Below, in pieces: positions 1 through 64,000 of a stretch of DNA of 64,000 nt. This stretch comes from Alistipes sp. GTDB lineage: Bacteria; Bacteroidota; Bacteroidia; Bacteroidales; Rikenellaceae. The notes beneath the pieces were generated by a model. It worked only from the letters and a program-made list of their open reading frames with translations. It was not told the origin of the DNA and made no database searches. The translations under genes and the position numbers were made by a program. How positions within the stretch are numbered: the first letter of the stretch is position 1; each line of letters starts with the position of its first letter. Location: positions 24,669-88,668 of the forward strand of contig JAGBTQ010000010.1 in assembly GCA_017631275.1 (NCBI GenBank), in the 5' to 3' direction.

Positions 1-810
1 ACTCCTAAGGGTCTTCGTGTGATTAACTCTAATGAGAAGTTGGGCTCTAACACCCACAACATCGCCGCTAATGGTGGCGTAGTAACCCTCTATGAGGGAC
101 CTAACGATATCTTGTTCTATAACAATGATACTGAGTATATCCTCTTCCAGCGCAACCAATCTGGCAACAAGGCGACTACGCGTGCTACTACCCGTACGCG
201 TACGCGCGCTACCTATATAAGTAGTGAGTTTGCTGAACCAGGCGAGGAGACCATGACACCTCCCGATATGCTCTTTGCCAACCATGTCGAGGGCTACGTT
301 CCCGAGAAGAGCGTCGACCCAGTACACTTCCCCGTTACGCTCCACCCATTGGTGTTTACCTATAAGGTTCGTTACGAGTTTGAGTCTGGTTTGGAGTATG
401 TGGCATATGCTCGTGGTGCCTTGTCGGGCATGGCGCGTTCGGTAACCATCGAGACTGGTGATACGTCGGTTGAGGGTGCTACAATCCTCTTCGACAACTG
501 CGAGCTGACTGACTATGGTGTGCGTGCGTTGGTTACCTCGTTTGGCGTTCCCGACTTCCCAAGCCAGGGCTACGAGGCTCGTGTTGAGGGTCGCAAGAAT
601 GCGTTGAACTTGGAGGTTGTCTTGCGTAACGGTAAGCTCATTAACTTCAACTTCGATGTCACTGAGCAGGTTCAGCAGCAGCCACATGGTGGTGTTATCG
701 TTGTGTCGGGCATCAAGATCGACCCTAACGATGGTAAGCAGGGTACCGGAGCCTTCGATGTCGATGTCAATGGCTGGGAGGACACCGAGGATATCTACTT
801 GCCATTGTAG
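1..810 (+). CDS. DUF5119-type fimbrial-locus protein, 5' end cut by window edge
   Basis: The reading frame is open from base 1, so the true start lies upstream; the GTG at 19 is only an internal codon. The visible 269 residues match what I know of DUF5119 proteins: a TE-I-F strand near the start, a central block with RYEFESGLEYV and ARGALSGMA, then LNLEVVLRNGK and a C-terminal FDVDVNGW. DUF5119 proteins are cell-surface lipoproteins encoded beside fimbrillins in Bacteroidales and probably act in pilus anchoring or assembly, but their molecular role is not established. A short Thr-Arg-rich stretch (around bases 171-222) resembles the TRA sites of the downstream fimbrillins. The N-terminal signal and lipobox are outside the window. 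Confidence 0.75.
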   Translation, partial: TPKGLRVINSNEKLGSNTHNIAANGGVVTLYEGPNDILFYNNDTEYILFQRNQSGNKATTRATTRTRTRATYISSEFAEPGEETMTPPDMLFANHVEGYVPEKSVDPVHFPVTLHPLVFTYKVRYEFESGLEYVAYARGALSGMARSVTIETGDTSVEGATILFDNCELTDYGVRALVTSFGVPDFPSQGYEARVEGRKNALNLEVVLRNGKLINFNFDVTEQVQQQPHGGVIVVSGIKIDPNDGKQGTGAFDVDVNGWEDTEDIYLPL

Positions 811-889
811 TGGGGGGTATACCTATATATATAATACACGCGCGAAAAAAGATTAAACAACATATAACAAATTATTAATTCAAACCTTT

Positions 890-3800
890 ATGAAAAAGCT
901 TTTAGTTTTTGCACTTGCAGCCATTAGTATGGTTGCGTGCATGAAGGAGGAGACCACCTTGTTGCCACAGGGTGATGCTATCTCGTTCGACAGCGCTTTT
1001 ATCGACAATGCAACCCGTGCTGCGGTAGATCCTAGCACCGTGACTGCAACTCTTAACGGCTTCAACGTATGGGGCTTCGTTAAGGAGTACGACGGTACTA
1101 TCTTCGATGGCACTGAGGTGAAGAAGGTAGACGGCGCTTGGGGCTATCAGGGTACTCAGTACTGGGTGCCTAACCAGCCATTCTACTTCGCTGCATTGGC
1201 GCCTATGAACAGCGCTAACTGGGACGTAACATTGGCAACTGGCGATGCTGCTAAGTTGGGTCTTGGTACTGTTGCCTTTACTAACGTTGAGGGTACTGAG
1301 GATCTTCTCTATGCAAAGGAGATGATGCAGTCTAAGGGCCTTAACGAGGATAATGGTCCTGTTAAGTTCCAGTTCCAGCACCTTCTCTCTAAGGTGAAGT
1401 TCACTTTCACAAACGGCTTCCCTACAGAGACTGCTTCAATCAAGGTTACTAACGTTAAGATGGAGGTTCCAGCTGAGGCTCAGATCGACCTTGCACAGGC
1501 TGACTACGCTAAGGCTTGGACTCTTGGCAATGGCACAACAACTCTTGCGTTTGGTGATGTTGAGACATTGGCTTACACCCAGCGTGCTGAGGTTGCTAAT
1601 GAGCGTCTTACTATCCCTGCTGCCGACACTCAGGACTACTTGATTAGCTTCCATGTTGAGCTCTTCATGGGCAAACAGAGCGTTTACGAGGCTGATTTGA
1701 CATCTACCGTTTCTGGTTACGAGCTTGCTATGGGTCACGCTTACAACTTCTCAGCTGTTATCAACGCTGAGAGCCTCCAGCTCGAGAACATCGTATTCGA
1801 CGTAGAGGTTGTTGAGGACTGGGTAGATGCTGGTGAGCAGGATGTATACGTAGGTGAGACTGTAGCTGTTGCTGATGCTACTGAGCTTATGGCAGCTATT
1901 GCTGATCCTGAGGTAAGTGCTGTTGTCTTGACAGAGAATATCGACCTTGGCTCAACTACTATCACTCGCGCTGAGGACGAGGCAGTAGTTGTTGAGAAGC
2001 AGTACTTCACTATCGATGGTAACGGCAAGACCTTGACTTACAACGGCTCAAACCGTGTTATCGACTTCGTTAAGGGTGATGTTGTTAAGAATGCAACTAT
2101 CAAGAACCTTACAATCAACATCACTTCATCATACTGCGAGCGTGGTATCAACTTCAACAATGCTAACGGTTCGCTCTTGATCGAGAACGTTACATTCGAG
2201 GGTACAGCTCCTACCTATGCTGTAAACTTCCCATCTGTAGCAAATGGTGCTGATGTAACTATCAAGAATAGCTACCTCGCTGGTAAAATCGCTTTGAATG
2301 TTTGGGGCGAGAATATGACTATTAATGCTTACAACACTGAGTTTGTTAGCGTTGACAATACTGAGGTAGAGGATTATGTTGCTGTTAAGCTTAACAACGA
2401 TGGCTCGAATGCAGCTGAGGGCACTATCATCAATATCGAGGGTGGTAAGATTATCGCTCGCAACGAGAAGGGTGAGCCTAACAGAGCTACAGCTAACGCA
2501 ACTAACACTGGTGTTATCAATGTTAGTGATTCTACTGAGGTTGTAGGTGTTCTTGATGTTGAGCAGGTAGCTATTGTAGATTATGGCACAACCCAGTTCT
2601 ATGGTTTCCCAACCCTTCAGTCTGCTATTGACAAGGTTGTTGAGAACAATAATGGTCGTGTTAAGGTAACTAAGAACATCGAGCTTACTCAGAGCGTAAA
2701 TGTTCCTAATGGTGCAACTGTCGTGATCGACCTTAACGGCAAGACAATCACTGGTTATGACGCAAGCGATAAGAGCTATGGTCTTATCAACAACCGTGGT
2801 AACCTTACTGTTAAAAACGGTACACTTACTCTCAAGGCTGAGAAGAATCGTGAGTGGAACGCATATTCTTCTGTAATCTCTAACAATCCTGGTGGTAACC
2901 TTGTTGTTGAGAATGTAACTATCGAGCACTTGGGTGGTACTGACATGGCTTACGGTATCGACAACCTAACAAATGGTAAGGGTACTTCTGCTATTGTAAC
3001 TGTTAATGAGGGTGCTGTTGTTAAGTCTACATACCGCGCAGTACGTCAGTTCCTCAATGGCATTGAGGCTACTAACGAGCTTACAGTTAATGCGGGTGCT
3101 GTAATCGAGGGTGCTAACAAGTCAATCTGGATGCAGGATCCAAGCAAGAATGCTAACACTGGTAAGTTGGTAGTTAACGAGGGTGCTACGCTTAAGGGCG
3201 ATGTATATCTCTTCGTTACTGCGGGCTCTACAGAGTGGCCTGTTGAGGTTTCTATCGCTGAGTCTGCATTGGTTGGCGAGTCACAGGTTCTCACAGGCAA
3301 CGTTCCTGCTGGCTACATCGTAACTAAGGAGAACGGCGCATATGTTGTTGCCGAGGTTACTGTTGCTAACGACCAGGCTGCTCTTAACGATGCTGTTGCT
3401 AACGCAAACGTTGATGATATTTACCTCGCAAGCGGTAACTACGAGATGCCAGCAGTAACAGGTAAGGATTTTACTATCTATGGTGGTGAGGATGTTGTTA
3501 TTACTGTCACCAAACCAAATATGTCTGGTTCAGACATCATCTTCGATGGCGTTACTATCAAGGGTTCTGGCTATAGCACTGGTGTTCAGCATGTGAACAC
3601 TGTTACCTATCGCAACGCTAAGGTTGTTGGCGAGATGTGCTTGTATGGCGAGAAGGTTACCTTCGAGGGCTGTACTTTCGAGCTCAATGGCCAGTATATC
3701 TGGACTTATTCTGCTAAAGAGGTGGAGTTCATCAACTGCGTATTCAACACAACAGGTAAGGCTATCTTGATCTACAACGAGGGTAACGGTGCTAATAATG

Positions 3801-4093
3801 TAACTGTTACGGGCTGTACTTTCAACGCTACTGCTGGTGCTAAGGCAGGTGCTATTGCTAATCAGAACTGCGCTGCTATCGAGATCGATAACTTCCAGTC
3901 ATCAGGCGTAGGTGCTGCTCACAAGCTTACTACTGCTAACAACACCTTCGGTGCTAACTTCTCTGGTGAGTGGCGCATCAAGAACTATGTTGCTGGCGGT
4001 GCTATCAACGTAAACGGTGTTGACTACACTCAGATTGCTGTTGATGGCAAGCTTATGACTATCGACTCTAACAGAAATGTTACTGTTCTTTAA
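890..4093 (+). CDS. Fimbrillin-like lipoprotein with long beta-helix extension
   Basis: This 1067-residue exported lipoprotein begins with MKKLLVFALA and has a lipobox ending at Cys17 (MVAC). Residues about 20-310 look like a complete Mfa1/fimbrillin-type module: TRA site at 42-44, TQYWVP, then FQHLLSKVKF and the closing strand before VEDWVDAG. Ordinary fimbrillins stop there. Here about 750 more residues follow, rich in Asn/Val/Thr and in repeated turns such as TIDGNGKTL, ATIKNLTI and LLIENVTF, typical of right-handed parallel beta-helices (pectate-lyase-like or adhesin folds). The likely role is a surface adhesin or specialised pilus subunit. The start is supported by alignment with the next gene, whose first codons are nearly identical in DNA. 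Confidence 0.8.
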   Translation: MKKLLVFALAAISMVACMKEETTLLPQGDAISFDSAFIDNATRAAVDPSTVTATLNGFNVWGFVKEYDGTIFDGTEVKKVDGAWGYQGTQYWVPNQPFYFAALAPMNSANWDVTLATGDAAKLGLGTVAFTNVEGTEDLLYAKEMMQSKGLNEDNGPVKFQFQHLLSKVKFTFTNGFPTETASIKVTNVKMEVPAEAQIDLAQADYAKAWTLGNGTTTLAFGDVETLAYTQRAEVANERLTIPAADTQDYLISFHVELFMGKQSVYEADLTSTVSGYELAMGHAYNFSAVINAESLQLENIVFDVEVVEDWVDAGEQDVYVGETVAVADATELMAAIADPEVSAVVLTENIDLGSTTITRAEDEAVVVEKQYFTIDGNGKTLTYNGSNRVIDFVKGDVVKNATIKNLTINITSSYCERGINFNNANGSLLIENVTFEGTAPTYAVNFPSVANGADVTIKNSYLAGKIALNVWGENMTINAYNTEFVSVDNTEVEDYVAVKLNNDGSNAAEGTIINIEGGKIIARNEKGEPNRATANATNTGVINVSDSTEVVGVLDVEQVAIVDYGTTQFYGFPTLQSAIDKVVENNNGRVKVTKNIELTQSVNVPNGATVVIDLNGKTITGYDASDKSYGLINNRGNLTVKNGTLTLKAEKNREWNAYSSVISNNPGGNLVVENVTIEHLGGTDMAYGIDNLTNGKGTSAIVTVNEGAVVKSTYRAVRQFLNGIEATNELTVNAGAVIEGANKSIWMQDPSKNANTGKLVVNEGATLKGDVYLFVTAGSTEWPVEVSIAESALVGESQVLTGNVPAGYIVTKENGAYVVAEVTVANDQAALNDAVANANVDDIYLASGNYEMPAVTGKDFTIYGGEDVVITVTKPNMSGSDIIFDGVTIKGSGYSTGVQHVNTVTYRNAKVVGEMCLYGEKVTFEGCTFELNGQYIWTYSAKEVEFINCVFNTTGKAILIYNEGNGANNVTVTGCTFNATAGAKAGAIANQNCAAIEIDNFQSSGVGAAHKLTTANNTFGANFSGEWRIKNYVAGGAINVNGVDYTQIAVDGKLMTIDSNRNVTVL

Positions 4094-4146
4094 TTAATTA
4101 GAAACAATAAACAATCTATTATATTAATTTTTTAACATCTAACTTT

Positions 4147-6627
4147 ATGAAAAAACTTTTAGTTTTTGCACTTGCGACTATTGGTATGGTTGCATGTTTT
4201 AACGAGGATGTTGTTGAGCTTCCAAAGTCGGATACTATCCGCTTTGCTGATGCTTACATCAACAACTCTACACGTGCCGATCAGGCAGTTGACCCAAGTA
4301 CAACAAAGGCTACTCTCGAGGCTTTCGATGTATGGGCTTACATGTCATCTGTAGATGGTAAGGTATTGGTTGACGAGGACGTTAAGCTCGTTAGCGGTGG
4401 TTGGGACTACGCCAACATCCAGTACTGGACTCCTAACAAGGACTACTTCTTCGCAGCGTTGGCTCCAATGAACAGCGCAAACTGGGATCTTGACGCTACT
4501 CAGGCAGTATTTAATGGTGGTGCAGGTCTTGTTGAGTTTGAGAACGTTGACGGTGGCGAGGACCTTCTCTATGCTACTGCTAAGGCAACTACTCCAGATA
4601 TGGAGAGCCTTCAGAACAACGGTATGGAGACTGTTAAGTTCCAGTTCCAGCACCTTCTCTCTAAGGTTAAGTTCACCTTCGTGAATGGCTTTACTAACGA
4701 CAACGCAACTGTTGAGGTTAAGAACATCAAGATGTCTGCTCCTAAGACCGGTTCTATCAACTTGGGTACAGGCTACGAGTGGGTTCTTGGCACTGAGTCT
4801 AAGGTTTACGAGTACGGTAACGCTGGCAAGATTGCTATGGGTGCAAAGGCAGAGTGCGACAACGAGCGTCTTACTATCCCTGCAGCTGCTACTTACACTT
4901 ACGCTATCGACTTCGACGTTACTCTTTACTACGGTGATGAGGTGGCTTACGAAGTACACAAGCAGTCACTCGTTACTGGCGTAGCTCTCGAGATGGGTAA
5001 GGCTTACAACTTTGTTGCTGAGATCACTCCTGACCACTTGAACCTCGAGCTTTGCCCAATCGTATTCGAGGTTGTTGGTGTTGACGCTTGGGATACTACA
5101 CCTCAGGAGGTTCCTGTTGACTACCTCTACGATAGCACTACAAATACTTGTACTGTAAACTCTGCTGAGGGCTTGGAGCAGTTTGCTGCTGAGATCATCG
5201 CTGGTAATGTTGATGCTGACGCTAACATCACTCTTGCAGGCGATATCGACCTTAACGACCTTACTCGTTCACGCACACTTGTTTCAAACTGGACTCCAGT
5301 AGGTACTAAGGAGGCACCATATACTGGTACTTTCGATGGTAATGGCTACACTATCAAGAACCTTACACTCGTAGAGTCAGAGGCTAAGGAGGGTAAGGCA
5401 TATATCGGTTTCTTCGGTTATGCTCAGGACGCTACTATCAAGAACGTTACTTTCGAGAACGTAACAATCAACATCCCTTGCTTGGATATCGACCACAGCC
5501 AGGGCCACATTGGTGCTGTAGCAGGTTCTTTGGAGGGTACTTCACGCATCGAGAACGTAACTGTTAAGGGTGACATCCAGGTTTACGCTACTCAGGATGC
5601 TAACGGTGCTAGCCGTGTAGCTGTTGTTGCTGGTGGTAACTCTTATGGTGACGTAACAATGAAGAACGTTCACGTTATTGCTAACGATGGTAGCTCACTT
5701 ATCGCAAACAACAATACTGGTGCTTTGGCTGGTCAGCTTCAGGGTAAGTCAGTATTCGAGAACTGCTCTTCAAACATCGACGTAACTGTTAACAAGTTCT
5801 TCGCTGGTGGTATCATCGGTTTGGCTGCTGGTGATCAGCTCTTCAAGAACTGCCACACAACTGGTGATATCGCTGTTGTTGCAGGTCGCGAGGGTAAGGC
5901 TAACGACCAGTACCGCGTAGGTGGTATCGCTGGTGGTTGGGCTGATGGCAAGACTAAGGTTTGTACTCTTATCGACTGCTCTTACACCGGTCAGGTTTCT
6001 GGTAAGAATGCTGACGGTTCAGTTGCTGAGCCACTCGACTATATGGGTTATGTAGGTCGTGGTTACACTCTTGCAAACTGCGCTGGTAGCAAGGTTGTTA
6101 TCGACGGTAAGGCGTTCGTTCAGGCATACGACAACGTTTACGGCGTTTACTACTATGATGGTGCTATTTTGGACGTTAAGGGTGTTAAGGCTATTCTTCT
6201 TGAGACTGAGAACGGTTTCATGGCAGTGTCAGTAGAGGAGAAGAATCTCAAAGGCATGACTGCTACTGGTGCAGCTACTTGGGCTGAGGGTCTTGGCGAG
6301 GGTTGGAAGCTTGCTTCAATCTACGACTTGGACGCTATCCACGCTGCTCGTAAGGCTTTGAACGTAGCTTTGGCTGCAGACAACGCTGAGAATGCACTCT
6401 TCTGCGAGACTAACTACTACACTGATGGTAAGTATGCTCTTTACATCTCATCTACAAATGCAGAGGGTAACGATCCTCAGGGTGAGGCATATTTCTCAAA
6501 CCGTGTACACGTTAAGTACTTCAACCTTAACGGTTACTGGGACTATAATTACAGCACATTCGCTACAATCAACAAGTCTGCTCCTTTGAAGGACAACTAC
6601 TTTGCACGTGGCGTATATGCTCTCTAG
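4147..6627 (+). CDS. Fimbrillin-like lipoprotein with GLUG-like repeats
   Basis: An 826-residue lipoprotein with the same N-terminus as its upstream neighbour (MKKLLVFALA, lipobox Cys17, TRA at 42-44, FQHLLSKVKF). The fimbrillin module ends near residue 320. It is followed by repeats of the type FDGNGYTIKNLTL, YIGFFGYA, GAVAGSLEG and GGIIGLAAG, which resemble GLUG adhesin repeats. The last roughly 130 residues (EGWKLASIYDLDAI onward) resemble the start of DUF1566/FISUMP lectin-like modules. It probably acts as a surface adhesin carried by the same assembly system as the shorter fimbrillins. It starts 53 bp after the previous stop, with no terminator seen between them, so co-transcription is likely. 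Confidence 0.78.
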   Translation: MKKLLVFALATIGMVACFNEDVVELPKSDTIRFADAYINNSTRADQAVDPSTTKATLEAFDVWAYMSSVDGKVLVDEDVKLVSGGWDYANIQYWTPNKDYFFAALAPMNSANWDLDATQAVFNGGAGLVEFENVDGGEDLLYATAKATTPDMESLQNNGMETVKFQFQHLLSKVKFTFVNGFTNDNATVEVKNIKMSAPKTGSINLGTGYEWVLGTESKVYEYGNAGKIAMGAKAECDNERLTIPAAATYTYAIDFDVTLYYGDEVAYEVHKQSLVTGVALEMGKAYNFVAEITPDHLNLELCPIVFEVVGVDAWDTTPQEVPVDYLYDSTTNTCTVNSAEGLEQFAAEIIAGNVDADANITLAGDIDLNDLTRSRTLVSNWTPVGTKEAPYTGTFDGNGYTIKNLTLVESEAKEGKAYIGFFGYAQDATIKNVTFENVTINIPCLDIDHSQGHIGAVAGSLEGTSRIENVTVKGDIQVYATQDANGASRVAVVAGGNSYGDVTMKNVHVIANDGSSLIANNNTGALAGQLQGKSVFENCSSNIDVTVNKFFAGGIIGLAAGDQLFKNCHTTGDIAVVAGREGKANDQYRVGGIAGGWADGKTKVCTLIDCSYTGQVSGKNADGSVAEPLDYMGYVGRGYTLANCAGSKVVIDGKAFVQAYDNVYGVYYYDGAILDVKGVKAILLETENGFMAVSVEEKNLKGMTATGAATWAEGLGEGWKLASIYDLDAIHAARKALNVALAADNAENALFCETNYYTDGKYALYISSTNAEGNDPQGEAYFSNRVHVKYFNLNGYWDYNYSTFATINKSAPLKDNYFARGVYAL

Positions 6628-6647
6628 GAGTAATCTCAAACCATAGG

Positions 6648-6673
6648 GTAGAGGGGACTGAACCCCCCTCTAC
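6648..6673 (+). other. Intergenic hairpin 1 of fimbrillin locus
   Basis: GTAGAGGGG (6648-6656) pairs with CCCCTCTAC (6665-6673) around a loop containing CTGAAC. No T-run follows, so this is not a classical terminator. The loop resembles those of the two other fimbrillin-locus hairpins. Confidence 0.55.
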
Positions 6674-6753
6674 TCACTAGGCAGGGGCTGAGGCCGACTG
6701 CAACACTGAAGAAACAAAAAACAATAAATAACAATAACAAAAACTTTAAAATT

Positions 6754-7737
6754 ATGAAGAAGATTCTTTTTGTACTATGTGCAATGGCAACTTTCGCAAG
6801 TTGCTCAAACGAGGAGATCGTGAACTTCGACAAGGAGGCTATCGCTTTCGACGGCGCTTTCGTTGACAACGGAACACGTGCTGCCGATAGCTTCACTATC
6901 GAGACTAACGAGCTCTTCGACTTTAACGTGTGGGCAACAACTCAGCGCCCAAAGCAGAACGAAGTGGAGCAGCCTATCGTTCCTATCTTGAACGAGGTAA
7001 TCGTATGTCGCCCAGACCTCGTTAGCGATTGGGTTTATCCTACCGCTAACACTCAGTACTGGATTCCTGGCAACACTTATCAGTTTGTTGCTGCTAAGAA
7101 CTATGGCACTGTAACGCTTGCTAATGGCGTTCCATCTAAGTTCACTTACGATGCAACTACTCAGCTCGACCTTCTCTATGCTGCTGACACTCGCGTAGGT
7201 GTGGAGGCTGGTGCTAACGCTGCTGTGGCATTCACTTTCGACCACCTTCTTACTAAGGCTTACTTTAGTGTTGACACCAACCAGATGAGCGGCGCTAACG
7301 CAAACTACACTTACCGCGTGTCTGACCTACGTATCACTAACGCTGTTAAGAATGCTACTTACGATGTTGCTTCTAAGACATGGACTGGTACTGCAAACTA
7401 CACTGCTCAGGACCCTCTCGAGTTCAACGATGTAAATGGTGATAATAAGCTTGCTGCTGACGGCGTATATACATCAGACGATGCTCGTTTGCTTATCCCT
7501 GCATCTTACACTGATCTTAACATCACTTGCACTATTGAGACTCTCTACGGCGACTCAGTAATCGATGTTCAGAACTACAACAAGACTATCGCTCAGGAGT
7601 TCGTAAAGGGCTATGTTTATAACTTCGTAATGGCACTCAAGGACCCAGGTCAGCCTATCGAGTTCACTGTTACACGTGTTAACGAGTGGATTAAGTCAGG
7701 TGATGCTAACGGCAATACTGAGATTCCAGGTCTATAA
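6754..7737 (+). CDS. Fimbrillin family lipoprotein
   Basis: 327 residues, the usual size of a single fimbrillin/Mfa1-like subunit. The signal peptide has a lipobox ending at Cys17 (FASC), followed by an acidic linker and the TRA site at residues 41-43. Family landmarks follow in order: TQYWIPGNTYQF, LDLLYAAD, VAFTFDHLLTKAYFSV, LLIPASYTDL and a closing IEFTVTRVNEWIKSG. These subunits are exported, lipidated, carried to the outer surface and, in characterised type V pili, cut by an Arg-specific protease so that a C-terminal strand of one subunit completes the next. A G/C hairpin in the 126-bp gap upstream could uncouple its expression from the two long genes before it. Confidence 0.82.
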   Translation: MKKILFVLCAMATFASCSNEEIVNFDKEAIAFDGAFVDNGTRAADSFTIETNELFDFNVWATTQRPKQNEVEQPIVPILNEVIVCRPDLVSDWVYPTANTQYWIPGNTYQFVAAKNYGTVTLANGVPSKFTYDATTQLDLLYAADTRVGVEAGANAAVAFTFDHLLTKAYFSVDTNQMSGANANYTYRVSDLRITNAVKNATYDVASKTWTGTANYTAQDPLEFNDVNGDNKLAADGVYTSDDARLLIPASYTDLNITCTIETLYGDSVIDVQNYNKTIAQEFVKGYVYNFVMALKDPGQPIEFTVTRVNEWIKSGDANGNTEIPGL

Positions 7738-7790
7738 TCGATAAATAGTAAATTAAGAAACAATTAATAAACTTAAAATAAGAAATCGTT

Positions 7791-8783
7791 ATGAAAAAGA
7801 TTTTTTGCGCCGTTCTTGCACTCGCTGCAATGGCATCATGTTCTAAGGAGTATATCGTAGCTGAGGACAAGCAGGCAATCGGCTTCGGTGAGGCTTTCGT
7901 TGACAATGGCACACGTGCTGACTATTCATCTGGTAATGATGTACAGAGCTTCAAGGTTTATGGTACTTTGACTGGTAATAGCAACACTGTTCAGATTTTC
8001 AATGGTGCTGATGTAACTCGCCCAACCGATCTTGCAAGTGGTGTGTATGATTCTGACGTAGCTTGGACTTGCACTGAGACTCAGTACTGGGTGCCTAGTG
8101 CATCTTATAAGTTTGCTGCTATCGTTGATGGTGCTGCAACTGCAACTGATGGTCTTCCTGCGACTATTCCTTTCACTGTAGCTGATGGCGATGCTAACAA
8201 GGACCTTCTCTATGCTACTGTATCAGCTACTACAGACGAAGATGGTGAAGTAGAAACTGGTACAAATGCTAGTGGCTTGGTTGCTTTCGAATTTGACCAC
8301 CTCCTTTCAAAGGTTCAGTTTACAGTAGCAAATAAAATGGCTACTGGCTATTCAATCGAGGTGACTTCTATCACTGTAGGTAATGTTGCTGAGGATGGTC
8401 TTTACACAATTGAAGATGAAGAGTGGGAGGCTACTACTACAGATAAAACTAATCTTACATTCGGTAATACTGGTGTAATTGCTTCTACTAATTCAGCTGT
8501 TGCATCTGCAACTCGTCAGATTCTCCCAGTAGAGCAGGAGTTGGCTGTTACTATCGTATATAACATCTATTACAATGATAATAATGGCGGTGGTAATCAG
8601 CAGATTTCTACTGCAACAAAGACAGGAACTATCCCTGCTCAGACTTATGTTAAGAATACAGTTTATAACATTACAGCAGCGATTGATGGAAAGAAGATTG
8701 AGTTCACTGTTAATAGTGTTAATGGCTGGACAAGTGGTGATATTGATGGCGACGGCGACATCGACACCGACATCACTCTCTAA
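7791..8783 (+). CDS. Fimbrillin family lipoprotein
   Basis: 330 residues with lipobox Cys17 (MASC), TRADYSSG at 41-48, TQYWVPSASYKF, DLLYAT, VAFEFDHLLSKVQFTV, RQILPV and IEFTVNSVNGW near the end. The C-terminus is Asp/Gly-rich (repeated DGD), which is unusual for the group and might bind a cation or simply be a spacer. The N-terminal third is close to that of the next gene (both have GFGE-F-VDN then TRADYSSG and FKVYGT), so the two look like fairly recent duplicates that diverged towards their C-termini. It starts 53 bp after the previous stop and probably lies on the same transcript. Confidence 0.82.
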   Translation: MKKIFCAVLALAAMASCSKEYIVAEDKQAIGFGEAFVDNGTRADYSSGNDVQSFKVYGTLTGNSNTVQIFNGADVTRPTDLASGVYDSDVAWTCTETQYWVPSASYKFAAIVDGAATATDGLPATIPFTVADGDANKDLLYATVSATTDEDGEVETGTNASGLVAFEFDHLLSKVQFTVANKMATGYSIEVTSITVGNVAEDGLYTIEDEEWEATTTDKTNLTFGNTGVIASTNSAVASATRQILPVEQELAVTIVYNIYYNDNNGGGNQQISTATKTGTIPAQTYVKNTVYNITAAIDGKKIEFTVNSVNGWTSGDIDGDGDIDTDITL

Positions 8784-8796
8784 TAAACTAATTCCC

Positions 8797-8849
8797 TTGC
8801 TCTCTGCGGAGCAATGATAGGCCATAGGGGGTTGAATCTCCCCCTATGG
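8797..8849 (+). other. Intergenic hairpins 2 of fimbrillin locus
   Basis: A small stem TTGCTC/GAGCAA (8797-8814) is followed by a perfect 10-bp stem CCATAGGGGG (8822-8831) with CCCCCTATGG (8840-8849) and the loop TTGAATCT. No T-run follows. It lies just before the TTG-started fimbrillin gene. Confidence 0.6.
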
Positions 8850-8884
8850 TCACAACGAAACAATAAACTAAAACTTCAAAAACA

Positions 8885-9811
8885 TTGAAAAAGATAATTT
8901 TTGCACTCTTGGCAGTGGCTGCTATGGTAGGCTGCGCAAAGGAGGAGGTTATCGAGCTCAATCGCGAGCAGATTGGCTTCGGCGAGGTGTTTGTCGACAA
9001 CGCAACACGTGCCGACTACTCATCGGGTAAGCCAGTTGAGGCATTCAAGGTTTATGGTACTATTACTGCGTTGGAAAATACAGCACAGATTTTCAACGGC
9101 GCAAATGTAACTCGTGGTAGCAAGGCAGATGGCGAGGCTTGGGGTTGCGACAATGTTCAGTACTGGATGCCTAATGCTGTGTACAACTTCGCAGCTATCG
9201 TTGACGGCGAGGCCGTAGCAACTACAGCATTGCCAGTAACTATCAACCACACCGTAGCTGATGGCGCTAACAACAAGGACCTTCTCTATGCCACTGCAAC
9301 AGTGGAAACTGACGAGACTGCTGCTCCAGATAACGTAAATGGCAATGGCGTTGTAGCATTCAACTTTAGCCACCTTCTCTCAAAGCTTCAGTTTAACATC
9401 GTGAACGCAACAAACCAGACGTATCAGGTGACAGAGATTAGGGTAACAGGTGTCGCTAAGGAGGGCGTTTACACCGTAAATGGTGGTACTTGGGCTCAGA
9501 GTGGTGTCACTACAACAGAACTCACATTTGGTACTGCTACTGTTGCTGGTGGTGATACCGAACCAGCAAGCGAGACTCGTCAGATTCTCCCTCTCCCTGT
9601 AGCGCAGACATTGAATGTTACAATCACTTATGATGTAATGAGTGGTGATGATGTTGTTGGTACATTGACAAAGGAGGGTACTATTACCCAGACCTTTGCC
9701 AAGAACACCGTATATGCTGTAACAGCAACACTCACTGGCTCTGCAATCGACTTCTCACTCGGCACTGTTGGTGGCTGGGGTGCAGAAAATGGCGAAATTA
9801 CCGTGCAGTAA
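8885..9811 (+). CDS. Fimbrillin family lipoprotein (TTG start)
   Basis: 308 residues. The start is a TTG codon: translation from it gives MKKIIFALLA and a lipobox ending at Cys17 (MVGC), in register with all neighbouring fimbrillins. Landmarks are TRADYSSG at 41-48, VQYWMPNAVYNF, DLLYAT, VAFNFSHLLSKLQFNI, RQILPLPVAQ and IDFSLGTVGGW. It is the closest relative of the preceding gene. A perfect 10-bp hairpin (8822-8849) lies between the two, and the weak start codon may further lower its output, so this could be a minor subunit. That is inference; the family assignment is firm. Confidence 0.8.
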   Translation: MKKIIFALLAVAAMVGCAKEEVIELNREQIGFGEVFVDNATRADYSSGKPVEAFKVYGTITALENTAQIFNGANVTRGSKADGEAWGCDNVQYWMPNAVYNFAAIVDGEAVATTALPVTINHTVADGANNKDLLYATATVETDETAAPDNVNGNGVVAFNFSHLLSKLQFNIVNATNQTYQVTEIRVTGVAKEGVYTVNGGTWAQSGVTTTELTFGTATVAGGDTEPASETRQILPLPVAQTLNVTITYDVMSGDDVVGTLTKEGTITQTFAKNTVYAVTATLTGSAIDFSLGTVGGWGAENGEITVQ

Positions 9812-9837
9812 GCCACGATTGCTATCCGATATTTTGG

Positions 9838-9864
9838 TTACAAGAGATTGAAACCCCTTGTAGC
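9838..9864 (+). other. Intergenic hairpin 3 of fimbrillin locus
   Basis: TACAAGAG and CCCTTGTA form an imperfect stem around a loop with TTGAAAC. The arrangement (G-rich arm, TTGAA loop, C-run arm) parallels the hairpins at 6648 and 8822. Confidence 0.45.
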
Positions 9865-9921
9865 CCCTAAGTGCAAGCCACGCAGATGCTTGGTTGCCGC
9901 AAATGATATAAGCGACTTAAA

Positions 9922-10938
9922 ATGAAGAGATTATTTCAAATATTTATCATGGCGTGCGCACTCACCGCGTGTGAGAACGATAAGCCAGGCTATGAGCCAA
10001 GCATCGAGCGTAAGCCCATCGTGTTCGACATGACCGAGACTCGTGCCGCCATCGAGAGTGGCGATATCGAGGCTTTTGGTGTCTACGCCTTTGTGACCAA
10101 CGAGGCGAATACTGCCTGCGTATCGTTGTTCGGGGATTCACCTGAGGAGGTATCTTTCAAAAATGGCGACTGGACCTACGATAATACTCAGTACTGGTTG
10201 GATGACTGTATCTACCAGTTCTTCGGTGTCTACCCCTACTACCCCTACGATGCGCCATATAGCATCACCACCGACCTCTCGGGCAATCCTATCGGCATCA
10301 GCCACACCTTCACAACCCCTGACACTGCCAACGAGGATCTCGTTTTGGCTCATGCCACCTACGACACCAGCGAAGTGATCCCTGAGAGCGTCGTGATGAA
10401 CTTCCAGCACATGCTCGCGAAGGTGAGCCTAAATGTGTGGCGCGACGGCGCAAAGCACCAGAACGACCAGATGCGAATCAAGAAGGTTACGCTTGGTAAT
10501 ATCCGTAAAGGTGGTACATACTCCACTTACACAAAATCATGGAGCTATGATGAAAGTAAGCTAACTGTTGAGATGGAGAATACTAATCTTACAGATAGCG
10601 ACAATATTGGTGCTGTAATTGTCAAAGATGATGGAACATTAGATTCAGGCGGTAGCGAAGCTGCAGAACCTTTTAGCAAGATGCTCTTGCCACAGACGCT
10701 TGATGACTCTAATGTTGTGTCGCTCAAGATTGTCTATGAGCTTAAGCGACAGAATGCTGCAGACTGGGAAGAGGCTGAACTTGAGACCTCATTGCCAAGC
10801 ATCACATGGAGTGCAGGTAAGCAATACACCTACAATGTTGTGCTCTCATCAGTTACTGATATTACAGTATATTATATTCAGACGAAGGTTGACCCATGGG
10901 GAACGCCTCAGGTGGGAGGAACAGTTATCATCAAGTAA
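9922..10938 (+). CDS. Fimbrillin-like lipoprotein, divergent
   Basis: 338 residues. Lipobox Cys17 (LTAC), ETRAAIES with the TRA site at 40-42, then TQYWLDDCIYQFFGVYPYYP, EDLVLAHAT, VVMNFQHMLAKVSLNV, KMLLPQTLDDSN and a C-terminal KVDPWGTP. The HMLAKV block and the closing W-containing strand place it in the fimbrillin/Mfa1-like group, but it is clearly more distant than the four before it. From about base 10485 the DNA becomes more A/T-rich and codon choice shifts, hinting that the C-terminal half has a different recent history. The next gene starts 11 bp after its stop, so the two are surely co-transcribed. It may be an accessory or tip-proximal subunit. Confidence 0.7.
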   Translation: MKRLFQIFIMACALTACENDKPGYEPSIERKPIVFDMTETRAAIESGDIEAFGVYAFVTNEANTACVSLFGDSPEEVSFKNGDWTYDNTQYWLDDCIYQFFGVYPYYPYDAPYSITTDLSGNPIGISHTFTTPDTANEDLVLAHATYDTSEVIPESVVMNFQHMLAKVSLNVWRDGAKHQNDQMRIKKVTLGNIRKGGTYSTYTKSWSYDESKLTVEMENTNLTDSDNIGAVIVKDDGTLDSGGSEAAEPFSKMLLPQTLDDSNVVSLKIVYELKRQNAADWEEAELETSLPSITWSAGKQYTYNVVLSSVTDITVYYIQTKVDPWGTPQVGGTVIIK

Positions 10939-10949
10939 TAGTTAGAACA

Positions 10950-12044
10950 ATGAGACGATTTAGCTACATATTTATTCTCTTTGCTATGCTTTTTTGCGGT
11001 TGCAATGATAACGCCACAGATCTTGGTGACGAGCAGATTGTTGTGCCCACCAAGCCATATATCTACCTCGATGCTGCTGTTAACACACGTGCTTCATTGG
11101 TTACAGGCACTACACTTCGTCGTAACTTCTCGGTAATCGGATATACCTACGATTTCAACAATAAGTGGACCACTTATCGTGTTACCGCTAAACCTAATGT
11201 ATTCGACAATACTCCACAAAATGTAACCTACTCAGGCGGCAACTATAAGTACGACCCTGTAAAAGAGTGGCAGGGCGGTAAATATACTTTTTTTGCTTTC
11301 TATCCACAAACTGTTAATTCATCAGGTGCCAACGTCGAAGGTACACCTTACCTTACATACGCTCCTGACTTTAACGATGCAGGCTCACATATCGATATTA
11401 TGACAGCTATGTTTGAGGATACCAGCCTTAGCAGTAGCCCTTATGTATATTTCGACTTCTACCACCGTCTTTCGGCTGTAGATGTCGTAGCAATGAACTT
11501 CTATGAGCACAGCTATGACGATCCAAACTCCGAGAATACTGTTATCACTGAGAAAATTACTATTGATATTGTAGACCTTGCTCTACAGTTCGAGGGCGTA
11601 CAGTACAAAGAGGCTAAAATATATATGGATAGGCGCATTGCATCTGAGTGTACACCAAATGATGCGGGCACCAACCCATACTATCAAATTATCACAGAGG
11701 ATGATGAATCTGGTATCTTTATTAACTATAATGAAGATGCTACGCTTCGCCCTATTACAACTACGTTACGTAGCTCAATGATTTTTATCCCACAGGAGAA
11801 CACTGACCTTAAGGTAACAACAACGGTGTCGTATATGAAGCGTCGTCCTAATGGCGAGTTTCTGATTGATGAAGAAGATGGCGATACGGTCTTTACTCAG
11901 ACGATAGATACTCCTTTCAACCAGCCATTGAAGGAGGGTAGCCGCTACTACTTGCAGATGACATTCACATCGTCGGCAGTATCTATCAGCATCATCACCT
12001 CTGACGAGTGGGACGACATTAAGGTTGATTACGAATTTGAGTAA
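10950..12044 (+). CDS. Fimbrillin-like lipoprotein, probable accessory pilin
   Basis: 364 residues from the ATG at 10950. An open frame continues upstream to 10896, but that would overlap the previous gene and would precede a good signal peptide (MRRFSYIFILFAML, lipobox Cys18 in FCGC). NTRASL places a TRA site at 46-48. The body has KYTFFAFYPQ, DIMTAMFED, YVYFDFYHRLSAVDVVAMNF, MIFIPQENTDLKVTTTVSY and a C-terminal ISIITSDEWDDI. This order matches fimbrillin-like accessory subunits: the HRLSAV block replaces HLLSKV, and the terminal strand contains the usual Trp. It is sandwiched between a fimbrillin and the long tip-like gene with gaps of about 11 bp on each side. Confidence 0.68.
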   Translation: MRRFSYIFILFAMLFCGCNDNATDLGDEQIVVPTKPYIYLDAAVNTRASLVTGTTLRRNFSVIGYTYDFNNKWTTYRVTAKPNVFDNTPQNVTYSGGNYKYDPVKEWQGGKYTFFAFYPQTVNSSGANVEGTPYLTYAPDFNDAGSHIDIMTAMFEDTSLSSSPYVYFDFYHRLSAVDVVAMNFYEHSYDDPNSENTVITEKITIDIVDLALQFEGVQYKEAKIYMDRRIASECTPNDAGTNPYYQIITEDDESGIFINYNEDATLRPITTTLRSSMIFIPQENTDLKVTTTVSYMKRRPNGEFLIDEEDGDTVFTQTIDTPFNQPLKEGSRYYLQMTFTSSAVSISIITSDEWDDIKVDYEFE

Positions 12045-12055
12045 AAATATAACCC

Positions 12056-14776
12056 ATGAGATATCTACACTATTTTGCAGCTGTGATGGCTATTGTTTTG
12101 GCCACATCTTGCATCAACTCAGATATTGACGATACGCCTATCTTCTCTTCTGGCTCGAATGGCCAGTTGCAGGTTGTAGGCCGTGTTACTCAGTATACCG
12201 ACTGCGACGTGGCTACACGCTCGAAGAAGGAGGGCGACGAGCCTAAGGTTACCTCTATGGGCTTGGCATTGTTCCCTATTGATGATAATGGCACTATCGG
12301 CGACTGCTTGTACTATGACTTCAAGCTCGGCGGTAGCATTGTCTTTATTGTGGACCGTCATGACGCCGTTTTCGACAACTATGTGGGCAAAAAGTTCGCT
12401 ATGTACATCTTTGCAAATATGCAGGATGCAGTGGGCTTCCCAATCACAGCAGAGGCTGGCAAGGGTAAGTCGTTGGAAGAGTTTACTGAGTATGCCGCAG
12501 CTGCATCTGCAAACGTAGAGGAGGTTCCTGCAAATGGCTTCCCTATGGTGGGCTCATTGGGTAATACTGTCACCACTATTGATGATGGCATCGCCCCCGA
12601 CGGTAAGACTCTTATCCTTAAGCCCGCACAGACTGACGCCAATGTTGATGGTCTTCCATTGGTGAATGATGTGCCTACCGACAACCTTGAGATTCCTCTT
12701 AAGTCGATGTATGCAAAGTTCACGTTTACCATCAGCGTCAAGCCCGACCAGGAGATTGTGGGCAACAAGGCGCCTCGCTTCGACCTTCTTAACTATGAGG
12801 TACATAATATCCCCAAAACTGTTGACTCTAACTCATCTACCAACGATGACAGTGACTCCGGCGTTATAGCATCATCGGGTGAGGTTGGCATGGGTATCTA
12901 TGCGCAGGGCGCTACCACAGCTACTTTCGACTTCTATCTTCCTGAGCGCTATTTGGCTCCAAGCAAGGCTTTGGAAGAAGCTTTGCCCGCTGAACTTAAA
13001 AATGCTTCCACCGAAGAGATAGAGAAGTATCGCCAGCGCTATAAGAATAAGTTGGTTGATGGCAAGGCGGCTACCTATGTGACCATCACTGGTAAGTATA
13101 CCGACCACCAGGAAAATGCCCATGATGTTAGCTACAACATATATTTGGGTGGTAATAACTATAATGATTTCAATATTATCCGCAACACGCACTACGATAA
13201 TAGCGTCACCATCCGTGGTATCTCTGCTTCGGATGACCAGTCTGTAGAAGATGGTATCTCTATCGACTGGCGTGTTAACGTTGAGCGCTCTACGCCTTTG
13301 GTTATCAACTTGCGTCGCGAGTCTTTGCTCGATGCCCACTACGAGGTGCGTCCATTGCGTCTGCGCCTTGTGGGTGATTTATCAGATAAGCCCACCTCTG
13401 CTACCGTTCAGATTCTTAACCAGAACGGCACAGCTAATGACATTCCAGGATGGATTCGCTTAGAGGCAAGCGATAATTCGATTAATCATATTACCGATGC
13501 TGGAAGTTTGTCGTATGGTAAGCGCAAGTATTTCACCACCGACCTTGTAACTAACACACTCGCAGCAAAAACGAGCATCACGGTCAATAACCTATCTGGC
13601 GCTAACCAGACTGTGTGGATATATGTCGATGAGAATACTACAACTACATCGCGTGCTGCTATCGTCCGTGTTTCGTACGATGGTGTTGACAAGGACTTCG
13701 AGATTGTGCAGCATGGCTTGTTTGAGGTAACCTCTACTGATGACAAACGCACCTACTATATCGAGCAGTATGAGGAGTATCTCTACAACTACGATGCTGA
13801 GGACTCGTATGGTCAGACTAAGCAGGAGGGTATGCCTTGGGGCTTGAATGGAGTGCAACTATCGCATATCTACGACTCTTTCACATGTGGAGAGACAAAC
13901 GATGACTGGACGAGCTTTATCACAAAAAATCCAATTAAGTACGATTTCTATATCAGAAAACACGATGACGATAACGAGAATAGTGACGAAAAAACAAAGG
14001 ATGGAGGCACGCTTCACAATTATGCAGGCTTGACGTTTACAAAAGAGATTGCCGAAAACTCAAATGCTGGTTTAACAAAACTTACGTTGGCGCAAACTGC
14101 AAATAGTGCTGTGGAGTATTGCTATAATAGAAATAAGAGAGACGCAAATGGTAATGTTGTGAATGTTGAGTGGTATCTCCCTTCTGCCGACGAGTTGGAG
14201 GATTTTATCGTTCCTGCTTATAGTACCTTCGAGGAGTTCCAGGATAACTACTATTGGACCTCACAGCCTGCATACATACGAAATGCTTTCTATTATGAAT
14301 ATCATAATGGCTCCAGAAATAGTGCCGCTGAAGATACATATAAGTTTGTAGTGTACGAGGATAATAAGACGCATGCGAGAGCTACAAAGGTTGTTTATAA
14401 TAACGGTAAGTATGATTATGTGCCAAGTGGTCTAAATAAAGAGCCAAAAGAGACTCATAATATGGATGCTGGTTGTATAAACCAAAATGAGATTGATAAA
14501 GAGAATTATTTTAATGTAATGTATGCTTGGTATAGATGGGAGGATAGTTTTTTGTGGTGGTCAGAAGTTGGAACAGAAGAAAAGATAGGGGATAATGCAA
14601 TTAAAGTAGATGACCATTTTGGAGAACGTATAGATGGCATAGCTACTGGTAATAGATATCACATCCATTTGGGTCACTTGAACGATTTGATTCAGGAGAC
14701 GGAGGATGGCGAACATGGTTACCACGAGCGCACAAGGAACAATCGAGTAAGATGCGTACGAAAGATGGCCGATTAG
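12056..14776 (+). CDS. Large fimbrial tip-like lipoprotein (DUF4906-like, lectin-like C-terminus)
   Basis: 906 residues. The lipobox ends at Cys19 (ATSC). The N-terminal half (GRVTQYTDCDVATRSK, VTSMGLALFPID, FAMYIFANMQD, KSMYAKFTFTISV) resembles large Bacteroidales fimbrial proteins annotated with DUF4906; this is my recognition, not a search result. Around residues 460-560 there is a BACON-like beta-sandwich (AAIVRVSYDGVDKDFEIVQ). The last roughly 320 residues contain VEWYLPSADELEDF, YYWTSQPAY and a final RVRCVRK, which fit a FISUMP/DUF1566-type lectin-like domain. A long multi-domain last gene is what a pilus tip adhesin would look like. Codon use becomes A/T-rich, with AGA and ATA codons, from about base 13900, suggesting exchange of the tip domain. 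Confidence 0.65.
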   Translation: MRYLHYFAAVMAIVLATSCINSDIDDTPIFSSGSNGQLQVVGRVTQYTDCDVATRSKKEGDEPKVTSMGLALFPIDDNGTIGDCLYYDFKLGGSIVFIVDRHDAVFDNYVGKKFAMYIFANMQDAVGFPITAEAGKGKSLEEFTEYAAAASANVEEVPANGFPMVGSLGNTVTTIDDGIAPDGKTLILKPAQTDANVDGLPLVNDVPTDNLEIPLKSMYAKFTFTISVKPDQEIVGNKAPRFDLLNYEVHNIPKTVDSNSSTNDDSDSGVIASSGEVGMGIYAQGATTATFDFYLPERYLAPSKALEEALPAELKNASTEEIEKYRQRYKNKLVDGKAATYVTITGKYTDHQENAHDVSYNIYLGGNNYNDFNIIRNTHYDNSVTIRGISASDDQSVEDGISIDWRVNVERSTPLVINLRRESLLDAHYEVRPLRLRLVGDLSDKPTSATVQILNQNGTANDIPGWIRLEASDNSINHITDAGSLSYGKRKYFTTDLVTNTLAAKTSITVNNLSGANQTVWIYVDENTTTTSRAAIVRVSYDGVDKDFEIVQHGLFEVTSTDDKRTYYIEQYEEYLYNYDAEDSYGQTKQEGMPWGLNGVQLSHIYDSFTCGETNDDWTSFITKNPIKYDFYIRKHDDDNENSDEKTKDGGTLHNYAGLTFTKEIAENSNAGLTKLTLAQTANSAVEYCYNRNKRDANGNVVNVEWYLPSADELEDFIVPAYSTFEEFQDNYYWTSQPAYIRNAFYYEYHNGSRNSAAEDTYKFVVYEDNKTHARATKVVYNNGKYDYVPSGLNKEPKETHNMDAGCINQNEIDKENYFNVMYAWYRWEDSFLWWSEVGTEEKIGDNAIKVDDHFGERIDGIATGNRYHIHLGHLNDLIQETEDGEHGYHERTRNNRVRCVRKMAD

Positions 14777-14796
14777 CCATACCAACCAATAAAATT

Positions 14797-14832
14797 AGAG
14801 CGAATGCCGCGAGGGTGTTCGCTCTATTTTTG
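14797..14832 (+). terminator. Rho-independent terminator of fimbrial operon
   Basis: AGAGCGAA (14797-14804) pairs with TTCGCTCT (14818-14825), followed by ATTTTTG. It lies 20 bp after the last fimbrial stop codon and closes the operon. Confidence 0.8.
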
Positions 14833-14885
14833 TGTTGAGTAAAACACAATTTTGGTTTGAAAACTAATAAAAATGGGTGGTCGGC

Positions 14886-14916
14886 TTTGATATCCGCGAA
14901 ATATTTCGTACCTTTG
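14886..14916 (+). promoter_or_regulatory. Bacteroidota-type promoter for lpxK-ssb
   Basis: TTTG at 14886-14889, 19 bp spacer, TACCTTTG at 14909-14916. This matches the -33/-7 consensus of the Bacteroidota primary sigma factor and lies 42 bp before the lpxK ATG. Confidence 0.75.
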
Positions 14917-14957
14917 ACAAGATTGTATAACTATGCTTATACGCCAACATTGTTGTA

Positions 14958-16061
14958 ATGAAGCTGTTAAAGACCATAATATCGTGGATATACGGAGCGG
15001 TGATAGCCCTGCGCCATCGCCTCTACGACTGGGGCATAATACGTAGCTACCAGTTCGATATCCCCGTGGTCTGCATAGGCAACATCACCGTGGGTGGAAC
15101 AGGAAAAACGCCTATGGCAGAGATGCTCATTCGCGAGCTGATGGACTCATACAACATCGCCATGCTCTCGCGCGGATATGGCAGAACAACAAAGGGCTAC
15201 ATCGAGGTGACAACACAGCACAACTACCTCAAGGTGGGTGACGAGCCCCTGCAGGTGAAGCTCAAATACCCCAACGTAGTGGTGGTAGTGGGCGAGGATA
15301 GGGTAGCAGCCATCAACCGCATACGCGAGGAGCACCCCGAGGTAAACCTCATAATAATGGACGACGGATTTCAGCACCGCAGGGTGCGCGCCAAGGTAAA
15401 CATCGTAATCCTCGACGCCACACGCCCCGTGAAGAACGACAGACTGCTACCGCTGGGCCGTCTGCGCGACCTTAAACGACGACTAAAGGCGGCACACATC
15501 TTCATGGTGTCGAAGTGCTCCGAGAGCATGTCGCCCCTCGACCGCCGACTATGGCGCAACGAGCTGCGAACAATAGCCTACCAAACCGTATATTTCTCGC
15601 ACATAGTGCCGATGAACATCGAGCCCCTCTTCTACTTCGACGACCGCGAGGATATCGACTACGGCAACCAGGCGATAATCTTGGCGGGTGTGGGCAACCC
15701 TCGACCCTTCGTTAGCGAGGCAGCGGTGAGGTTCAACATCGTCGATAAGATGATAATGCCCGACCACCATCGCTACACACGCGACGATATGGCACACCTT
15801 ATGGAGAAGCTACGCAAGTATCCACGTGCCATAGTGCTCATGACCGAGAAGGATGCTGTGAAGCTATTCCGCAGTGGCAAGCATCTGCCCGAGGCACTAC
15901 GCCGCGCGATGTACTATCAGCCTATCGAGACTCAACTCATGGATGGCCCCGACAAGGACTTCGTGGGCAACCTAAAACGTGAGATCGAGTTCAAGGACTT
16001 CGCTTCGCGCAAGAAGCAGTCGAAGAAAAAAGTAAATTTAGACGATGACGATACACTATGA
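14958..16061 (+). CDS. lpxK: Tetraacyldisaccharide 4'-kinase LpxK
   Basis: LpxK phosphorylates the 4' position of tetraacyldisaccharide-1-phosphate to give lipid IVA, the sixth step of lipid A synthesis, at the inner face of the inner membrane. The 367-residue protein has the N-terminal membrane-associated helix and the family Walker A region GNITVGGTGKTP at 41-52, followed by LSRGYGR and DDGFQHRRV, both LpxK hallmarks. Length is normal for the family, with a Lys-rich C-terminal tail. Its stop overlaps the ssb start by four bases (ATGA), so the two genes are translationally coupled, and a clear promoter precedes it. Confidence 0.93.
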   Translation: MKLLKTIISWIYGAVIALRHRLYDWGIIRSYQFDIPVVCIGNITVGGTGKTPMAEMLIRELMDSYNIAMLSRGYGRTTKGYIEVTTQHNYLKVGDEPLQVKLKYPNVVVVVGEDRVAAINRIREEHPEVNLIIMDDGFQHRRVRAKVNIVILDATRPVKNDRLLPLGRLRDLKRRLKAAHIFMVSKCSESMSPLDRRLWRNELRTIAYQTVYFSHIVPMNIEPLFYFDDREDIDYGNQAIILAGVGNPRPFVSEAAVRFNIVDKMIMPDHHRYTRDDMAHLMEKLRKYPRAIVLMTEKDAVKLFRSGKHLPEALRRAMYYQPIETQLMDGPDKDFVGNLKREIEFKDFASRKKQSKKKVNLDDDDTL

Positions 16062-16594
16062 TTAACAAGGTAATTCTTCTAGGAAATGTGGGTCAGGACC
16101 CCGAGGTTCGCACCCTTGAGACCGGCGTGAAGGTGGCACGCCTACGCTTGGCAACAACCGAGCGCATATTCAACCGCCAGACAAACGAGAGCACCGAGCA
16201 CACCGAGTGGCACAGCATAACCCTTTGGCGTGGCTTGGCAGAGGTTGCCGACAAGTATGTTCGCAAGGGCTCGCAGATATATGTCGAGGGTCGCATTCGC
16301 TCGCGCGAGTGGGAGAAAGATGGCCAGCGCCACACCGGCGTGGAGATTGTTGCCGACGAGATGAAGCTCCTTGGCCGTCGTCCTGAGGGCGCACAGCAGG
16401 GTAGCTATCAGCAACCATCACAGCCTCAGTATCAGCAGGGTGGCTATCAGCAGCCACAATACCAGGCACCACAGCCTCAGTATCAGCAGCCAGCACAGCC
16501 ACAGTATCAGGCACCACAGTATCAGCCACAGCCAGAGCCTATGCCCGCAGCACCGCAGATGCCGATGGCTGATCCGGACGATCTTCCATTTTAA
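16058..16594 (+). CDS. ssb: Single-stranded DNA-binding protein
   Basis: 178 residues. Residues 1-110 form the OB-fold (MINKVILLGNVGQDPEVR, WHSITLWRGLAEVADKYVRKGSQ, YVEGRIRSREW). Residues about 110-165 are a low-complexity linker of repeated Gln-Pro-Tyr units (YQQP, PQYQ). The protein ends with DPDDLPF, the acidic tip that recruits repair and replication partners. The length is usual for Bacteroidota SSB. It overlaps lpxK by four bases. A palindromic 129-bp element starts 10 bp after its stop, and the stop itself lies in a partial repeat of that element's first bases. Confidence 0.95.
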   Translation: MINKVILLGNVGQDPEVRTLETGVKVARLRLATTERIFNRQTNESTEHTEWHSITLWRGLAEVADKYVRKGSQIYVEGRIRSREWEKDGQRHTGVEIVADEMKLLGRRPEGAQQGSYQQPSQPQYQQGGYQQPQYQAPQPQYQQPAQPQYQAPQYQPQPEPMPAAPQMPMADPDDLPF

Positions 16595-16604
16595 ATTTGC
16601 CGTG

Positions 16605-16733
16605 AATTTGTTGTGATAAGGGGTCGATTGCGTCCCCTAACAAAAAATGCCACCAATGGGACGTACGTCAAGTACTACCCATCGGTGGCATTTTTGCCGA
16701 GTGTAGCACTCGGCGCCCTTCTGACAACAAATT
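16605..16733 (+). repeat. Palindromic 3'-end element, copy A (full length)
   Basis: 129 bp. The ends are AATTTGTTGT and ACAACAAATT. The inner arms are GATAAGGGG at the left and CCCTTCTGAC at the right. A central stem (16643-16660 with 16678-16695) has flanking A6 and T5, so it could terminate transcription in either direction. The apex is GTAC-GTCAA-GTAC. A second perfect stem, GCCGAGTG/CACTCGGC, lies at 16696-16714. The left arm faces the ssb stop codon. Confidence 0.85.
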
Positions 16734-16738
16734 TCTTT

Positions 16739-16883
16739 ATGGGTAACGCTTCGCTCGATGGGATAAATGAGTAACGCTTCGCTCGATGGGTAACGCTTCG
16801 CTTGATGGGGAATTTCCCATCTATCCCATTCGTCCCATCTATCCCATTTGTCCCATTCCCCCTATCTTCCCCTCCCCTCGCGC
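16739..16883. repeat. Degenerate 9-bp minisatellite hairpin after copy A
   Basis: Three copies of GGGTAACGCTTCGCTYGAT-like units are followed by five 9-bp units of the CCCATCTAT/CCCATTCGT type. The G-rich first half can pair with the C-rich second half. It begins 6 bp after element copy A. Confidence 0.75.
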
Positions 16884-16922
16884 AAAAAAAAATATGGAGC
16901 CACGCGAATGGCTCCATATTTA
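16884..16922 (-). terminator. Terminator of the oadA-like gene
   Basis: Perfect 12-bp stem AATATGGAGCCA (16891-16902) and TGGCTCCATATT (16909-16920). An A-run on the plus strand reads as a U-tract for the minus-strand transcript. Confidence 0.85.
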
Positions 16923-16938
16923 TTATATATAGGTATCG

Positions 16939-19281
16939 TTACTCGATAACTACCAATGGCTGATCAGCCTGAACGGTGTCGCCCTCAGCTACCAACAAGC
17001 CGAGAACCTTACCCGCGAAGTCTGATGAGATAGAGTTCTCCATCTTCATAGCCTCGAGGATCATCACCTCCTGACCAATAGTCACTGTATCGCCAGCCTT
17101 AACCTTAATCTCGATAACGCGACCTGGAAGTGGAGCATTCACGGTCTTGCCATCAGCGGCAGTAACCTTGCGCTCAGCCGAAGCCTCGCCCTCGTCCTCC
17201 ATAGAGTCGGCAACCTCGATAAGGATAGCGTCAGCCTGAACGGTGTCGCCCTCAGCAACCAAGATCTGCTTAACGAAGCCAGCATAGTCCGTAGTGATAG
17301 AGTTCTCCATCTTCATAGCCTCGAGGATCATAACCTCCTGGCCAGCAGCAACCTTATCGCCAACCTTAACCTTGAGCTCGATAACACGGCCTGGGAGTGG
17401 AGCACATACGGTCTTGCCAGTCACAGGACGCTTGCCCGCAGCTGCAGCACCAGCCTTAGCGCTCTCAATCTCAATGATGATGCCCTCAGCCTGAACGGTG
17501 TCACCCTCCTTAACAATAATCTGCTTAACCTTACCTGCGAAGTCAGATGTGATAGAGTTCTCCATCTTCATAGCCTCGAGGATAGCAACCTCCTGACCTA
17601 CAGCCACGGTGTCGCCCACCTTAACCTTAAGCTCGATAACACGGCCAGGAAGTGGAGCAACGATAGTGTCGCCAGTGATAGGCTGAAGCTCCTTAACCTC
17701 CTCCTTAGCGAGTGATGGATCTGCAGCAACCTTCTCGGCATAAGCTGCCTCCTTGATGCCAGTGAGGTAAGCCTTAGCAACCAATGGGAACAACTCCAAC
17801 AAGAGCTCCTCCTTCTCGTTCTCAGCCAAGAGCACGCCACCAGCCTTCTCCAATGTTGGGTTAGGCTGCTTCTGATACTTCGATGTGTCGTAAGGGCGCT
17901 CCTCTCTGAAGCCACAAATCTTCTCGCGGAAGTCCTCAGAGATCTTCACAGGAGTGCGACCGTAGTCACCCTTAACCAAGCCCACAAACTGAGCCGACTT
18001 GTTGGTGTACATAGCACGACCAGCCTTCTCGTCCATAGCGCAGTTTACTGCCTGAGCACCCACGATCTGTGATGTAGGCGTTACGAGTGGTGGAAGACCC
18101 GCTGCAAGACGTACTGGAGGGATAAGCTCCATAGCGCGTGGAAGGATGTCCTCAGCGCCAAGCTGCTTGAGCTGTGCCACCATGTTAGAGTACATACCGC
18201 CAGGGATCTCAGCATCCTGAACGAGCTTGTTAGGTGCTGGGAAGCCGAAGTATGCCTCGATAGCCTGTGATGCCTCCAAAAGCTCGTCCCAGTTCTCAGC
18301 CTGAGCAGCCGCTACGCATCGGTCGAGCAAAGCGTCAACCTCAGCAGGGGTAGCATCTACGAGTGGGTTGAAAGGCTTTGGAAGTGGCTTCTCTGCGCCA
18401 AATACCGACAACTCGAGCTCCTTGCGGATATCCTTGAGCTGCTCGTTGATCTTAGCCACAGCCTCCATGTTTGCGCCAAGCTCAATGCCAAGCTTCTTAC
18501 AGAAGAGGTAAACAAGCTCTACGGCAGGAGCACCTGTGCCACCACCAAACCACCAGCAGTTAGTATCTACGATATCAACGCCAGCAACGATAGCTGCATA
18601 TACTGAGCCAAGACCATAGCCTGGAGTACAGTGTGTGTGGAAATCAACAACCACGCCGAGCTCCTTCTTAAGAAGCTTGATAAGACCAGCCACGCGTGCA
18701 GGAGGAATCAAGCCCGACATATCCTTGATAGTAATCATGTCGGCGCCGAGCTCTGCCATCTGGCGAGCCTTGTCGAGGAAGTACTCGTCGGTAAATACCT
18801 TCTCGTGCTCCTCGCCGTCGTTGTACTTAGGATCTACGGTGTAACATACGGCGCAGTCAGCGATACCGCCATACTGCTTGATATACTTGATTGTTGACTT
18901 AACGTTATCTACGTCGTTCAAGGCATCGAAGATACGCATGATGCCCAAGCCGCTCTCGATAGCATTGCGCGAGAAGCCGTCGATAATCTCGTCGGTATAT
19001 GGAGCATAGCCAAAGAGGTTACGACCACGCGACAAAGCAGTTAGCTTCGACACGTCGCCCACAGCCTTCTTAATAGTCTCAAGACGTGTCCATGGGTTCT
19101 CGTTGAGGTAACGCATAACTGAGTCGGGCACTGCACCGCCCCATACCTCCATAGCGTAGAAGCCGGCATCCTTGTAGTAAGGAAGGCAACGGTCAACCTG
19201 CTGCTGAGTCATACGAGTTGCGAAAGACGACTGCTGACCGTCACGCAACGTAAGATCACGAATTTTAAGGATCTTTGTCAT
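16939..19281 (-). CDS. oadA: Oxaloacetate decarboxylase/pyruvate carboxylase B-type carboxyltransferase with three biotinyl domains
   Basis: The protein transfers carboxyl groups between a 2-oxoacid (oxaloacetate/pyruvate) and biotin. Residues 1 to about 290 are the HMGL-like TIM barrel (LRDGQQS at the start, metal-binding DFHTHCTPG near 205), followed by the PYC/OADA conserved domain to about 470. The C-terminus is exceptional: three consecutive biotinyl domains, each with APLPGRVIE and EAMKMEN, with biotin-accepting lysines near 572, 657 and 746. Members I know of carry one such domain. At 780 residues it is longer than the usual 590-650. No membrane beta/gamma subunits or biotin carboxylase are nearby, so whether it serves a sodium pump or a carboxylase cannot be told. 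Confidence 0.88.
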   Translation of the reverse strand: MTKILKIRDLTLRDGQQSSFATRMTQQQVDRCLPYYKDAGFYAMEVWGGAVPDSVMRYLNENPWTRLETIKKAVGDVSKLTALSRGRNLFGYAPYTDEIIDGFSRNAIESGLGIMRIFDALNDVDNVKSTIKYIKQYGGIADCAVCYTVDPKYNDGEEHEKVFTDEYFLDKARQMAELGADMITIKDMSGLIPPARVAGLIKLLKKELGVVVDFHTHCTPGYGLGSVYAAIVAGVDIVDTNCWWFGGGTGAPAVELVYLFCKKLGIELGANMEAVAKINEQLKDIRKELELSVFGAEKPLPKPFNPLVDATPAEVDALLDRCVAAAQAENWDELLEASQAIEAYFGFPAPNKLVQDAEIPGGMYSNMVAQLKQLGAEDILPRAMELIPPVRLAAGLPPLVTPTSQIVGAQAVNCAMDEKAGRAMYTNKSAQFVGLVKGDYGRTPVKISEDFREKICGFREERPYDTSKYQKQPNPTLEKAGGVLLAENEKEELLLELFPLVAKAYLTGIKEAAYAEKVAADPSLAKEEVKELQPITGDTIVAPLPGRVIELKVKVGDTVAVGQEVAILEAMKMENSITSDFAGKVKQIIVKEGDTVQAEGIIIEIESAKAGAAAAGKRPVTGKTVCAPLPGRVIELKVKVGDKVAAGQEVMILEAMKMENSITTDYAGFVKQILVAEGDTVQADAILIEVADSMEDEGEASAERKVTAADGKTVNAPLPGRVIEIKVKAGDTVTIGQEVMILEAMKMENSISSDFAGKVLGLLVAEGDTVQADQPLVVIE

Positions 19282-19359
19282 AGTTTTACAAAAGGTTTAT
19301 TTAGTTAGTTTTTTAGGTTTAGTCGGTTTTGTACAGACGTAGTCTGTCTGTTCGAATAA

Positions 19360-19390
19360 CAAATTTAAGCAAAAAAACGTAATAAACCAA
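19360..19390 (-). promoter_or_regulatory. Probable promoter of the oadA-like gene
   Basis: On the minus strand, TTGG, 19 bp, then TAAATTTG (complement of 19360-19367). The -7 box is good and the -33 box partial. A small stem CAGAC/GTCTG lies in the presumed leader at 19334-19346. Confidence 0.5.
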
Positions 19391-19394
19391 AAAA

Positions 19395-19453
19395 AGAGAG
19401 AAATTTGTTGCGACTTGCTACATATTGCAACTTCTCGCAACAAATTTCTCTCT
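19395..19453. repeat. Miniature palindromic element (arms only)
   Basis: A perfect 19-bp inverted repeat, AGAGAGAAATTTGTTGCGA (19395-19413) with its complement at 19435-19453, surrounds a 21-bp loop. It contains the AATTTGTTG end and the ACTTCT inner arm of the 129-bp family but lacks the central stem. A degenerate repeat region follows directly. Confidence 0.65.
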
Positions 19454-19460
19454 GTTTTAG

Positions 19461-19633
19461 GGGCGCTGATGGGCGCTGAATGAGGTGGGAGGGGGCTGGG
19501 ATAAATGGGAGCGCTAGAGCTTGATGGGGGTGATGGGGGCGCTAAAGCTTGATGGAAATTTCCCATCTATCCCATTTATCCCATCTATCTCATTCGTCTC
19601 TCTCCTCTTTGCTCTCTCCTCTTTGCTCTCGCC
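19461..19633. repeat. Degenerate tandem-repeat hairpin region
   Basis: The leader GGCGCTGAATGAGGTGG (near 19472) is shared with other copies of this repeat class. Degenerate GATGGG-type units, then 9-bp CCCATCTAT-type units, and finally CTCTCCTCTTTG repeats run up to the end of the M64 peptidase gene. Confidence 0.65.
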
Positions 19634-20917
19634 CTACTTCGCCTGGTGCAATATCACTCGCTCCAAGGCGCGCTCGCACACAGGGCAGAAGCGCTCGGCG
19701 GTGTTGTTGCGCATGCGGCACACATCAACGGGACGATAGATGCCCTTCGAGCGGTAGCCACCACCCTCGTAAACACCCACGGTGTAGTTCTTTGAGCGCT
19801 CGGGGGTAACTTGTGTAGGAATCTCGATGCCCTCCGCAACCATGTCTGCCCACTTCGAGTCGAAATCTACGAGAGTGGTGATGTTGGGCTCCCATGGCTC
19901 ATGTTTAAGCGAGTGCATCTCGTCGTTGTCGTCAGCGTTGTCGTAGAAATACTCGTCGCCAAGACCTCCGAACGAGTGGCCAAACTCGTGAACCACAACA
20001 GGCTTAAAGTCGCGGTGGTGGGCTGTTGTCAGGGTGTATGAGTTGAAGATGCCACCGCCACCGTAAGTATCTGTGTTAGCGAGGATTATAAGGTGCTCGC
20101 AAGGGATATTGGTGGTGAGGTCGTACATCGCATATACGTTGCTCGACGTGAGGTAGCGGTTCATGTAGAACGTGAGGAAGTTTGAGCCTACGGCAGTCTG
20201 TCGCCATGCATCGTCCTGAGGCACGCTCACATTGCTATCTGTCGAGGGGCTTGCCACGGCAATAAAGTTGAACTTCTCCTTGTGGCTCTTGAATGGCTCG
20301 TAGCTCAAAATCTCGTCGGTTGCAATCTGTGCATCCTCCATGAATGTGTTAATCTCGTCGATGGTATATCCCTCAGCGAGGATTACCACGTCGATAGCGC
20401 GTTTCGAGTCGCCACCCTTATGTAGGTATTTGTGGGGTAGTGCGCGCTGCGATGTCACGTTACGAATAAGGCGATCCTGAGGGTCGATGGTGTGGCGCAA
20501 TACGCTCTCCTTGCCTGTGTTGTCGCGAAGCACAATCTCGGCATGTGCACGGCGCTTAGGCATAGGTGTGAGAATGGTAAACTCGAAGCTCTTGTTGATG
20601 TTCTGAGCCTCAGGTGTTGTGATCCACTCCTGGAACAACGACGAGAACGATGTCTTATATATCGCCTCGCCTGTTGTTGCGTCGTAGAGCGTCAGGTCGC
20701 CATTGCCCTCGAGGGGTACAGTCGTGAGGTTTATGCGTCGGCCCCACCAGTTGTTGCTAACCGAAAGTGAGTGAAGGCCAACAAATTGCTCCTTGGCGTT
20801 GCCCATAAAGGTGTAGTCGATACGCAAGGTCTGATCTAAGAAGTTGTGCTCGAAATCCTGCGCCGAGAGGCTCGTTACGCCCAGAAAGAGCATTGCGATA
20901 ATAAGTAGTCGTTTCAT
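19634..20917 (-). CDS. Secreted M64-family (IgA peptidase-like) metalloprotease
   Basis: 427 residues from the ATG at 20917; the frame is open further upstream, but that region overlaps the divergent promoters and lacks a signal. MKRLLIIAMLFLGVTSLSAQ is a signal peptide ending at Ala-Gln. An N-terminal beta-rich domain (residues 20-150) precedes the peptidase domain. HEFGH at 310-314, followed by GDEY at 320-323, is the zinc-binding signature of M64 peptidases, a family that includes a Clostridium IgA-cleaving enzyme. The real substrate of Bacteroidales members is mostly unknown. It is divergently arranged from a large secreted amidase-like gene, with -7 boxes in the shared intergenic region. 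Confidence 0.88.
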   Translation of the reverse strand: MKRLLIIAMLFLGVTSLSAQDFEHNFLDQTLRIDYTFMGNAKEQFVGLHSLSVSNNWWGRRINLTTVPLEGNGDLTLYDATTGEAIYKTSFSSLFQEWITTPEAQNINKSFEFTILTPMPKRRAHAEIVLRDNTGKESVLRHTIDPQDRLIRNVTSQRALPHKYLHKGGDSKRAIDVVILAEGYTIDEINTFMEDAQIATDEILSYEPFKSHKEKFNFIAVASPSTDSNVSVPQDDAWRQTAVGSNFLTFYMNRYLTSSNVYAMYDLTTNIPCEHLIILANTDTYGGGGIFNSYTLTTAHHRDFKPVVVHEFGHSFGGLGDEYFYDNADDNDEMHSLKHEPWEPNITTLVDFDSKWADMVAEGIEIPTQVTPERSKNYTVGVYEGGGYRSKGIYRPVDVCRMRNNTAERFCPVCERALERVILHQAK

Positions 20918-20950
20918 CTCTATTTTAAGTTTTATAAATTTCTCAATGTA

Positions 20951-20998
20951 CAAAGATAGAAATTTTCGTGGCAATATGCAATCTTTTTCGTATCTTTG
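20951..20998. promoter_or_regulatory. Divergent promoters, M64 peptidase / amidase-like gene
   Basis: CAAAGATA at 20951-20958 is a minus-strand TATCTTTG, and TATCTTTG at 20991-20998 serves the plus strand. For the minus promoter, a TTGC (complement of GCAA at 20978-20981) sits at the right distance. The plus -33 box is weak. Confidence 0.6.
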
Positions 20999-21023
20999 GA
21001 CGATAAAAAATCATCACTTGTCT

Positions 21024-24000
21024 ATGAGAATTTTAAGAAATATACTCGCTCCGATACCTCTTTTTGTTGTTATGCTTTTGGCCATGCCGTCGGCATTGGC
21101 GCAACAGCGTGATAGTAAGTTGCCTAAATATCTGCCCGACTCTATCTCTAAGGCGCTGACACGCATCACCATAAGTGAGGTTGCCGGCAGCTATGTCAAG
21201 GTTGAACAGATAAAGGTTGTTGGAGATGATAAGCCTAAGAGCGACACCATCTCCGATGGCGAGAAGATGCGTCCACAGCTCGAGATACGTGCTTCGGAGC
21301 AGTTGGGCTTCTATCCTATGCGCGAGAAGAGCGTTGAGAAGCTCTATAATGCTGTGCGAAGGGTGCTTCCCGACAAGTATAAAGAGTACGAGCTAAAGCT
21401 CTATGCCAATGGCGAGCTTATCGAGAACCTTATTCCGCACTACTACCGCACGTCGCACGACGAGCCAACATTCGTAAATAGCGCTAAGACACCGCTTATT
21501 ACGCGCTCAAGCTCGCTCTCGCAGCCTAAGCGAGGTCTGCTCAACCGCCATATAGCCCTCTGGCAGAGCCATGGTCGCTACTTTAGCAATGGCGCTAACG
21601 AGTGGGTGTGGCAGCGTGCTCGCCTATGGGAGACTGTCGAGGACCTATATACGCAGAGCTATGTTGTGCCCTACCTTGTCCCCATGCTCGAGAGGGCTGG
21701 TGCCTCGGTGCTCTTGCCCCGTGAGCGTAGCATGCGCCGTGAGGAGCTAATCATCGACAACGACAAGGGCATCGACCCAATGGGCTATGCCGAGAGTGGC
21801 GAGTGGAGTGGTGCTGGCTCGGGCTTTGCTCACCTCCACGAGAGCTATGCCTCGGGACATAACCCCTTTAGCGACGGTACAGCGCGCCAGGTGGCAACAA
21901 CAAACAAAAAGGATAAGCTATCAACGGCAACATGGAGCGGCAGTGTGCCTAAGTCGGGTGTGTATAGCCTCTATGTGTCGTATCGCACAGTTAAAAAGTC
22001 GGCTACTGATGCCCACTACACTGTGCATGCCTCGGGTGGCGACCGCGAGTTTTTGGTAAATCAGACCATGGGTGGTGGCATGTGGCTATGCCTCGGTGAG
22101 TTCTACTTCGAGGCGGGTGAGGAGCGTGTGTTGGTTACGCTCGACAACTACTCGCTTGCAGGAGGTGTTGTCACGGCTGATGCTGTCAAAATAGGCGGTG
22201 GCATGGGTAACATACGCCGCGAGGTGCACTCCTCTATGCGTGGTAGTGGCAAGGAGTATCAGTCGGAGGTGAGTGGCTATCCTCGCTTCACGGAGGGTGC
22301 TCGCTACTGGTTGCAGTGGTCGGGCTTTACGTCCGATGTATATGCCCCTAAGGGTGGTGTCGATGACTATAAAGATGACTATATGTCGCGCCCACGCTGG
22401 GTGAATGCCCTTATGGGAGGCTCCGACCGTCTAAATGGTGCTAAGGGCAAGAACATACCTTTGGACCTTGCCTTGGCATTTCATAGCGACGCTGGTGTGC
22501 GCGAGAGCGACAAGGTTATCGGCACACTCGGCATCTACTGCACAAAGGATAATGGCGCTAAGTTCGAGGATAAGCAGTCGCGCCTACGCTCGCGCGACCT
22601 TACGGATATTGTCATGACACAGATTGTCGACGACCTGCGCGCTACCTACGACAAGGGGTGGGTGCGCCGAGGCATGTGGGATAAGTCCTACTATGAGGCA
22701 CGCCTGCCATGGTGTCCAACGATGCTCCTCGAACTACTGTCGCACCAGAATTTTTCGGATATGCGCTACGGCCTCGACCCTCAGTTCCGCTTCGACGTGA
22801 GCCGTGCGATATACAAGGGTGTGTTGCGCTATCTGTCGAGCCAGTATGGTGTCGATTATGTTGTGCAGCCGCTGCCCGTAAATAGCTTTGCAGCGATGCT
22901 CGATGGCAAGAGGGTGACCCTTAGCTGGAAGCCTACTGACGATAAGCTTGAGCCTACGGCAAAGCCCCAATACTATATATTATATACGCGCATCGGCGAG
23001 TCGGGCTTCGACTCGGGCCGTAGGGTAGATGCCACCGAGATAACCCTCGAGCAGGAGGCGGGTAAGGTATATAGCTACAAGATAACGGCTGTGAACGATG
23101 GTGGCGAGAGCTTCGACTCCGAAATCCTTGCTGTGGGTATCGGCAAGTCGAAGAAGTGTGTCCTTGTTGTCAATGGCTTCGATAGGGTATCTGCACCTAT
23201 GAGCCGCCGCACCGAGAGCGATGCTGGCTTCTACAACCAGTTTGATAGTGGTGTGGCGTATATCGAAGATATATCATTTATCGGCGAGCAGACCAACTTC
23301 GACCGCGGATTGTATAAGTCGCAGGACGATAACAACGCCCTCGGACAATCCTACAACGACTATGAGGCTGAGGTTATCGCCGGCAACACCTTCGACTTTG
23401 TGGCTACGCATGGTAGGTCAATCCTCGCTGCGGGCTACTCATTTGCCTCGGCATCACACCGTGCTGTGGCAGATGGTTGTGTAGATGTAGCGGGCTACGA
23501 GGCTATCGACCTTATCTTAGGCAAGCAGCGCGCTACGGCAGTGGGTAGTGGCAAGGAGTACAGATATAAGGCTATCTCCTCGTCGTTGCAGAAGGTGCTC
23601 ACGGCATACACTGCTCAGGGTGGCTCGCTCATGGTTACAGGCAGCTACCTGCTTACCGACATGTGGACCTCGCCTGTGGCTACTGCTGCCGACAGAAAGT
23701 TTGCTACCGATGTGCTTCACGTAAGCTATGGCGGTGGCATGGCAACACGTCGTGGTGAGGTTAAGGGAGTGTTGCAGAGCCTCTTTAAGGGCGATTTTGG
23801 TATTGAGTTCAACACCGAGCTTAACGACGAGATATACTGTGTTGAGTCGCCAGAGGTGGTACGTGCCGCAGGCAAGCAGACATACACGGCTATGCGCTAT
23901 CGCTCGACCAACCAGCCCGCAGCAACGTTGCATGCTGGTAAGTATCGTGTCTTTGTGGCAGGCTTCCCGTTCGAGACCATTATCTCTTCCGCTGAACGTG

Positions 24001-24041
24001 ATGCCATGATGGCGGGCGTACTTGGCTACATCATCAAGTAG
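21024..24041 (+). CDS. Secreted N-acetylmuramoyl-L-alanine amidase-like protein with golvesin-type and FN3 domains
   Basis: 1005 residues from the ATG at 21024, which gives the signal peptide MRILRNILAPIPLFVVMLLA ending in ALAQ. Residues about 290-400 (TATWSGSVPKSGVYSLYVSY, TADAVKIGGGMGNI) match golvesin C-terminal-like beta domains, often annotated as xanthan lyase in Bacteroidales. A segment with LALAFHSDAGV and CPTMLLELLSHQNFSDM resembles amidase_3 zinc peptidoglycan amidases (metal His and catalytic Glu). An FN3-like domain (VTLSWKPTDD, YKITAVNDGG) and a C-terminal alpha/beta domain (VLVVNGFDRV, FVATHGRSIL, GGSLMVTGSYL) follow. A role in envelope or peptidoglycan turnover is likely; actual xanthan cleavage is not supported. 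Confidence 0.72.
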   Translation: MRILRNILAPIPLFVVMLLAMPSALAQQRDSKLPKYLPDSISKALTRITISEVAGSYVKVEQIKVVGDDKPKSDTISDGEKMRPQLEIRASEQLGFYPMREKSVEKLYNAVRRVLPDKYKEYELKLYANGELIENLIPHYYRTSHDEPTFVNSAKTPLITRSSSLSQPKRGLLNRHIALWQSHGRYFSNGANEWVWQRARLWETVEDLYTQSYVVPYLVPMLERAGASVLLPRERSMRREELIIDNDKGIDPMGYAESGEWSGAGSGFAHLHESYASGHNPFSDGTARQVATTNKKDKLSTATWSGSVPKSGVYSLYVSYRTVKKSATDAHYTVHASGGDREFLVNQTMGGGMWLCLGEFYFEAGEERVLVTLDNYSLAGGVVTADAVKIGGGMGNIRREVHSSMRGSGKEYQSEVSGYPRFTEGARYWLQWSGFTSDVYAPKGGVDDYKDDYMSRPRWVNALMGGSDRLNGAKGKNIPLDLALAFHSDAGVRESDKVIGTLGIYCTKDNGAKFEDKQSRLRSRDLTDIVMTQIVDDLRATYDKGWVRRGMWDKSYYEARLPWCPTMLLELLSHQNFSDMRYGLDPQFRFDVSRAIYKGVLRYLSSQYGVDYVVQPLPVNSFAAMLDGKRVTLSWKPTDDKLEPTAKPQYYILYTRIGESGFDSGRRVDATEITLEQEAGKVYSYKITAVNDGGESFDSEILAVGIGKSKKCVLVVNGFDRVSAPMSRRTESDAGFYNQFDSGVAYIEDISFIGEQTNFDRGLYKSQDDNNALGQSYNDYEAEVIAGNTFDFVATHGRSILAAGYSFASASHRAVADGCVDVAGYEAIDLILGKQRATAVGSGKEYRYKAISSSLQKVLTAYTAQGGSLMVTGSYLLTDMWTSPVATAADRKFATDVLHVSYGGGMATRRGEVKGVLQSLFKGDFGIEFNTELNDEIYCVESPEVVRAAGKQTYTAMRYRSTNQPAATLHAGKYRVFVAGFPFETIISSAERDAMMAGVLGYIIK

Positions 24042-24097
24042 CCCTCGCCCTAAATTATAAATGAGTAATTACTAATTAAACAAAGCGTCGCAGACGC

Positions 24098-24150
24098 CAC
24101 ACTTTTCACTTTTCACTTTTCACCTTTCACCTTTCACCTTTCACTTTTAT
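24098..24150. repeat. Short 7-bp tandem repeats (CACYTTT)
   Basis: Seven-base units CACTTTT and CACCTTT are repeated about seven times just before the transporter gene. Similar runs occur near 49727 and, inverted, near 54000. A GCGTC/GACGC stem precedes them at 24085-24097. Confidence 0.7.
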
Positions 24151-24154
24151 TGTT

Positions 24155-25051
24155 ATGGCTCTCTCACGACAGACAATAAAGACCATAGTTATGCCCCTGG
24201 CAATGGTTGTGGGCGCAATGTTGTGCCGCCCCTTGGCCCATGTCGAGGCGGCTAGTGCCAACTTGCTCACCCCCATGCTTATCGCCTCGATGCTCTTTCT
24301 CACGTTTTGCCGTATCGACCTACGCGACCTGCGCCTTAGGTGGGTGCACCTCATAATGCTTGCGGTGCAGATTGTGGGAGGTGTTGTGGTATATGTTGCT
24401 CTACGCCCTTTGCTTGGTGAGGTTGTGGCACAGGGAGCTATGATGTGTGTGCTTGCCCCTATAGCTATGGCTGCCGTAGTCATCGGCGGTATGCTCGGCG
24501 CTAAGGTGGCACCCATGGTGTCGTATAGCCTCATTTGCAACATAGTGACAGCCATTGTCCTACCGCCCATTCTCCACGCCTTTGGCAATGGCACATGCAC
24601 CTTTGTGGAGATTATCTCGCGCGTAGCACCCACGCTCATAGCCCCCTTTGTTGTGGCTCAGCTGTTGCGCTACACGCTACCTAAGGTGGCTAAGTGGTTT
24701 GCCAACCACTCCTCTTACTCCTTCTACCTGTGGCTTTTCTCGCTCGTGCTGGTCATGGGGCGCACCACAGCATTTATTATAGACACTCCTGCCGACATCG
24801 TTGTCGAGATAGAGCTTGCCCTTGTTGCCCTTCTCTTGTGTCTTGCGCAGTTTAGGCTCGGTAGATATATCGGTGAGCGCTCAGGCGATAGGGTGGCGGG
24901 AGCGCAGTCGGTGGGTCAGAAGAATACTATTCTTGCTATTTGGCTCACGCTCAACTTCCTTAACCCCATAGCCTCTATTGCCCCCACAGCCTATATCGTA
25001 TGGCAGAATTTTGTGAATAGTTATCAAATCTACCGCAAGAATTTGTCGTGA
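24155..25051 (+). CDS. BASS-family (bile acid:sodium symporter-like) transporter
   Basis: 298 residues with roughly nine to ten hydrophobic segments. The GQKNTILAIWLTLNFLNP region near the C-terminus matches the conserved crossover helix of BASS transporters, and the N-terminal half has the paired helices expected. BASS proteins move organic anions such as bile acids, pantoate or 2-oxoacids with sodium; the substrate here cannot be told. The last residues (YRKNLS) and the TGA stop are encoded by the first bases of a 129-bp palindromic element, so the native C-terminus seems to have been replaced. A tandem stop TGATAA is provided by the element. Confidence 0.75.
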   Translation: MALSRQTIKTIVMPLAMVVGAMLCRPLAHVEAASANLLTPMLIASMLFLTFCRIDLRDLRLRWVHLIMLAVQIVGGVVVYVALRPLLGEVVAQGAMMCVLAPIAMAAVVIGGMLGAKVAPMVSYSLICNIVTAIVLPPILHAFGNGTCTFVEIISRVAPTLIAPFVVAQLLRYTLPKVAKWFANHSSYSFYLWLFSLVLVMGRTTAFIIDTPADIVVEIELALVALLLCLAQFRLGRYIGERSGDRVAGAQSVGQKNTILAIWLTLNFLNPIASIAPTAYIVWQNFVNSYQIYRKNLS

Positions 25052-25168
25052 TAAGGGGTCGATTGCGTCCCCTAACAAAAAATCCCGACAATGAGCAGTA
25101 CTTCGAGTACAGCCCATCGTCGGGATTTTTGCCGAGTGTAGCACTCGGCACCCTTCTGACGACAAATT
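25040..25168 (+). repeat. Palindromic 3'-end element, copy B (full length)
   Basis: 129 bp. The ends are AATTTGTCGT and ACGACAAATT: compared with copy A, both arms changed together. The central stem uses TCCCGAC/GTCGGGA where copy A has TGCCACC/GGTGGCA, while the flanking A6, CCCATC and T5 and the GCCGAGTG stem are conserved. The apex is GTAC-TTCGA-GTAC. The first 12 bases are coding for the transporter. Confidence 0.87.
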
Positions 25169-25174
25169 ATTTCT

Positions 25175-25332
25175 CGCTGATTGAGGTGGTAGATTAAGGA
25201 GTTTAGTGAATTTAATGAATTTAGGGAGTTTAGTGATAGTCTTTCCCTAAGTTCCCTAAATTCCCTAAATTCCTTATTCTCCCTATCTTCCCTATTCTCC
25301 CTGCCGTCCTTGCCGTCCCTGCTCTCCCCTCG
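25175..25332. repeat. Degenerate 9-bp minisatellite hairpin after copy B
   Basis: The leader CGCTGATTGAGGTGG is followed by purine-rich units (GAATTTAGG, GAGTTTAGT) and then pyrimidine-rich units (TTCCCTAAA, TCCCTATCT), so the halves can pair. It begins 7 bp after element copy B. Confidence 0.75.
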
Positions 25333-25368
25333 CAAAAAAAAAGAGAAGTCGCTGTTGCAACTTCTCTC
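25333..25368 (-). terminator. Terminator of the YitT-miaB transcript
   Basis: AGAGAAGT (25342-25349) pairs with ACTTCTCT (25360-25367), next to a plus-strand A9 run that is the U-tract on the minus strand. It lies just downstream of the miaB stop. Confidence 0.75.
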
Positions 25369-25373
25369 TGCTT

Positions 25374-26729
25374 CTACTTAACCTCTTCGCCAAAGAGTGT
25401 GGCTGACGAGCAGCCTGTGATACGCACCTTGACATAGTCGCCAATCTGGTGGTCGCCACGGTCGAAGACAACCATCTTATTCTGCGATGTGCGGCCCGAG
25501 AGCTGCTCCTCGCTACGCTTCGATGTGCACTCCACCAATATCTCGAACTCCTTGCCTACGTCCTGCTTGTTGCTCTCCTCCGAGAGTTTATTCTGCAAGT
25601 CGATAATCTCGGTTAGGCGGCGAGTCTTGACATCCTCAGGGATATCGTCGCCGAGGTTGCGCTGGGCGAAGGTGCCTGGGCGCTCCGAGTATTTGAACAT
25701 ATATGCGAAGTCGTACTTCACCTCGCGCATGAGCGAGAGTGTTGCCTCGTGCTCCTCCTCTGTCTCGTGGGCAAAGCCGGCGATAAGGTCGGTGGTGATG
25801 GCGCAGTCGGGCATGTAGCGACGTATAGCCTCCACACGCTCCAAGTACCACTCACGGGTATATTTGCGGTTCATGCGCTTGAGCATCTCCGTAGAGCCCG
25901 ACTGTGCTGGGAGGTGGATAGCACGGCAGATGTTAGGCATTGATGCCATAGTCTCGAGTAGCTTGTCGCTGATGTCCTTAGGGTGTGACGTAGCAAAGCG
26001 CACGCGCAACAATGGTGAGATCTCTGCCACGCGCTTCAACAACTCTGGAAAATCTACCTCGCCCGTGCGGTATGAGTTCACGTTCTGACCGAGGAGTGTA
26101 ACCTCTCGGTAGCCATTCTCAAAGAGTGTGCGTGCCTCGGCGATGATGGTAGCGGCATCGCGGCTACGCTCGATACCTCGTGTGTAGGGCACTACGCAGT
26201 ATGAGCAGTAGTTGTTGCAGCCTCGCATGATGGCGATAAAGGCGCTCACGCCATTGCGGTCGAGGCGTACGGGGGCAATCTCGGCGTAGGTCTCCTCCTT
26301 CGAGAGCTCCACATTTACGCCCGTAGCACCGCCATCTACCTCACGCACCAAGCGTGGTAGGTCGCGGTATGAGTCGGGACCAGCAACGATGTCGACACCT
26401 GTGCCACCCTTCGTCAAATCCTCCTTGAGGCGCTCAGCCATACAGCCGATGATGCCGATGATGAGCGATGGCTTCTTCTTGCGCATATGGCGCATCTCGC
26501 TGAGGCGGCCCCATATTCTCTGCTCGGCATTATCGCGAATAGAGCAGGTGTTGATAAGCACGATGTCGGCCTCCTCCAGCTTCTCGGTATAGCGGAAGCC
26601 CTCCTCCTGCATGATAGATACAACAATCTCCGAGTCGCCGACATTCATCTGGCAACCATAGGTCTCGATATATAGCTTGCGACCACTGCCTGTGAGTGGT
26701 CGCAACTTATTAATATTTATGTTCATCAT
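25374..26729 (-). CDS. miaB: tRNA-2-methylthio-N6-dimethylallyladenosine synthase MiaB
   Basis: 451 residues. MiaB adds a methylthio group to i6A37 of tRNAs reading UNN codons, using two [4Fe-4S] clusters and S-adenosylmethionine. The N-terminal MTTase domain carries cysteines at 26, 62 and 96 (YGCQMN, NTCSIR, GCMAE). The radical-SAM motif CNNYCSYC lies at 171-178, and a C-terminal TRAM domain begins near residue 385. A start one codon later (MNININ) is equally possible. It begins 16 bp after the stop of the YitT-family gene on the same strand and is probably co-transcribed with it. Confidence 0.95.
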   Translation of the reverse strand: MMNININKLRPLTGSGRKLYIETYGCQMNVGDSEIVVSIMQEEGFRYTEKLEEADIVLINTCSIRDNAEQRIWGRLSEMRHMRKKKPSLIIGIIGCMAERLKEDLTKGGTGVDIVAGPDSYRDLPRLVREVDGGATGVNVELSKEETYAEIAPVRLDRNGVSAFIAIMRGCNNYCSYCVVPYTRGIERSRDAATIIAEARTLFENGYREVTLLGQNVNSYRTGEVDFPELLKRVAEISPLLRVRFATSHPKDISDKLLETMASMPNICRAIHLPAQSGSTEMLKRMNRKYTREWYLERVEAIRRYMPDCAITTDLIAGFAHETEEEHEATLSLMREVKYDFAYMFKYSERPGTFAQRNLGDDIPEDVKTRRLTEIIDLQNKLSEESNKQDVGKEFEILVECTSKRSEEQLSGRTSQNKMVVFDRGDHQIGDYVKVRITGCSSATLFGEEVK

Positions 26730-26745
26730 AGTCTACGTCTAAGAG

Positions 26746-27765
26746 TTACTCTGTAGGCATGCCGTTCTCCTCAGGGAATGGCTTGAAGCCCTGACCAAAG
26801 GTGTCGTAAGCGTCGGTGACAACAACAAATGCCTTAGGGTCAAACTCCTTGATCTTGTGCTGCACGTTGCGCACCTCCTTGCGGTTAACCACCAAGAAGA
26901 TCATCTCCTTGTCGTTGTCGGTGTACATACCCTTAGCCTTGAGGTAGGTACCGCCACGGTTAAGGTCGTGGAGGATATACTCGCGCATCTGTGACGAGTG
27001 CTGATCGCAGATGATATATAGGAGCTTGTCGCGTGATGCACCGTCGATGGTGTAGCCCAATACCTTGGCATTTACGAAGATACATACTGCCGAGTAGAGC
27101 GAGAGGAGAAGTCCTTGACCCTCCTTGCCCTCAGGAAGACCCACGCCAAAGCCGATGACTACCAAACCGCTGAGCACGATGATAGCATCAGAGAGCAATA
27201 CGCCATTAGCAAACTTCATCTTTGCAAAGCGGTGAAGGAGCATACCTGTGATATCTGTACCGCCGGTTGCGGCGTTGTTGCGAATAACGATACCCACGCC
27301 AATACCACTGAACACACCACCGATAATAGCGGCGAGCAACAAGTGATCCGAGAGGTCGATAAAACCGTGGAGAAGCTGCTTTGGGTCGAGCGCCTCGATA
27401 GCCTCACGCGATGGGTAAACCAAGTAGTCGAGGAGGTTCATGATACCTGGTGTGATGAACGATGCAAAGATTGTGCGACCACCAAACGTGCCACCAAATA
27501 GTATAAGAGCAGTGAGGATAAGAGGCACATCGAACATATAGCCGAAGGTACCAACCTGAACTGATGGGAAGAGGTTGTGAAGCACGAGTGCAAGACCGTA
27601 GATACCACCAGGAACAAGGTCGTAAGGGTTGATGAAGATGACAAAAGCCAGAGCCACCATCACGCAGCCAAAAACAATCTGAAGCATTGAGCTCCACCAC
27701 TTGATGTCAGTTACCGACTCCTTCATCGATAGGGCCATGCCCGAAAAGCTGAAATTAGGTTTCAT
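26746..27765 (-). CDS. YitT family membrane protein (DUF161/DUF2179)
   Basis: 339 residues from the ATG at 27765. A longer frame to 27807 would start inside the -7 box of the predicted promoter, so the internal start is preferred. The N-terminal two thirds have about five to six membrane segments (FGCVMVALAFVIFINPYDLVPGG, AAIIGGVFSGIGVGIVIRNN, GGTDITGMLL), typical of the YitT/DUF161 family. The C-terminal cytoplasmic DUF2179 domain (YIICDQHSSQMREYIL, DPKAFVVVTDAYDTFGQGF) follows. The biochemical role of this family is unknown. It precedes miaB by 16 bp. Confidence 0.88.
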   Translation of the reverse strand: MKPNFSFSGMALSMKESVTDIKWWSSMLQIVFGCVMVALAFVIFINPYDLVPGGIYGLALVLHNLFPSVQVGTFGYMFDVPLILTALILFGGTFGGRTIFASFITPGIMNLLDYLVYPSREAIEALDPKQLLHGFIDLSDHLLLAAIIGGVFSGIGVGIVIRNNAATGGTDITGMLLHRFAKMKFANGVLLSDAIIVLSGLVVIGFGVGLPEGKEGQGLLLSLYSAVCIFVNAKVLGYTIDGASRDKLLYIICDQHSSQMREYILHDLNRGGTYLKAKGMYTDNDKEMIFLVVNRKEVRNVQHKIKEFDPKAFVVVTDAYDTFGQGFKPFPEENGMPTE

Positions 27766-27804
27766 AAATATGCAATATCGAATATTATAGTCAAAAATAT
27801 CATT

Positions 27805-27834
27805 CAAAGGTACACATATTTTTTAAAATAGCAA
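27805..27834 (-). promoter_or_regulatory. Promoter of YitT-miaB
   Basis: Minus-strand TACCTTTG (complement of 27805-27812), with TTGC (complement of GCAA at 27831-27834) about 18 bp upstream. It fixes the start of the YitT gene downstream of 27800. Confidence 0.6.
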
Positions 27835-27906
27835 TTTTTGGTTCCGATTTTTTTTGCTCACCACCCCAACATCGCTCATAGAGGACTCGACGGCGAGTTA
27901 CATTTT

Positions 27907-27937
27907 TTTGGTTTTTTAAAAAGTTTTTATATCTTTG
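27907..27937 (+). promoter_or_regulatory. Promoter of plsY
   Basis: TTTG at 27907-27910, 19 bp spacer, TATCTTTG at 27930-27937: a full match to the Bacteroidota consensus, 62 bp before the plsY start. Confidence 0.8.
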
Positions 27938-27998
27938 TCTTTACTGAATTTTGCAATAAATGCATAAGATATTGAAAATAAGCTAAATACGTGATATT

Positions 27999-28787
27999 AT
28001 GGAGACATGGGGACCGTTGACCTACTACTGCGCAATAACAATTTTGTTGATTGCCTATTTGCTCGGTTCGATACCAAGTGCAGTGTGGATTGGTAAGAAA
28101 TATTATGGCATAGATATTCGTGAGCACGGCTCGAAAAATGCGGGTACTACGAATATGCTCCGAGTGTTGGGCAAGCGTGCCGCACTGCCAGTATTTGTTA
28201 TCGACTATTTCAAGGGCTTTGGTGGCGTTATCCTCACCGCTCTGTTGCGCTATGATGGCGGCGTTAGCGAGGGTTGGCTAATCAACATGCGTATCATCGC
28301 CACGGTGGCGGTGGTGCTTGGTCACATCTTCCCAATCTTTGCAGGTTTCCGTGGTGGTAAGGGTGTGGCAACGCTCCTCGGTGCAGCTACGGCTATCTAT
28401 CCTCCAATCTTGCTTATGTGCTTCGGTATCTGGTGTTTAGTCTTTGCTGTGTCGCACTATGTGTCGCTTGCATCAATGGTTGCTGGTTGTAGCTATCCAT
28501 TCCTTGTGATGATATTCTCAACAATGACCTACGACCCCGCAGCGCCATTCCTAAGCATACCTTTTATTGTCTTCTCGTGGATTGTTGCCATACTTCTAAT
28601 CTGGACTCACCGCAAGAATATCGGTCGTCTGCGCGACGGCACCGAGTCGAAAATCTACTTGTGGCTTAAGCCTGAGGAGAGCGAGAGTAAGTCAGCCGAG
28701 CCAAAGGATCCTAATTCTAAGTCGCTCAGCCAGCTTATCTACGACGAGTATAGCTATGCTCGCGAGGATGTGAACAATCCAAAATAG
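27999..28787 (+). CDS. plsY: Glycerol-3-phosphate acyltransferase PlsY
   Basis: PlsY is the membrane enzyme that moves an acyl group from acyl-phosphate to glycerol-3-phosphate, the first committed step of phospholipid synthesis. The 262 residues include the three conserved loops: GSIPSAVWIGK, HGSKNAGTTNMLRVLGK and GHIFPIFAGFRGGKGVAT. Five or more hydrophobic helices span residues 8-215. The roughly 45-residue charged C-terminal tail (EESESKSAEPKDPNSKS onward) extends past the usual end at about 210 residues; its role is unknown. A canonical promoter precedes it, and lepA follows after 85 bp with its own -7 box. Confidence 0.94.
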   Translation: METWGPLTYYCAITILLIAYLLGSIPSAVWIGKKYYGIDIREHGSKNAGTTNMLRVLGKRAALPVFVIDYFKGFGGVILTALLRYDGGVSEGWLINMRIIATVAVVLGHIFPIFAGFRGGKGVATLLGAATAIYPPILLMCFGIWCLVFAVSHYVSLASMVAGCSYPFLVMIFSTMTYDPAAPFLSIPFIVFSWIVAILLIWTHRKNIGRLRDGTESKIYLWLKPEESESKSAEPKDPNSKSLSQLIYDEYSYAREDVNNPK

Positions 28788-28831
28788 CCATTTTTAGGTG
28801 CGTTATATTTCGAAATTCCGAAAATAATCTT

Positions 28832-28839
28832 TATCTTTG
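28832..28839 (+). promoter_or_regulatory. -7 box of lepA promoter
   Basis: TATCTTTG 33 bp before the lepA ATG. The -33 region (TTTC near 28808) is a partial match only. Confidence 0.5.
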
Positions 28840-28872
28840 TGCTCTAATAATATATTGTAATTTAGAGACGAG

Positions 28873-30663
28873 ATGAAGAATATTCGCAATTTCTGTATTA
28901 TTGCACACATCGACCACGGCAAGAGTACCCTTGCTGATAGACTCCTCGAAAAGACTAACACGCTGAACCAGCGCGAGATGCAGGCTCAGGTGCTCGACGA
29001 TATGGATCTCGAGCGCGAGAAGGGTATTACAATCAAGAGCCACGCCATTCAGATGGAGTATAAGGCTCGTAATGGCGAGCAATATACACTCAACCTTATC
29101 GACACCCCAGGACACGTTGACTTCTCTTACGAGGTGTCGCGAGCTATCGCCTCGTGCGAGGGCGCACTGCTTGTTGTCGATTCAACACAGGGTATTCAGG
29201 CGCAGACCATCTCTAACCTCTATCTTGCCCTCGGTCAGGATCTTGAGATTATCCCCGTACTAAATAAGATTGACTGCGAGTCGGCTATGGTCGATGAGGT
29301 CAAGGATCAGATTATCGACCTTATAGGCTGTAAGGACGAGGATATCTTGTTGGCATCGGGCAAGACAGGCCAGGGCGTCGAGGATATTTTGGAGGCTATT
29401 ATTGAGCGCATTCCAGCTCCTAAGGGCGACCCTGAAGCACCTCTCCAGGCCCTTATCTTCGACTCGGTGTTCAACCCATTCCGTGGCGTTATCGCCTACT
29501 TCCGTGTATTCAACGGCACTATCCATAAGGGCGAGCATGTTAAGTTTTTCAACACTGGCAGCGAGTACGATGCCGACGAGATTGGTGTTTTGAAGCTTAA
29601 GATGGTTGCGCGCAACGAGATTAAGGCGGGCGACGTAGGTTATATCTGCTCGGGTATCAAGAACTCGACAGACGTGAAGGTGGGTGATACCATCACCTCG
29701 GTGGCAAATGCTGCTACGGAGGCTATCGCCGGCTTCGAGGATGTTAAGCCTATGGTCTTTGCGGGTGTCTATCCCGTTGAGGCCGACCAGTATGAGGATT
29801 TGCGTGCCTCGCTCGAGAAGCTTAAGCTCAACGATGCGTCGCTCACGTTCGAGCCTGAGAGCTCGCTTGCCCTCGGCTTCGGCTTCCGCTGTGGCTTCCT
29901 CGGCTTGTTGCACATGGAGATTATCCAGGAGCGCCTATATCGCGAGTTCGACATGGACGTTATCACCACCGTGCCTAACGTGTCGTACCACATCACAACT
30001 ACGCAGGGCGAGGAGCTCGAGGTGCACAACCCCTCGGGACTACCAGAGATTACTAAGGTGGCAAAGATTGAGGAGCCATATATCCTTGCGCAGATTATCA
30101 CCAAGGCTGACTTCCTCGGCAACGTCCTTAAGCTATGTATCGATAAGCGTGGTGTGATGAAAAACCAGACCTTCATCACGCAGGATCGCGTTGAGGTTAA
30201 CTTCGAGATGCCTCTCTCGGAGATTGTCTTCGACTTCTACGATAAGCTCAAGAGCATCTCTAAGGGCTACGCCTCGTTCGACTACCACCGCACGGGCTAC
30301 CAGATTTCGAAGCTTGCGAAGCTTGATATTCTGCTCAATGGCGAGCCTGTCGATGCCCTCTCGTCACTTATCTATGCCGACCATGCCTACGACTTCGGCC
30401 GTAAGATGTGCGAGAAGCTAAAGGAGCTTATCCCACGCCAGCAGTTCGACATCGCTATCCAGGCGGCTATCGGCGCTAAGATTATCGCTCGTGAGACTGT
30501 TAAGGCTGTGCGTAAGGACGTTACGGCGAAGTGTTATGGCGGTGATATCTCGCGTAAGCGTAAGCTGTTGGAGAAGCAGAAGGCGGGTAAGAAGCGTATG
30601 CGTCAGATTGGCTCAGTACAAGTTCCGCAGTCTGCCTTCCTTGCAGTTCTCAAAATGGACTAA
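28873..30663 (+). CDS. lepA: Elongation factor 4 (LepA)
   Basis: 596 residues, normal length. A ribosome-bound GTPase related to EF-G that back-translocates or remodels stalled ribosomes. The GTPase motifs are present in order: AHIDHGKST near 11-19 (G1), [11 protein letters not shown] (G2), DTPGHVDF (G3) and NKIDCE (G4). LepA-specific C-terminal sequences ([41 protein letters not shown]) close the protein. The final TAA is fused to the left end of a deleted palindromic element (TAAATTTGTTG), which may replace the original terminator region. Confidence 0.97.
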
Positions 30664-30724
30664 ATTTGTTGTGATAAGGGCGCATCTTCGGCACCAAGCT
30701 CACTGCCCCTTCTAACAAGAAATT
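30663..30724 (+). repeat. Palindromic 3'-end element, copy C (internal deletion)
   Basis: 62 bp. The left arm AATTTGTTGTGATAAGGG and right arm CCCCTTCTAACAAGAAATT are intact, but the central GTAC hairpin is missing. The left end overlaps the lepA stop codon. The outermost bases of the two arms no longer match (GTT against AAG), unlike in most full-length copies. Confidence 0.8.
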
Positions 30725-30727
30725 GGT

Positions 30728-30880
30728 GTGGTGAGGGGAGTGTTAATAGTGGGAGAGAGTAAATGAGTAATTATGCCCATTAGGACGATGGGACAATAAG
30801 ACCAGTAGAACAAGTAATGCATCTTGTCCGCGACCATCATAAAGGTCTTAACGTCCTAAGGTCTTGTTGGTCTTTAAAAA
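30728..30880. repeat. Degenerate repeat hairpin after copy C
   Basis: Units related to GGACAAT and AAGACCAGT in the first half face GGTCTTAAC, GTCCTAA and GGTCTTGTT in the second half, giving an imperfect long hairpin with a period near 9 bp. No gene is visible in 30664-30934. Confidence 0.55.
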
Positions 30881-30934
30881 AAACTATTGCAAATTCCTCA
30901 TTGCTAATTAGATTAACCAAACTAAGCTAAACCT

Positions 30935-32239
30935 ATGATAAAGAAGACATTATTGGCTATTGTAGCCATGATCTCGGTGGTGTCGCTCACGGCACAAAAG
31001 TATGAGCCTACACCCGAGATATTGAAGGCTCGCGAGGAGTTCTCTGATGCCCGTTTTGGTGTGTTTATCCACTGGGGTATCTACAGCATGTTTGCGCAGG
31101 GCGAGTGGTACTTGCAGAATGCAGGAATCAACCGCGACGAGTATGCCAAGGCGGCAGATGCCTTCTATCCTCACCGCTTCAATGCCCAGGAGTGGGTGTC
31201 GGCAATAAAGTCGGCGGGCGCAAAGTATATCTGCATCACAACACGCCACCACGACAGCTTCTCGATGTGGGATACCGAGCAGTCGGAGTTTAACATTGTC
31301 GATGCTACGCCCTTTGGTCGCGACATCCTCAAGGAGCTCGCAGATGAGTGCGCAAAGCAGGGTATAAAGCTACACTTCTACTACTCGCATGCCGACTGGT
31401 CGCGCGACGACTATCCTCGTGGCCGCACGGCACGTGGTGTGACAGGTCGTGACGATAGTAAGATAAGCTGGGAGAGCTACTACGACTTTATGAACAAGCA
31501 GATCGAGGAGCTTCTAACAAACTATGGCCCTATCGGCGCTATCTGGTTTGATGGCTGGTGGGATCATGACGAGGATGCTACGCCATTCGATTGGCAGCTC
31601 GACGAGCAGTATGCCCTTGTGCACAAGCTACAGCCATCGTGCCTCGTGGCAAACAACCACCACCAAGCACCTTTCGAGGGCGAGGATATCCAGATTTTTG
31701 AGCGTGACCTCCCAGGCGAGAATACCCACGGCTTGTCGGGTCAGAGCATCAGCCGTCTGCCCCTGGAGACATGCCAGACAATGAATGGCATGTGGGGCTA
31801 CAAGGTTACAGATCAGAACTATAAGAGCACCGAGACCCTCGTTCGCTACTTGGTGAGCACTGCTGGCAAGGGTGCTAACCTTCTACTCAACGTTGGTCCT
31901 CAGCCTAATGGCGAGCTTCCAGCGGTTGCTGTTGAGCGCCTCAAAGAGATGGGCGAGTGGCTGGCAAAGTATGGCGATACAATCTATGGCACCGAGGCGG
32001 GCGATGTGAAGCCTCAGCAGTGGGGTTGCACAACACGCAAGGGCAACAAACTATATATCCACATCTTTGAGCTCGAGGACGAGGCGTTGTACTTGCCTTT
32101 GGAGTGCAAAGTAGTGGGCGCTAAGGCCTTCGATACTGGTGCAGCCGTTAAGTTCCAGAAGGTTGATGGCGGCATTGTGCTTAAGACGGGCAAGGTCGAT
32201 GGCGTTGTTGATTATGTCGTTGAGCTAACAACAAAGTAG
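30935..32239 (+). CDS. Alpha-L-fucosidase, GH29, secreted
   Basis: 434 residues. The signal peptide MIKKTLLAIVAMISVVSLTA ends before QKYEP. GH29 landmarks are FGVFIHWGIYSMF (40-53), ICITTRHHDSFSMWDT (99-114) and GAIWFDGWWD, where Asp206 is the expected catalytic nucleophile, then LLLNVGPQPNGELP. GH29 enzymes release terminal alpha-linked fucose, for example from mucin or other host glycans, acting in the periplasm or at the surface. There is no SusC/SusD pair nearby, so it is a stand-alone enzyme rather than part of a visible utilisation locus. Confidence 0.93.
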   Translation: MIKKTLLAIVAMISVVSLTAQKYEPTPEILKAREEFSDARFGVFIHWGIYSMFAQGEWYLQNAGINRDEYAKAADAFYPHRFNAQEWVSAIKSAGAKYICITTRHHDSFSMWDTEQSEFNIVDATPFGRDILKELADECAKQGIKLHFYYSHADWSRDDYPRGRTARGVTGRDDSKISWESYYDFMNKQIEELLTNYGPIGAIWFDGWWDHDEDATPFDWQLDEQYALVHKLQPSCLVANNHHQAPFEGEDIQIFERDLPGENTHGLSGQSISRLPLETCQTMNGMWGYKVTDQNYKSTETLVRYLVSTAGKGANLLLNVGPQPNGELPAVAVERLKEMGEWLAKYGDTIYGTEAGDVKPQQWGCTTRKGNKLYIHIFELEDEALYLPLECKVVGAKAFDTGAAVKFQKVDGGIVLKTGKVDGVVDYVVELTTK

Positions 32240-32268
32240 TCGATAGCTACGCTATAAAGCATAAAATT

Positions 32269-32303
32269 ATCGCAGTCCATGTTTGTGGATTGCGATTTTT
32301 TTT
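32269..32303 (+). terminator. Terminator of the fucosidase gene, overlapping the secDF promoter
   Basis: ATCGCAGTCCA (32269-32279) pairs with TGGATTGCGAT (32286-32296) with one G-T wobble, followed by a T-run to 32303. The loop ends in TTTG (32282-32285), which is also the -33 box of the next promoter. Confidence 0.8.
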
Positions 32304-32312
32304 ATATCTTTG
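32282..32312 (+). promoter_or_regulatory. Promoter of secDF
   Basis: TTTG 32282-32285, 19 bp, TATCTTTG 32305-32312. An ATG seven bases after the -7 box opens a 14-codon Arg-rich reading frame (32319-32363) in the roughly 80-base leader. Confidence 0.8.
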
Positions 32313-32400
32313 CACGATATGTCGCTCAGGCGTGTACGCGTGCGAGTGATTATGAAGACGTAAGATACAAAAAATCAAATAATTACAAAATTTTTTAACA

Positions 32401-35295
32401 ATGCAGAGTAAAGGTATTATTAAGTGGCTTGCAGTGCTCTTTGCACTTGCATGCATCTTCCAGCTCTCATTCACCTTCGTAACACGCGGAGTTGAGGCTG
32501 AGGCTGCGAAGCAGGAGAATCCACAGGCTTATCTCGATGAGAAGTGGAATGAGGTAGTTTACAATCTTGGCGTGGCACAGTACACCTATGCTGATTGTAA
32601 GAACCGTGAGTTGAACTTGGGTCTTGACCTCAAGGGCGGTATGAACGTCATGCTTGAGATTAAGGCTGAGGACGTTATTCGTGCTAACGCCGAGAGCAAG
32701 GGCGCTGTTCGCAAGGACGCAGAGCTCAACGCTCGCATGGAGAAGGCGTTGTACGAGGCATCAAAGGCTAATGGCGCATCGGCTGCTGTTGACGCATTCA
32801 TCGCAGCAAGCGCAGCTGAGGACTTGGCAAAGATCTTCAACACCTCTGATGTGACAGTTTTGGCTGCTGACCTCAAGTCGTTGGTTGACGGCTCAGTAAG
32901 CGCAGCTTTCAACGTGTTGCAGAACCGTATCGACCTTCTTGGTGTTACTCAGCCTAACATCCAGCAGGTAACAGGTACTAACCGTATCTCTGTTGAGCTT
33001 CCAGGTGTTAAGGAACCAGAGCGTGTAAGTAAGCTTTTGGCTTCTACTGCTAACCTCGAGTTCTGGGAGGTTTACGACAATGCAGACATCTCTGAGGTTA
33101 CCTCTGTTCTCTATGGCGAGGAGTTCAACGAGGCTGTTCGCGACTATCTTCTTCTTAACGGCGTAGCCGAGGAGGAGGTTGCGGCTAAGCTTCCTGCTGC
33201 ACTTATCGTGCCTAACGTATATGCACCACAGGTTGCTGCTGCCCAGAAGGAGAACATAGAGACTCTTAACGAGTACTTCCGCCTTCCAGCTGTTAAGGCT
33301 TTGTTCCCAGGCGATGTTAAGTTCGCATGGTCAAACAAGAGCGTTGACGGTGGTAGCAAGGGTGTCTTCACTCTCTATGCTTTGCGTGGCTTGAATGGCA
33401 TCGCTGCTCCAGTATTGGACGGTACAGGTATCACTAACGCTCGTGCACAGGGTGGTCAGAATGGTGGCTTCGAGGTATCTATGTCAATGGATCACGAGAC
33501 AGCTTTGACTTGGGCTGACATCACTGAGCGCAACACTAACAAGTGCATCGCTATCGTTCTCGATGGTTATGTATATTCTGCTCCTATGTCACACGGCCGT
33601 ATCGACGGTGGCCAGTCATCAATCACTGGTAACTTCGACGTTCAGGAGGCTGAGGACCTTGCAAGCGTTCTTAACTCAGGTAAGGCTCCAGCGCCAGCAA
33701 CTATCATCTACTCTGAGGTTGTAGGTCCATCACTCGGTGCTAAGGCTATCAACGACGGTCTTGTATCGTTCGCATTGGCATTCTTGCTAGTACTCGTTTA
33801 CATGGCATTCTTCTATAAGGGTGCTGGTATGATGGCTAACATCGCCCTCTTGTTCAACGTATTGTTGCTCATGGGTGTGTTGGTATCGTTCGGTGCTGTA
33901 TTGACATTGCCTGGTATCGCAGGTATCGTGCTTACTATGGGTATGGCTGTGGATGCTAACGTTATCATCTTCGAGCGTGTCAAGGAGGAGCTTCGCGCTG
34001 GTAAGGGTCTTTCACTCGCTATCCAGGATGGTTTCTCTAACGCATACTCAGCGATTATCGACGGTAACCTCACTACAATCATCACTGGTATCGTACTCTT
34101 CTTCTTCGGTACAGGTCCAGTTAAGGGCTTCGCAACAACCCTCGTAGCAGGTATCATCACATCGTTGTTCTGCTCTATCTTCATCACTCGTGTGTTGCTC
34201 GAGTCACGTGCTGCACGCAAGGGCTCTATCTCATTCTCAAACAAGCTCACTGAGAACTTCTTGCAGAATGTTAAGTTTAGCTTCATCAACAAGCGCAAGG
34301 TATCTTACATCTTGTCTGGTACTCTTGTAGTGTTGTCTATCATTTCGTTCTGCACACTCGGTCTTAACAAGGGTATCGACTTCACTGGTGGTCGTACATA
34401 TGTAGTTAAGTTCGACCAGGCAGCTAACGAGGATCAGCTTCGTTCTAACCTCGAGGTACAGTTCTCTGCGCTTAAGGATGCTGCAAACACATCATTCGAG
34501 GTTAAGCGCTTTGGTGGCGAGGATCAGCTTCGCGTAGTTACTCAGTTCGAGCCTACTGCTGAGATGATTGCTGAGGCTAAGGCTAAGGCGGGTGCCGAGG
34601 CAGATGCTGTTGATGCTAACTACATCGTTGCAAGCTACATTTATGAGGCTTCTAAGTCGCTCTATACTGAGCCTATCGACCGCGAGACATTCATCAACCC
34701 AGATAACGGTAAGGGTATCACCTCATCTGAGCAGGTGGGTAGCGCAATCTCTGGCGAGATGACTCTTAACTCACTCATCGCTGTTATCATCTCGTTGGTA
34801 GCTATCGGTCTTTACATTGCTGTACGTTTCCGTCGTTGGCAGTGGGCATTGGGTGCTACAGCAGCTTTGGCTCACAACGCACTCCTTGTTATCGGTCTAT
34901 TCTCTATGTTGTATGCAGTAATGCCATTCAACTTGGAGGTTAACCAGGCGTTCATCGCAGCGATCCTTACTATCATCGGTTACTCAATCAACGATACTGT
35001 GGTAATCTTCGACCGTATCCGTGAGTACATTGGTTTGTATCCTAAGCGCGACATCAAGTCGAACATCGATAACGCTATCTGCGCTACATTGTCACGTACA
35101 ATTAACACCTCTGGTACAACCCTCGTAACCCTCTTGTCTATCTTCATCTTCGGTGGTGAGACAATCCGTGGTTTCGTGTTCGCACTTATCCTTGGTGTTG
35201 TAATCGGTACTTACTCTTCAGTATTTATTGCTACTCCTATCGCTTACGATCTTCAGCGTAAGAATGCTATCAAGGAGTCTAATGATGCCGAGTAA
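32401..35295 (+). CDS. secDF: Fused protein translocase SecDF
   Basis: 964 residues. SecD and SecF are one polypeptide, as is usual in Bacteroidota. The SecD half has the N-terminal membrane anchor, LGLDLKGGMNVMLEI near 77-91, a long periplasmic domain and VVGPSLGAKAI followed by the RND-type helices (GMAVDANVIIFERVKEELR). The SecF half begins near residue 645 with GIDFTGGRTYVVKF and ends with SINDTVVIFDRIREY and SRTINTSGTTLVTL. It uses the proton gradient to complete protein export through SecYEG. Codon choice is strongly biased, as in the fimbrillins, suggesting high expression. Confidence 0.96.
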   Translation: MQSKGIIKWLAVLFALACIFQLSFTFVTRGVEAEAAKQENPQAYLDEKWNEVVYNLGVAQYTYADCKNRELNLGLDLKGGMNVMLEIKAEDVIRANAESKGAVRKDAELNARMEKALYEASKANGASAAVDAFIAASAAEDLAKIFNTSDVTVLAADLKSLVDGSVSAAFNVLQNRIDLLGVTQPNIQQVTGTNRISVELPGVKEPERVSKLLASTANLEFWEVYDNADISEVTSVLYGEEFNEAVRDYLLLNGVAEEEVAAKLPAALIVPNVYAPQVAAAQKENIETLNEYFRLPAVKALFPGDVKFAWSNKSVDGGSKGVFTLYALRGLNGIAAPVLDGTGITNARAQGGQNGGFEVSMSMDHETALTWADITERNTNKCIAIVLDGYVYSAPMSHGRIDGGQSSITGNFDVQEAEDLASVLNSGKAPAPATIIYSEVVGPSLGAKAINDGLVSFALAFLLVLVYMAFFYKGAGMMANIALLFNVLLLMGVLVSFGAVLTLPGIAGIVLTMGMAVDANVIIFERVKEELRAGKGLSLAIQDGFSNAYSAIIDGNLTTIITGIVLFFFGTGPVKGFATTLVAGIITSLFCSIFITRVLLESRAARKGSISFSNKLTENFLQNVKFSFINKRKVSYILSGTLVVLSIISFCTLGLNKGIDFTGGRTYVVKFDQAANEDQLRSNLEVQFSALKDAANTSFEVKRFGGEDQLRVVTQFEPTAEMIAEAKAKAGAEADAVDANYIVASYIYEASKSLYTEPIDRETFINPDNGKGITSSEQVGSAISGEMTLNSLIAVIISLVAIGLYIAVRFRRWQWALGATAALAHNALLVIGLFSMLYAVMPFNLEVNQAFIAAILTIIGYSINDTVVIFDRIREYIGLYPKRDIKSNIDNAICATLSRTINTSGTTLVTLLSIFIFGGETIRGFVFALILGVVIGTYSSVFIATPIAYDLQRKNAIKESNDAE

Positions 35296-35326
35296 GCTCA
35301 TTTATTGAAAATATCATACGAAAATA

Positions 35327-35360
35327 GGTCGCAATCTCTTTGAGGTTGCGACTTATTTTT
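35327..35360 (+). terminator. Terminator of secDF, overlapping the next promoter
   Basis: An 11-bp stem (35327-35337 with 35343-35353) with two wobble pairs is followed by TATTTTTTT. The loop contains TTTG (35339-35342), which doubles as the -33 box of the downstream promoter. Confidence 0.75.
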
Positions 35361-35369
35361 TTAACTTTG
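35339..35369 (+). promoter_or_regulatory. Promoter of the YbbR-like/coaE/folP/lolD run
   Basis: TTTG 35339-35342, 19 bp, TAACTTTG 35362-35369; the start codon is 25 bp further on. Confidence 0.8.
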
Positions 35370-35393
35370 CAATTATTTAATATAATTGTTGTT

Positions 35394-35807
35394 ATGGGAA
35401 AGCTATCTGAACTATATAAGCAGGTGCGCGGATATATCTCGCCAACCTATGTTACTATGCTCGTTGCAGCCTTCGTGCTGTGGTATATCGCCAAGCTCGG
35501 CGACACATATACAACCGAGCACCAGGTGATAGTTGTTGTCGATGGCGAGCGCATAGATGTTGATTGCGTCATTCGTGGCAAGGGCACTAACCTTATTGGC
35601 TACACGCTCTTTTCGCGCAGCGACGAGTTCGAGATCCCATCTACGGAGCTAACCTTCGATATGGATAGTGTCGACGAAAATGGTGGTCGTACGCACCACA
35701 TCGCCACAATATCTATGCAGCAGGCCCTCGCGGCGCGCATGACAGGTGTCGAGATTGTCTCTGTGGGTGCATTGCCATCGATACCATATAAGGTGGTCTG
35801 CCAATAG
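35394..35807 (+). CDS. Short YbbR-like single-pass membrane protein
   Basis: 137 residues from the ATG at 35394; the frame is open back to 35340, but that would precede the -7 box. One membrane helix (TYVTMLVAAFVLWYIAKLG, about residues 18-36) is followed by a soluble beta-rich segment (YTTEHQVIVVVDGERIDVDCVIRGKGTNLIGYT). In Bacteroidales a YbbR-domain protein commonly sits directly upstream of coaE. The helix-then-YTTE pattern fits, but this protein is less than half the usual size, so it may be a reduced YbbR. Function unknown. It precedes coaE by 38 bp. Confidence 0.6.
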   Translation: MGKLSELYKQVRGYISPTYVTMLVAAFVLWYIAKLGDTYTTEHQVIVVVDGERIDVDCVIRGKGTNLIGYTLFSRSDEFEIPSTELTFDMDSVDENGGRTHHIATISMQQALAARMTGVEIVSVGALPSIPYKVVCQ

Positions 35808-35845
35808 TAGCTATCTGTTGAACATACATAATAATATATATAAAT

Positions 35846-36436
35846 ATGTATAAGGTGGGAATTACAGGTGGCATAGGCTCAGGTAAGAGCCTTGTTGCCC
35901 AGATGTTGCAGGATAGGGGTGTTGCTATCTACTTTTCAGATGCTCGTGCCAAGGAGATAATGTCCTCTGACGAGAGTGTGCGCCGAAGCCTAATCGAGCG
36001 TTTTGGCGAGCAGACATTTGCGGAGGGGGTGCTCAACCGAGCATACCTTGCCGAGAGGGTCTTTGCATCGGACGTGGAGCTTGCAGCACTCAATGCTATT
36101 GTTCACCCCGCCGTTATGGCCGATTTCGAGCGCTGGGCCGAGGCTCAGTCGGGCGACTATGTTGTCCTTGAGTCGGCAATATTGTTCGAGTCTGGCTTCG
36201 ATGCGGCTGTAGATATGACCGTTGCCATTATGGCTCCCGAGGAGTTGCGCATCGAGCGTGTCATGGCGCGTGATGGCGTGACTAAGGAGCAGGTTGAGGA
36301 GCGCATGCGCAGTCAGCTATCTGACGAGGAGCGTTGCTCACGCTCGAAGTATGCAATCGTAAACATCGAGCTCGACGAACTTGAAGATGATGTTGAGCAG
36401 CTACACCGTCGCCTAAGCTATGATTCTCGCCAGTAG
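35846..36436 (+). CDS. coaE: Dephospho-CoA kinase CoaE
   Basis: CoaE phosphorylates the ribose 3' position of dephospho-CoA, the last step of coenzyme A synthesis. The 196 residues begin with MYKVGITGGIGSGKS, containing the P-loop at 8-15. DARAKEIM, HPAVMADF, VVLESAILFESGF and IERVMARDG follow in the order typical of the family. Length is normal. Its 3' end overlaps the folP start by 17 bases, indicating tight coupling within this housekeeping run. Confidence 0.95.
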   Translation: MYKVGITGGIGSGKSLVAQMLQDRGVAIYFSDARAKEIMSSDESVRRSLIERFGEQTFAEGVLNRAYLAERVFASDVELAALNAIVHPAVMADFERWAEAQSGDYVVLESAILFESGFDAAVDMTVAIMAPEELRIERVMARDGVTKEQVEERMRSQLSDEERCSRSKYAIVNIELDELEDDVEQLHRRLSYDSRQ

Positions 36437-37259
36437 CACTCTTAGCCTTGTTAAGAGGCAGGTGATGGCGATTTTGAACCTTACGCCCGACTCGTTCTAT
36501 GCTGGCAGCCGTCATGTTGCCTACGAGGAGGTGTGTCGTAGCGTGGAGCGTGCTATAAGCGAGGGTGCCACAATCATCGACATTGGTGGCTACTCGTCGC
36601 GCCCCGGTGCCGAGCATATCTCCGTAGATGAGGAGTGGGCGAGGGTTAAGATGGGGCTCGAGGCTGTGCGTAGCGCGGAGCAGGGTGTGGTGGTGTCGAT
36701 TGATACCTTCCGCTCGGAGATTGTGCGCCGTGCCTACGAGGAGTTTGGCGAAGTGATTGTCAATGATATCTCGGCAGGTGAGCTCGACGATGATATGCTT
36801 AAGACTGTTGCTGAACTTGGATTAAAGTATGTGGCTATGCACATGCGTGGCACGCCTAAGACCATGCAGTCGCTCGAACAATATCCCGAGGGCGTTGTGC
36901 GTGGTGTCTGCACCTACTTTGTGCGTCGCACCGAGGAGCTTACAAAGGCGGGTATCCGTAAAGAGAATATTATCCTCGACCCAGGTTTTGGCTTTGCTAA
37001 GAGTGTGGAGCAAAACTTTGAGCTATTATCAGAACTAGATAAACTTTGCGAACTTGGCTACCCCGTATTAGTGGGTCTTAGCCGCAAATCTATGATATAT
37101 CGCCCCTTGGGTATCACCCCCGAGGAGGCTCTCCCTGGCTCGTTGGCCTTGGCGTGGGAGGCGTTGCGAGGTGGCGCTACAATATTGCGTGTACACGATG
37201 TTGCGCCTACACGACAGCTTGTCGAGCTATTTAACGCATATCAAAACATCGTAAGATGA
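36420..37259 (+). CDS. folP: Dihydropteroate synthase FolP
   Basis: 279 residues. FolP joins p-aminobenzoate to dihydropterin pyrophosphate in folate synthesis and is the sulfonamide target. Visible motifs are MAILNLTPDSFYAGSRH, IIDIGGYSSRPGAEHIS, VSIDTFRSEI, VNDISAG, HMRGTPKTMQ, ILDPGFGFAKS and GLSRKSMIYRPLG. The chosen start overlaps coaE by 17 bases; an internal ATG at 36465 directly before the first conserved motif is possible, but would shorten the N-terminal strand. The stop overlaps the next gene start by four bases (ATGA). Confidence 0.95.
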   Translation: MILASSTLSLVKRQVMAILNLTPDSFYAGSRHVAYEEVCRSVERAISEGATIIDIGGYSSRPGAEHISVDEEWARVKMGLEAVRSAEQGVVVSIDTFRSEIVRRAYEEFGEVIVNDISAGELDDDMLKTVAELGLKYVAMHMRGTPKTMQSLEQYPEGVVRGVCTYFVRRTEELTKAGIRKENIILDPGFGFAKSVEQNFELLSELDKLCELGYPVLVGLSRKSMIYRPLGITPEEALPGSLALAWEALRGGATILRVHDVAPTRQLVELFNAYQNIVR

Positions 37260-37906
37260 TACACATCGAAAACATAGTTAAGCGCTTCGGCTCGTTGGAG
37301 GTGCTCCACGGCATTGAGTTTAGTGTTGAGCGTGGCGAGATAGTCTCTATCGTTGGCGCAAGTGGTGCGGGTAAGAGCACGCTGTTGCAGATTATAGGCA
37401 CGCTGATGACTCCCGACGAGGGTAGTGTTACTATCGACGGCAAGGCTGTCGCTGGCATGTCGGACGGTGAGCTCTCGGAGTTTCGCAACCGCCATGTGGG
37501 CTTTGTCTTTCAGTCGCACCACTTGCTTGAAGAGTTCTCGTCTGTGGAGAATGTAATGATGCCTATGCTTATTGCGGGCGTTAAGCGCTCCGAGGCTCAG
37601 CATAGGGCTGAGGAGCTGCTGGAGCTTGTTCAGATGTCGCACCGTCTTACTCATCGCCCCTCGGCACTCTCGGGTGGCGAGCAGCAACGTGTGGCTATCG
37701 CCCGTGCCTTGGCAAACAACCCCTCGGTGGTGCTTGCCGACGAGCCTACGGGAAACCTCGACACTGCAACACGTGAGCAGATACAGAGACTATTTTTCGA
37801 CCTTCGTGAGCGCACAGGACAGACCTTCATTATCGTCACCCACGACGAGGCGTTGGCTGAGATGTCGGACCGTAAAATTGTTATGAGCGATGGACGCATA
37901 CTATAG
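37256..37906 (+). CDS. lolD: LolD-type ABC transporter ATP-binding protein
   Basis: 216 residues with Walker A GASGAGKST, Q-loop FVFQSHHLLEEFSSVENV, signature LSGGEQQRVAIARAL, Walker B VVLADEPTGNLD and the H-loop VTHDE. The FQ-HHLL-EF stretch and overall length fit LolD, the ATPase of the LolCDE complex that releases lipoproteins from the inner membrane; the MacB/FtsE subgroup is the main alternative. No LolC/E permease is adjacent, so the partner is encoded elsewhere. Such a system is relevant to the many lipoproteins in the fimbrial locus of this window. Confidence 0.85.
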   Translation: MIHIENIVKRFGSLEVLHGIEFSVERGEIVSIVGASGAGKSTLLQIIGTLMTPDEGSVTIDGKAVAGMSDGELSEFRNRHVGFVFQSHHLLEEFSSVENVMMPMLIAGVKRSEAQHRAEELLELVQMSHRLTHRPSALSGGEQQRVAIARALANNPSVVLADEPTGNLDTATREQIQRLFFDLRERTGQTFIIVTHDEALAEMSDRKIVMSDGRIL

Positions 37907-38681
37907 CGATATGTCGCTCGACGAATTGCGCGACCTACTCGAGTCGTTGCACGACAGATACAACAATACGGACTTTATCGAGCCCGACCCCATCAGCGTG
38001 CCACACTCCTTTGCGGCTACGCTCGATAGGGAGATTGCTGGATTTATGGCTTCAACCATCGCCTGGGGCAACCGCAAGGCGATTGTTAAGAGTGCCCACC
38101 GCATGATGCACTATATGGATAATGCCCCCGCCGACTTTGTTGTAAATGCCTCGGATAAGGAGTTGGAGCACTTGCGTAGCTATGTTCATCGCACGTTTAA
38201 TGGCGAGGACTTTCGTGAGTTTGTGCTCGGACTGCGCCACATAATTCGAACGTGGGGTAGTGTGGGTGGCTTCTTCGAGCAAAGCTACGAGCGCTCGGGC
38301 GATTTGCGTGTTGCGCTCTCGGAGTTCCGCCACGAATTCTTTAAACATGACCATAACCCACATGCCGAGAAGCATGTGTCGTCTATTGATAGGGGCGCTG
38401 CGTGTAAGCGTCTGTGCATGTATCTTAGGTGGTTTGTGCGCCACGACGAGCGAGGCGTAGATTTTGGCTTGTGGCGCAAGATTCCTATGTCGGCGCTCTA
38501 CCTTCCGCTCGACATACATACGGGACGTATGGGTCGCCAGCTCGGACTTCTAAGCCGCAAGCAGGACGACTGGAAGGCTGTTGAGGAGATTACCTCGATG
38601 CTTCGCACGTTATGCCCCGACGACCCAGTGCGCTACGATTATTCTTTGTTTGGCTTGGGTATCTCGGGCGATAAATTGTAG
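37890..38681 (+). CDS. TIGR02757 (DUF2400) family protein
   Basis: 263 residues, soluble, predominantly helical. Landmarks recalled for the family are DPISVPHSF, REIAGFMASTIAWGNRKAIV, GGFFEQSY, KRLCMYLRWFVR, DFGLWRKIPMSALYLPLDIHTGR and a C-terminal DPVRYDYSLFGLGI. The helix-hairpin-like C-terminus recalls the HhH DNA glycosylase superfamily, but catalytic function has not been demonstrated, to my knowledge. The start at 37890 overlaps lolD by 17 bases; an ATG at 37911, just after the lolD stop, is an alternative. The next gene begins 3 bp after its stop. Confidence 0.85.
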   Translation: MDAYYSDMSLDELRDLLESLHDRYNNTDFIEPDPISVPHSFAATLDREIAGFMASTIAWGNRKAIVKSAHRMMHYMDNAPADFVVNASDKELEHLRSYVHRTFNGEDFREFVLGLRHIIRTWGSVGGFFEQSYERSGDLRVALSEFRHEFFKHDHNPHAEKHVSSIDRGAACKRLCMYLRWFVRHDERGVDFGLWRKIPMSALYLPLDIHTGRMGRQLGLLSRKQDDWKAVEEITSMLRTLCPDDPVRYDYSLFGLGISGDKL

Positions 38682-38684
38682 GCG

Positions 38685-39386
38685 ATGTTTCGTTTTAAGC
38701 AGTTTACGGTGTGCGACGAACGCTCAGCCATGAAGATTGGCACCGATGGCGTTCTTATTGGTGCATGGGCTGATGTTGAGGGCGATTGGCGTATCCTCGA
38801 TGTTGGCACAGGCACAGGCCTTATTGCCCTTATGCTCGCGCAACGTAACGCCTCTGCCAAGATTGTGGGTATCGACATCTCGCACGAGGCTGTAGAGGAG
38901 GCACGCGATAACTTCAGTAGGTCGCCATGGGCTACGCGCCTAAGTGCTATTGAGGGCGATGTATGTGGCTTTGAAGGCTCTGAAAAGTTCGATCATATAG
39001 TTAGCAATCCCCCATATTTTATCGACTCGCTGCACTCGCCCGATAAGCTGCGCACCATGGCGCGCCACACCTCATCGCTAAAGTTTGAGGATTTGGTAGC
39101 CTCTGCCGCGCGCCTTCTAAAGCCTGAGGGTCGCCTGTCAGTAATCCTTCCTACCGAGTGCGCCATGCAGTTTCGCTTTGCGGCATTTGGCAGGTTGTGG
39201 CTTAGTCGCCAGCTCGATGTCGTTACCAAAGAGGACGACACCCCTCGCCGTACGCTTATGGAGTTCTGCTTAAGCGACAAGCCCCTAATGCCCACCGTCA
39301 CAACCCTCACAATGCGCCATCGTGATAGCTCTTATACGGAGGAGTATCGCCGCCTTACCGAAGAGTTTTATATCAGCCTACGATAA
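38685..39386 (+). CDS. trmN6: tRNA1(Val) (adenine-37-N6)-methyltransferase
   Basis: 233 residues. A class I SAM methyltransferase: MKIGTDGVLIGAWADV lies near the N-terminus, then the SAM-binding ILDVGTGTGLIALMLAQR, the acidic strand end VGIDIS and the catalytic NPPY motif (IVSNPPYF, about residues 105-112). These features define the YfiC/TrmN6 group, which methylates A37 of valine tRNA. The related RNA/DNA N6-adenine methyltransferases are a less likely alternative. It is the last gene of the plus-strand run and is followed by three spaced palindromes and a bidirectional terminator. Confidence 0.88.
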   Translation: MFRFKQFTVCDERSAMKIGTDGVLIGAWADVEGDWRILDVGTGTGLIALMLAQRNASAKIVGIDISHEAVEEARDNFSRSPWATRLSAIEGDVCGFEGSEKFDHIVSNPPYFIDSLHSPDKLRTMARHTSSLKFEDLVASAARLLKPEGRLSVILPTECAMQFRFAAFGRLWLSRQLDVVTKEDDTPRRTLMEFCLSDKPLMPTVTTLTMRHRDSSYTEEYRRLTEEFYISLR

Positions 39387-39426
39387 CACACGTAACTATA
39401 TATTCCCCCTAATTTCCACTTACTAT

Positions 39427-39581
39427 ATAGCATGGGTATTATTTTTAATACCCATGCTATTGAATAGCAATTTGTCCTCTCTTTTGTAGCACGGGTATTA
39501 AAAATAATACCCGTGCCACTGTGCAACCACTGCACCACATATTGCCTACCATGTACACGGGTATTAAAAATAATACCCGTG
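39427..39581. repeat. Three spaced near-identical palindromes
   Basis: Palindromes lie at 39427-39460, 39489-39516 and 39556-39581. All share the core GGGTATTA-loop-TAATACCC; the outer base pairs differ in compensating fashion (CATGGG/CCCATG in the first, CACGGG/CCCGTG in the other two). Centres are about 59 and 66 bp apart. There is no T-run typical of a single terminator. Confidence 0.8.
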
Positions 39582-39623
39582 CTATTGTGAGAAGATAGGG
39601 TGTGGTAGGAAAGATGTTTCTTA

Positions 39624-39660
39624 CAAAAAAAAAGGTTGTCCCCGAAAGGACAACCTTTTG
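39624..39660. terminator. Bidirectional terminator between trmN6 and dCMP deaminase
   Basis: AAAGGTTGTCC (39631-39641) pairs with GGACAACCTTT (39648-39658). A-run on the left and T-run on the right serve convergent transcripts. Confidence 0.85.
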
Positions 39661-39677
39661 CTAGATGTTCAATCCTG

Positions 39678-40139
39678 TTATTTCATCTCGAACTCCACGC
39701 ATTCGGGACATTTGACATCGAGTTGCACGCACTCGATACCCACCTTGCGAAGTAGCTGGATGCCGTCGTCGGAGCGGTAGGGGTCGGCATAGACAACGCG
39801 CTTGATGCCCGCCTGAATGATTAGCTTGGCGCACTCGATGCAGGGCGAGGCGGTGACGTAGAGTGTCGAGCCGTCGCAGTTGTTGGCGCTCTTAGCAACC
39901 TTCGTGATGGCGTTTGCCTCGGCATGCAGAACGTAGGGCTTAGTCTTGCCCATGTCGTCCTCGCAGATGTTCTCGAAGCCCGCAGGGGTGCCGTTGTAGC
40001 CGTCCGAGATAATCATCTTATCCTTTACGAGCAGCGCTCCCACCTTGCGGCGTACGCAGTATGAGTTCTCGGCCCACACGCGTGCCATCTGCAAGTAGCG
40101 GATGTCGAACTGACGCTGTTTTTGCTCCTTATATCCCAT
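39678..40139 (-). CDS. dCMP deaminase family protein
   Basis: 153 residues. The zinc site is clear: HAEANAI at 72-78 (His and catalytic Glu) and PCIECA at 99-104 (two cysteines). VGALLVKDKMIISDGYNGTP is the substrate-binding N-terminal block of dCMP deaminases/ComEB-like enzymes. The family converts dCMP to dUMP, feeding thymidylate synthesis. It ends in a CPEC motif that might bind another metal or be redox-active. It lies 170 bp downstream of secA, separated from it by a palindromic element that could act as a terminator. Confidence 0.9.
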   Translation of the reverse strand: MGYKEQKQRQFDIRYLQMARVWAENSYCVRRKVGALLVKDKMIISDGYNGTPAGFENICEDDMGKTKPYVLHAEANAITKVAKSANNCDGSTLYVTASPCIECAKLIIQAGIKRVVYADPYRSDDGIQLLRKVGIECVQLDVKCPECVEFEMK

Positions 40140-40173
40140 TTGTATAGTTCTATTAAATTACTTCTCGTCGTCA

Positions 40174-40302
40174 AATTTCTTGTTAGAAGTGGTTAGATAC
40201 AACGCTCGGCGAATTTCGAGGCGATGGGCTGTACTCAGGCGTACTGCCCATTGCCGAGATAATTCGTTAGCGGCAGTAGATGACCACTTATCACAAGAAA
40301 TT
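40174..40302 (-). repeat. Palindromic 3'-end element, copy E (full length)
   Basis: 129 bp, read on the minus strand from the secA stop. The ends are AATTTCTTGT and ACAAGAAATT. The central stem is CTCGGC...GATGGGC with GCCCATTGCCGAG, with a short insertion, and the apex is GTAC-N6-GTAC. The stop side shows a partial repeat (TAATTTCTTG then AATTTCTTGTG), as also seen beside copy A. There is no degenerate minisatellite on its far side. Confidence 0.85.
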
Positions 40303-40309
40303 CAAGAAA

Positions 40310-43300
40310 TTATAGTTTGCCGTGGCAATGCTTGTACTTCTTACCCGAGCCACAAGGACATGGCTCGTTACGGCCTACCGACTTATCAACCTTGATAGGT
40401 GCGGTCTTGCCCCTCTCGCCCTGACCTGCGGCAGCTGCGGCAGCCATGCGTGACTCCTGAAGCTTGTTCACGTCAATCTTGCGGCGCTGCTCACGAGCCT
40501 CCTCAACGTTGTTCTCGCGAAGAGCAATGCCCGACTTATTGGTCAATGCCAACACCGTGCGGTTGATATCCTCGAGCATCTTGGCAAAGAGCTGGAACGA
40601 CTCGAGCTTGTAGATAAGGAGTGGATCCTTCTGCTCGTATGTAGCATTCTGTACGCTCTGGCGAAGGTCGTCCATCTCGCGGAGGTGCTCACGCCAAGCG
40701 TCGTCGATGGTGGTGAACATAGCCACCTTAGCAAATATACGGTAGATCTCGGCGCAGTCGGTGTCTTTGCACTTCTGCAACTCAACAGGGATAGAGTAGC
40801 GCAAGCGACCATCGGTGATAGGAAAGGCGATGCGCATATCCATGTTATTCTCACGATCCTTGTAGATCTTCTCCATCGTTGGGCGCACCATGTCGGCAAT
40901 AGCCTTGGTCTTGCGTGCGAAGTGGTTGGTAAGATCCTCGACAATGGTGTCGATAATCTGCTTTGGCTTCATTGCGTCGAACTGTGCCTCGTCGATAGAT
41001 GGCTCGATAGCCACCTCGCGCATAAGGTCGAACTTAAACTCCTCGAACGAGCAGCCCTCGTGGTTCTCAACAAACTTAAGGGCGTAGTCCTGACGGAGGT
41101 TGTTTAGGTCGATGTCGATACGCTCGCCATAGAGAGCATGGCGACGACGTGTGTAGATAACCTCACGCTGCGAGTTCATAACATCGTCGTACTCCAACAG
41201 GCGCTTACGCATGCCGAAGTGGTTCTCCTCAACCTTCTTCTGTGCACGCTCGATAGCCTTTGTCATCATGCCTGCCTGGATAACCTCGCCCTCCTTAAGA
41301 CCCATCTGGTCCATCATCTTGGCGATACGGTCAGAGCCGAAGAGGCGCATGAGCTGATCCTCCAACGATACGAAGAACTGTGATGAGCCTGGGTCACCCT
41401 GACGTCCTGCACGACCACGTAGCTGACGATCTACACGACGGCTCTCGTGGCGCTCGGTGCCGATGATAGCCAAACCACCAAGCTCCTTAACCTCTGGCGA
41501 GAGCTTGATATCGGTACCACGACCCGCCATGTTGGTAGCGATGGTTACCTGACCACGGCGACCTGCCTCGGCAACAATCTGTGCCTCGAGCTGGTGCTGC
41601 TTAGCATTCAACACGTTGTGCTTGATGCCACGAAGCTTAAGCATACGGCTCAAGAGCTCCGAAATCTCGACTGAGGTGGTACCCACCAACACAGGACGAC
41701 CCTCCTCAACGAGGCGCTCAATCTCTGCGATAACGGCGTTGTACTTCTCGCGTGCGGTCTTATATACGAGGTCCTCGCGGTCGTCGCGAATAACCTTCTT
41801 GTTTGTAGGAATTACAACAACATCGAGCTTGTAGATGCTCCAGAACTCCGATGCCTCGGTCTCGGCAGTACCGGTCATACCCGCGAGCTTGTGGTACATA
41901 CGGAAGTAGTTCTGAAGAGTAATTGTTGCGAAGGTCTGCGTAGCATCCTCCACCTTTACATTCTCCTTAGCCTCGATAGCCTGGTGCAAGCCGTCAGAGT
42001 AGCGACGACCTTCCATGATACGGCCTGTCTGCTCGTCAACGATCTTCACCTTATTATCGATAAGCACATACTCAACCTCCTTTTCGAACATGAAGTATGC
42101 CTTGAGAAGCTGGTTCATGGTGTGCACACGCTCAGCCTTAATGGCGTAGTCGGCCAACAAGGCATCCTTCTGCTCGGCACGCTGCTCGGGCGTAAGCTCG
42201 CCATTCTCGATCTCGGCAATGCGAGCGCCGATGTCGGGAAGCACGAAGAAGCCCTCCTCGTTGAAGCGCTTTGAGGCAACCTCGTGACCCTTATCTGTGA
42301 GGATAAGAGAGTTTAGCTTCTCGTCGTGGATAACGAAGTTGTCGTCGGTAATCTCGTGCATGCGCTTCTCGTTATCCTGCATGTAGAAGTTCTCGGTCTT
42401 CTGCAACAACACCTTTACACCAGGTTCCGATAGGAACTTGATGAGTGCCTTATACTTAGGCATAGCCTTATAGGCGCGAAGCAGGAGCTTACCTGCCTCG
42501 AGGTGGTCGCCCTCGTTGAACAGACGCTTAGCCTCGGCAACATCCGATGACGACATCTTGCTCTGAAGGTCATAGATATACTTTGCTGCAGGCTGATACT
42601 CGGCAAAGAGCTGGTCGCCACCCTTAGGTACAGGACCTGAGATGATAAGTGGCGTACGTGCATCGTCGATAAGCACTGAATCGACCTCATCGACAATGGC
42701 GAAGTGGTGCTTGCGCTGCACAAGGTCAGATGGTGACGATGCCATGTTGTCGCGCAAGTAGTCGAAACCAAACTCGTTGTTAGTACCAAACGTAATATCT
42801 GCCATGTATGCCTTGCGACGCTCCTCAGAGTTAGGGCGTGTGTTGTCGATACATGCTACCGATAGGCCGTGGAACTGATACATAGGACCCATCCACTCGG
42901 CATCACGACGTGCAAGGTAGTCGTTCACGGTAACCACGTGAACACCCTTGTGAGCCAAGGCATTGAGGAATACTGGGAGTGTTGCCACGAGGGTCTTACC
43001 CTCACCCGTAGCCATCTCGGCGATACGTCCCTTGTGCAAAACAACGCCACCAAAGAGTTGTACGTCGTAGTGAACCATATCCCACTTGATGACATTACCA
43101 CCAGCAGTCCACTCGCTGCTATAGATAGCCTTGTCGCCCTCGATAGTCACCAAGTCCTGGCGCTGGGCTGCAAGGTTGCGGTCGAAGTCGTTAGCCGTAA
43201 CTACCACAGTGTCGTTCTCGGCAAAGCGGCGTGCTGTATCCTTCATAATGGCGAAGGCCTCAGGGAGAATCTCCTCGAGCTTCTGCTCAATCTTCTCGTC

Positions 43301-43594
43301 GATGCGCTTTGTCGTGTCGTCAATATCTTTTGATATGCGCTCCTTGTCTGAGAGCGATGTCTCGGCAAGCTCGAGCTTAGCCTTCTGCTCGATGATGTGC
43401 TGCTCGTCGCCAGCAATGAAGTCGGCAATCGACTTGCTTAGCGCTGCTGAGCGAGCACGAAGCTCGTCGTTTGAGAGCGCAGAAATCGAGGGGAAGATAG
43501 CCTTGATCTTCTCAACATAGGGCTGAATCTCCTTGCGATCCTTATCGGCCTTTGAGCCGAAAATGAGCTTAAGAATTTTTGATGCTATATCCAT
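40310..43594 (-). CDS. secA: Preprotein translocase ATPase SecA
   Basis: 1094 residues, typical for Bacteroidota SecA, which are longer than the roughly 900 residues of E. coli SecA. Walker A ([14 protein letters not shown]), the DEAD-like [20 protein letters not shown], the helicase motifs GRGTDIKLS and [20 protein letters not shown], and the C-terminal zinc-binding [12 protein letters not shown] are all present. It drives polypeptides through SecYEG with ATP. It has its own promoter (43645-43675). Its stop codon is followed within 8 bp by palindromic element copy E. Confidence 0.97.
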
Positions 43595-43644
43595 GATTTA
43601 ACTATTTGTTTCGTTTATCGTTGCGTAAAAAAACATAATTCGTG

Positions 43645-43675
43645 CAAAGATATTATTTTTTTATGTAAAAAGCAA
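43645..43675 (-). promoter_or_regulatory. Promoter of secA
   Basis: Minus-strand TATCTTTG (complement of 43645-43652), with TTGC (complement of GCAA, 43672-43675) 19 bp upstream. Confidence 0.7.
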
Positions 43676-43676
43676 C

Positions 43677-43702
43677 ACGTGCGCATGTTTTTATGCGCAC
43701 GT
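43677..43702 (-). terminator. Hairpin terminator of the DUF2851 transcript
   Basis: Perfect 10-bp stem ACGTGCGCAT (43677-43686) and ATGCGCACGT (43693-43702) with a six-base GTTTTT loop, upstream of the secA promoter and downstream of the five-gene minus run. Confidence 0.65.
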
Positions 43703-43756
43703 ATGTATGTGTGTATGTATGCCTAACGCGTAGGCCTATGTTCGGGTGTAGATTTA

Positions 43757-44695
43757 CTATATGCCACTGAGTAGGCATTTGCCCAGAGGACAACGCTCAC
43801 AGCCCAGCGTCGAGCAATACTCCTTGCTTAGCTGAATTAGCGCCTGGCTCTCGAAGGCATTTCTGATTGTTAGCCCCGCCCCTGTCCAGGGCTTAGTGAG
43901 CCTGTTGCTCTCGGCAGCAATGCTCTCGAGTAGGCGAATAGCATCGTTTGCGGTGTTGCTATTGCGGGTATATGCACTGTAGGCGTGCATCATCGGTGCT
44001 ATGAGGTTGATGCCCAGAAGGTCGCTCTTAATGTGCCCCATGCGGTAGGTTGTCACCGAGTGCGAATTTACGGGAATGAAGTTCGTGAGCCAGTAGTCCG
44101 ATGTCTCGCCACCAAAGAACTTGTAGATTGCATCACTTGTACGACACTCCAGGGCGCTCTGCAGGGTGAAGTCGCGATTGAGGAAGCATGCAGCAAGCTG
44201 CGTAAGACGGAGGGTAGGGTGGTTGTGGGGGTATATGCCCGTTAGTTGCCACTCGCCAGCCATCATTGGCACAATGCCATACTTTGCTGCAAGGTGGCTA
44301 AACTCCTCGCGAAGAAGGCGTAGGTAGTCGTCATCGCCATATATGTCCAAGAGTCCTGCGCCACCCAAGAGCAGAGCTTCGAGCTTGACAATAGAGCTAT
44401 TCTCGCGCATGAGCATGTTGTTGGTAACACGCTCGGCAAGGCGAAGCATAGGAGCACGATTGTCCATGCCACCAAGCACGCCAAGAAGCATCGTGTGGAA
44501 GCACTCGTTCCAACTCTCGCCCGTCGCTTTAAAGGTGCGCATAATGTCGCGCGCCTTGCGGTCGAGGCGCTCACACGTAAGACGATTAAGTATGACGTTA
44601 AGCTCAAGAGCATCAACATTTTGGATATGCACACAACACTCCTGGCGTCTTGCTCCATGTCTTAGACTCTCAATCGTATGTTGCCCCGCAGCCAT
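43757..44695 (-). CDS. DUF2851-like protein, shortened N-terminus
   Basis: 312 residues. The C-terminal part (SIVKLEALLLGGAGLLDI, YPHNHPTLRLTQLAACF, LGINLIAPMMHAYSAY, GCERCPLGKCLLSGI) matches what I recall of DUF2851 proteins, whose function is unknown. Family members are usually around 420 residues, so roughly the first 100-120 seem to be missing. The upstream gene ends only 10 bp before the ATG, so the missing part is not simply in another frame. This could be a naturally short subgroup. The C-terminal Cys cluster could bind metal. It is last in a run with sufE and a DUF59 gene. Confidence 0.65.
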   Translation of the reverse strand: MAAGQHTIESLRHGARRQECCVHIQNVDALELNVILNRLTCERLDRKARDIMRTFKATGESWNECFHTMLLGVLGGMDNRAPMLRLAERVTNNMLMRENSSIVKLEALLLGGAGLLDIYGDDDYLRLLREEFSHLAAKYGIVPMMAGEWQLTGIYPHNHPTLRLTQLAACFLNRDFTLQSALECRTSDAIYKFFGGETSDYWLTNFIPVNSHSVTTYRMGHIKSDLLGINLIAPMMHAYSAYTRNSNTANDAIRLLESIAAESNRLTKPWTGAGLTIRNAFESQALIQLSKEYCSTLGCERCPLGKCLLSGI

Positions 44696-44705
44696 AGGTC
44701 GATTT

Positions 44706-45026
44706 TTAGAATAGGTTAAGCTCGATGAGTGCCTCCTCAGACATCATCGACTTATCCCACTGAGGGTCGAACGTGAGGGTGATATTCACCTTCTCGACGC
44801 CAGCCACCTTGCCCACCTCGCGGTTGATGTCGGCAAGCAGCATATCTGCCATAGGGCAGTTGGGCGCTGTGAGTGTCATGATGATGTCGGCAGTGCCCGC
44901 TGGGTCGTAGTTAATCTCGTAGATAAGGCCGAGGTCGTAGATGTTTACGGGAATCTCGGGGTCGTATATGTTCTTGAGTGTGAGAACGATATTCTTCTCA
45001 ACTGCTAATATCTCTTCTGGTGTCAT
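44706..45026 (-). CDS. MIP18/DUF59 family Fe-S assembly protein (SufT-like)
   Basis: 106 residues with DPEIPVNIYDLGLIYEI near the start and TAPNCPMADML around residue 70, the two signatures of the DUF59/MIP18 group, including the single conserved cysteine in APNCP. These small proteins help mature or insert Fe-S clusters. Its position 23 bp after sufE on the same strand supports that role. Gene name left open because SufT, PaaD-like and generic DUF59 proteins are hard to tell apart. Confidence 0.88.
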   Translation of the reverse strand: MTPEEILAVEKNIVLTLKNIYDPEIPVNIYDLGLIYEINYDPAGTADIIMTLTAPNCPMADMLLADINREVGKVAGVEKVNITLTFDPQWDKSMMSEEALIELNLF

Positions 45027-45049
45027 TACAATCTTTTTTCTTATTAGTT

Positions 45050-45466
45050 TTAGCTCTGCTTCGAGAATACCAAGGCGTAGAGCTTCATCTGCTGAATCAT
45101 GGCGCGTAGGCCGTTGCTGCGTGTTGGCGATAGGTTTTCGCCAAGACCTATTGCGTCGATGAAGTATAGGTCGATAGCAGCTGCCTCCTCGGCTGTGCGA
45201 CCATTCATTACACGGATTAGGAGTGCCACAATGCCCTTGGTTATGATGGCGTCGCTATCGGCAGTGTAGTATACCTTGCCGTCGCGCAACTCGGCAGCCA
45301 CCCACACGCGTGACTGACACCCCTCGATAAGGTACTTCTCGGTGCGCTTAGCGGGGTCGATGGCTGATAGCTCCTCGCTGAGGCTTATTAGGTAGTCGTA
45401 TTTGTCGAGCCAGTCGTCGAAGATTGCAAACTCCTCGATTATGCTCTCCTGAATAGCATCTTTCAT
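45050..45466 (-). CDS. sufE: SufE family sulfur-acceptor protein
   Basis: 138 residues. SufE accepts persulfide sulfur from the cysteine desulfurase SufS and passes it to the SUF scaffold for Fe-S cluster assembly. The active loop YLIEGCQSRVWVAAELRDG carries the catalytic cysteine near residue 50, and SPTRSNGLRAMIQQMK is the family C-terminal motif. Length is standard. The suf scaffold genes are not in this window; the adjacent DUF59 gene is a plausible partner. Confidence 0.92.
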   Translation of the reverse strand: MKDAIQESIIEEFAIFDDWLDKYDYLISLSEELSAIDPAKRTEKYLIEGCQSRVWVAAELRDGKVYYTADSDAIITKGIVALLIRVMNGRTAEEAAAIDLYFIDAIGLGENLSPTRSNGLRAMIQQMKLYALVFSKQS

Positions 45467-45493
45467 TATATCCTATATTTTTGTTATTATCAA

Positions 45494-47098
45494 TTACTTA
45501 AACTCCTCGAGCGCATGCTCCTCGGTTGCCCATGTACGCGCTATGCCCATCATGTGGCAGAGCGTTGGGGCAAGCTCCGTCATCGATACTCTGCGCTCCA
45601 CACTACGTTTTGTCGTGCCTTGCTTCGATATAACAAGGGGAACATGACGGTCATAAATATATCCCGACGTTGATAATGAGCGGCGGTCATCCTCTTCGAT
45701 GATGCAGCCGGGCACAAGGTCTATAATAATGTCGCCCGTGCGAGCTCCAAAGAAGCTCTGTTGTAGGAGTGCTGTGCGGCCCTCGCTAAATGATGTTGTG
45801 CGCATCGACGTTGCCGAAATCGCCGTTGAGATACCCTGCAACTGAAGCAAGAATGTAGCCACCTCATCGCATATCTCACTATATTTTAGCTCCTTCTTCG
45901 ATAGTGTCGAGTGGTTTAGGTAGAGGCTGCCGTTGGCATATCCTGCAACGTAGTTGTCGGAGCCGTAGCGACCACCAAGGTAGGCATTCACGATAACCTC
46001 CATCTGGCGGTGGTTGAAGCGGTGGCGAGGGGTGCCTCCCGCAGGGTTATACGATGGCGAGGTGCCATGGTCGGAACTAAGCACGATAACTACACGTGAG
46101 CTATCCTCGACATGCTCAAATATAGCATCGAGAAACCAGATTAGATCCTTGTCGAGGCGGTAGAGCATATCCTCGTACTCGATAGACTCGGGGCCATACA
46201 TCTCGGCAATGTTGCGGGCAGGGTCGAGGTAGATGTTTAGAATGTCGGTGTTGTCGTCTCTACCTAGCCACTCCTTGCGCATAAGCTGCTCGGCAAAGCG
46301 CAAGATCATGGTGTTGCCCGCAGGGGTGTACATCATCTCGCCATAGAGCGTGTCGTCGAGCTTTAGGTTGAGGTCGGTGATGAGGTGTGTCGATTTGTCC
46401 TTGATGTCCTCCACCACGCCAACCTCCGAGTTGCGATAGTGCTCTGCTTTGTAGAGTGTTGTCCAGCGATTTATGCTATACTCCTTGTTCTTCTCGCCCT
46501 TGTTGTAGTCGTTGATCCACTTGTGGAGATTTTCTACGTATGCCGACGATGTTGTCCAGTATGTTTTGTTCTTCTCTGCCCAGAAGGCTACGCCACGACG
46601 ACCGTTGAGTAAAATGGCTGGAAGGGCATCGCCAGCAACGGTAAATAGCTTGCTATTAGAGTTTTCGCTAAGTAGCATGTCGCCATAAGTAGGTGCTGAT
46701 AGTCGGTGTGGCGAGTAGCTGCCTGTGCCCGTACTGAACTCTACGGGATATGCCTTGTTGTCGGCAATGAGCGATATCGACTTTGCGTCGGTGTGGCTAA
46801 ACCACCTCTCGCCAACAACGCCATGCACCGCGGGGTTGGCTCCTGTGGTGAGTGTTGCGAGGCCTGAGGCAGTAGATATTGCCGAGAAGTCGTAGTATGC
46901 CTCAGTGTATGTTGTGCCGTTGTCCATAAGACGGCGTATGCCACGCTCGGTGAAGTTCTTAGAGTAGCGGTCGAGGTCGCCTGAGCGCATCGAACCAACA
47001 ACGATGTTTACAACAAGTGTGGGGCGCTCCTGAGCAACGGCAAAGGGTGCTGTTGCGAGCAAAAGCACGAAAATAAGTATTGAGGCAAATCTCTGCAT
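45494..47098 (-). CDS. Alkaline-phosphatase-fold secreted protein, apparently degenerate active site
   Basis: 534 residues from the ATG at 47098, giving the signal peptide MQRFASILIFVLLLATAPFA; an ATG seven codons upstream is less likely. The fold is that of PafA-type phosphatases/type I phosphodiesterases: an N-terminal metal strand, STASGLATLTTGANPAVHGVVG, VVIVLSSDHGTSPSYNPAGG and YDRHVPLVIS. Two expected residues differ: the metal-binding Asp of the usual VVDQMR is Gly (VVGSMR), and the usual GHA after the nucleophile region is GLA. Metal binding may therefore be altered or lost. It lies between a GSCFA gene and sufE in one run. Confidence 0.75.
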   Translation of the reverse strand: MQRFASILIFVLLLATAPFAVAQERPTLVVNIVVGSMRSGDLDRYSKNFTERGIRRLMDNGTTYTEAYYDFSAISTASGLATLTTGANPAVHGVVGERWFSHTDAKSISLIADNKAYPVEFSTGTGSYSPHRLSAPTYGDMLLSENSNSKLFTVAGDALPAILLNGRRGVAFWAEKNKTYWTTSSAYVENLHKWINDYNKGEKNKEYSINRWTTLYKAEHYRNSEVGVVEDIKDKSTHLITDLNLKLDDTLYGEMMYTPAGNTMILRFAEQLMRKEWLGRDDNTDILNIYLDPARNIAEMYGPESIEYEDMLYRLDKDLIWFLDAIFEHVEDSSRVVIVLSSDHGTSPSYNPAGGTPRHRFNHRQMEVIVNAYLGGRYGSDNYVAGYANGSLYLNHSTLSKKELKYSEICDEVATFLLQLQGISTAISATSMRTTSFSEGRTALLQQSFFGARTGDIIIDLVPGCIIEEDDRRSLSTSGYIYDRHVPLVISKQGTTKRSVERRVSMTELAPTLCHMMGIARTWATEEHALEEFK

Positions 47099-47121
47099 AG
47101 CAAACAAAATATTCGGCAAAT

Positions 47122-48090
47122 TTACAAATTTATTTGTAACATTTGCTCAAAATGCTCCCTTTCTTTTTGTAGGTCTATATCTTTGATGCGATTGATGGCC
47201 TCGAGCTGCTTTTGACAAAATAGTCTATGTTGCTCACTATGTGGGTTTTGCGCTCTGTGGTTGGTGGCATTAATAATTTTTGTCACCTCCTCCATTTTTT
47301 GCTTTGCCTCGCTGCTTAGTGCCGCCTCAAAAAACCTCTCGGTGATATAGTCCACCGCCATCTTTGTGGGGTGCACAAGGTCGTCGCCATAGAAGCGGTA
47401 GTCGCGCAGGTCGTCGAGCATAATTTCGTACGAGGGGAAGTATGTAATGCGCTCTGCGTGGCGCTTCCGAAACTCCTCGACAGCAACCCTAAGGAGTGCC
47501 TTGCTTAGCGAGTTGTCTGCCAAGCCCTCGCCAAGATGACGAATGGGGCTTACGGTAAGCACGATGTGTGCCCTTGTGCAGGCAGCGATACGCTCTAAGT
47601 TTTCGACAATCTCACCCACCGAAAGTAGCTCGCGACGAAACGCAGAGTGTGGCTGTTTGTGGCAGTTGGCAACCACCTTGCCCGATGAGCTAAGACGATA
47701 TACCCACGCTGTGCCAAGTGTGATTATCAAGTAGTTAGCACGCTTTAGTAGGTCGTTGCTCGATACGATTTGCGAGTTGATTACATCGACTGCCTCGCCC
47801 AGTGTTGTGCCCGATAACGATGAGTGAAAGTCGAACGAAAGCCAGCGGTCGTTGCTCTGAAAAACATCATCTGTCGTGACCAACTTTTTTGCCTCGATGC
47901 GCTCCACGGCGCTGGCTATAGATGCGGGGTTGAAGAGTATTCCTGTGGGGTTGATACTCACGCTAAATTTGCGCTCGGCGAGCCTCTCGCCGATGTTCGA
48001 TGCAAAGCATGAGCCGAGGCATACGACGGTGTCGCCATACTCGATTTTTTGTTGCCATGGAGCAACCTCTATTTCGGTGCGAAATTTCAT
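47122..48090 (-). CDS. GSCFA domain protein
   Basis: 322 residues from the ATG at 48090; a GTG two codons upstream is ignored. The name-giving motif is visible as LGSCFASNIGERL near residue 27, followed by NPTGILFNP, and later SPIRHLGEGLADNSLSKALL and YFPSYEIMLDDLRDYRFYGDDLVHP, an SGNH-hydrolase-like catalytic arrangement (final D-x-x-H). GSCFA proteins are widespread in Bacteroidota and probably esterases or acyltransferases, with no settled substrate. It is the first gene of a minus-strand run and shares a palindromic divergent promoter region with luxS. Confidence 0.88.
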   Translation of the reverse strand: MKFRTEIEVAPWQQKIEYGDTVVCLGSCFASNIGERLAERKFSVSINPTGILFNPASIASAVERIEAKKLVTTDDVFQSNDRWLSFDFHSSLSGTTLGEAVDVINSQIVSSNDLLKRANYLIITLGTAWVYRLSSSGKVVANCHKQPHSAFRRELLSVGEIVENLERIAACTRAHIVLTVSPIRHLGEGLADNSLSKALLRVAVEEFRKRHAERITYFPSYEIMLDDLRDYRFYGDDLVHPTKMAVDYITERFFEAALSSEAKQKMEEVTKIINATNHRAQNPHSEQHRLFCQKQLEAINRIKDIDLQKEREHFEQMLQINL

Positions 48091-48112
48091 AATCACTTAT
48101 TAAAATTATCTA

Positions 48113-48149
48113 CAAAGATAGGGAATATGTCGAAAAATTCCTATCTTTG
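48113..48149. promoter_or_regulatory. Palindromic divergent promoter, GSCFA run / luxS
   Basis: CAAAGATAGG (48113-48122) and CCTATCTTTG (48140-48149) form an inverted repeat. The outer eight bases on each side are the -7 boxes (TATCTTTG) of the two divergent promoters, so each -33 region falls in the other's -7 box. Confidence 0.7.
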
Positions 48150-48173
48150 CCTAATATTAAATTTACGCAGAGT

Positions 48174-48686
48174 ATGAAGAAAAATATTGTTTCGTCGTTC
48201 GATGTTGACCATCGCACGCTCGACGCTGGACTATACCTACGTTCAGTATATACTATCAACGATGAGTTTCAGGTGCGCTCATGGGATTTGCGCTTCCGTG
48301 CCCCTATGGCACACGCACCCCTCGGCTCAGGCGAGGTGCACACCATCGAGCACCTTATGGCATACTACCTACGCCTCGACGAGAAGATAGGCTCATCTAT
48401 CGTGTCGTTCTGTCCTATGGGCTGCAAGACAGGCTTCTACCTATCTACAATGCAGAATGTTGAGGCTGAGGATGTTCGTCAGGCGTTGGCTAAGGTCTAT
48501 AAGAACGTGTTCCCGCTCAAGTCGGCTGACGACATTGTGGGTCTTAACGAGATTCAGTGTGGCAACCCCGGCTTGTACGCTATCGACTCGACAAATGCAG
48601 CCATGGCAGACTACATGCGTACGCTCTTTACTGCCGACGAGGCTCAGGTACTCGGCATAGGTCAGGTTTACGAAAAGTGGTGGTAG
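48174..48686 (+). CDS. luxS: S-ribosylhomocysteine lyase LuxS
   Basis: 170 residues from the ATG at 48174; the frame upstream would cross the promoter. LuxS splits S-ribosylhomocysteine into homocysteine and DPD, the precursor of autoinducer-2. The iron/zinc ligands are visible: HTIEH at 56-60 and Cys129 in NEIQCGNPG. The catalytic cysteine lies in FCPMGCKTGFYL (Cys84). The next gene starts one base after its stop and encodes the likely preceding enzyme of the pathway, so the two work as a unit in recycling the activated-methyl product SAH. Confidence 0.95.
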   Translation: MKKNIVSSFDVDHRTLDAGLYLRSVYTINDEFQVRSWDLRFRAPMAHAPLGSGEVHTIEHLMAYYLRLDEKIGSSIVSFCPMGCKTGFYLSTMQNVEAEDVRQALAKVYKNVFPLKSADDIVGLNEIQCGNPGLYAIDSTNAAMADYMRTLFTADEAQVLGIGQVYEKWW

Positions 48687-48687
48687 T

Positions 48688-49281
48688 ATGAGAGTGTTGA
48701 TTTGTGCGCCTACGTCACGTGAGTATCGTGCCATGCGCTACGCCTTGGATAAGGCTCAGAGTCTCAAGCATAGCTACGACCTTGTAGAGGTGGGTATCGG
48801 CAAGGCACTCTCCTCGGCAGGTGTAGCTCGTGCCCTAACCCTTGCTCAAGATAAGTACGACATGTTGGCTGTTGTGGGCTTCGCTGCCTCTGCCCTCGGT
48901 CGTAAGCAGGGCGATATCGTGATGCCATCACGTGCCATTCACCACGACGCTATCATTCCTGAGGGATTCTGCCCCGAGATTACCGACCCACGCATGTTGC
49001 GAGGTACCGACCCTGAGACAGTATTTACGGGCGACTCGTTCGTGAATGCAGACATCATTCGTGAGATTAAGAGCCGCTTTGGTGTTGAGTGTGGCTTGTT
49101 CGACATGGAGATAGCAGCAATCTGCCAGGTGGCTGAGCTCTACGACAATATCCCCGTGGTGGCAGTCAAGTACGTATCTGATGTTCCCGAGGAGGGCCAC
49201 TCCGAGCACTCGTATGATGAGTTTGCGGATGCGCATTCAGATTTTACGCCGTTGTTGCTACGCTTAGAGAATTCATTGTAA
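48688..49281 (+). CDS. mtnN: MTA/SAH nucleosidase-like protein (Pfs/MtnN type)
   Basis: 197 residues of the purine-phosphorylase/nucleosidase superfamily, slightly shorter than typical MtnN (about 230). VEVGIGKALSSAGVARAL and VVGFAASALGRKQGDIVMPSRAIHHD correspond to the substrate-binding glycine-rich region. FDMEIAAICQVAE carries the conserved Met-Glu pair that binds the ribose, and VVAVKYVSDV the region of the catalytic Asp. MtnN cleaves adenine from SAH to make the LuxS substrate. Coupling to luxS by a one-base gap strongly supports this role. Its TAA overlaps the first base of palindromic element copy D. Confidence 0.85.
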   Translation: MRVLICAPTSREYRAMRYALDKAQSLKHSYDLVEVGIGKALSSAGVARALTLAQDKYDMLAVVGFAASALGRKQGDIVMPSRAIHHDAIIPEGFCPEITDPRMLRGTDPETVFTGDSFVNADIIREIKSRFGVECGLFDMEIAAICQVAELYDNIPVVAVKYVSDVPEEGHSEHSYDEFADAHSDFTPLLLRLENSL

Positions 49282-49411
49282 ATTTCTTGTGATAAGGGGT
49301 CATTCTCGGCCCATCACTAAAAGTAAGACCCCTCGGGCTGTACTTTAAGTACTATCCCGAGGGGATCTTCTTTTGTGATAGCCCAAGCCTAACCCCTTCT
49401 AACAAGAAATT
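49281..49411 (+). repeat. Palindromic 3'-end element, copy D (full length)
   Basis: 131 bp. The ends are AATTTCTTGT and ACAAGAAATT, with GATAAGGGG and CCCCTTCTAAC inside. The central stem is AAGACCCCTCGGG with CCCGAGGGGATCTT, and the apex GTAC-TTTAA-GTAC. Nearly identical to copy F read on the minus strand. The left end overlaps the stop codon of the nucleosidase gene. Confidence 0.88.
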
Positions 49412-49414
49412 TGG

Positions 49415-49750
49415 TAGTGGTGCTGATTGAGGTGGGCAGGAGCATAGGGGAGATAGGGACGCTTCGCTTGATGGGAGCGCTTCGCTTGATGGGGGTGATG
49501 GGTAACGCTTCGCTTAATGGGAGCGCTTCGCTTGATGAGGATGATGGGTAACGCTTCGCTTAATGGGAGCGCTTCGCTTGATGGGGGCGATGGGTAACGC
49601 TTCGCTTGATGGGGGTGATGGGTAACGCTTCGCTTGATGAGAATTTCCCATTTATCCCATTTATCCCATTCGACCCATCTTTCCCATAAAATAAACCCCG
49701 TGCGAAGCACACCTTACCTTTCACCTTTCACCTTTCACCTCTCACCCCCC
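49415..49750. repeat. Long degenerate minisatellite after copy D
   Basis: The leader TGCTGATTGAGGTGGGCAGG is followed by about ten units of AGCGCTTCGCTTGATGGG/GGTAACGCTTCGCTTGATG, then 9-bp CCCATTTAT units, then a block GTGCGAAGCACACCTTAC and 7-bp CACCTTT units. This fills most of the 528-bp gap between convergent genes; no gene is seen in it. Confidence 0.8.
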
Positions 49751-49752
49751 CC

Positions 49753-49787
49753 AAAAAAAAATGGCTACCCCAGTGGAGTAGCCATTC
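49753..49787 (-). terminator. Terminator of the gyrA-TPR transcript
   Basis: ATGGCTAC (49761-49768) pairs with GTAGCCAT (49778-49785), next to a plus-strand A-run that is the U-tract for the minus strand. Confidence 0.8.
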
Positions 49788-49809
49788 GTTATTTAGTTAA
49801 AGCAACAGA

Positions 49810-51162
49810 CTAAAGAGCGTCCTTCATTGCCTTATACTGAGCATGCTTCTCAGCCATGCCCTCCATGTCGCGAAGACGGAAGCAGAGCTGTGTAAGGTTG
49901 TTGATTGAGCCTGCATCGTTTGGCTTAATTGCAAGAGCACGCTCGAACCATGGAATAGCCTCAGCATAAACAAGGTTAATCTTCTCAACCTCTGCGTTGT
50001 AGTCAACATTTGCGTCGTATGACGAGTTAAGAGCGTTGATAAGACCATCAGCCTTCATTACGAAGAAGTAGCCCATGTAGTAGTTAGCGTTGTAGTCCTC
50101 AGGACGCAACTCGATGCACTTCTCGAATGACTTGATACACTCGTCGTAGTTCTCCAAAGCGTTGTACACGATACCGCGACCATACCACAAGTCGAAGTTG
50201 TCTGGTGTAGCCTTCAATGAGTTGTCGAGCATGCCGATAAGCTCTGCTGGGTCGCCAATGCCCTTCTCAGTAGCGTAGAGGCCGATAAGACCCTCGAGGA
50301 TAAGGCTATTGCTTGGGTAGAGCTTGATACCGTCCAACAACACCTGCTTAGCGCTTGCAAGCATCTCGTCGCGATTTACGCTACGCTGGCCATAGTAGGT
50401 GTGGTAGAGGAAGTAGTAGATGCTACCGTTATCCTTGTAGCCAGCCTCGATAGCCTCGTTGAAGAGGTCCTGAGCCTTGCTAAAGAGTGCGATAGCCTCC
50501 TCAGTCTCGCCAAGGGTTGAGGCAATCTGAGTGTTGAGAACACCTGCGTTGTAGATCAAGCCAGCGTTAGCTGCTGAGCCTGGGACAACCTGCTGTGCAC
50601 GGAAAGCAAGCTCGAAAGCCTCGGCAGCCTCCTTAGTAAGACCTACGTCGTTGAGAGCCTCGCCCTGCTGTGAAAGTGCGTTAGCAAGGAACATTGCATT
50701 AACCTGGATCTTTGGTGCAAGCTTGTTGTCGAGCTCGTATGCCTTCTTGTATGACTCGATAGCAGTCTCTGCCAAGTTCTCCTTTAGCTCCTTAGTCTGC
50801 TTCCAGCCTACGATGAAGTACATCTGGTTAACATATACATCAACATACTCGTAGCGAGCGATGAGTACTGGCTGACCAGCGAACTCGCCCTCAACAACCT
50901 CCAATGGCTGACCAACGCTCATCTGAAGAGTCTGAACAGGGATGTCGCGTACAAGCTCCTTAGTAGGGAGAATGTAGGCATCGGTATAAGCTTTACCGTG
51001 AGCATTCCATGTAGCAGCCTTGATGTTCTTCTTTGCGTCAAGAAGGGTAGCATCAGCCTTGTCGAGCTTCTTAAGCTCAGATGCAGTGTTTACACGCTGC
51101 GCATTTGCGGCAGGCGCTACAAACATAAGGAGCGCTGCTGCCATAAACAAAAACTTCTTCAT
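49810..51162 (-). CDS. Exported tetratricopeptide-repeat protein
   Basis: 450 residues. The signal peptide MKKFLFMAAALLMFVAPAANA is followed by several TPR-like helix pairs: AIESYKKAYELDNKLAP, AAEAFELAFRAQ, WYGRGIVYNALENYDECIKSFEKCIELRPEDYNANYYMGYFF and AIPWFERALAIKPNDAGSI. It is probably a periplasmic or outer-membrane-associated scaffold. It begins 24 bp after the gyrA stop on the same strand. A TPR gene after gyrA is, as I recall, a common arrangement in Bacteroidales, though no functional link is known. Confidence 0.85.
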   Translation of the reverse strand: MKKFLFMAAALLMFVAPAANAQRVNTASELKKLDKADATLLDAKKNIKAATWNAHGKAYTDAYILPTKELVRDIPVQTLQMSVGQPLEVVEGEFAGQPVLIARYEYVDVYVNQMYFIVGWKQTKELKENLAETAIESYKKAYELDNKLAPKIQVNAMFLANALSQQGEALNDVGLTKEAAEAFELAFRAQQVVPGSAANAGLIYNAGVLNTQIASTLGETEEAIALFSKAQDLFNEAIEAGYKDNGSIYYFLYHTYYGQRSVNRDEMLASAKQVLLDGIKLYPSNSLILEGLIGLYATEKGIGDPAELIGMLDNSLKATPDNFDLWYGRGIVYNALENYDECIKSFEKCIELRPEDYNANYYMGYFFVMKADGLINALNSSYDANVDYNAEVEKINLVYAEAIPWFERALAIKPNDAGSINNLTQLCFRLRDMEGMAEKHAQYKAMKDAL

Positions 51163-51186
51163 AATATTACTTGTTAATATTTGTTA

Positions 51187-53754
51187 TTATTCGTTTGCAT
51201 TCTCTGTAGGTGTCGCAACCTCAGCCGTAGCCTCAACTGTAGCCTCAGCTACACCCTCAGCGGTAGCCACTGCTGCAATCTCCTCCTCATCGGTCTTAGG
51301 CACCGCAGTAACCGAAGCAATAGCATCGCCCTCGCGAAGGTTGATAACGCGTACACCCTGTGTTGCACGGCCCGAGATGCTAATCTGGCTCACGAGAGTA
51401 CGGATTGTAAGACCCGAGCGGTTGATAATCATAAGGTCGTTATCGTCGGTAACAGCCTGGATAGAGATAAGCTTACCAGTCTTCTCTGTTACGTTGATAG
51501 TCTTGACACCCTTACCACCACGGTTGGTGATGCGATACTCCTCAAGGTCGGTACGCTTACCGTAGCCATTCTCCGAGAGAACCAATACATCCTGCTTAGA
51601 GCCTGGCTCGATAGTGATCATGCCGATAACCTCGTCGTCGTCCTCGATAGAGATGGCACGTACACCCGAGCTCACACGACCCATAGGACGTACTGTTGAC
51701 TCGTTGAAGCGGATAGCCTTACCCTCGCGTGCTGCGATCATTACCTCAGCCTCGCCACTTGTGAGCTTAACCTCCAATAGCTGGTCGCCCTCTCTAATAA
51801 CGATTGCATTAACGCCGTTAGTACGTGGACGTGAATAAGCCTCCAATGTTGTCTTCTTGATAATACCGCGCTTAGTACACATCACGATGTAGTTGTTCTC
51901 TACGAACTCCTTGTCGTTGAGGTTCTTAACGTTGATGTATGCACGCACCTTGTCGCCTGGCTCAATCTGAATAACATTCTGTATTGCACGACCCTTAGAT
52001 GAGCGTGTGCCCTCAGGAATCTGGTAAACCTTCAACCAGTAGCAGCGACCCATCTCGGTGAAGAACATCATTGTGTTGTGCATTGAGGCAACATAGATAT
52101 GCTCGATGAAGTCCTCGTCGCGTGTTGCGCTACCCTTAGCACCTACGCCGCCACGGTTCTGTGTGCGGTACTCAGCAAGTGGGGTACGCTTGATATAGCC
52201 CATGTGCGAGATGGTGATAACCATGTCGTCATCAGCGTAGAAGTCCTCAGGGTTGAACTCCTCAGAGGCGTAGATGATCTCTGAGCGACGCTCATCGCCA
52301 TACTTCTCCTTGATCTCTACGAGCTCGTCCTTGATAATCTGCATCTGCATATCGTGGTTGGCAAGCACTGCCTTGAGGTAGTCGATAGTCTGGTTGAGCT
52401 CTGCCTGCTCTGCCTCAAGCTGCTCGCGCTGGAGTCCTGTGAGCTGACGTAGGCGCATCTCGAGGATTGCGGCTGTCTGGAGCTCCGATAGGCCGAAGCG
52501 CTCCTGAAGACGCTGACGTGCCTCCTCCGTGGTCTTCGACGAGCGAATGATGTGTACCACCTCGTCGATGTTGTCCTGGGCAATGAGCAAGCCATTTACG
52601 ATGTGTAGGCGCTCCTCAGCCTTCTGCAAGTCGAACTGTGAGCGACGCACGATAACATCGTGGCGGTGGTCAACAAAGTGACGGATAAGATCCTTGAGGT
52701 TGAGAAGCTCGGGGCGACCATTCACCAAGGCGATGTTGTTCACCACGAATGATGACTGGAGTGGTGTGTGCTTGTATAGTGTGTTGAGCACCACGCTTGC
52801 CACAGCATCCTGCTTTAAGATGATGACAATACGCATACCACGACGGTCTGACTCATCGTTGATGTACGAAATACCCTCAATCTTCTTCTCGTTGATAAGG
52901 TCGGCGATGCGCTTAATCATCTCCGCCTTGTTTACCATATATGGAATCTCGGTAATTACGATGCACTCGCGACCTGATGGGGTGTGCTCAATCTCGGTCT
53001 TTGCGCGCATAACCACGCGACCACGGCCTGTGAGCAACGCCTCGCGAACACCCTCGTAGCCATAGATGATACCGCCTGTTGGGAAGTCGGGACCCTTAAC
53101 ATGGTCGAGGAGCTCCTCGCACTCGCACTCAGGGTTGTCGATATATGCTACGCAGGCATCAACAACCTCCGAAAGGTTGTGTGGCGCCATGTTGGTAGCC
53201 ATACCTACGGCAATACCGCTTGCACCATTTACCAACAATAGTGGAATACGTGTTGGGAGCACGGTAGGCTCCTTGAGTGTGTCGTCGAAGTTAAGACCCC
53301 AGTCGATAGTCTCCTTCTCGATGTCGGCCATAACCTCGTCAGTGATCTTCTGCATGCGTGCCTCGGTGTAACGCATCGCCGCTGGCGAGTCGCCATCCAT
53401 AGAACCGAAGTTACCCTGACCCTCAACCAAAGGGTAGCGCATAGACCAGTGCTGCGCCATACGCACCATGGCCTCGTATACTGAGCTGTCGCCATGTGGG
53501 TGGAACTTACCGAGTACATCACCGACAATACGGGCACTCTTACGTGTAGGTTTGTTGTGCGTAAGGTTGAGCTCTGCTGCCATATCGTAGAGGATACGAC
53601 GGTGCACAGGCTTCAAACCGTCACGTACATCGGGCAGTGCTCGCGACACGATTACCGACATCGAGTAGTCGATATATGCCGACTTCATCTGCTCCTCAAG
53701 GTTGACTTGGACGATGCGACCAGTCAAGCCAGTTGTGTTTTCCTGTTCAGTCAT
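51187..53754 (-). CDS. gyrA: DNA gyrase subunit A
   Basis: 855 residues. GyrA cuts and rejoins DNA in the A2B2 gyrase. The active tyrosine is Tyr129 in [10 protein letters not shown]. The quinolone-determining region reads [20 protein letters not shown]: Ser at the position of E. coli Ser83 and Glu at Asp87, so there is no classical resistance substitution at Ser83. Six C-terminal beta-propeller blades follow, with a GyrA-box-like [10 protein letters not shown] near residue 533. The last roughly 35 residues are an acidic Ala/Glu/Thr tail. A TPR gene follows after 24 bp. Confidence 0.96.
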
Positions 53755-53843
53755 TTATTTACTCTCTTTGGACTACGCAAGGGTAGTCATCTGTTAAAAT
53801 TTCTCTATTGTTAGGGGACTATATATTTATATATATAGGTGTG

Positions 53844-53874
53844 CAAATTTACGCTATATTTTCGATTCTAACAA
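53844..53874 (-). promoter_or_regulatory. Probable promoter of gyrA
   Basis: Minus-strand TTGT (complement of 53871-53874), 19 bp, TAAATTTG (complement of 53844-53851), about 90 bp before the gyrA start. Bases 53875-53974 hold no recognisable gene or motif. Confidence 0.55.
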
Positions 53875-53974
53875 CTTTTGCTCTTAAAAAGTGATGTTTC
53901 TGCCCCAACTTTTTCTAAAACATGCCCATTTTACCCCTTTTTAGGCGTTTTAAGCGCATCTAAAGTTTTTGCCG

Positions 53975-54207
53975 AGGGGAGGGCGGAGGGGAAAGGTGAG
54001 AGGGGAAAAGTGAAAGGTGAAAAGGGAAAAGTAAGGTGTGCTTTGCACGAGGTTTGTTTTGGGATAGATGGGACGAATGGGATAAATGGGGAAGATAGGA
54101 AGAATAAGGAATTTAAGGAACTTAGGGAACTTAGGGAAAGACTGTCACTAAACTCCCTAAATTCATTAAATTCACTAAACTCCTTAATCTACCACCTAAA
54201 TCAGCGC
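53975..54207. repeat. Degenerate minisatellite beside copy F (inverted orientation)
   Basis: Reading the minus strand from 54207: the leader GCGCTGATTTAGGTGGTAG, 9-bp TAAACTCCC-type units, a block GTGCAAAGCACACCTTAC, and CACCTTT-like units. It has the same order of blocks as at 49415-49750. An apparent plus-strand ORF through it (NSLNSLNSL) is a by-product of the 9-bp period. Confidence 0.75.
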
Positions 54208-54210
54208 ACT

Positions 54211-54340
54211 ATTTCTTGTTAGAAGGGGTTAGGCTTGGTCTATCGCAAAAGAAGACCCCTCGGGATAGTACTTAAACGTACAGCCCGAGGGGTCTTACTT
54301 TTAGCGATGGGCCGAGAATGACCCCTTATCACAACAAATT
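54211..54340 (-). repeat. Palindromic 3'-end element, copy F (full length)
   Basis: 130 bp, oriented with the minus-strand gene. The arms are ATTTGTTGTGATAAGGGG and CCCCTTCTAACAAGAAAT, the central stem AAGACCCCTCGGG/CCCGAGGGGTCTT, and the apex GTAC-GTTTAA-GTAC read on the minus strand. It overlaps the stop codon of the cysteine-desulfidase-like gene. Confidence 0.87.
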
Positions 54341-55646
54341 ACTTGGAGGTCATGATCTTAAGAATCATCGCATCAGTATGCGTCATCGCATCGCGGCCGA
54401 TGTCCGTAAGGTTGCTGATTGACTTATCCACGTCGTCGTCGATGATGCCCTCTACCGACTTCACGCAGCGGTTGTGCATAGCCATAAGTGCCGACACAAC
54501 AGCCGTAGATACGCCCGATGCACACTTCATGGCGCACGATGGCTTAGCACCGTCGCAGATCATACCCGTGAGGTTGGCAATCATATTCTTAACAGCCTTT
54601 GTAACCTCCTCGTAGCCACCGCCCATAAGGTAGGTGATACCGCACGATGAGCCTGTTGCTGCCACCACGCAACCACACAATGCTGATAGGCGACCGAGGC
54701 TCTGCTTGATGTAAATCACTGTAAGGTGGCTAAGTATTAGCGAGCGTATCATCTGCTCCTCCGAGGCGTTTGTCTGCTCGGCATATACCACCACAGGGAC
54801 TGTCGATGTAAGACCCTGGTTACCACTTCCCGAGTTACTCATGACTGGGATCATGGCGCCTGCCATACGTGCGTCGCATGCCGCTGTTGTCATGCCCACA
54901 ATCTGGCAATGTAGCGTGTCGCCCATGATGTTGCGCTCCGACTCCGAGCGGAAGAGGCGACCTATAGAGTGGCCGTAGTCGCCCTTGAGCGACTCGTAGG
55001 CTGCGTTCATGTTAAGACGCTTAGCCTCAAGGATAAAGCGTAGCTCGTCGAGGGGTGCTGTTGTGGCAAAGTCCCACACCTTGCGTAGTGTGAGCTCAGG
55101 ATCCTTTGGCTCGGCGCTTGTCGATGTGGCATCAGTGCTTGCCTCAGTAGTCAATGAGAAGCGTACCTCATCGTTGTATGCCACGTGTACAAAGCGTGTG
55201 TGACCGCCCGAGATAATGGCTACAGCACGGTTGCCCGCTGCCGACACCTCAATCTCGATATATAGCTTCTCGGTGATGTCCTCTTTGAGTGATACTGCTA
55301 TACGCTTCTCGTCGATAAGTTTGCAACCCTCCTTCACTGCCTCCTGGTCGGCATCCTTGAGTACCTCGAGTTCGTACTCCGACTTGCCGATAAGGGCACC
55401 AAGAGCCATTGCGATAGGTAGTCCTGTCATGCCTGTGCCGGGGATACCCACGCCCATAGCATTTTTGAGCACGTTGGCGCTCAGGCGTGCCTCAATCCTC
55501 TCGGGACGTGTGCCGAGAGTCTCGGTAGCCTTAGCCACGCACAATGCCACAGCAATAGGCTCGGTACAGCCGATAGCAGGAATAATCTCACGATTCATAA
55601 GAGCGATAATCTCACGACGCTCCTCGGGTGTAAACTGATAGTTCAT
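54339..55646 (-). CDS. UPF0597 / L-cysteine desulfidase-like (serine dehydratase alpha fold)
   Basis: 435 residues. Cysteines expected to hold an Fe-S cluster are in [12 protein letters not shown] (Cys27), [11 protein letters not shown] and [33 protein letters not shown] is another family signature. The group, called UPF0597 and related to YhaM/CyuA, is homologous to the alpha chain of Fe-S L-serine ammonia-lyase. Characterised members break down L-cysteine to pyruvate, ammonia and sulfide. The reaction in this organism is inferred. It is transcribed towards gyrA, with 584 bp between that hold palindromic element copy F and a minisatellite. Confidence 0.88.
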
Positions 55647-55783
55647 ATATCGTAGTTTTAGTTAAAAGCACATTAATCATACGAAGATACATAAAAATTG
55701 GAAAAATGCCAAATGCGAAGGCCTATTTTTTAATAATATGTGAAAAAAGCGGGGTGGTGGGGCGAAAACTCAATAAATTTCAC

Positions 55784-55791
55784 TATCTTTG
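55784..55791 (+). promoter_or_regulatory. -7 box of deoD promoter
   Basis: TATCTTTG 43 bp before the deoD start; no clear -33 box. It lies within the longer open frame upstream of deoD and therefore supports the internal ATG at 55835. Confidence 0.5.
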
Positions 55792-55834
55792 TATGGATAT
55801 AGGATATTGTATAACACTTAAAACAGATAATATC

Positions 55835-56548
55835 ATGGCAGGAAAAGTACCTACTCCTCACATCGGAGCACAATATGGCGAGATCGCCGACAGAGTAATC
55901 ATGGCGGGCGACCCACTACGCGCTAAGTTTATGGCTGAGAACTTCTTGGAGAACCCCGTGCAGTATAATAACGTGCGTGGCATGCTCGGATATACCGGCA
56001 CCTACAAGGGCAAGCGCGTGTCGGTGCAGGGTCATGGCATGGGTATCCCATCTATCGGCATCTACTCTTACGAGCTCTTCAATTTCTACGACGTGAAGCG
56101 CATCATTCGTTGTGGCTCGGCAGGCGCCTTCGACCCATCGCTAAACCTCGGTGACGTGGTCTTTGGCGCAGGCTCATGCACAGACTCAAACTATGGCAGT
56201 CAGTTTAACCTTCCAGGAACATTTGCTCCTATCGCCGACTTCGAGCTGTTGCGTGCAGCAGCTGAGAAGGCTGAGGAGCTTGGCATACCCTATAAGGCTG
56301 GTAATATCCTTGCCAGCGACGTATTCTATGGCGACGATGCCGAGAGCTGGAAGCAGTGGCAGAAGATGGGTGTCTTGGCTGTCGAGATGGAGGCTACCGC
56401 CCTCTATATGAACGCTGCACGTGCGGGCAAGAGTGCTCTCTGCATCTGCACTATCTCCGACTCACTCGTGCATGGCACAGCGTGCTCAGCCGAGGAGCGC
56501 CAGACCTCATTTACCAATATGATGAAGATTGCTTTCGACATCATCTAA
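55835..56548 (+). CDS. deoD: Purine-nucleoside phosphorylase DeoD
   Basis: 237 residues, the exact length range of the hexameric bacterial enzyme, from the ATG at 55835. DeoD splits purine (deoxy)nucleosides with phosphate in nucleoside salvage. [21 protein letters not shown] near residue 20 holds the phosphate-binding Gly-Asp-Pro-Arg loop. [10 protein letters not shown] and [13 protein letters not shown] (base and ribose contacts) and [10 protein letters not shown] (catalytic Asp) are all present. The TAA stop overlaps palindromic element copy G. Confidence 0.95.
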
Positions 56549-56678
56549 TTTATTGTGATAAGCCGCAATCTGCGGCACATCGCTAAAAGTAAGACCCCTC
56601 GGGCTGTACGTTTCAGTACTATCCCGAGGGGATCTTCTTTTTCGATGCACCACATCTCACGGCTTCTAACAAGAAATT
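56547..56678 (+). repeat. Palindromic 3'-end element, copy G (full length)
   Basis: 132 bp. The ends are AATTTATTGT and ACAAGAAATT, with GATAAGCCG and CGGCTTCTAAC arms: here even the G4/C4 of other copies is replaced on both sides (GCCG/CGGC). The central stem is AAGACCCCTCGGG/CCCGAGGGGATCTT, and the apex GTAC-GTTTCA-GTAC. Overlaps the deoD stop. Confidence 0.87.
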
Positions 56679-56679
56679 T

Positions 56680-56724
56680 ATTTCCCGCGATAGCGGCGCA
56701 TCAGCAACCCTTCTCGCGAGAAAT
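56680..56724 (+). repeat. Miniature palindromic element directly after copy G
   Basis: 45 bp: ATTTCCCGCGATAGCGG on the left and CCCTTCTCGCGAGAAAT on the right, keeping GATA and CCTTCT inner arms but no central stem. It follows copy G by one base. Confidence 0.6.
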
Positions 56725-56728
56725 TAGT

Positions 56729-57030
56729 GCGCTGATTGAGGTTGGCAGGGGCATAGGGTAAATAGGAAAAATGGGGATAATAGGGATAATAGGGAAGTGA
56801 TACCCTCGCCTTATTTTCCCTATTCTCCCTATCTTCCCTATCTTCCTTATCTTCCTTATCGTCCCTCGTCCTATTCTCCCTATTTTCCCTATTCTCCCTA
56901 TTCTCCCTATTCTTCCTATCTTCCTATCTTCCTTATCTTCCCAATCGTCCCAATCTTCCCTAATCTCATTCCTCACTCCTAATTACCCCCCCCGTTCAAA
57001 GCACACCTAACTTTTCCTCTTTCACTTTTC
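56729..57030. repeat. Degenerate 9-bp minisatellite after copy G
   Basis: The leader GCGCTGATTGAGGTTGGCAGG is followed by purine-rich GGGATAATA units, then many TCCCTATTC/TCTTCCTTA units with a 9-bp period, and the tail TTCAAAGCACACCTAAC plus CTTTCAC-like units. No gene is visible between 56549 and 57082. Confidence 0.75.
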
Positions 57031-57048
57031 ACATATCACTTTTTTTAG

Positions 57049-57056
57049 TATCTTTG
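57049..57056 (+). promoter_or_regulatory. -7 box of the GH84 gene promoter
   Basis: TATCTTTG 26 bp before the ATG; a T-run stands in the -33 region. Confidence 0.5.
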
Positions 57057-57082
57057 TGGCAGGAATATAATCTTATATAAAT

Positions 57083-59623
57083 ATGAATAAAACTATCCGT
57101 AACCTAATCATGGTGGTTGCAGCATCGTTTGCTGTGGCCATGTCGCTCTCGGCGCAGGATCTATCATCGCAGCGTGGTGAGTCGCAGAACCTTGGAGGAC
57201 TCTTTGGCGAGAAGCTCGACCATGGAGGTCTTGTAATCAACCCTACACCGCAGTCTGTGAAGATGTTGCGAGCAATGCCTATCGACATCACCGGTGGTGT
57301 GACGCTCACAGGCAAGGCTGAGGAGTTTGCTTCAGATATCGACTTCTTGAAGCAGAACCCAGCGCCTGCAAAGTCGAAAAAGTCGAAGAAAAAGCCAGTA
57401 ATCGAGGGTCTTACACTCGGTGTGGAGTATGGCGAGGGTGTGCTTACAGCAGAGGAGGTAACACTCAAGAGTGGCGCTTACACACTTGCTATCGAGGCAT
57501 CGGGCATTAGCATCAAGGCATACGACAAGCTTGGTGTGTTCTACGCTATTCAGACCTTGCGTCAGGTGTTTGAGAGCCCCATCTCGGCAGAGGGTAAGCT
57601 CCCAACATTGAGCATTTGCGACTGGCCCGACTTGCAGTATCGTGGCGTTGTTGAGGGCTTCTACGGCACACCATGGTCACACGAGGTGCGCCTATCGCTC
57701 ATCGACACCTATGGTCGCTACAAGATGAACTACTACATCTACGGTCCTAAGGACGACCCATACCACAGCTCTCCATACTGGCGTGAGGAGTATCCCGAGG
57801 CTGAGGCACAGCAGATTAAGGAGTTGGTGGAGGCGTGCAACCGCAACCGCGTGAACTTCGTGTGGGCGGTGCACCCAGGCAAGGATATCAAGTGGGAGGA
57901 GTCGGATATTCAGAACTTGCTCCGTAAGTTCGAGGCTATGTATGAGCTTGGCGTGCGCGCCTTTGCTGTGCACTTCGATGATATCGAGGGTAACGGCACA
58001 AATCCCTACTACCAGACCGAGCTTATGAACATCCTCAACGACGATTTCGTGAAGGTGAAGGGCGACGTGGCACCACTCATCGTATGTCCTACCGAGTACA
58101 CACGCCTCTGGGCTAATCCTACCGAGCGTGGTAGCCTCATGGTGTATGGCAAGGAGCTCGACCCATCGGTAGATGTATTCTGGACTGGTGATGCTGTATG
58201 TAGCGACATGACCGAGCGCACCATGGAGTGGATATCATCACGTATTCAGCGCCCTGCGCTCTTCTGGTGGAACTTCCCCGTTACGGACTATGCTCGCCAC
58301 ATCATGATGCAGGGCCCTGTATATGGTCTTTCGCCAATGCTCACCGAGAACCAGACACGTGGCCTTGTGAGCAACCCTATGGAGCATGGCGAGGCGTCGA
58401 AGTTGGCGCTATATAGCGTTGCCGACTATACATGGAATACCGAGGCATATAACCCTATCGACAGCTGGGAGCGTGGCCTTGAGGCTCTTGCCCCTGAGGT
58501 ATATGAGGCATACCGCCTCTTCGCTATCCACTCGTGCGACACTGAGACAGGCTACCGCCGCCACGAGTCGTGGGAGACAAAGACATTCACATTTGCTGAG
58601 TACGACGCAGAGGTGGCTGCAAAGCTTCTTGAGGAGCTTCGCCGCATAGAACTTGTGCCCGCAGAGATGGAGGCTATGCAGAATAAGGCACTGCTTAATG
58701 AGCTTCGCCCATGGTTGGTGGAGTTTGGCAAGCTTGGTACACGTTGTCGCAAGGCTATCGAGGCGTTGATGTTGTTCCAGGCGGGCGATTACGAGGCATT
58801 CTGGAATGCCTATGTCGATAACCTAATGTCGGAGGAGGATGTTGCTCAGTTTGACGCTCACCGTGTGGGTACTCAGAAGCTACACCCATTCTACGAGCGC
58901 CTTATGGACGATATGGCTGCGGCATACTACGAGCAGCTCACTGGCGAGAAGTCGTCGACACTCAAGGCGTGCGGAACGTACAACTCGCTTGGTGCACCAC
59001 AGGCTAAGTATATGTTCGACAACGACCCCGAGACCTACTACCACTCGGGTGAGGGTCAGCGCACCGACCACTTTGTGGGCGTAGACATGGGTGTTGTGCG
59101 CCCTGTGCGCGAGGTCCGCATCATTCAGGGTCGCAACTCGGTAGATGACGTAGATTATTTCGACCACTGCGTTGTTGAGTACTCCGTAGATGGTAAGGAG
59201 TGGGTGGCACTCACTGATAGCTTGCAGGGTGTCTATGAGATTGAGTGGCGTGGCGAACCGTTTGAGGCACGCTATGTTGGTATCCGCAAGCTCGAGTCTG
59301 CGAAGCGCAACTGGTTGGCTATCCGCTCGTTCGAGATTAACCCCGTTGAGGAGTGCGACTACGGCTGGGATGCTAATCCATTTACATTCTACACATCTGA
59401 TGCACCTCTAAAGGTTGCTGTTGAGAAGGGCAAGAGTGAGGCTACATTGCTCCTTGGCGAGGTTTCGGAGGGCGCCTACGTAGAGATGCTAAATAAGAAG
59501 GGCAAGGTGCTTGGTCGCATCTCGATTAGCAAGCCACACACCAAGTTCCAGCTTGTGAAGAAGACTGCTTACCTAAACATCTACAACCCAGTTGGTGGTT
59601 TGTATGAGACTATTCTAAAATAG
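57083..59623 (+). CDS. Secreted beta-N-acetylglucosaminidase, GH84
   Basis: 846 residues with a signal peptide ending at SLSAQ. Residues about 50-175 form the GH20b-like N-terminal domain. The catalytic TIM barrel starts at YRGVVEGFYGTPWS (187-200). The paired catalytic aspartates are Asp299 and Asp300 in AVHFDDIEG, as in Bacteroides GH84 O-GlcNAcases, which use the substrate acetamido group. A helical region follows, then an F5/8 type C-like carbohydrate-binding domain near 650-780 (PETYYHSGEGQRTDHFVGVDMG, RYVGIRKLES). It probably releases GlcNAc from host glycoproteins in the gut. A bidirectional terminator follows. Confidence 0.93.
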   Translation: MNKTIRNLIMVVAASFAVAMSLSAQDLSSQRGESQNLGGLFGEKLDHGGLVINPTPQSVKMLRAMPIDITGGVTLTGKAEEFASDIDFLKQNPAPAKSKKSKKKPVIEGLTLGVEYGEGVLTAEEVTLKSGAYTLAIEASGISIKAYDKLGVFYAIQTLRQVFESPISAEGKLPTLSICDWPDLQYRGVVEGFYGTPWSHEVRLSLIDTYGRYKMNYYIYGPKDDPYHSSPYWREEYPEAEAQQIKELVEACNRNRVNFVWAVHPGKDIKWEESDIQNLLRKFEAMYELGVRAFAVHFDDIEGNGTNPYYQTELMNILNDDFVKVKGDVAPLIVCPTEYTRLWANPTERGSLMVYGKELDPSVDVFWTGDAVCSDMTERTMEWISSRIQRPALFWWNFPVTDYARHIMMQGPVYGLSPMLTENQTRGLVSNPMEHGEASKLALYSVADYTWNTEAYNPIDSWERGLEALAPEVYEAYRLFAIHSCDTETGYRRHESWETKTFTFAEYDAEVAAKLLEELRRIELVPAEMEAMQNKALLNELRPWLVEFGKLGTRCRKAIEALMLFQAGDYEAFWNAYVDNLMSEEDVAQFDAHRVGTQKLHPFYERLMDDMAAAYYEQLTGEKSSTLKACGTYNSLGAPQAKYMFDNDPETYYHSGEGQRTDHFVGVDMGVVRPVREVRIIQGRNSVDDVDYFDHCVVEYSVDGKEWVALTDSLQGVYEIEWRGEPFEARYVGIRKLESAKRNWLAIRSFEINPVEECDYGWDANPFTFYTSDAPLKVAVEKGKSEATLLLGEVSEGAYVEMLNKKGKVLGRISISKPHTKFQLVKKTAYLNIYNPVGGLYETILK

Positions 59624-59642
59624 GAGCTTAACGGCTAAAACA

Positions 59643-59671
59643 GAAAGGGTTGCTCATCGAGCAACCCTTTC
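59643..59671. terminator. Bidirectional hairpin terminator
   Basis: Perfect 13-bp stem GAAAGGGTTGCTC (59643-59655) and GAGCAACCCTTTC (59659-59671) with a 3-base loop, between the convergent GH84 and histidine kinase genes. T-runs on both sides are weak. Confidence 0.75.
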
Positions 59672-59690
59672 TTCGTTCTATTTGGTTTAG

Positions 59691-60791
59691 CTATGCCTTA
59701 GGCAGTGTGAACTTAAACTCTAGGCCGCCGACCTTGCGGTTATAGACCTCGATGTCGCCGCCATGGAATAGTACGGCATTCTTCACGATCGAGAGTCCGA
59801 GGCCTGTGCCACCGAGCTTGCGTGAGCGGCCCGCGTCGATGCGGTAGAAGCGCTCGAAAATATGGCCTATATGGTCGTCGTCGATGCCGATGCCGTTATC
59901 TGCAACGGTGATTGTGTACATGCCGTTGTCGCCCTCCTCGGCCTTGATATAGATGTCGCGACCACCCGAGTAGGCAATGGCGTTGTCGGTAAGGTTCTTG
60001 AAGATGGACATGAGTAGCGATGAGTTGCCCTTGATCATCATTGGCTCAGGGAGTGTGATGTTCATACGCATGCGCTTCTCGTCGGGGAGCAGTGCCACGT
60101 CGTCACGAATCTCGAAGATGATGGCGCGAAGATCGACACTCTGGCACTCGATGCGGTTGCTGCCGTCCTCCATGCGGGTGATGGTAGATACGTCAGTGAG
60201 AAGCTGCGTGAGGCGCTGGCTATGGGCATAGCTCTTCTCGATAAACGACTTGCGCTCCTCGGCGCTCATATCCTCGTTGTTGATGATAGTCTCGAGATAG
60301 CCCTGGATAGCTGCCACAGGGGTCTTAAGCTCATGGTTGATGTTGTTCGTGAGCTGGCGCTTGATGCGTAGCTTCTCCTGCTGCTCGTGCATGGCACGGC
60401 TATGCTCGCGCTCAATCTCGGTTGAGGCGAGGCGTAGGCGACGATACAGGTCGATAAAGTTGCGCGATAGGTCGCCAAGCTCGTCGCGTGGAAACTCGGG
60501 CATCGACTCGATGTCGGCACCATTCTCCATGGCATCGGCAATCTTGCTTAGGTTGCGAATGTTGCGATTGAGACGCACATAGAGTATCGCAGCGATGACC
60601 GTAACAAGCACGGCAACACCTATAATAATATAGAGCATACCCTCATCTTTATGTCCCGAGAGGTGGAGGTTGCCAACAACCGAGAAGTGGTGGATGATAA
60701 ATCCACAGATGAGTGAAACGATAAGTAGCGCGAGTAGCAGGAAGGTGCCACTGCGGTAGGTTAAAAATTTACGCTTCGAATCCGTAGCCAT
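59691..60791 (-). CDS. Sensor histidine kinase, PhoR-like
   Basis: 366 residues. Two membrane helices (about 14-36 and 53-70) enclose only a short periplasmic loop. A HAMP-like segment follows, then the H-box NNINHELKTPVAAIQGYLE with His153, the N-box NLTDNAIAYSGG, DNGIGIDDDHIGHIFERFYR and the G-box GGTGLGLSIV. The short sensor loop resembles PhoR-type kinases that sense through a partner. It overlaps the response regulator gene by 23 bases and is divergent from a phosphate transporter gene, so phosphate control is the best inference. Confidence 0.85.
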   Translation of the reverse strand: MATDSKRKFLTYRSGTFLLLALLIVSLICGFIIHHFSVVGNLHLSGHKDEGMLYIIIGVAVLVTVIAAILYVRLNRNIRNLSKIADAMENGADIESMPEFPRDELGDLSRNFIDLYRRLRLASTEIEREHSRAMHEQQEKLRIKRQLTNNINHELKTPVAAIQGYLETIINNEDMSAEERKSFIEKSYAHSQRLTQLLTDVSTITRMEDGSNRIECQSVDLRAIIFEIRDDVALLPDEKRMRMNITLPEPMMIKGNSSLLMSIFKNLTDNAIAYSGGRDIYIKAEEGDNGMYTITVADNGIGIDDDHIGHIFERFYRIDAGRSRKLGGTGLGLSIVKNAVLFHGGDIEVYNRKVGGLEFKFTLPKA

Positions 60792-61452
60792 AGCCTGTAC
60801 GTGTTATAATGTTATTACCATATTCTCCTAATTTCTTGCGCATGCGTGTTATGTTCACGTCGATGGTGCGGTCGAGGACTATCTCGCCACTCCAGGCGTG
60901 CTGCATAATCTGTTCGCGACTAAGTATTGTGCCGCGCGACTTGAGCAGTAGTGCCAATATCTCAAACTCCTTGCGTGTGAGCGATATCTCCTCGCCCGCA
61001 ATGGTGCAGCGCTTGCGCTGGGTGTTGAGCTCCAGCGTGTTATAAACAATCGTGCCCTCATCTTGGGGTGGGGTGCTACGCTGCGAGCGACGTAGTACGC
61101 TACGCACACGTGCCAAGACCTCGGCAACAGAGAAGGGCTTAGATATATAGTCGTCGGCACCGATATCAAGGCCCTTAATCTTGTCGCTCTCGCCATCGAG
61201 GGCCGAGCAGAAGATGATAGGTGTGGTGGCGGTATCCTCCCTCTCGCGTACAATCTTAGCCAAGCCAAAGCCACTAAGCTCGCCCATCATCACGTCTAGA
61301 ATCATCAGGTCGAACTGCGCCAAGTCGAGCGCAAGGGCACTCTCGGCGCTATGCTTGGTGATGACATCGTAGCCGGCACGCTCAAGGTTAAACTTGAGAA
61401 TCTCGCACAACGACTCCTCGTCATCCACGACCAATATGCGGAACTTGTTCAT
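60769..61452 (-). CDS. OmpR/PhoB-family response regulator
   Basis: 227 residues from the ATG at 61452; the longer open frame upstream crosses the predicted promoter. The receiver domain has VVDDEES with the acidic pocket, phospho-acceptor Asp53 in LMILDVMMGE, and Lys in DYISKPFS. The C-terminal winged helix has LTRKEFEILALLLKSRG, REQIMQHAWSG, RTIDVNITRMRKKLG and TRTGYGYGF. This is the PhoB/OmpR layout. Direct repeats in the adjacent phosphate transporter promoter are the likely binding site. Transcribed ahead of the kinase gene. Confidence 0.88.
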   Translation of the reverse strand: MNKFRILVVDDEESLCEILKFNLERAGYDVITKHSAESALALDLAQFDLMILDVMMGELSGFGLAKIVREREDTATTPIIFCSALDGESDKIKGLDIGADDYISKPFSVAEVLARVRSVLRRSQRSTPPQDEGTIVYNTLELNTQRKRCTIAGEEISLTRKEFEILALLLKSRGTILSREQIMQHAWSGEIVLDRTIDVNITRMRKKLGEYGNNIITRTGYGYGFEA

Positions 61453-61510
61453 ATGTTTTATAATGTTGTTGGGGGCGGTGTGCAAAACGGCTCGCACACC
61501 TTTACTAATA

Positions 61511-61541
61511 CAAATATAACGCAAATTTTGTAAATAGCAAA
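61511..61541 (-). promoter_or_regulatory. Promoter of the response regulator/kinase pair
   Basis: Minus strand: TTTG (complement of 61538-61541), 19 bp, TATATTTG (complement of 61511-61518). Full consensus match. Confidence 0.75.
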
Positions 61542-61588
61542 CGCCCAAAACAGAAAAAAAATGTTGGGTGATAGTGAAAAAAGTGCAT

Positions 61589-61625
61589 TTTGTAACAAGT
61601 TTGTAACAATCATTTCATAAATTTG
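61589..61625 (+). promoter_or_regulatory. Pho-box-like direct repeat and -7 box before the PiT gene
   Basis: TTTGTAACAAG (61589-61599) and TTTGTAACAAT (61600-61610) form an exact 11-bp tandem repeat; a weaker third half-site TTTCATAA follows. TAAATTTG at 61618-61625 is the -7 box. The repeats occupy the place of the -33 element, as expected for a PhoB-activated promoter. Confidence 0.65.
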
Positions 61626-61646
61626 TAGTCGAGAAACATCTTTTTT

Positions 61647-63857
61647 ATGGATCTATTTATAGTCATCACCCTCGCACTTCTTGCGGTAATGGGTATCATT
61701 GTCGGTGTCTCGAACGATGCCGTAAACTTCCTTAACTCAGCTTTTGGCTCGAAGGTAGCCAAGAAAAATGTAATCCTCTCGGTGGCAGCCATAGGTGTCA
61801 TGGTGGGTGTAATGACCTCGAGCGGCATGATGGATGTGGCACGTAGCGGTGTCTTCTATCCCGACAAGTTTAGCTACGAGGAGATTATGATTTTGTTCCT
61901 CGGCATGATGCTCTCGAACATCATCCTCCTGGATATCTACAACTCGCTGGGCTTGCCTACATCAACCACCGTGTCGTTGGTCTTTGGCTTGCTTGGCTCG
62001 GCACTCGCCCTGGCGCTATACAACGTCTGGAGTGGTAACTCAGAGTACAGCATTGGCGAGTATATCAACTCGGGTAATGCCCTTGCCATAGTCTCGGGTA
62101 TCCTACTCTCGGTGGTGCTGGCATTCTTCTCGGGACACCTGCTGATGTACATATCACGAGTGATATTCTCGTTCCGCTATCATAAGATCTTCAGCCGCTT
62201 TGGTGCCATGTGGTGCGGTATTACGCTTGCCGGCATCATCTTCTTTGCGGTGTTCAAGGGTCTTAAGAGCTCGGGACTTGTGCCTCAGGAGCTTATAGCC
62301 TATGTCAACGACAATACTGCACTTTCGTTGCTAATATTGTGGGTGGCAAGCTCGCTCTTCTTGTGGGTGTTGCAGCTTCTCAAGGTGAACATCTTGCGTG
62401 TGTCAATCCTCGCAGGTACATTCTCTCTAGCCTTGGCATTTGCGGGTAACGACCTTGTTAACTTTATCGGTGTGCCTTATGCAGGCTACGACTCATACGT
62501 GCTTCAGCAGGCAAGCGCCGAGCCTATCCAGTCGATGGCGGCATTGTCAAACCCTACAAAGGCTAACTTCCTTATCATGTGTGCTGCGGGCTTGGTTATG
62601 GTCATCACGCTCTTCACGTCGAAGAAGGCTATGCGCGTTATCGAGACCGAGCGTAAGCTATCGTCGCAGTCTGAGGAGGTGCCTATCAATAGCGATGCTA
62701 CGGTGGCAGCACGAGGCATTGTGCGTGGTGCACGTGCCCTAAGCGAGGCTATAAATTCCATTATCCCTCGCCGTGTGAACGACTGGATTGAGAGCCGCTT
62801 TGAGCCACTCCCAGAGGAGGAGCGTGGCGACGTGAACTACGACCTTATCCGCGCTACGGTGAACCTAACAGCAGCAGCCATTCTTATCTCGATAGGTACA
62901 CAGCTTAAGCTCCCATTGTCTACTACATACGTGGTGTTCATGGTATCTATGGGTACATCGCTTGCCGACCGCGCATGGGGTCGCGAGAGTGCCGTATATC
63001 GTATCACCGGTGTGACAACAGTTATCATGGGTTGGTTTATCACCGCTGTGGGTGGCTTCGTCATTGCCCTCGGTGTAACCCTAATATTGGTATATGGAGG
63101 TAAGATTGCCATCATCGTGGTGACACTCATCTGCCTTGGCCTTATCATCAAGAGCAACGTAAAGGGCGAGAAGCAGACCAAGGAGGTTGAGGAGTCGGCA
63201 GTGGCAAAGATTGGCGACGCCCTTAAGAAGAGCCCTGAGGAGGCACTTATCGCCTACACCGAGCATGTGTGTGCGTCGATGGAGAAGGTGACGTTGATAT
63301 ACGATCGCACCATTGTTGCCGTGTTCAAGGAGAACCGTAAGGTGCTTAAAGATATGGTGCGCGAGGCCGAGGAGTTCTACCACTCTACACGCCAGCAGAA
63401 GTATGAGATTATGCCTTTGTTGCGCACGCTACAGGATAGCGACGTGAGCACAGGCCACTACTATGTGCAGGTTGTGGACTACATCTCGGAGACAAGCAAG
63501 GCACTGCTCCATATCACTCGCCCATGCTACAAGCATGTGGACAACAACCACACAGGACTCTCTAAGGAGCAGGTCTATGATCTTAAGCGCATCAACGACC
63601 GTGTAGAAGAGATCTTCGGCGAGATTAACACCATGCTCCGCACCCGTTCGTTCGACAGCATGGAGAAGGTGCTCAACATGCGTGACGAGATGTTTGACCT
63701 TATCGACGAGGTTATGCAGAACCAGCTACGCCGCCTACGTGACACTGGTGGCTCATCATCTGCAAATATGCTCTTCTTCAACATCTTGACAGAGACCAAG
63801 ACGATGATTCTCCACTCACGAAATATTATGAAGTCTTTGGAGCACTTCGTCCATTAA
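61647..63857 (+). CDS. PiT-family inorganic phosphate transporter with PhoU-like C-terminal domain
   Basis: 736 residues. The PiT signatures appear twice, as in the family's inverted repeat: GVSNDAVNFLNSAFGSKVA near residue 20 and FAGNDLVNFIGVPYAGYDSY near 270. GLPTSTTVSLVFGLLG and LPLSTTYVVFMVSMGTSLADRAWG are the matching second motifs. About twelve membrane helices reach to roughly residue 510. The last roughly 220 residues are a helical PhoU/DUF47-like domain (ALIAYTEHVCASMEKVTLIYDRTI). It is divergent from a two-component system, with Pho-box-like repeats upstream. The TAA stop overlaps palindromic element copy H. Confidence 0.93.
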   Translation: MDLFIVITLALLAVMGIIVGVSNDAVNFLNSAFGSKVAKKNVILSVAAIGVMVGVMTSSGMMDVARSGVFYPDKFSYEEIMILFLGMMLSNIILLDIYNSLGLPTSTTVSLVFGLLGSALALALYNVWSGNSEYSIGEYINSGNALAIVSGILLSVVLAFFSGHLLMYISRVIFSFRYHKIFSRFGAMWCGITLAGIIFFAVFKGLKSSGLVPQELIAYVNDNTALSLLILWVASSLFLWVLQLLKVNILRVSILAGTFSLALAFAGNDLVNFIGVPYAGYDSYVLQQASAEPIQSMAALSNPTKANFLIMCAAGLVMVITLFTSKKAMRVIETERKLSSQSEEVPINSDATVAARGIVRGARALSEAINSIIPRRVNDWIESRFEPLPEEERGDVNYDLIRATVNLTAAAILISIGTQLKLPLSTTYVVFMVSMGTSLADRAWGRESAVYRITGVTTVIMGWFITAVGGFVIALGVTLILVYGGKIAIIVVTLICLGLIIKSNVKGEKQTKEVEESAVAKIGDALKKSPEEALIAYTEHVCASMEKVTLIYDRTIVAVFKENRKVLKDMVREAEEFYHSTRQQKYEIMPLLRTLQDSDVSTGHYYVQVVDYISETSKALLHITRPCYKHVDNNHTGLSKEQVYDLKRINDRVEEIFGEINTMLRTRSFDSMEKVLNMRDEMFDLIDEVMQNQLRRLRDTGGSSSANMLFFNILTETKTMILHSRNIMKSLEHFVH

Positions 63858-63984
63858 TTTGTTGTGATAAGGGGTCATCTTCGACCTATCCCCAAATTGA
63901 GCACCCGAGGCTGTACGTTTGAGTACTATCCTCGGGTGCTCACTTTTGCGATAAGCCAAATCTAACCCCTTCTGACAACAAATT
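63856..63984 (+). repeat. Palindromic 3'-end element, copy H (full length)
   Basis: 129 bp. The ends are AATTTGTTGT and ACAACAAATT, with GATAAGGGG and CCCCTTCTGAC inside. The central stem is GAGCACCCGAGG with CCTCGGGTGCTC, and the apex GTAC-GTTTGA-GTAC. It overlaps the transporter stop codon. Confidence 0.87.
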
Positions 63985-64000
63985 ATTTCTTGTGATAAGG
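63985..64000 (+). repeat. Start of a further palindromic element, cut by the window end
   Basis: ATTTCTTGTGATAAGG begins directly after copy H and equals the left arm of copies D and E. The rest lies beyond the window. Confidence 0.65.

Follow-up and report, generated by a model that had tools for sequence, protein, structure and literature searches.

A family of hairpin cassettes at stop codons in Alistipes that may take the place of gene-end terminators

ERIC and Correia elements are about 100-150 bp long and are associated with a TA duplication, and the attC sites of integrons carry the consensus boxes R'' RYYYAAC and R' GTTRRRY. As described in the available part of PMC10969869, ERIC and Correia elements are short, mostly intergenic, present in many copies and bounded by inverted ends; the element reported here shares these traits but differs from them in its exact stop-codon placement and in having fixed sites with changing content, and a TA duplication is not demonstrable in it. 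REP and REPIN sequences with their RAYT (PMC3733652, in the portion available) are likewise palindromic, intergenic and numerous, whereas our element is roughly three times the length of a REP (20-40 bp) and has neither RAYT nor GTAG tag. Integron attC sites, as presented in the accessible text of PMC2727003, resemble it in being palindromes just behind a stop codon, in fixed orientation and with the bottom strand favoured, but the element has no R''/R' boxes and is found at core chromosomal genes on both strands. In Streptococcus pneumoniae, SPRITE repeats lie near gene 3' ends and their authors suggest co-option as terminators; the available part of that paper (PMC3049150) describes an 18-bp stem with a U-rich tract, and mentions no stop-codon registration, body exchange or mirrored ends. 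HMP2_4205, a candidate palindromic structured RNA of 132 bp from Bacteroidetes that was predicted as a terminator (PMC8040213, in the part available), is similar in length, palindromic form and occurrence in Bacteroidetes, as far as its description shows. Literature on Alistipes REP sequences, Bacteroidetes intergenic repeats and terminators, concerted evolution of palindromes, ERIC, Correia, REPIN and MITE elements, and Rikenellaceae inverted repeats did not describe the family, as far as titles and the beginnings of abstracts show and with subscription journals mostly outside the scope. To our knowledge, its set of features is not known from any described family, and it is filed here as a probably new family among short palindromic intergenic repeats, to which HMP2_4205 might belong. 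To judge from sequence, it behaves like a gene-end co-opted repeat with SPRITE as its closest precedent, combined with an integron-like placement and strand preference.

The copies were located in a stretch of 64,000 nucleotides (the window) from genome G000, where the genes behind them include ssb, lepA, secA and serine dehydratase types:

16605..16733, plus strand: full copy, subfamily B, behind an ssb-type gene (16058-16594)
25040..25168, plus strand: full copy, subfamily B; a TGA within its left arm ends the open frame 24155-25051
30663..30724, plus strand: copy with its central part lost; the lepA gene (28873-30663) has its stop codon here
40174..40302, minus strand: full copy, behind the secA gene (40310-43594, minus strand)
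49281..49411, plus strand: full subfamily A copy; gene 48688-49281 has its stop codon here
49417..49435, plus strand: conserved motif of the GTGCTGATTGAGGTGG type, to the right of the element
54192..54209, minus strand: GTGCTGATTGAGGTGG-type motif behind the minus-strand copy 54210..54340
54210..54340, minus strand: full subfamily A copy; the serine dehydratase alpha-chain gene (54339-55646, minus strand) has its stop codon here
56547..56678, plus strand: full subfamily A copy; gene 55706-56548 has its stop codon here
56679..56726 (approximate), plus strand: degenerate mini copy directly 3' of the full copy 56547..56678, judged by eye
56727..56744, plus strand: GTGCTGATTGAGGTGG-type motif behind the mini copy 56679..56726
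63856..63984, plus strand: full subfamily A copy; a PHO4-type gene (61647-63857) has its stop codon here
63985..64000, plus strand: left arm belonging to a second copy in tandem, which the end of the window interrupts

The repeat family proposed in the earlier note is therefore real, as all nine places named there exist (seven full copies, one deletion copy and one cut by the window end), and the positions given hold except for that of the minus-strand serine dehydratase copy, which spans 54210-54340 and does not start at 54211. A covariance model built from 36 diverse copies, which excluded those of the window but included some from the same genome, assigned 97-111 bits to the seven full copies, compared with 54 bits for the one with a deletion. 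It found none in the fimbrial region (1-16,604), even at E up to 1, as had been noted from the letters. The copies do carry no gene, as stated earlier, but the one at 25040 provides the stop codon of its upstream frame. Membership in a known annotated repeat family, which the earlier note would have taken as a refutation, was not observed, since Rfam gave no covariance-model match at gathering score in the window.

The element is a hairpin (cruciform-forming) cassette of about 127-130 bp, oriented here by its left arm, TTTSTTGTGATAAG, and its right arm, CTTCTRACAASAAA. The outer stem is about 10 bp long and is made of TTGT and the six positions outward of it. Next inward, the otherwise near-invariant arm has a pair of conserved mismatches, one of G with R and one of T with C; a second stem comes after these, and the centre is taken up by a long hairpin whose loop is short. 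Changes on both sides were found at 15 of 27 consensus pairs, and the outer S pair of 306 distinct cores was C-G in 129, G-C in 124, T-A in 13 and A-T in 7. Pairing is better preserved on the strand antisense to the gene. Across outer positions 0-3 and arm positions 0-3 there were 3 G.T and 46 C.A cells, and as a C.A cell in the sense strand reads G.U in its complement, it is the antisense strand that folds better. For 123 non-redundant copies, the antisense fold was the more stable in 115 with RNA energies (mean difference -13.2 kcal/mol, against -3.4, sd 4.2, for dinucleotide shuffles) and in 121 with DNA energies, with 4.2 wobble pairs on the antisense and 0.5 on the sense strand. Loop inversion was rejected as a source of loop variation, as the commonest loops were never found, by eye, as their own reverse complements.

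A strict two-arm pattern gave 67 matches in G000 (1.92 Mb, 32 contigs), and the reversed pattern, used as a control, gave none there. In a collection of genome contigs the strict pattern matched at least 109 stretches; the 80 matches listed were all titled Alistipes sp. or Rikenellaceae bacterium, and the Alistipes sp. matches among those listed came from the hindgut of cattle, sheep, goat, deer, buffalo or yak. The pattern was present in 7 of 61 relatives (G000 counted), all 7 in one genus. A covariance model, R1, had matches in 115 of 180 genomes of the genus, with up to 19 candidates scored per genome; outside the genus, with up to 11 candidates per genome and stricter filters, it matched in 2 genomes of a 295-genome sample of the order that included G000. 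As most loci were found by the strict pattern, diverged copies are under-sampled. All genomes were draft assemblies, in which contig ends often coincide with elements, and completeness was 87.5% for G000 and about 89% for a related species, G074. The 173 fuzzy copies measured 113-131 bases in the frame used, all but one being at least 124 bases long. They include two strict-pattern matches on viral contigs (L140 and L141), unrelated and rejected as family members because their letters are, by eye, unlike the element; both were retained in the search for spans between lone arms and left out of the core and arm base counts and the polarity, S-pair, mirror, U-tract, fold, placement and tag or box counts. 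A phage or plasmid origin was likewise rejected, one copy compared with a plasmid collection and another with a phage collection both giving no match.

Placement at stop codons and a fixed orientation, and not random scatter, characterise the family. With open frames used as proxies for genes, and a same-strand frame of at least 80 codons required to end between -40 and +17 of the left end, 61 of 62 array-first copies in G000 had their left end at, or no more than 12 bases from, a same-strand stop codon. The corresponding figures were 40/41 in G074 and 107/120 at other loci, giving a total of 208/223, which strongly supports the earlier description of the element as a 3'-end module. The offset was exactly 0 in 132 copies (48 in G000, 28 in G074 and 56 at other loci), and 15 of the 208 frames end at the TGA in the left arm (offset +10). 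By the same test, an opposite-strand frame was found at the right end in 17/223 (10, 3 and 4, respectively). This uniform orientation behind the stop codon (208/223) is an attC-like trait; membership among attC sites was nevertheless rejected, as the consensus R'' and R' boxes were found in 0 of 286 copies on either strand.

The relation of the element to ordinary terminators was seen at 24 window gene ends classed as unit-terminal by a crude rule, an ordinary terminator being taken as a hairpin and T run within 100 nt. Eight ends had the element (including 25051, which the script had missed), eight had a hairpin and T run and eight had neither; the element and an ordinary hairpin with T run occurred together at none of the 24. 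Element-free orthologous ends in G020, G021 and G024 had a hairpin and T run in 6/6 cases (within 150 nt), the G021 serine dehydratase end being counted with a best hairpin that needs 5, not 6, T in 8; at the site of 56547, G021 has a truncated remnant of the element and no hairpin with T run. At element-bearing orthologous ends the terminator finder reported nothing in 8 of 9 (150 nt), or in 7 of 9 at 5 T of 8, and by such plain criteria the element is thus not a canonical terminator. The central hairpin has a mean of -25.5 kcal/mol, and the U tract after it is modest (mean 5.3 T, against 4.2 when shuffled), with at least 6 T in 8 in 81 of 228 copies and exactly 5 in 125. A terminator scan of 45-64 kb found 15 against 14.1 expected, without excess. 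The element appears to take the place of an ordinary terminator at gene ends, though it is unlike one by plain criteria, and we infer that the cassette may itself act as a transcription terminator. The single finder call among the nine element-bearing ends was a hairpin at the gene end itself. Better pairing on the antisense strand is not needed by a plain sense-strand terminator.

The outer arms of about 10 bp are complementary locus by locus. In 250 array-first copies the S pair was complementary in 94%, against 43% when right flanks were permuted; minority left bases were mirrored on the right in 21 of 37 cases at position 4 (1.5 expected) and in 17 of 44 at position 5 (4.0 expected), and from position 6 onward no mirroring above chance was seen in these copies. 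Up to position 5 the flanks pair as inverted, not direct, repeats, and no direct target-site duplication was found. The same complementarity was observed in two other families of the order, where five copies in G387 and one in G321 keep the inner signature and all lie at the end of an open frame. These six have, by eye, five different outer stems, each of 9-11 perfect pairs, and three of those in G387 have the frame's own last codons as their left side. Such mirrored arms suggest either very efficient selection for pairing or a right arm copied from the left. The hairpin foot reads TTT↓S; as quoted in the available part of PMC9601230, the RuvC consensus is (A/T)TT↓(G/C), and some other RuvC proteins prefer other sequences. 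The fit of the foot to that consensus is offered as a suggestion only.

Sites were found to be fixed, and bodies to be exchanged, between two related species, G000 and G074, whose coding ends are 91% identical. Among the 66 array-first G000 copies tested, an orthologous coding end was found for 48 within the retrieved G074 loci, with a parsable copy at 46, a truncated copy at one and a remnant at one. As most G074 loci had been retrieved for holding a strict copy, 13 of the 30 unmatched G000 sites were also examined; G074 had the coding end in all 13 cases and an occupied site in 12 (11 variant copies and one truncated copy). Orthologous bodies had a mean identity of 0.736, with at least 0.9 in 12/46, compared with 0.683 and 10% for random body pairs. 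Forty-four of the 46 G000 bodies were nearer to another G000 copy than to their own G074 ortholog, and at non-orthologous G074 sites their best matches had a median identity of 0.960. This low identity between orthologs, together with near-identical bodies at other sites, indicates a shared stock of bodies whose assignment to sites has been largely reshuffled. The outcome that the earlier note would have read as plain descent, the same sequence at orthologous sites, was thus not observed, the sequences being mostly different. On the assumption of reads of about 150 bases, which would span the element, errors of assembly are an unlikely source of the exchanged bodies. In the 30 non-independent pairs of G000 bodies that are at least 99% alike, the S pair agreed in 40% and the loop in 30%, so that ends and loop are not simply carried with the body; the values were 36% and 3% for G000 body pairs less than 85% alike, and 33% and 33% for the only 6 G074 pairs at least 99% alike. 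The orthology test covered one species pair, to which were added 30 loci for lepA and a comparison of five loci of the window with two to four relatives. Where LepA identity was at least 95% (14 loci), there were 10 two-arm copies at the stop codon (that of G000 with its centre lost), one left arm only, one body remnant and two loci with none, all judged by eye. No copy was seen by eye at 16 less similar lepA loci, 30 of 59 matching places having been examined. The G074 ortholog of the deletion copy 30663 is of full length. A clean pair of empty and filled sites was not encountered among the orthologous loci compared.

Tandem arrays showed a marked polarity. In arrays of at least two copies, the stop-proximal copy had perfect arms in 20/20 G000 and 20/20 G074 arrays, and the last copy was more mismatched than the first in 18/20 and 14/20, respectively (32/40 together, with 8 equal and none less mismatched). 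Among 26 arrays of other species the last copy was more mismatched in 18, equal in 4 and less mismatched in 4. The S pair was complementary in 238/253 array-first copies against 47/64 displaced ones. At one array (L001) the distal copy is common by descent (identity 0.97, best elsewhere 0.78), and the proximal copies differ. As distal copies were not clearly shared at other arrays, stop-proximal insertion rests on the polarity and a few loci, and the polarity alone could reflect selection that maintains only the first copy.

The reading we favour, to which we give nearly an even chance, is that hairpin cassettes stand in for gene-end terminators and are renewed by replacement at the stop codon. 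The cassette would do the job of a transcription terminator at the 3' end of the gene, and an occupied site would for that reason keep needing one. New cassettes would arrive whole, with matched ends, at the stop-proximal edge by way of a folded bottom strand, and older ones would be pushed downstream, be truncated by recombination between arms and decay. The right outer arm would be made or renewed by fold-back synthesis, copying the left arm and the gene end, and the enzyme is probably supplied in trans; searches for Y1, for RVT_1 and for arm-flanked genes found no replacing enzyme. The reverse transcriptase domain RVT_1 occurs in 61 of 180 genomes of the genus, with none in G000 and with G074 not among the genomes listed, and a reverse transcriptase would thus not be needed everywhere, subject to the incompleteness of both assemblies. 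If renewal at the stop codon is correct, gene ends are plug-in modules whose function stays while the module is replaced much faster than the neighbouring coding sequence, and the family is a natural system for reading ectopic exchange, hairpin extrusion and gene-end function from orthologous sites. Locus-specific mirrored arms, antisense-strand wobble and stop-proximal renewal would then be signs to look for in other repeat families. It is also conceivable, though unlikely in our judgement, that the ends are rewritten from the host gene, with a cut at the foot, a fold-back right arm and bodies exchanged by a folded-bottom-strand system unlike RAYT or integron integrases; the cut would fall at the foot of the extruded hairpin, where the RuvC-type fit lies, and the right arm would then be resynthesised from the last bases of the gene.

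Exchange of bodies could also be described as concerted evolution, in which RecA-mediated ectopic gene conversion through the shared arms swaps bodies with no dedicated mobility system, and in which each copy may become a conversion hotspot through cruciform extrusion and breakage. We regard this as a real possibility, although a somewhat doubtful one. The arms are near-identical over about 17 bp, bodies mix freely, and there are partial left-end scars as well as gains or losses in tandem; S-pair mismatches, found in 15/253 array-first and 17/64 displaced copies, are G/G or C/C in 20 of 32, as recombination between arms predicts. Many more mismatches would, however, be expected from conversion ending inside the arms than the matched S pair of 238/253 allows, as this pair lies only a few bases inside the edge of homology, and the low agreement of S pair and loop among near-identical G000 bodies also speaks against simple conversion. 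A structured RNA, or an antisense regulator, that is read from the opposite strand in the direction of the gene and has its 3' end at the gene's stop codon would account for the fold stability and G-U use that favour the antisense strand in 115/123 copies, but dinucleotide shuffles lean slightly the same way, no promoter was noticed, and, because the bottom strand has the greater stability as single-stranded DNA too (121/123), RNA is not required; we consider such a transcript improbable.

Least probable, in our estimate, is that the copies are a classic MITE or REP family dependent on a DDE or Y1 transposase, for all that the inverted ends, many near-identical copies and lack of coding capacity recall one. 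Terminal inverted repeats are present, with two conserved mismatches, but the flanks pair inverted and not direct, and placement is strictly at gene ends. No Y1 transposase (PF01797) was matched in G000, at its 87.5% completeness, and Y1_Tnp was found in only 2 of 180 genomes of the genus (G086 and G087), neither with elements by R1. GTAG or CTAC was seen in or beside an arm in 9/318 copies, and REP/RAYT membership was rejected on this count and on the absence of RAYT, so that the term REP-like in the earlier note does not apply in its strict sense. Its suggestion of a transposase with ends matching the arms fared no better: between the 36 left and 63 right arms that stood alone in the 1.53 Mb of retrieved loci there was no candidate span of 300-6000 bp, and hence no arm-flanked gene. 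Membership among MITEs is unproved because neither a parent nor a direct duplication was found. What stands of the non-autonomous mobile element proposed earlier is the spread of near-identical copies within the genome; against it, sites are fixed between two related species and their contents change, and an autonomous partner was not seen in the retrieved loci.

Several smaller features were recorded, mostly by eye. Scars of partial left ends occur upstream of some copies (secA, ssb, L235 and others): positions 16595-16604, between the ssb-type gene and the copy at 16605, resemble the scar of an older left end, and a second partial left end lies between the secA stop codon and the copy 40174..40302. 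In G074, the secA site shows a new element joined to the right remnant of an old one. Array linkers such as TA, TAA and TTA are compatible with several models. The outer S pair of the copy 54210..54340 is mismatched (G/G). A weak 45-bp model match was noted at 19402-19446 (E 0.034 on the plus and 0.06 on the minus strand), and at the site orthologous to 56547 in G074 a comparable mini copy is present downstream.

In many arrays of the hairpin element, a conserved motif of 16-20 bp (GTGCTGATTGAGGTGG type) was found to the right of the last copy. Short-period minisatellites were also observed downstream of elements in the window, the features being as follows:

49417-49435, 54192-54209 and 56727-56744: conserved GTGCTGATTGAGGTGG-type motif, right of the element
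16808-16877, 25245-25338, 49459-49641 and 56791-56979: short-period minisatellites, downstream of elements
16944-17682: three copies of a 217-nt direct repeat, within the open frame 16939-19281

As the GTGCTGATTGAGGTGG-type motif is sometimes preceded by ATTTCTTG, its sequence may represent a decayed left arm of the element. The minisatellites, several of which have a period of 9 bp, are made up of two parts, the first rich in purines and the second, its near-complement, rich in pyrimidines; these arrays may fold into long hairpins. Many element copies at other loci, outside the window, were likewise trailed by such arrays. The 217-nt direct repeats were 73-78% identical to the reference copy, with a start-to-start spacing of 255-267 bp.

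Relatives of the element in genomes from two other families of the order (G387 and G321, loci L305-L310) kept the inner signature, with outer arms that were unlike those of the element and mostly locus-specific. Behind lepA, a tRNA-Gly gene (anticodon ccc) was seen in six relatives (L157, L158, L162, L165, L166 and L174), with the element present at the lepA stop codon in L157 only. Within the host genome, four contigs (C21, C23, C28 and C32) carried an element within a few hundred bases of a contig end, and element repeats may therefore have caused assembly breaks.
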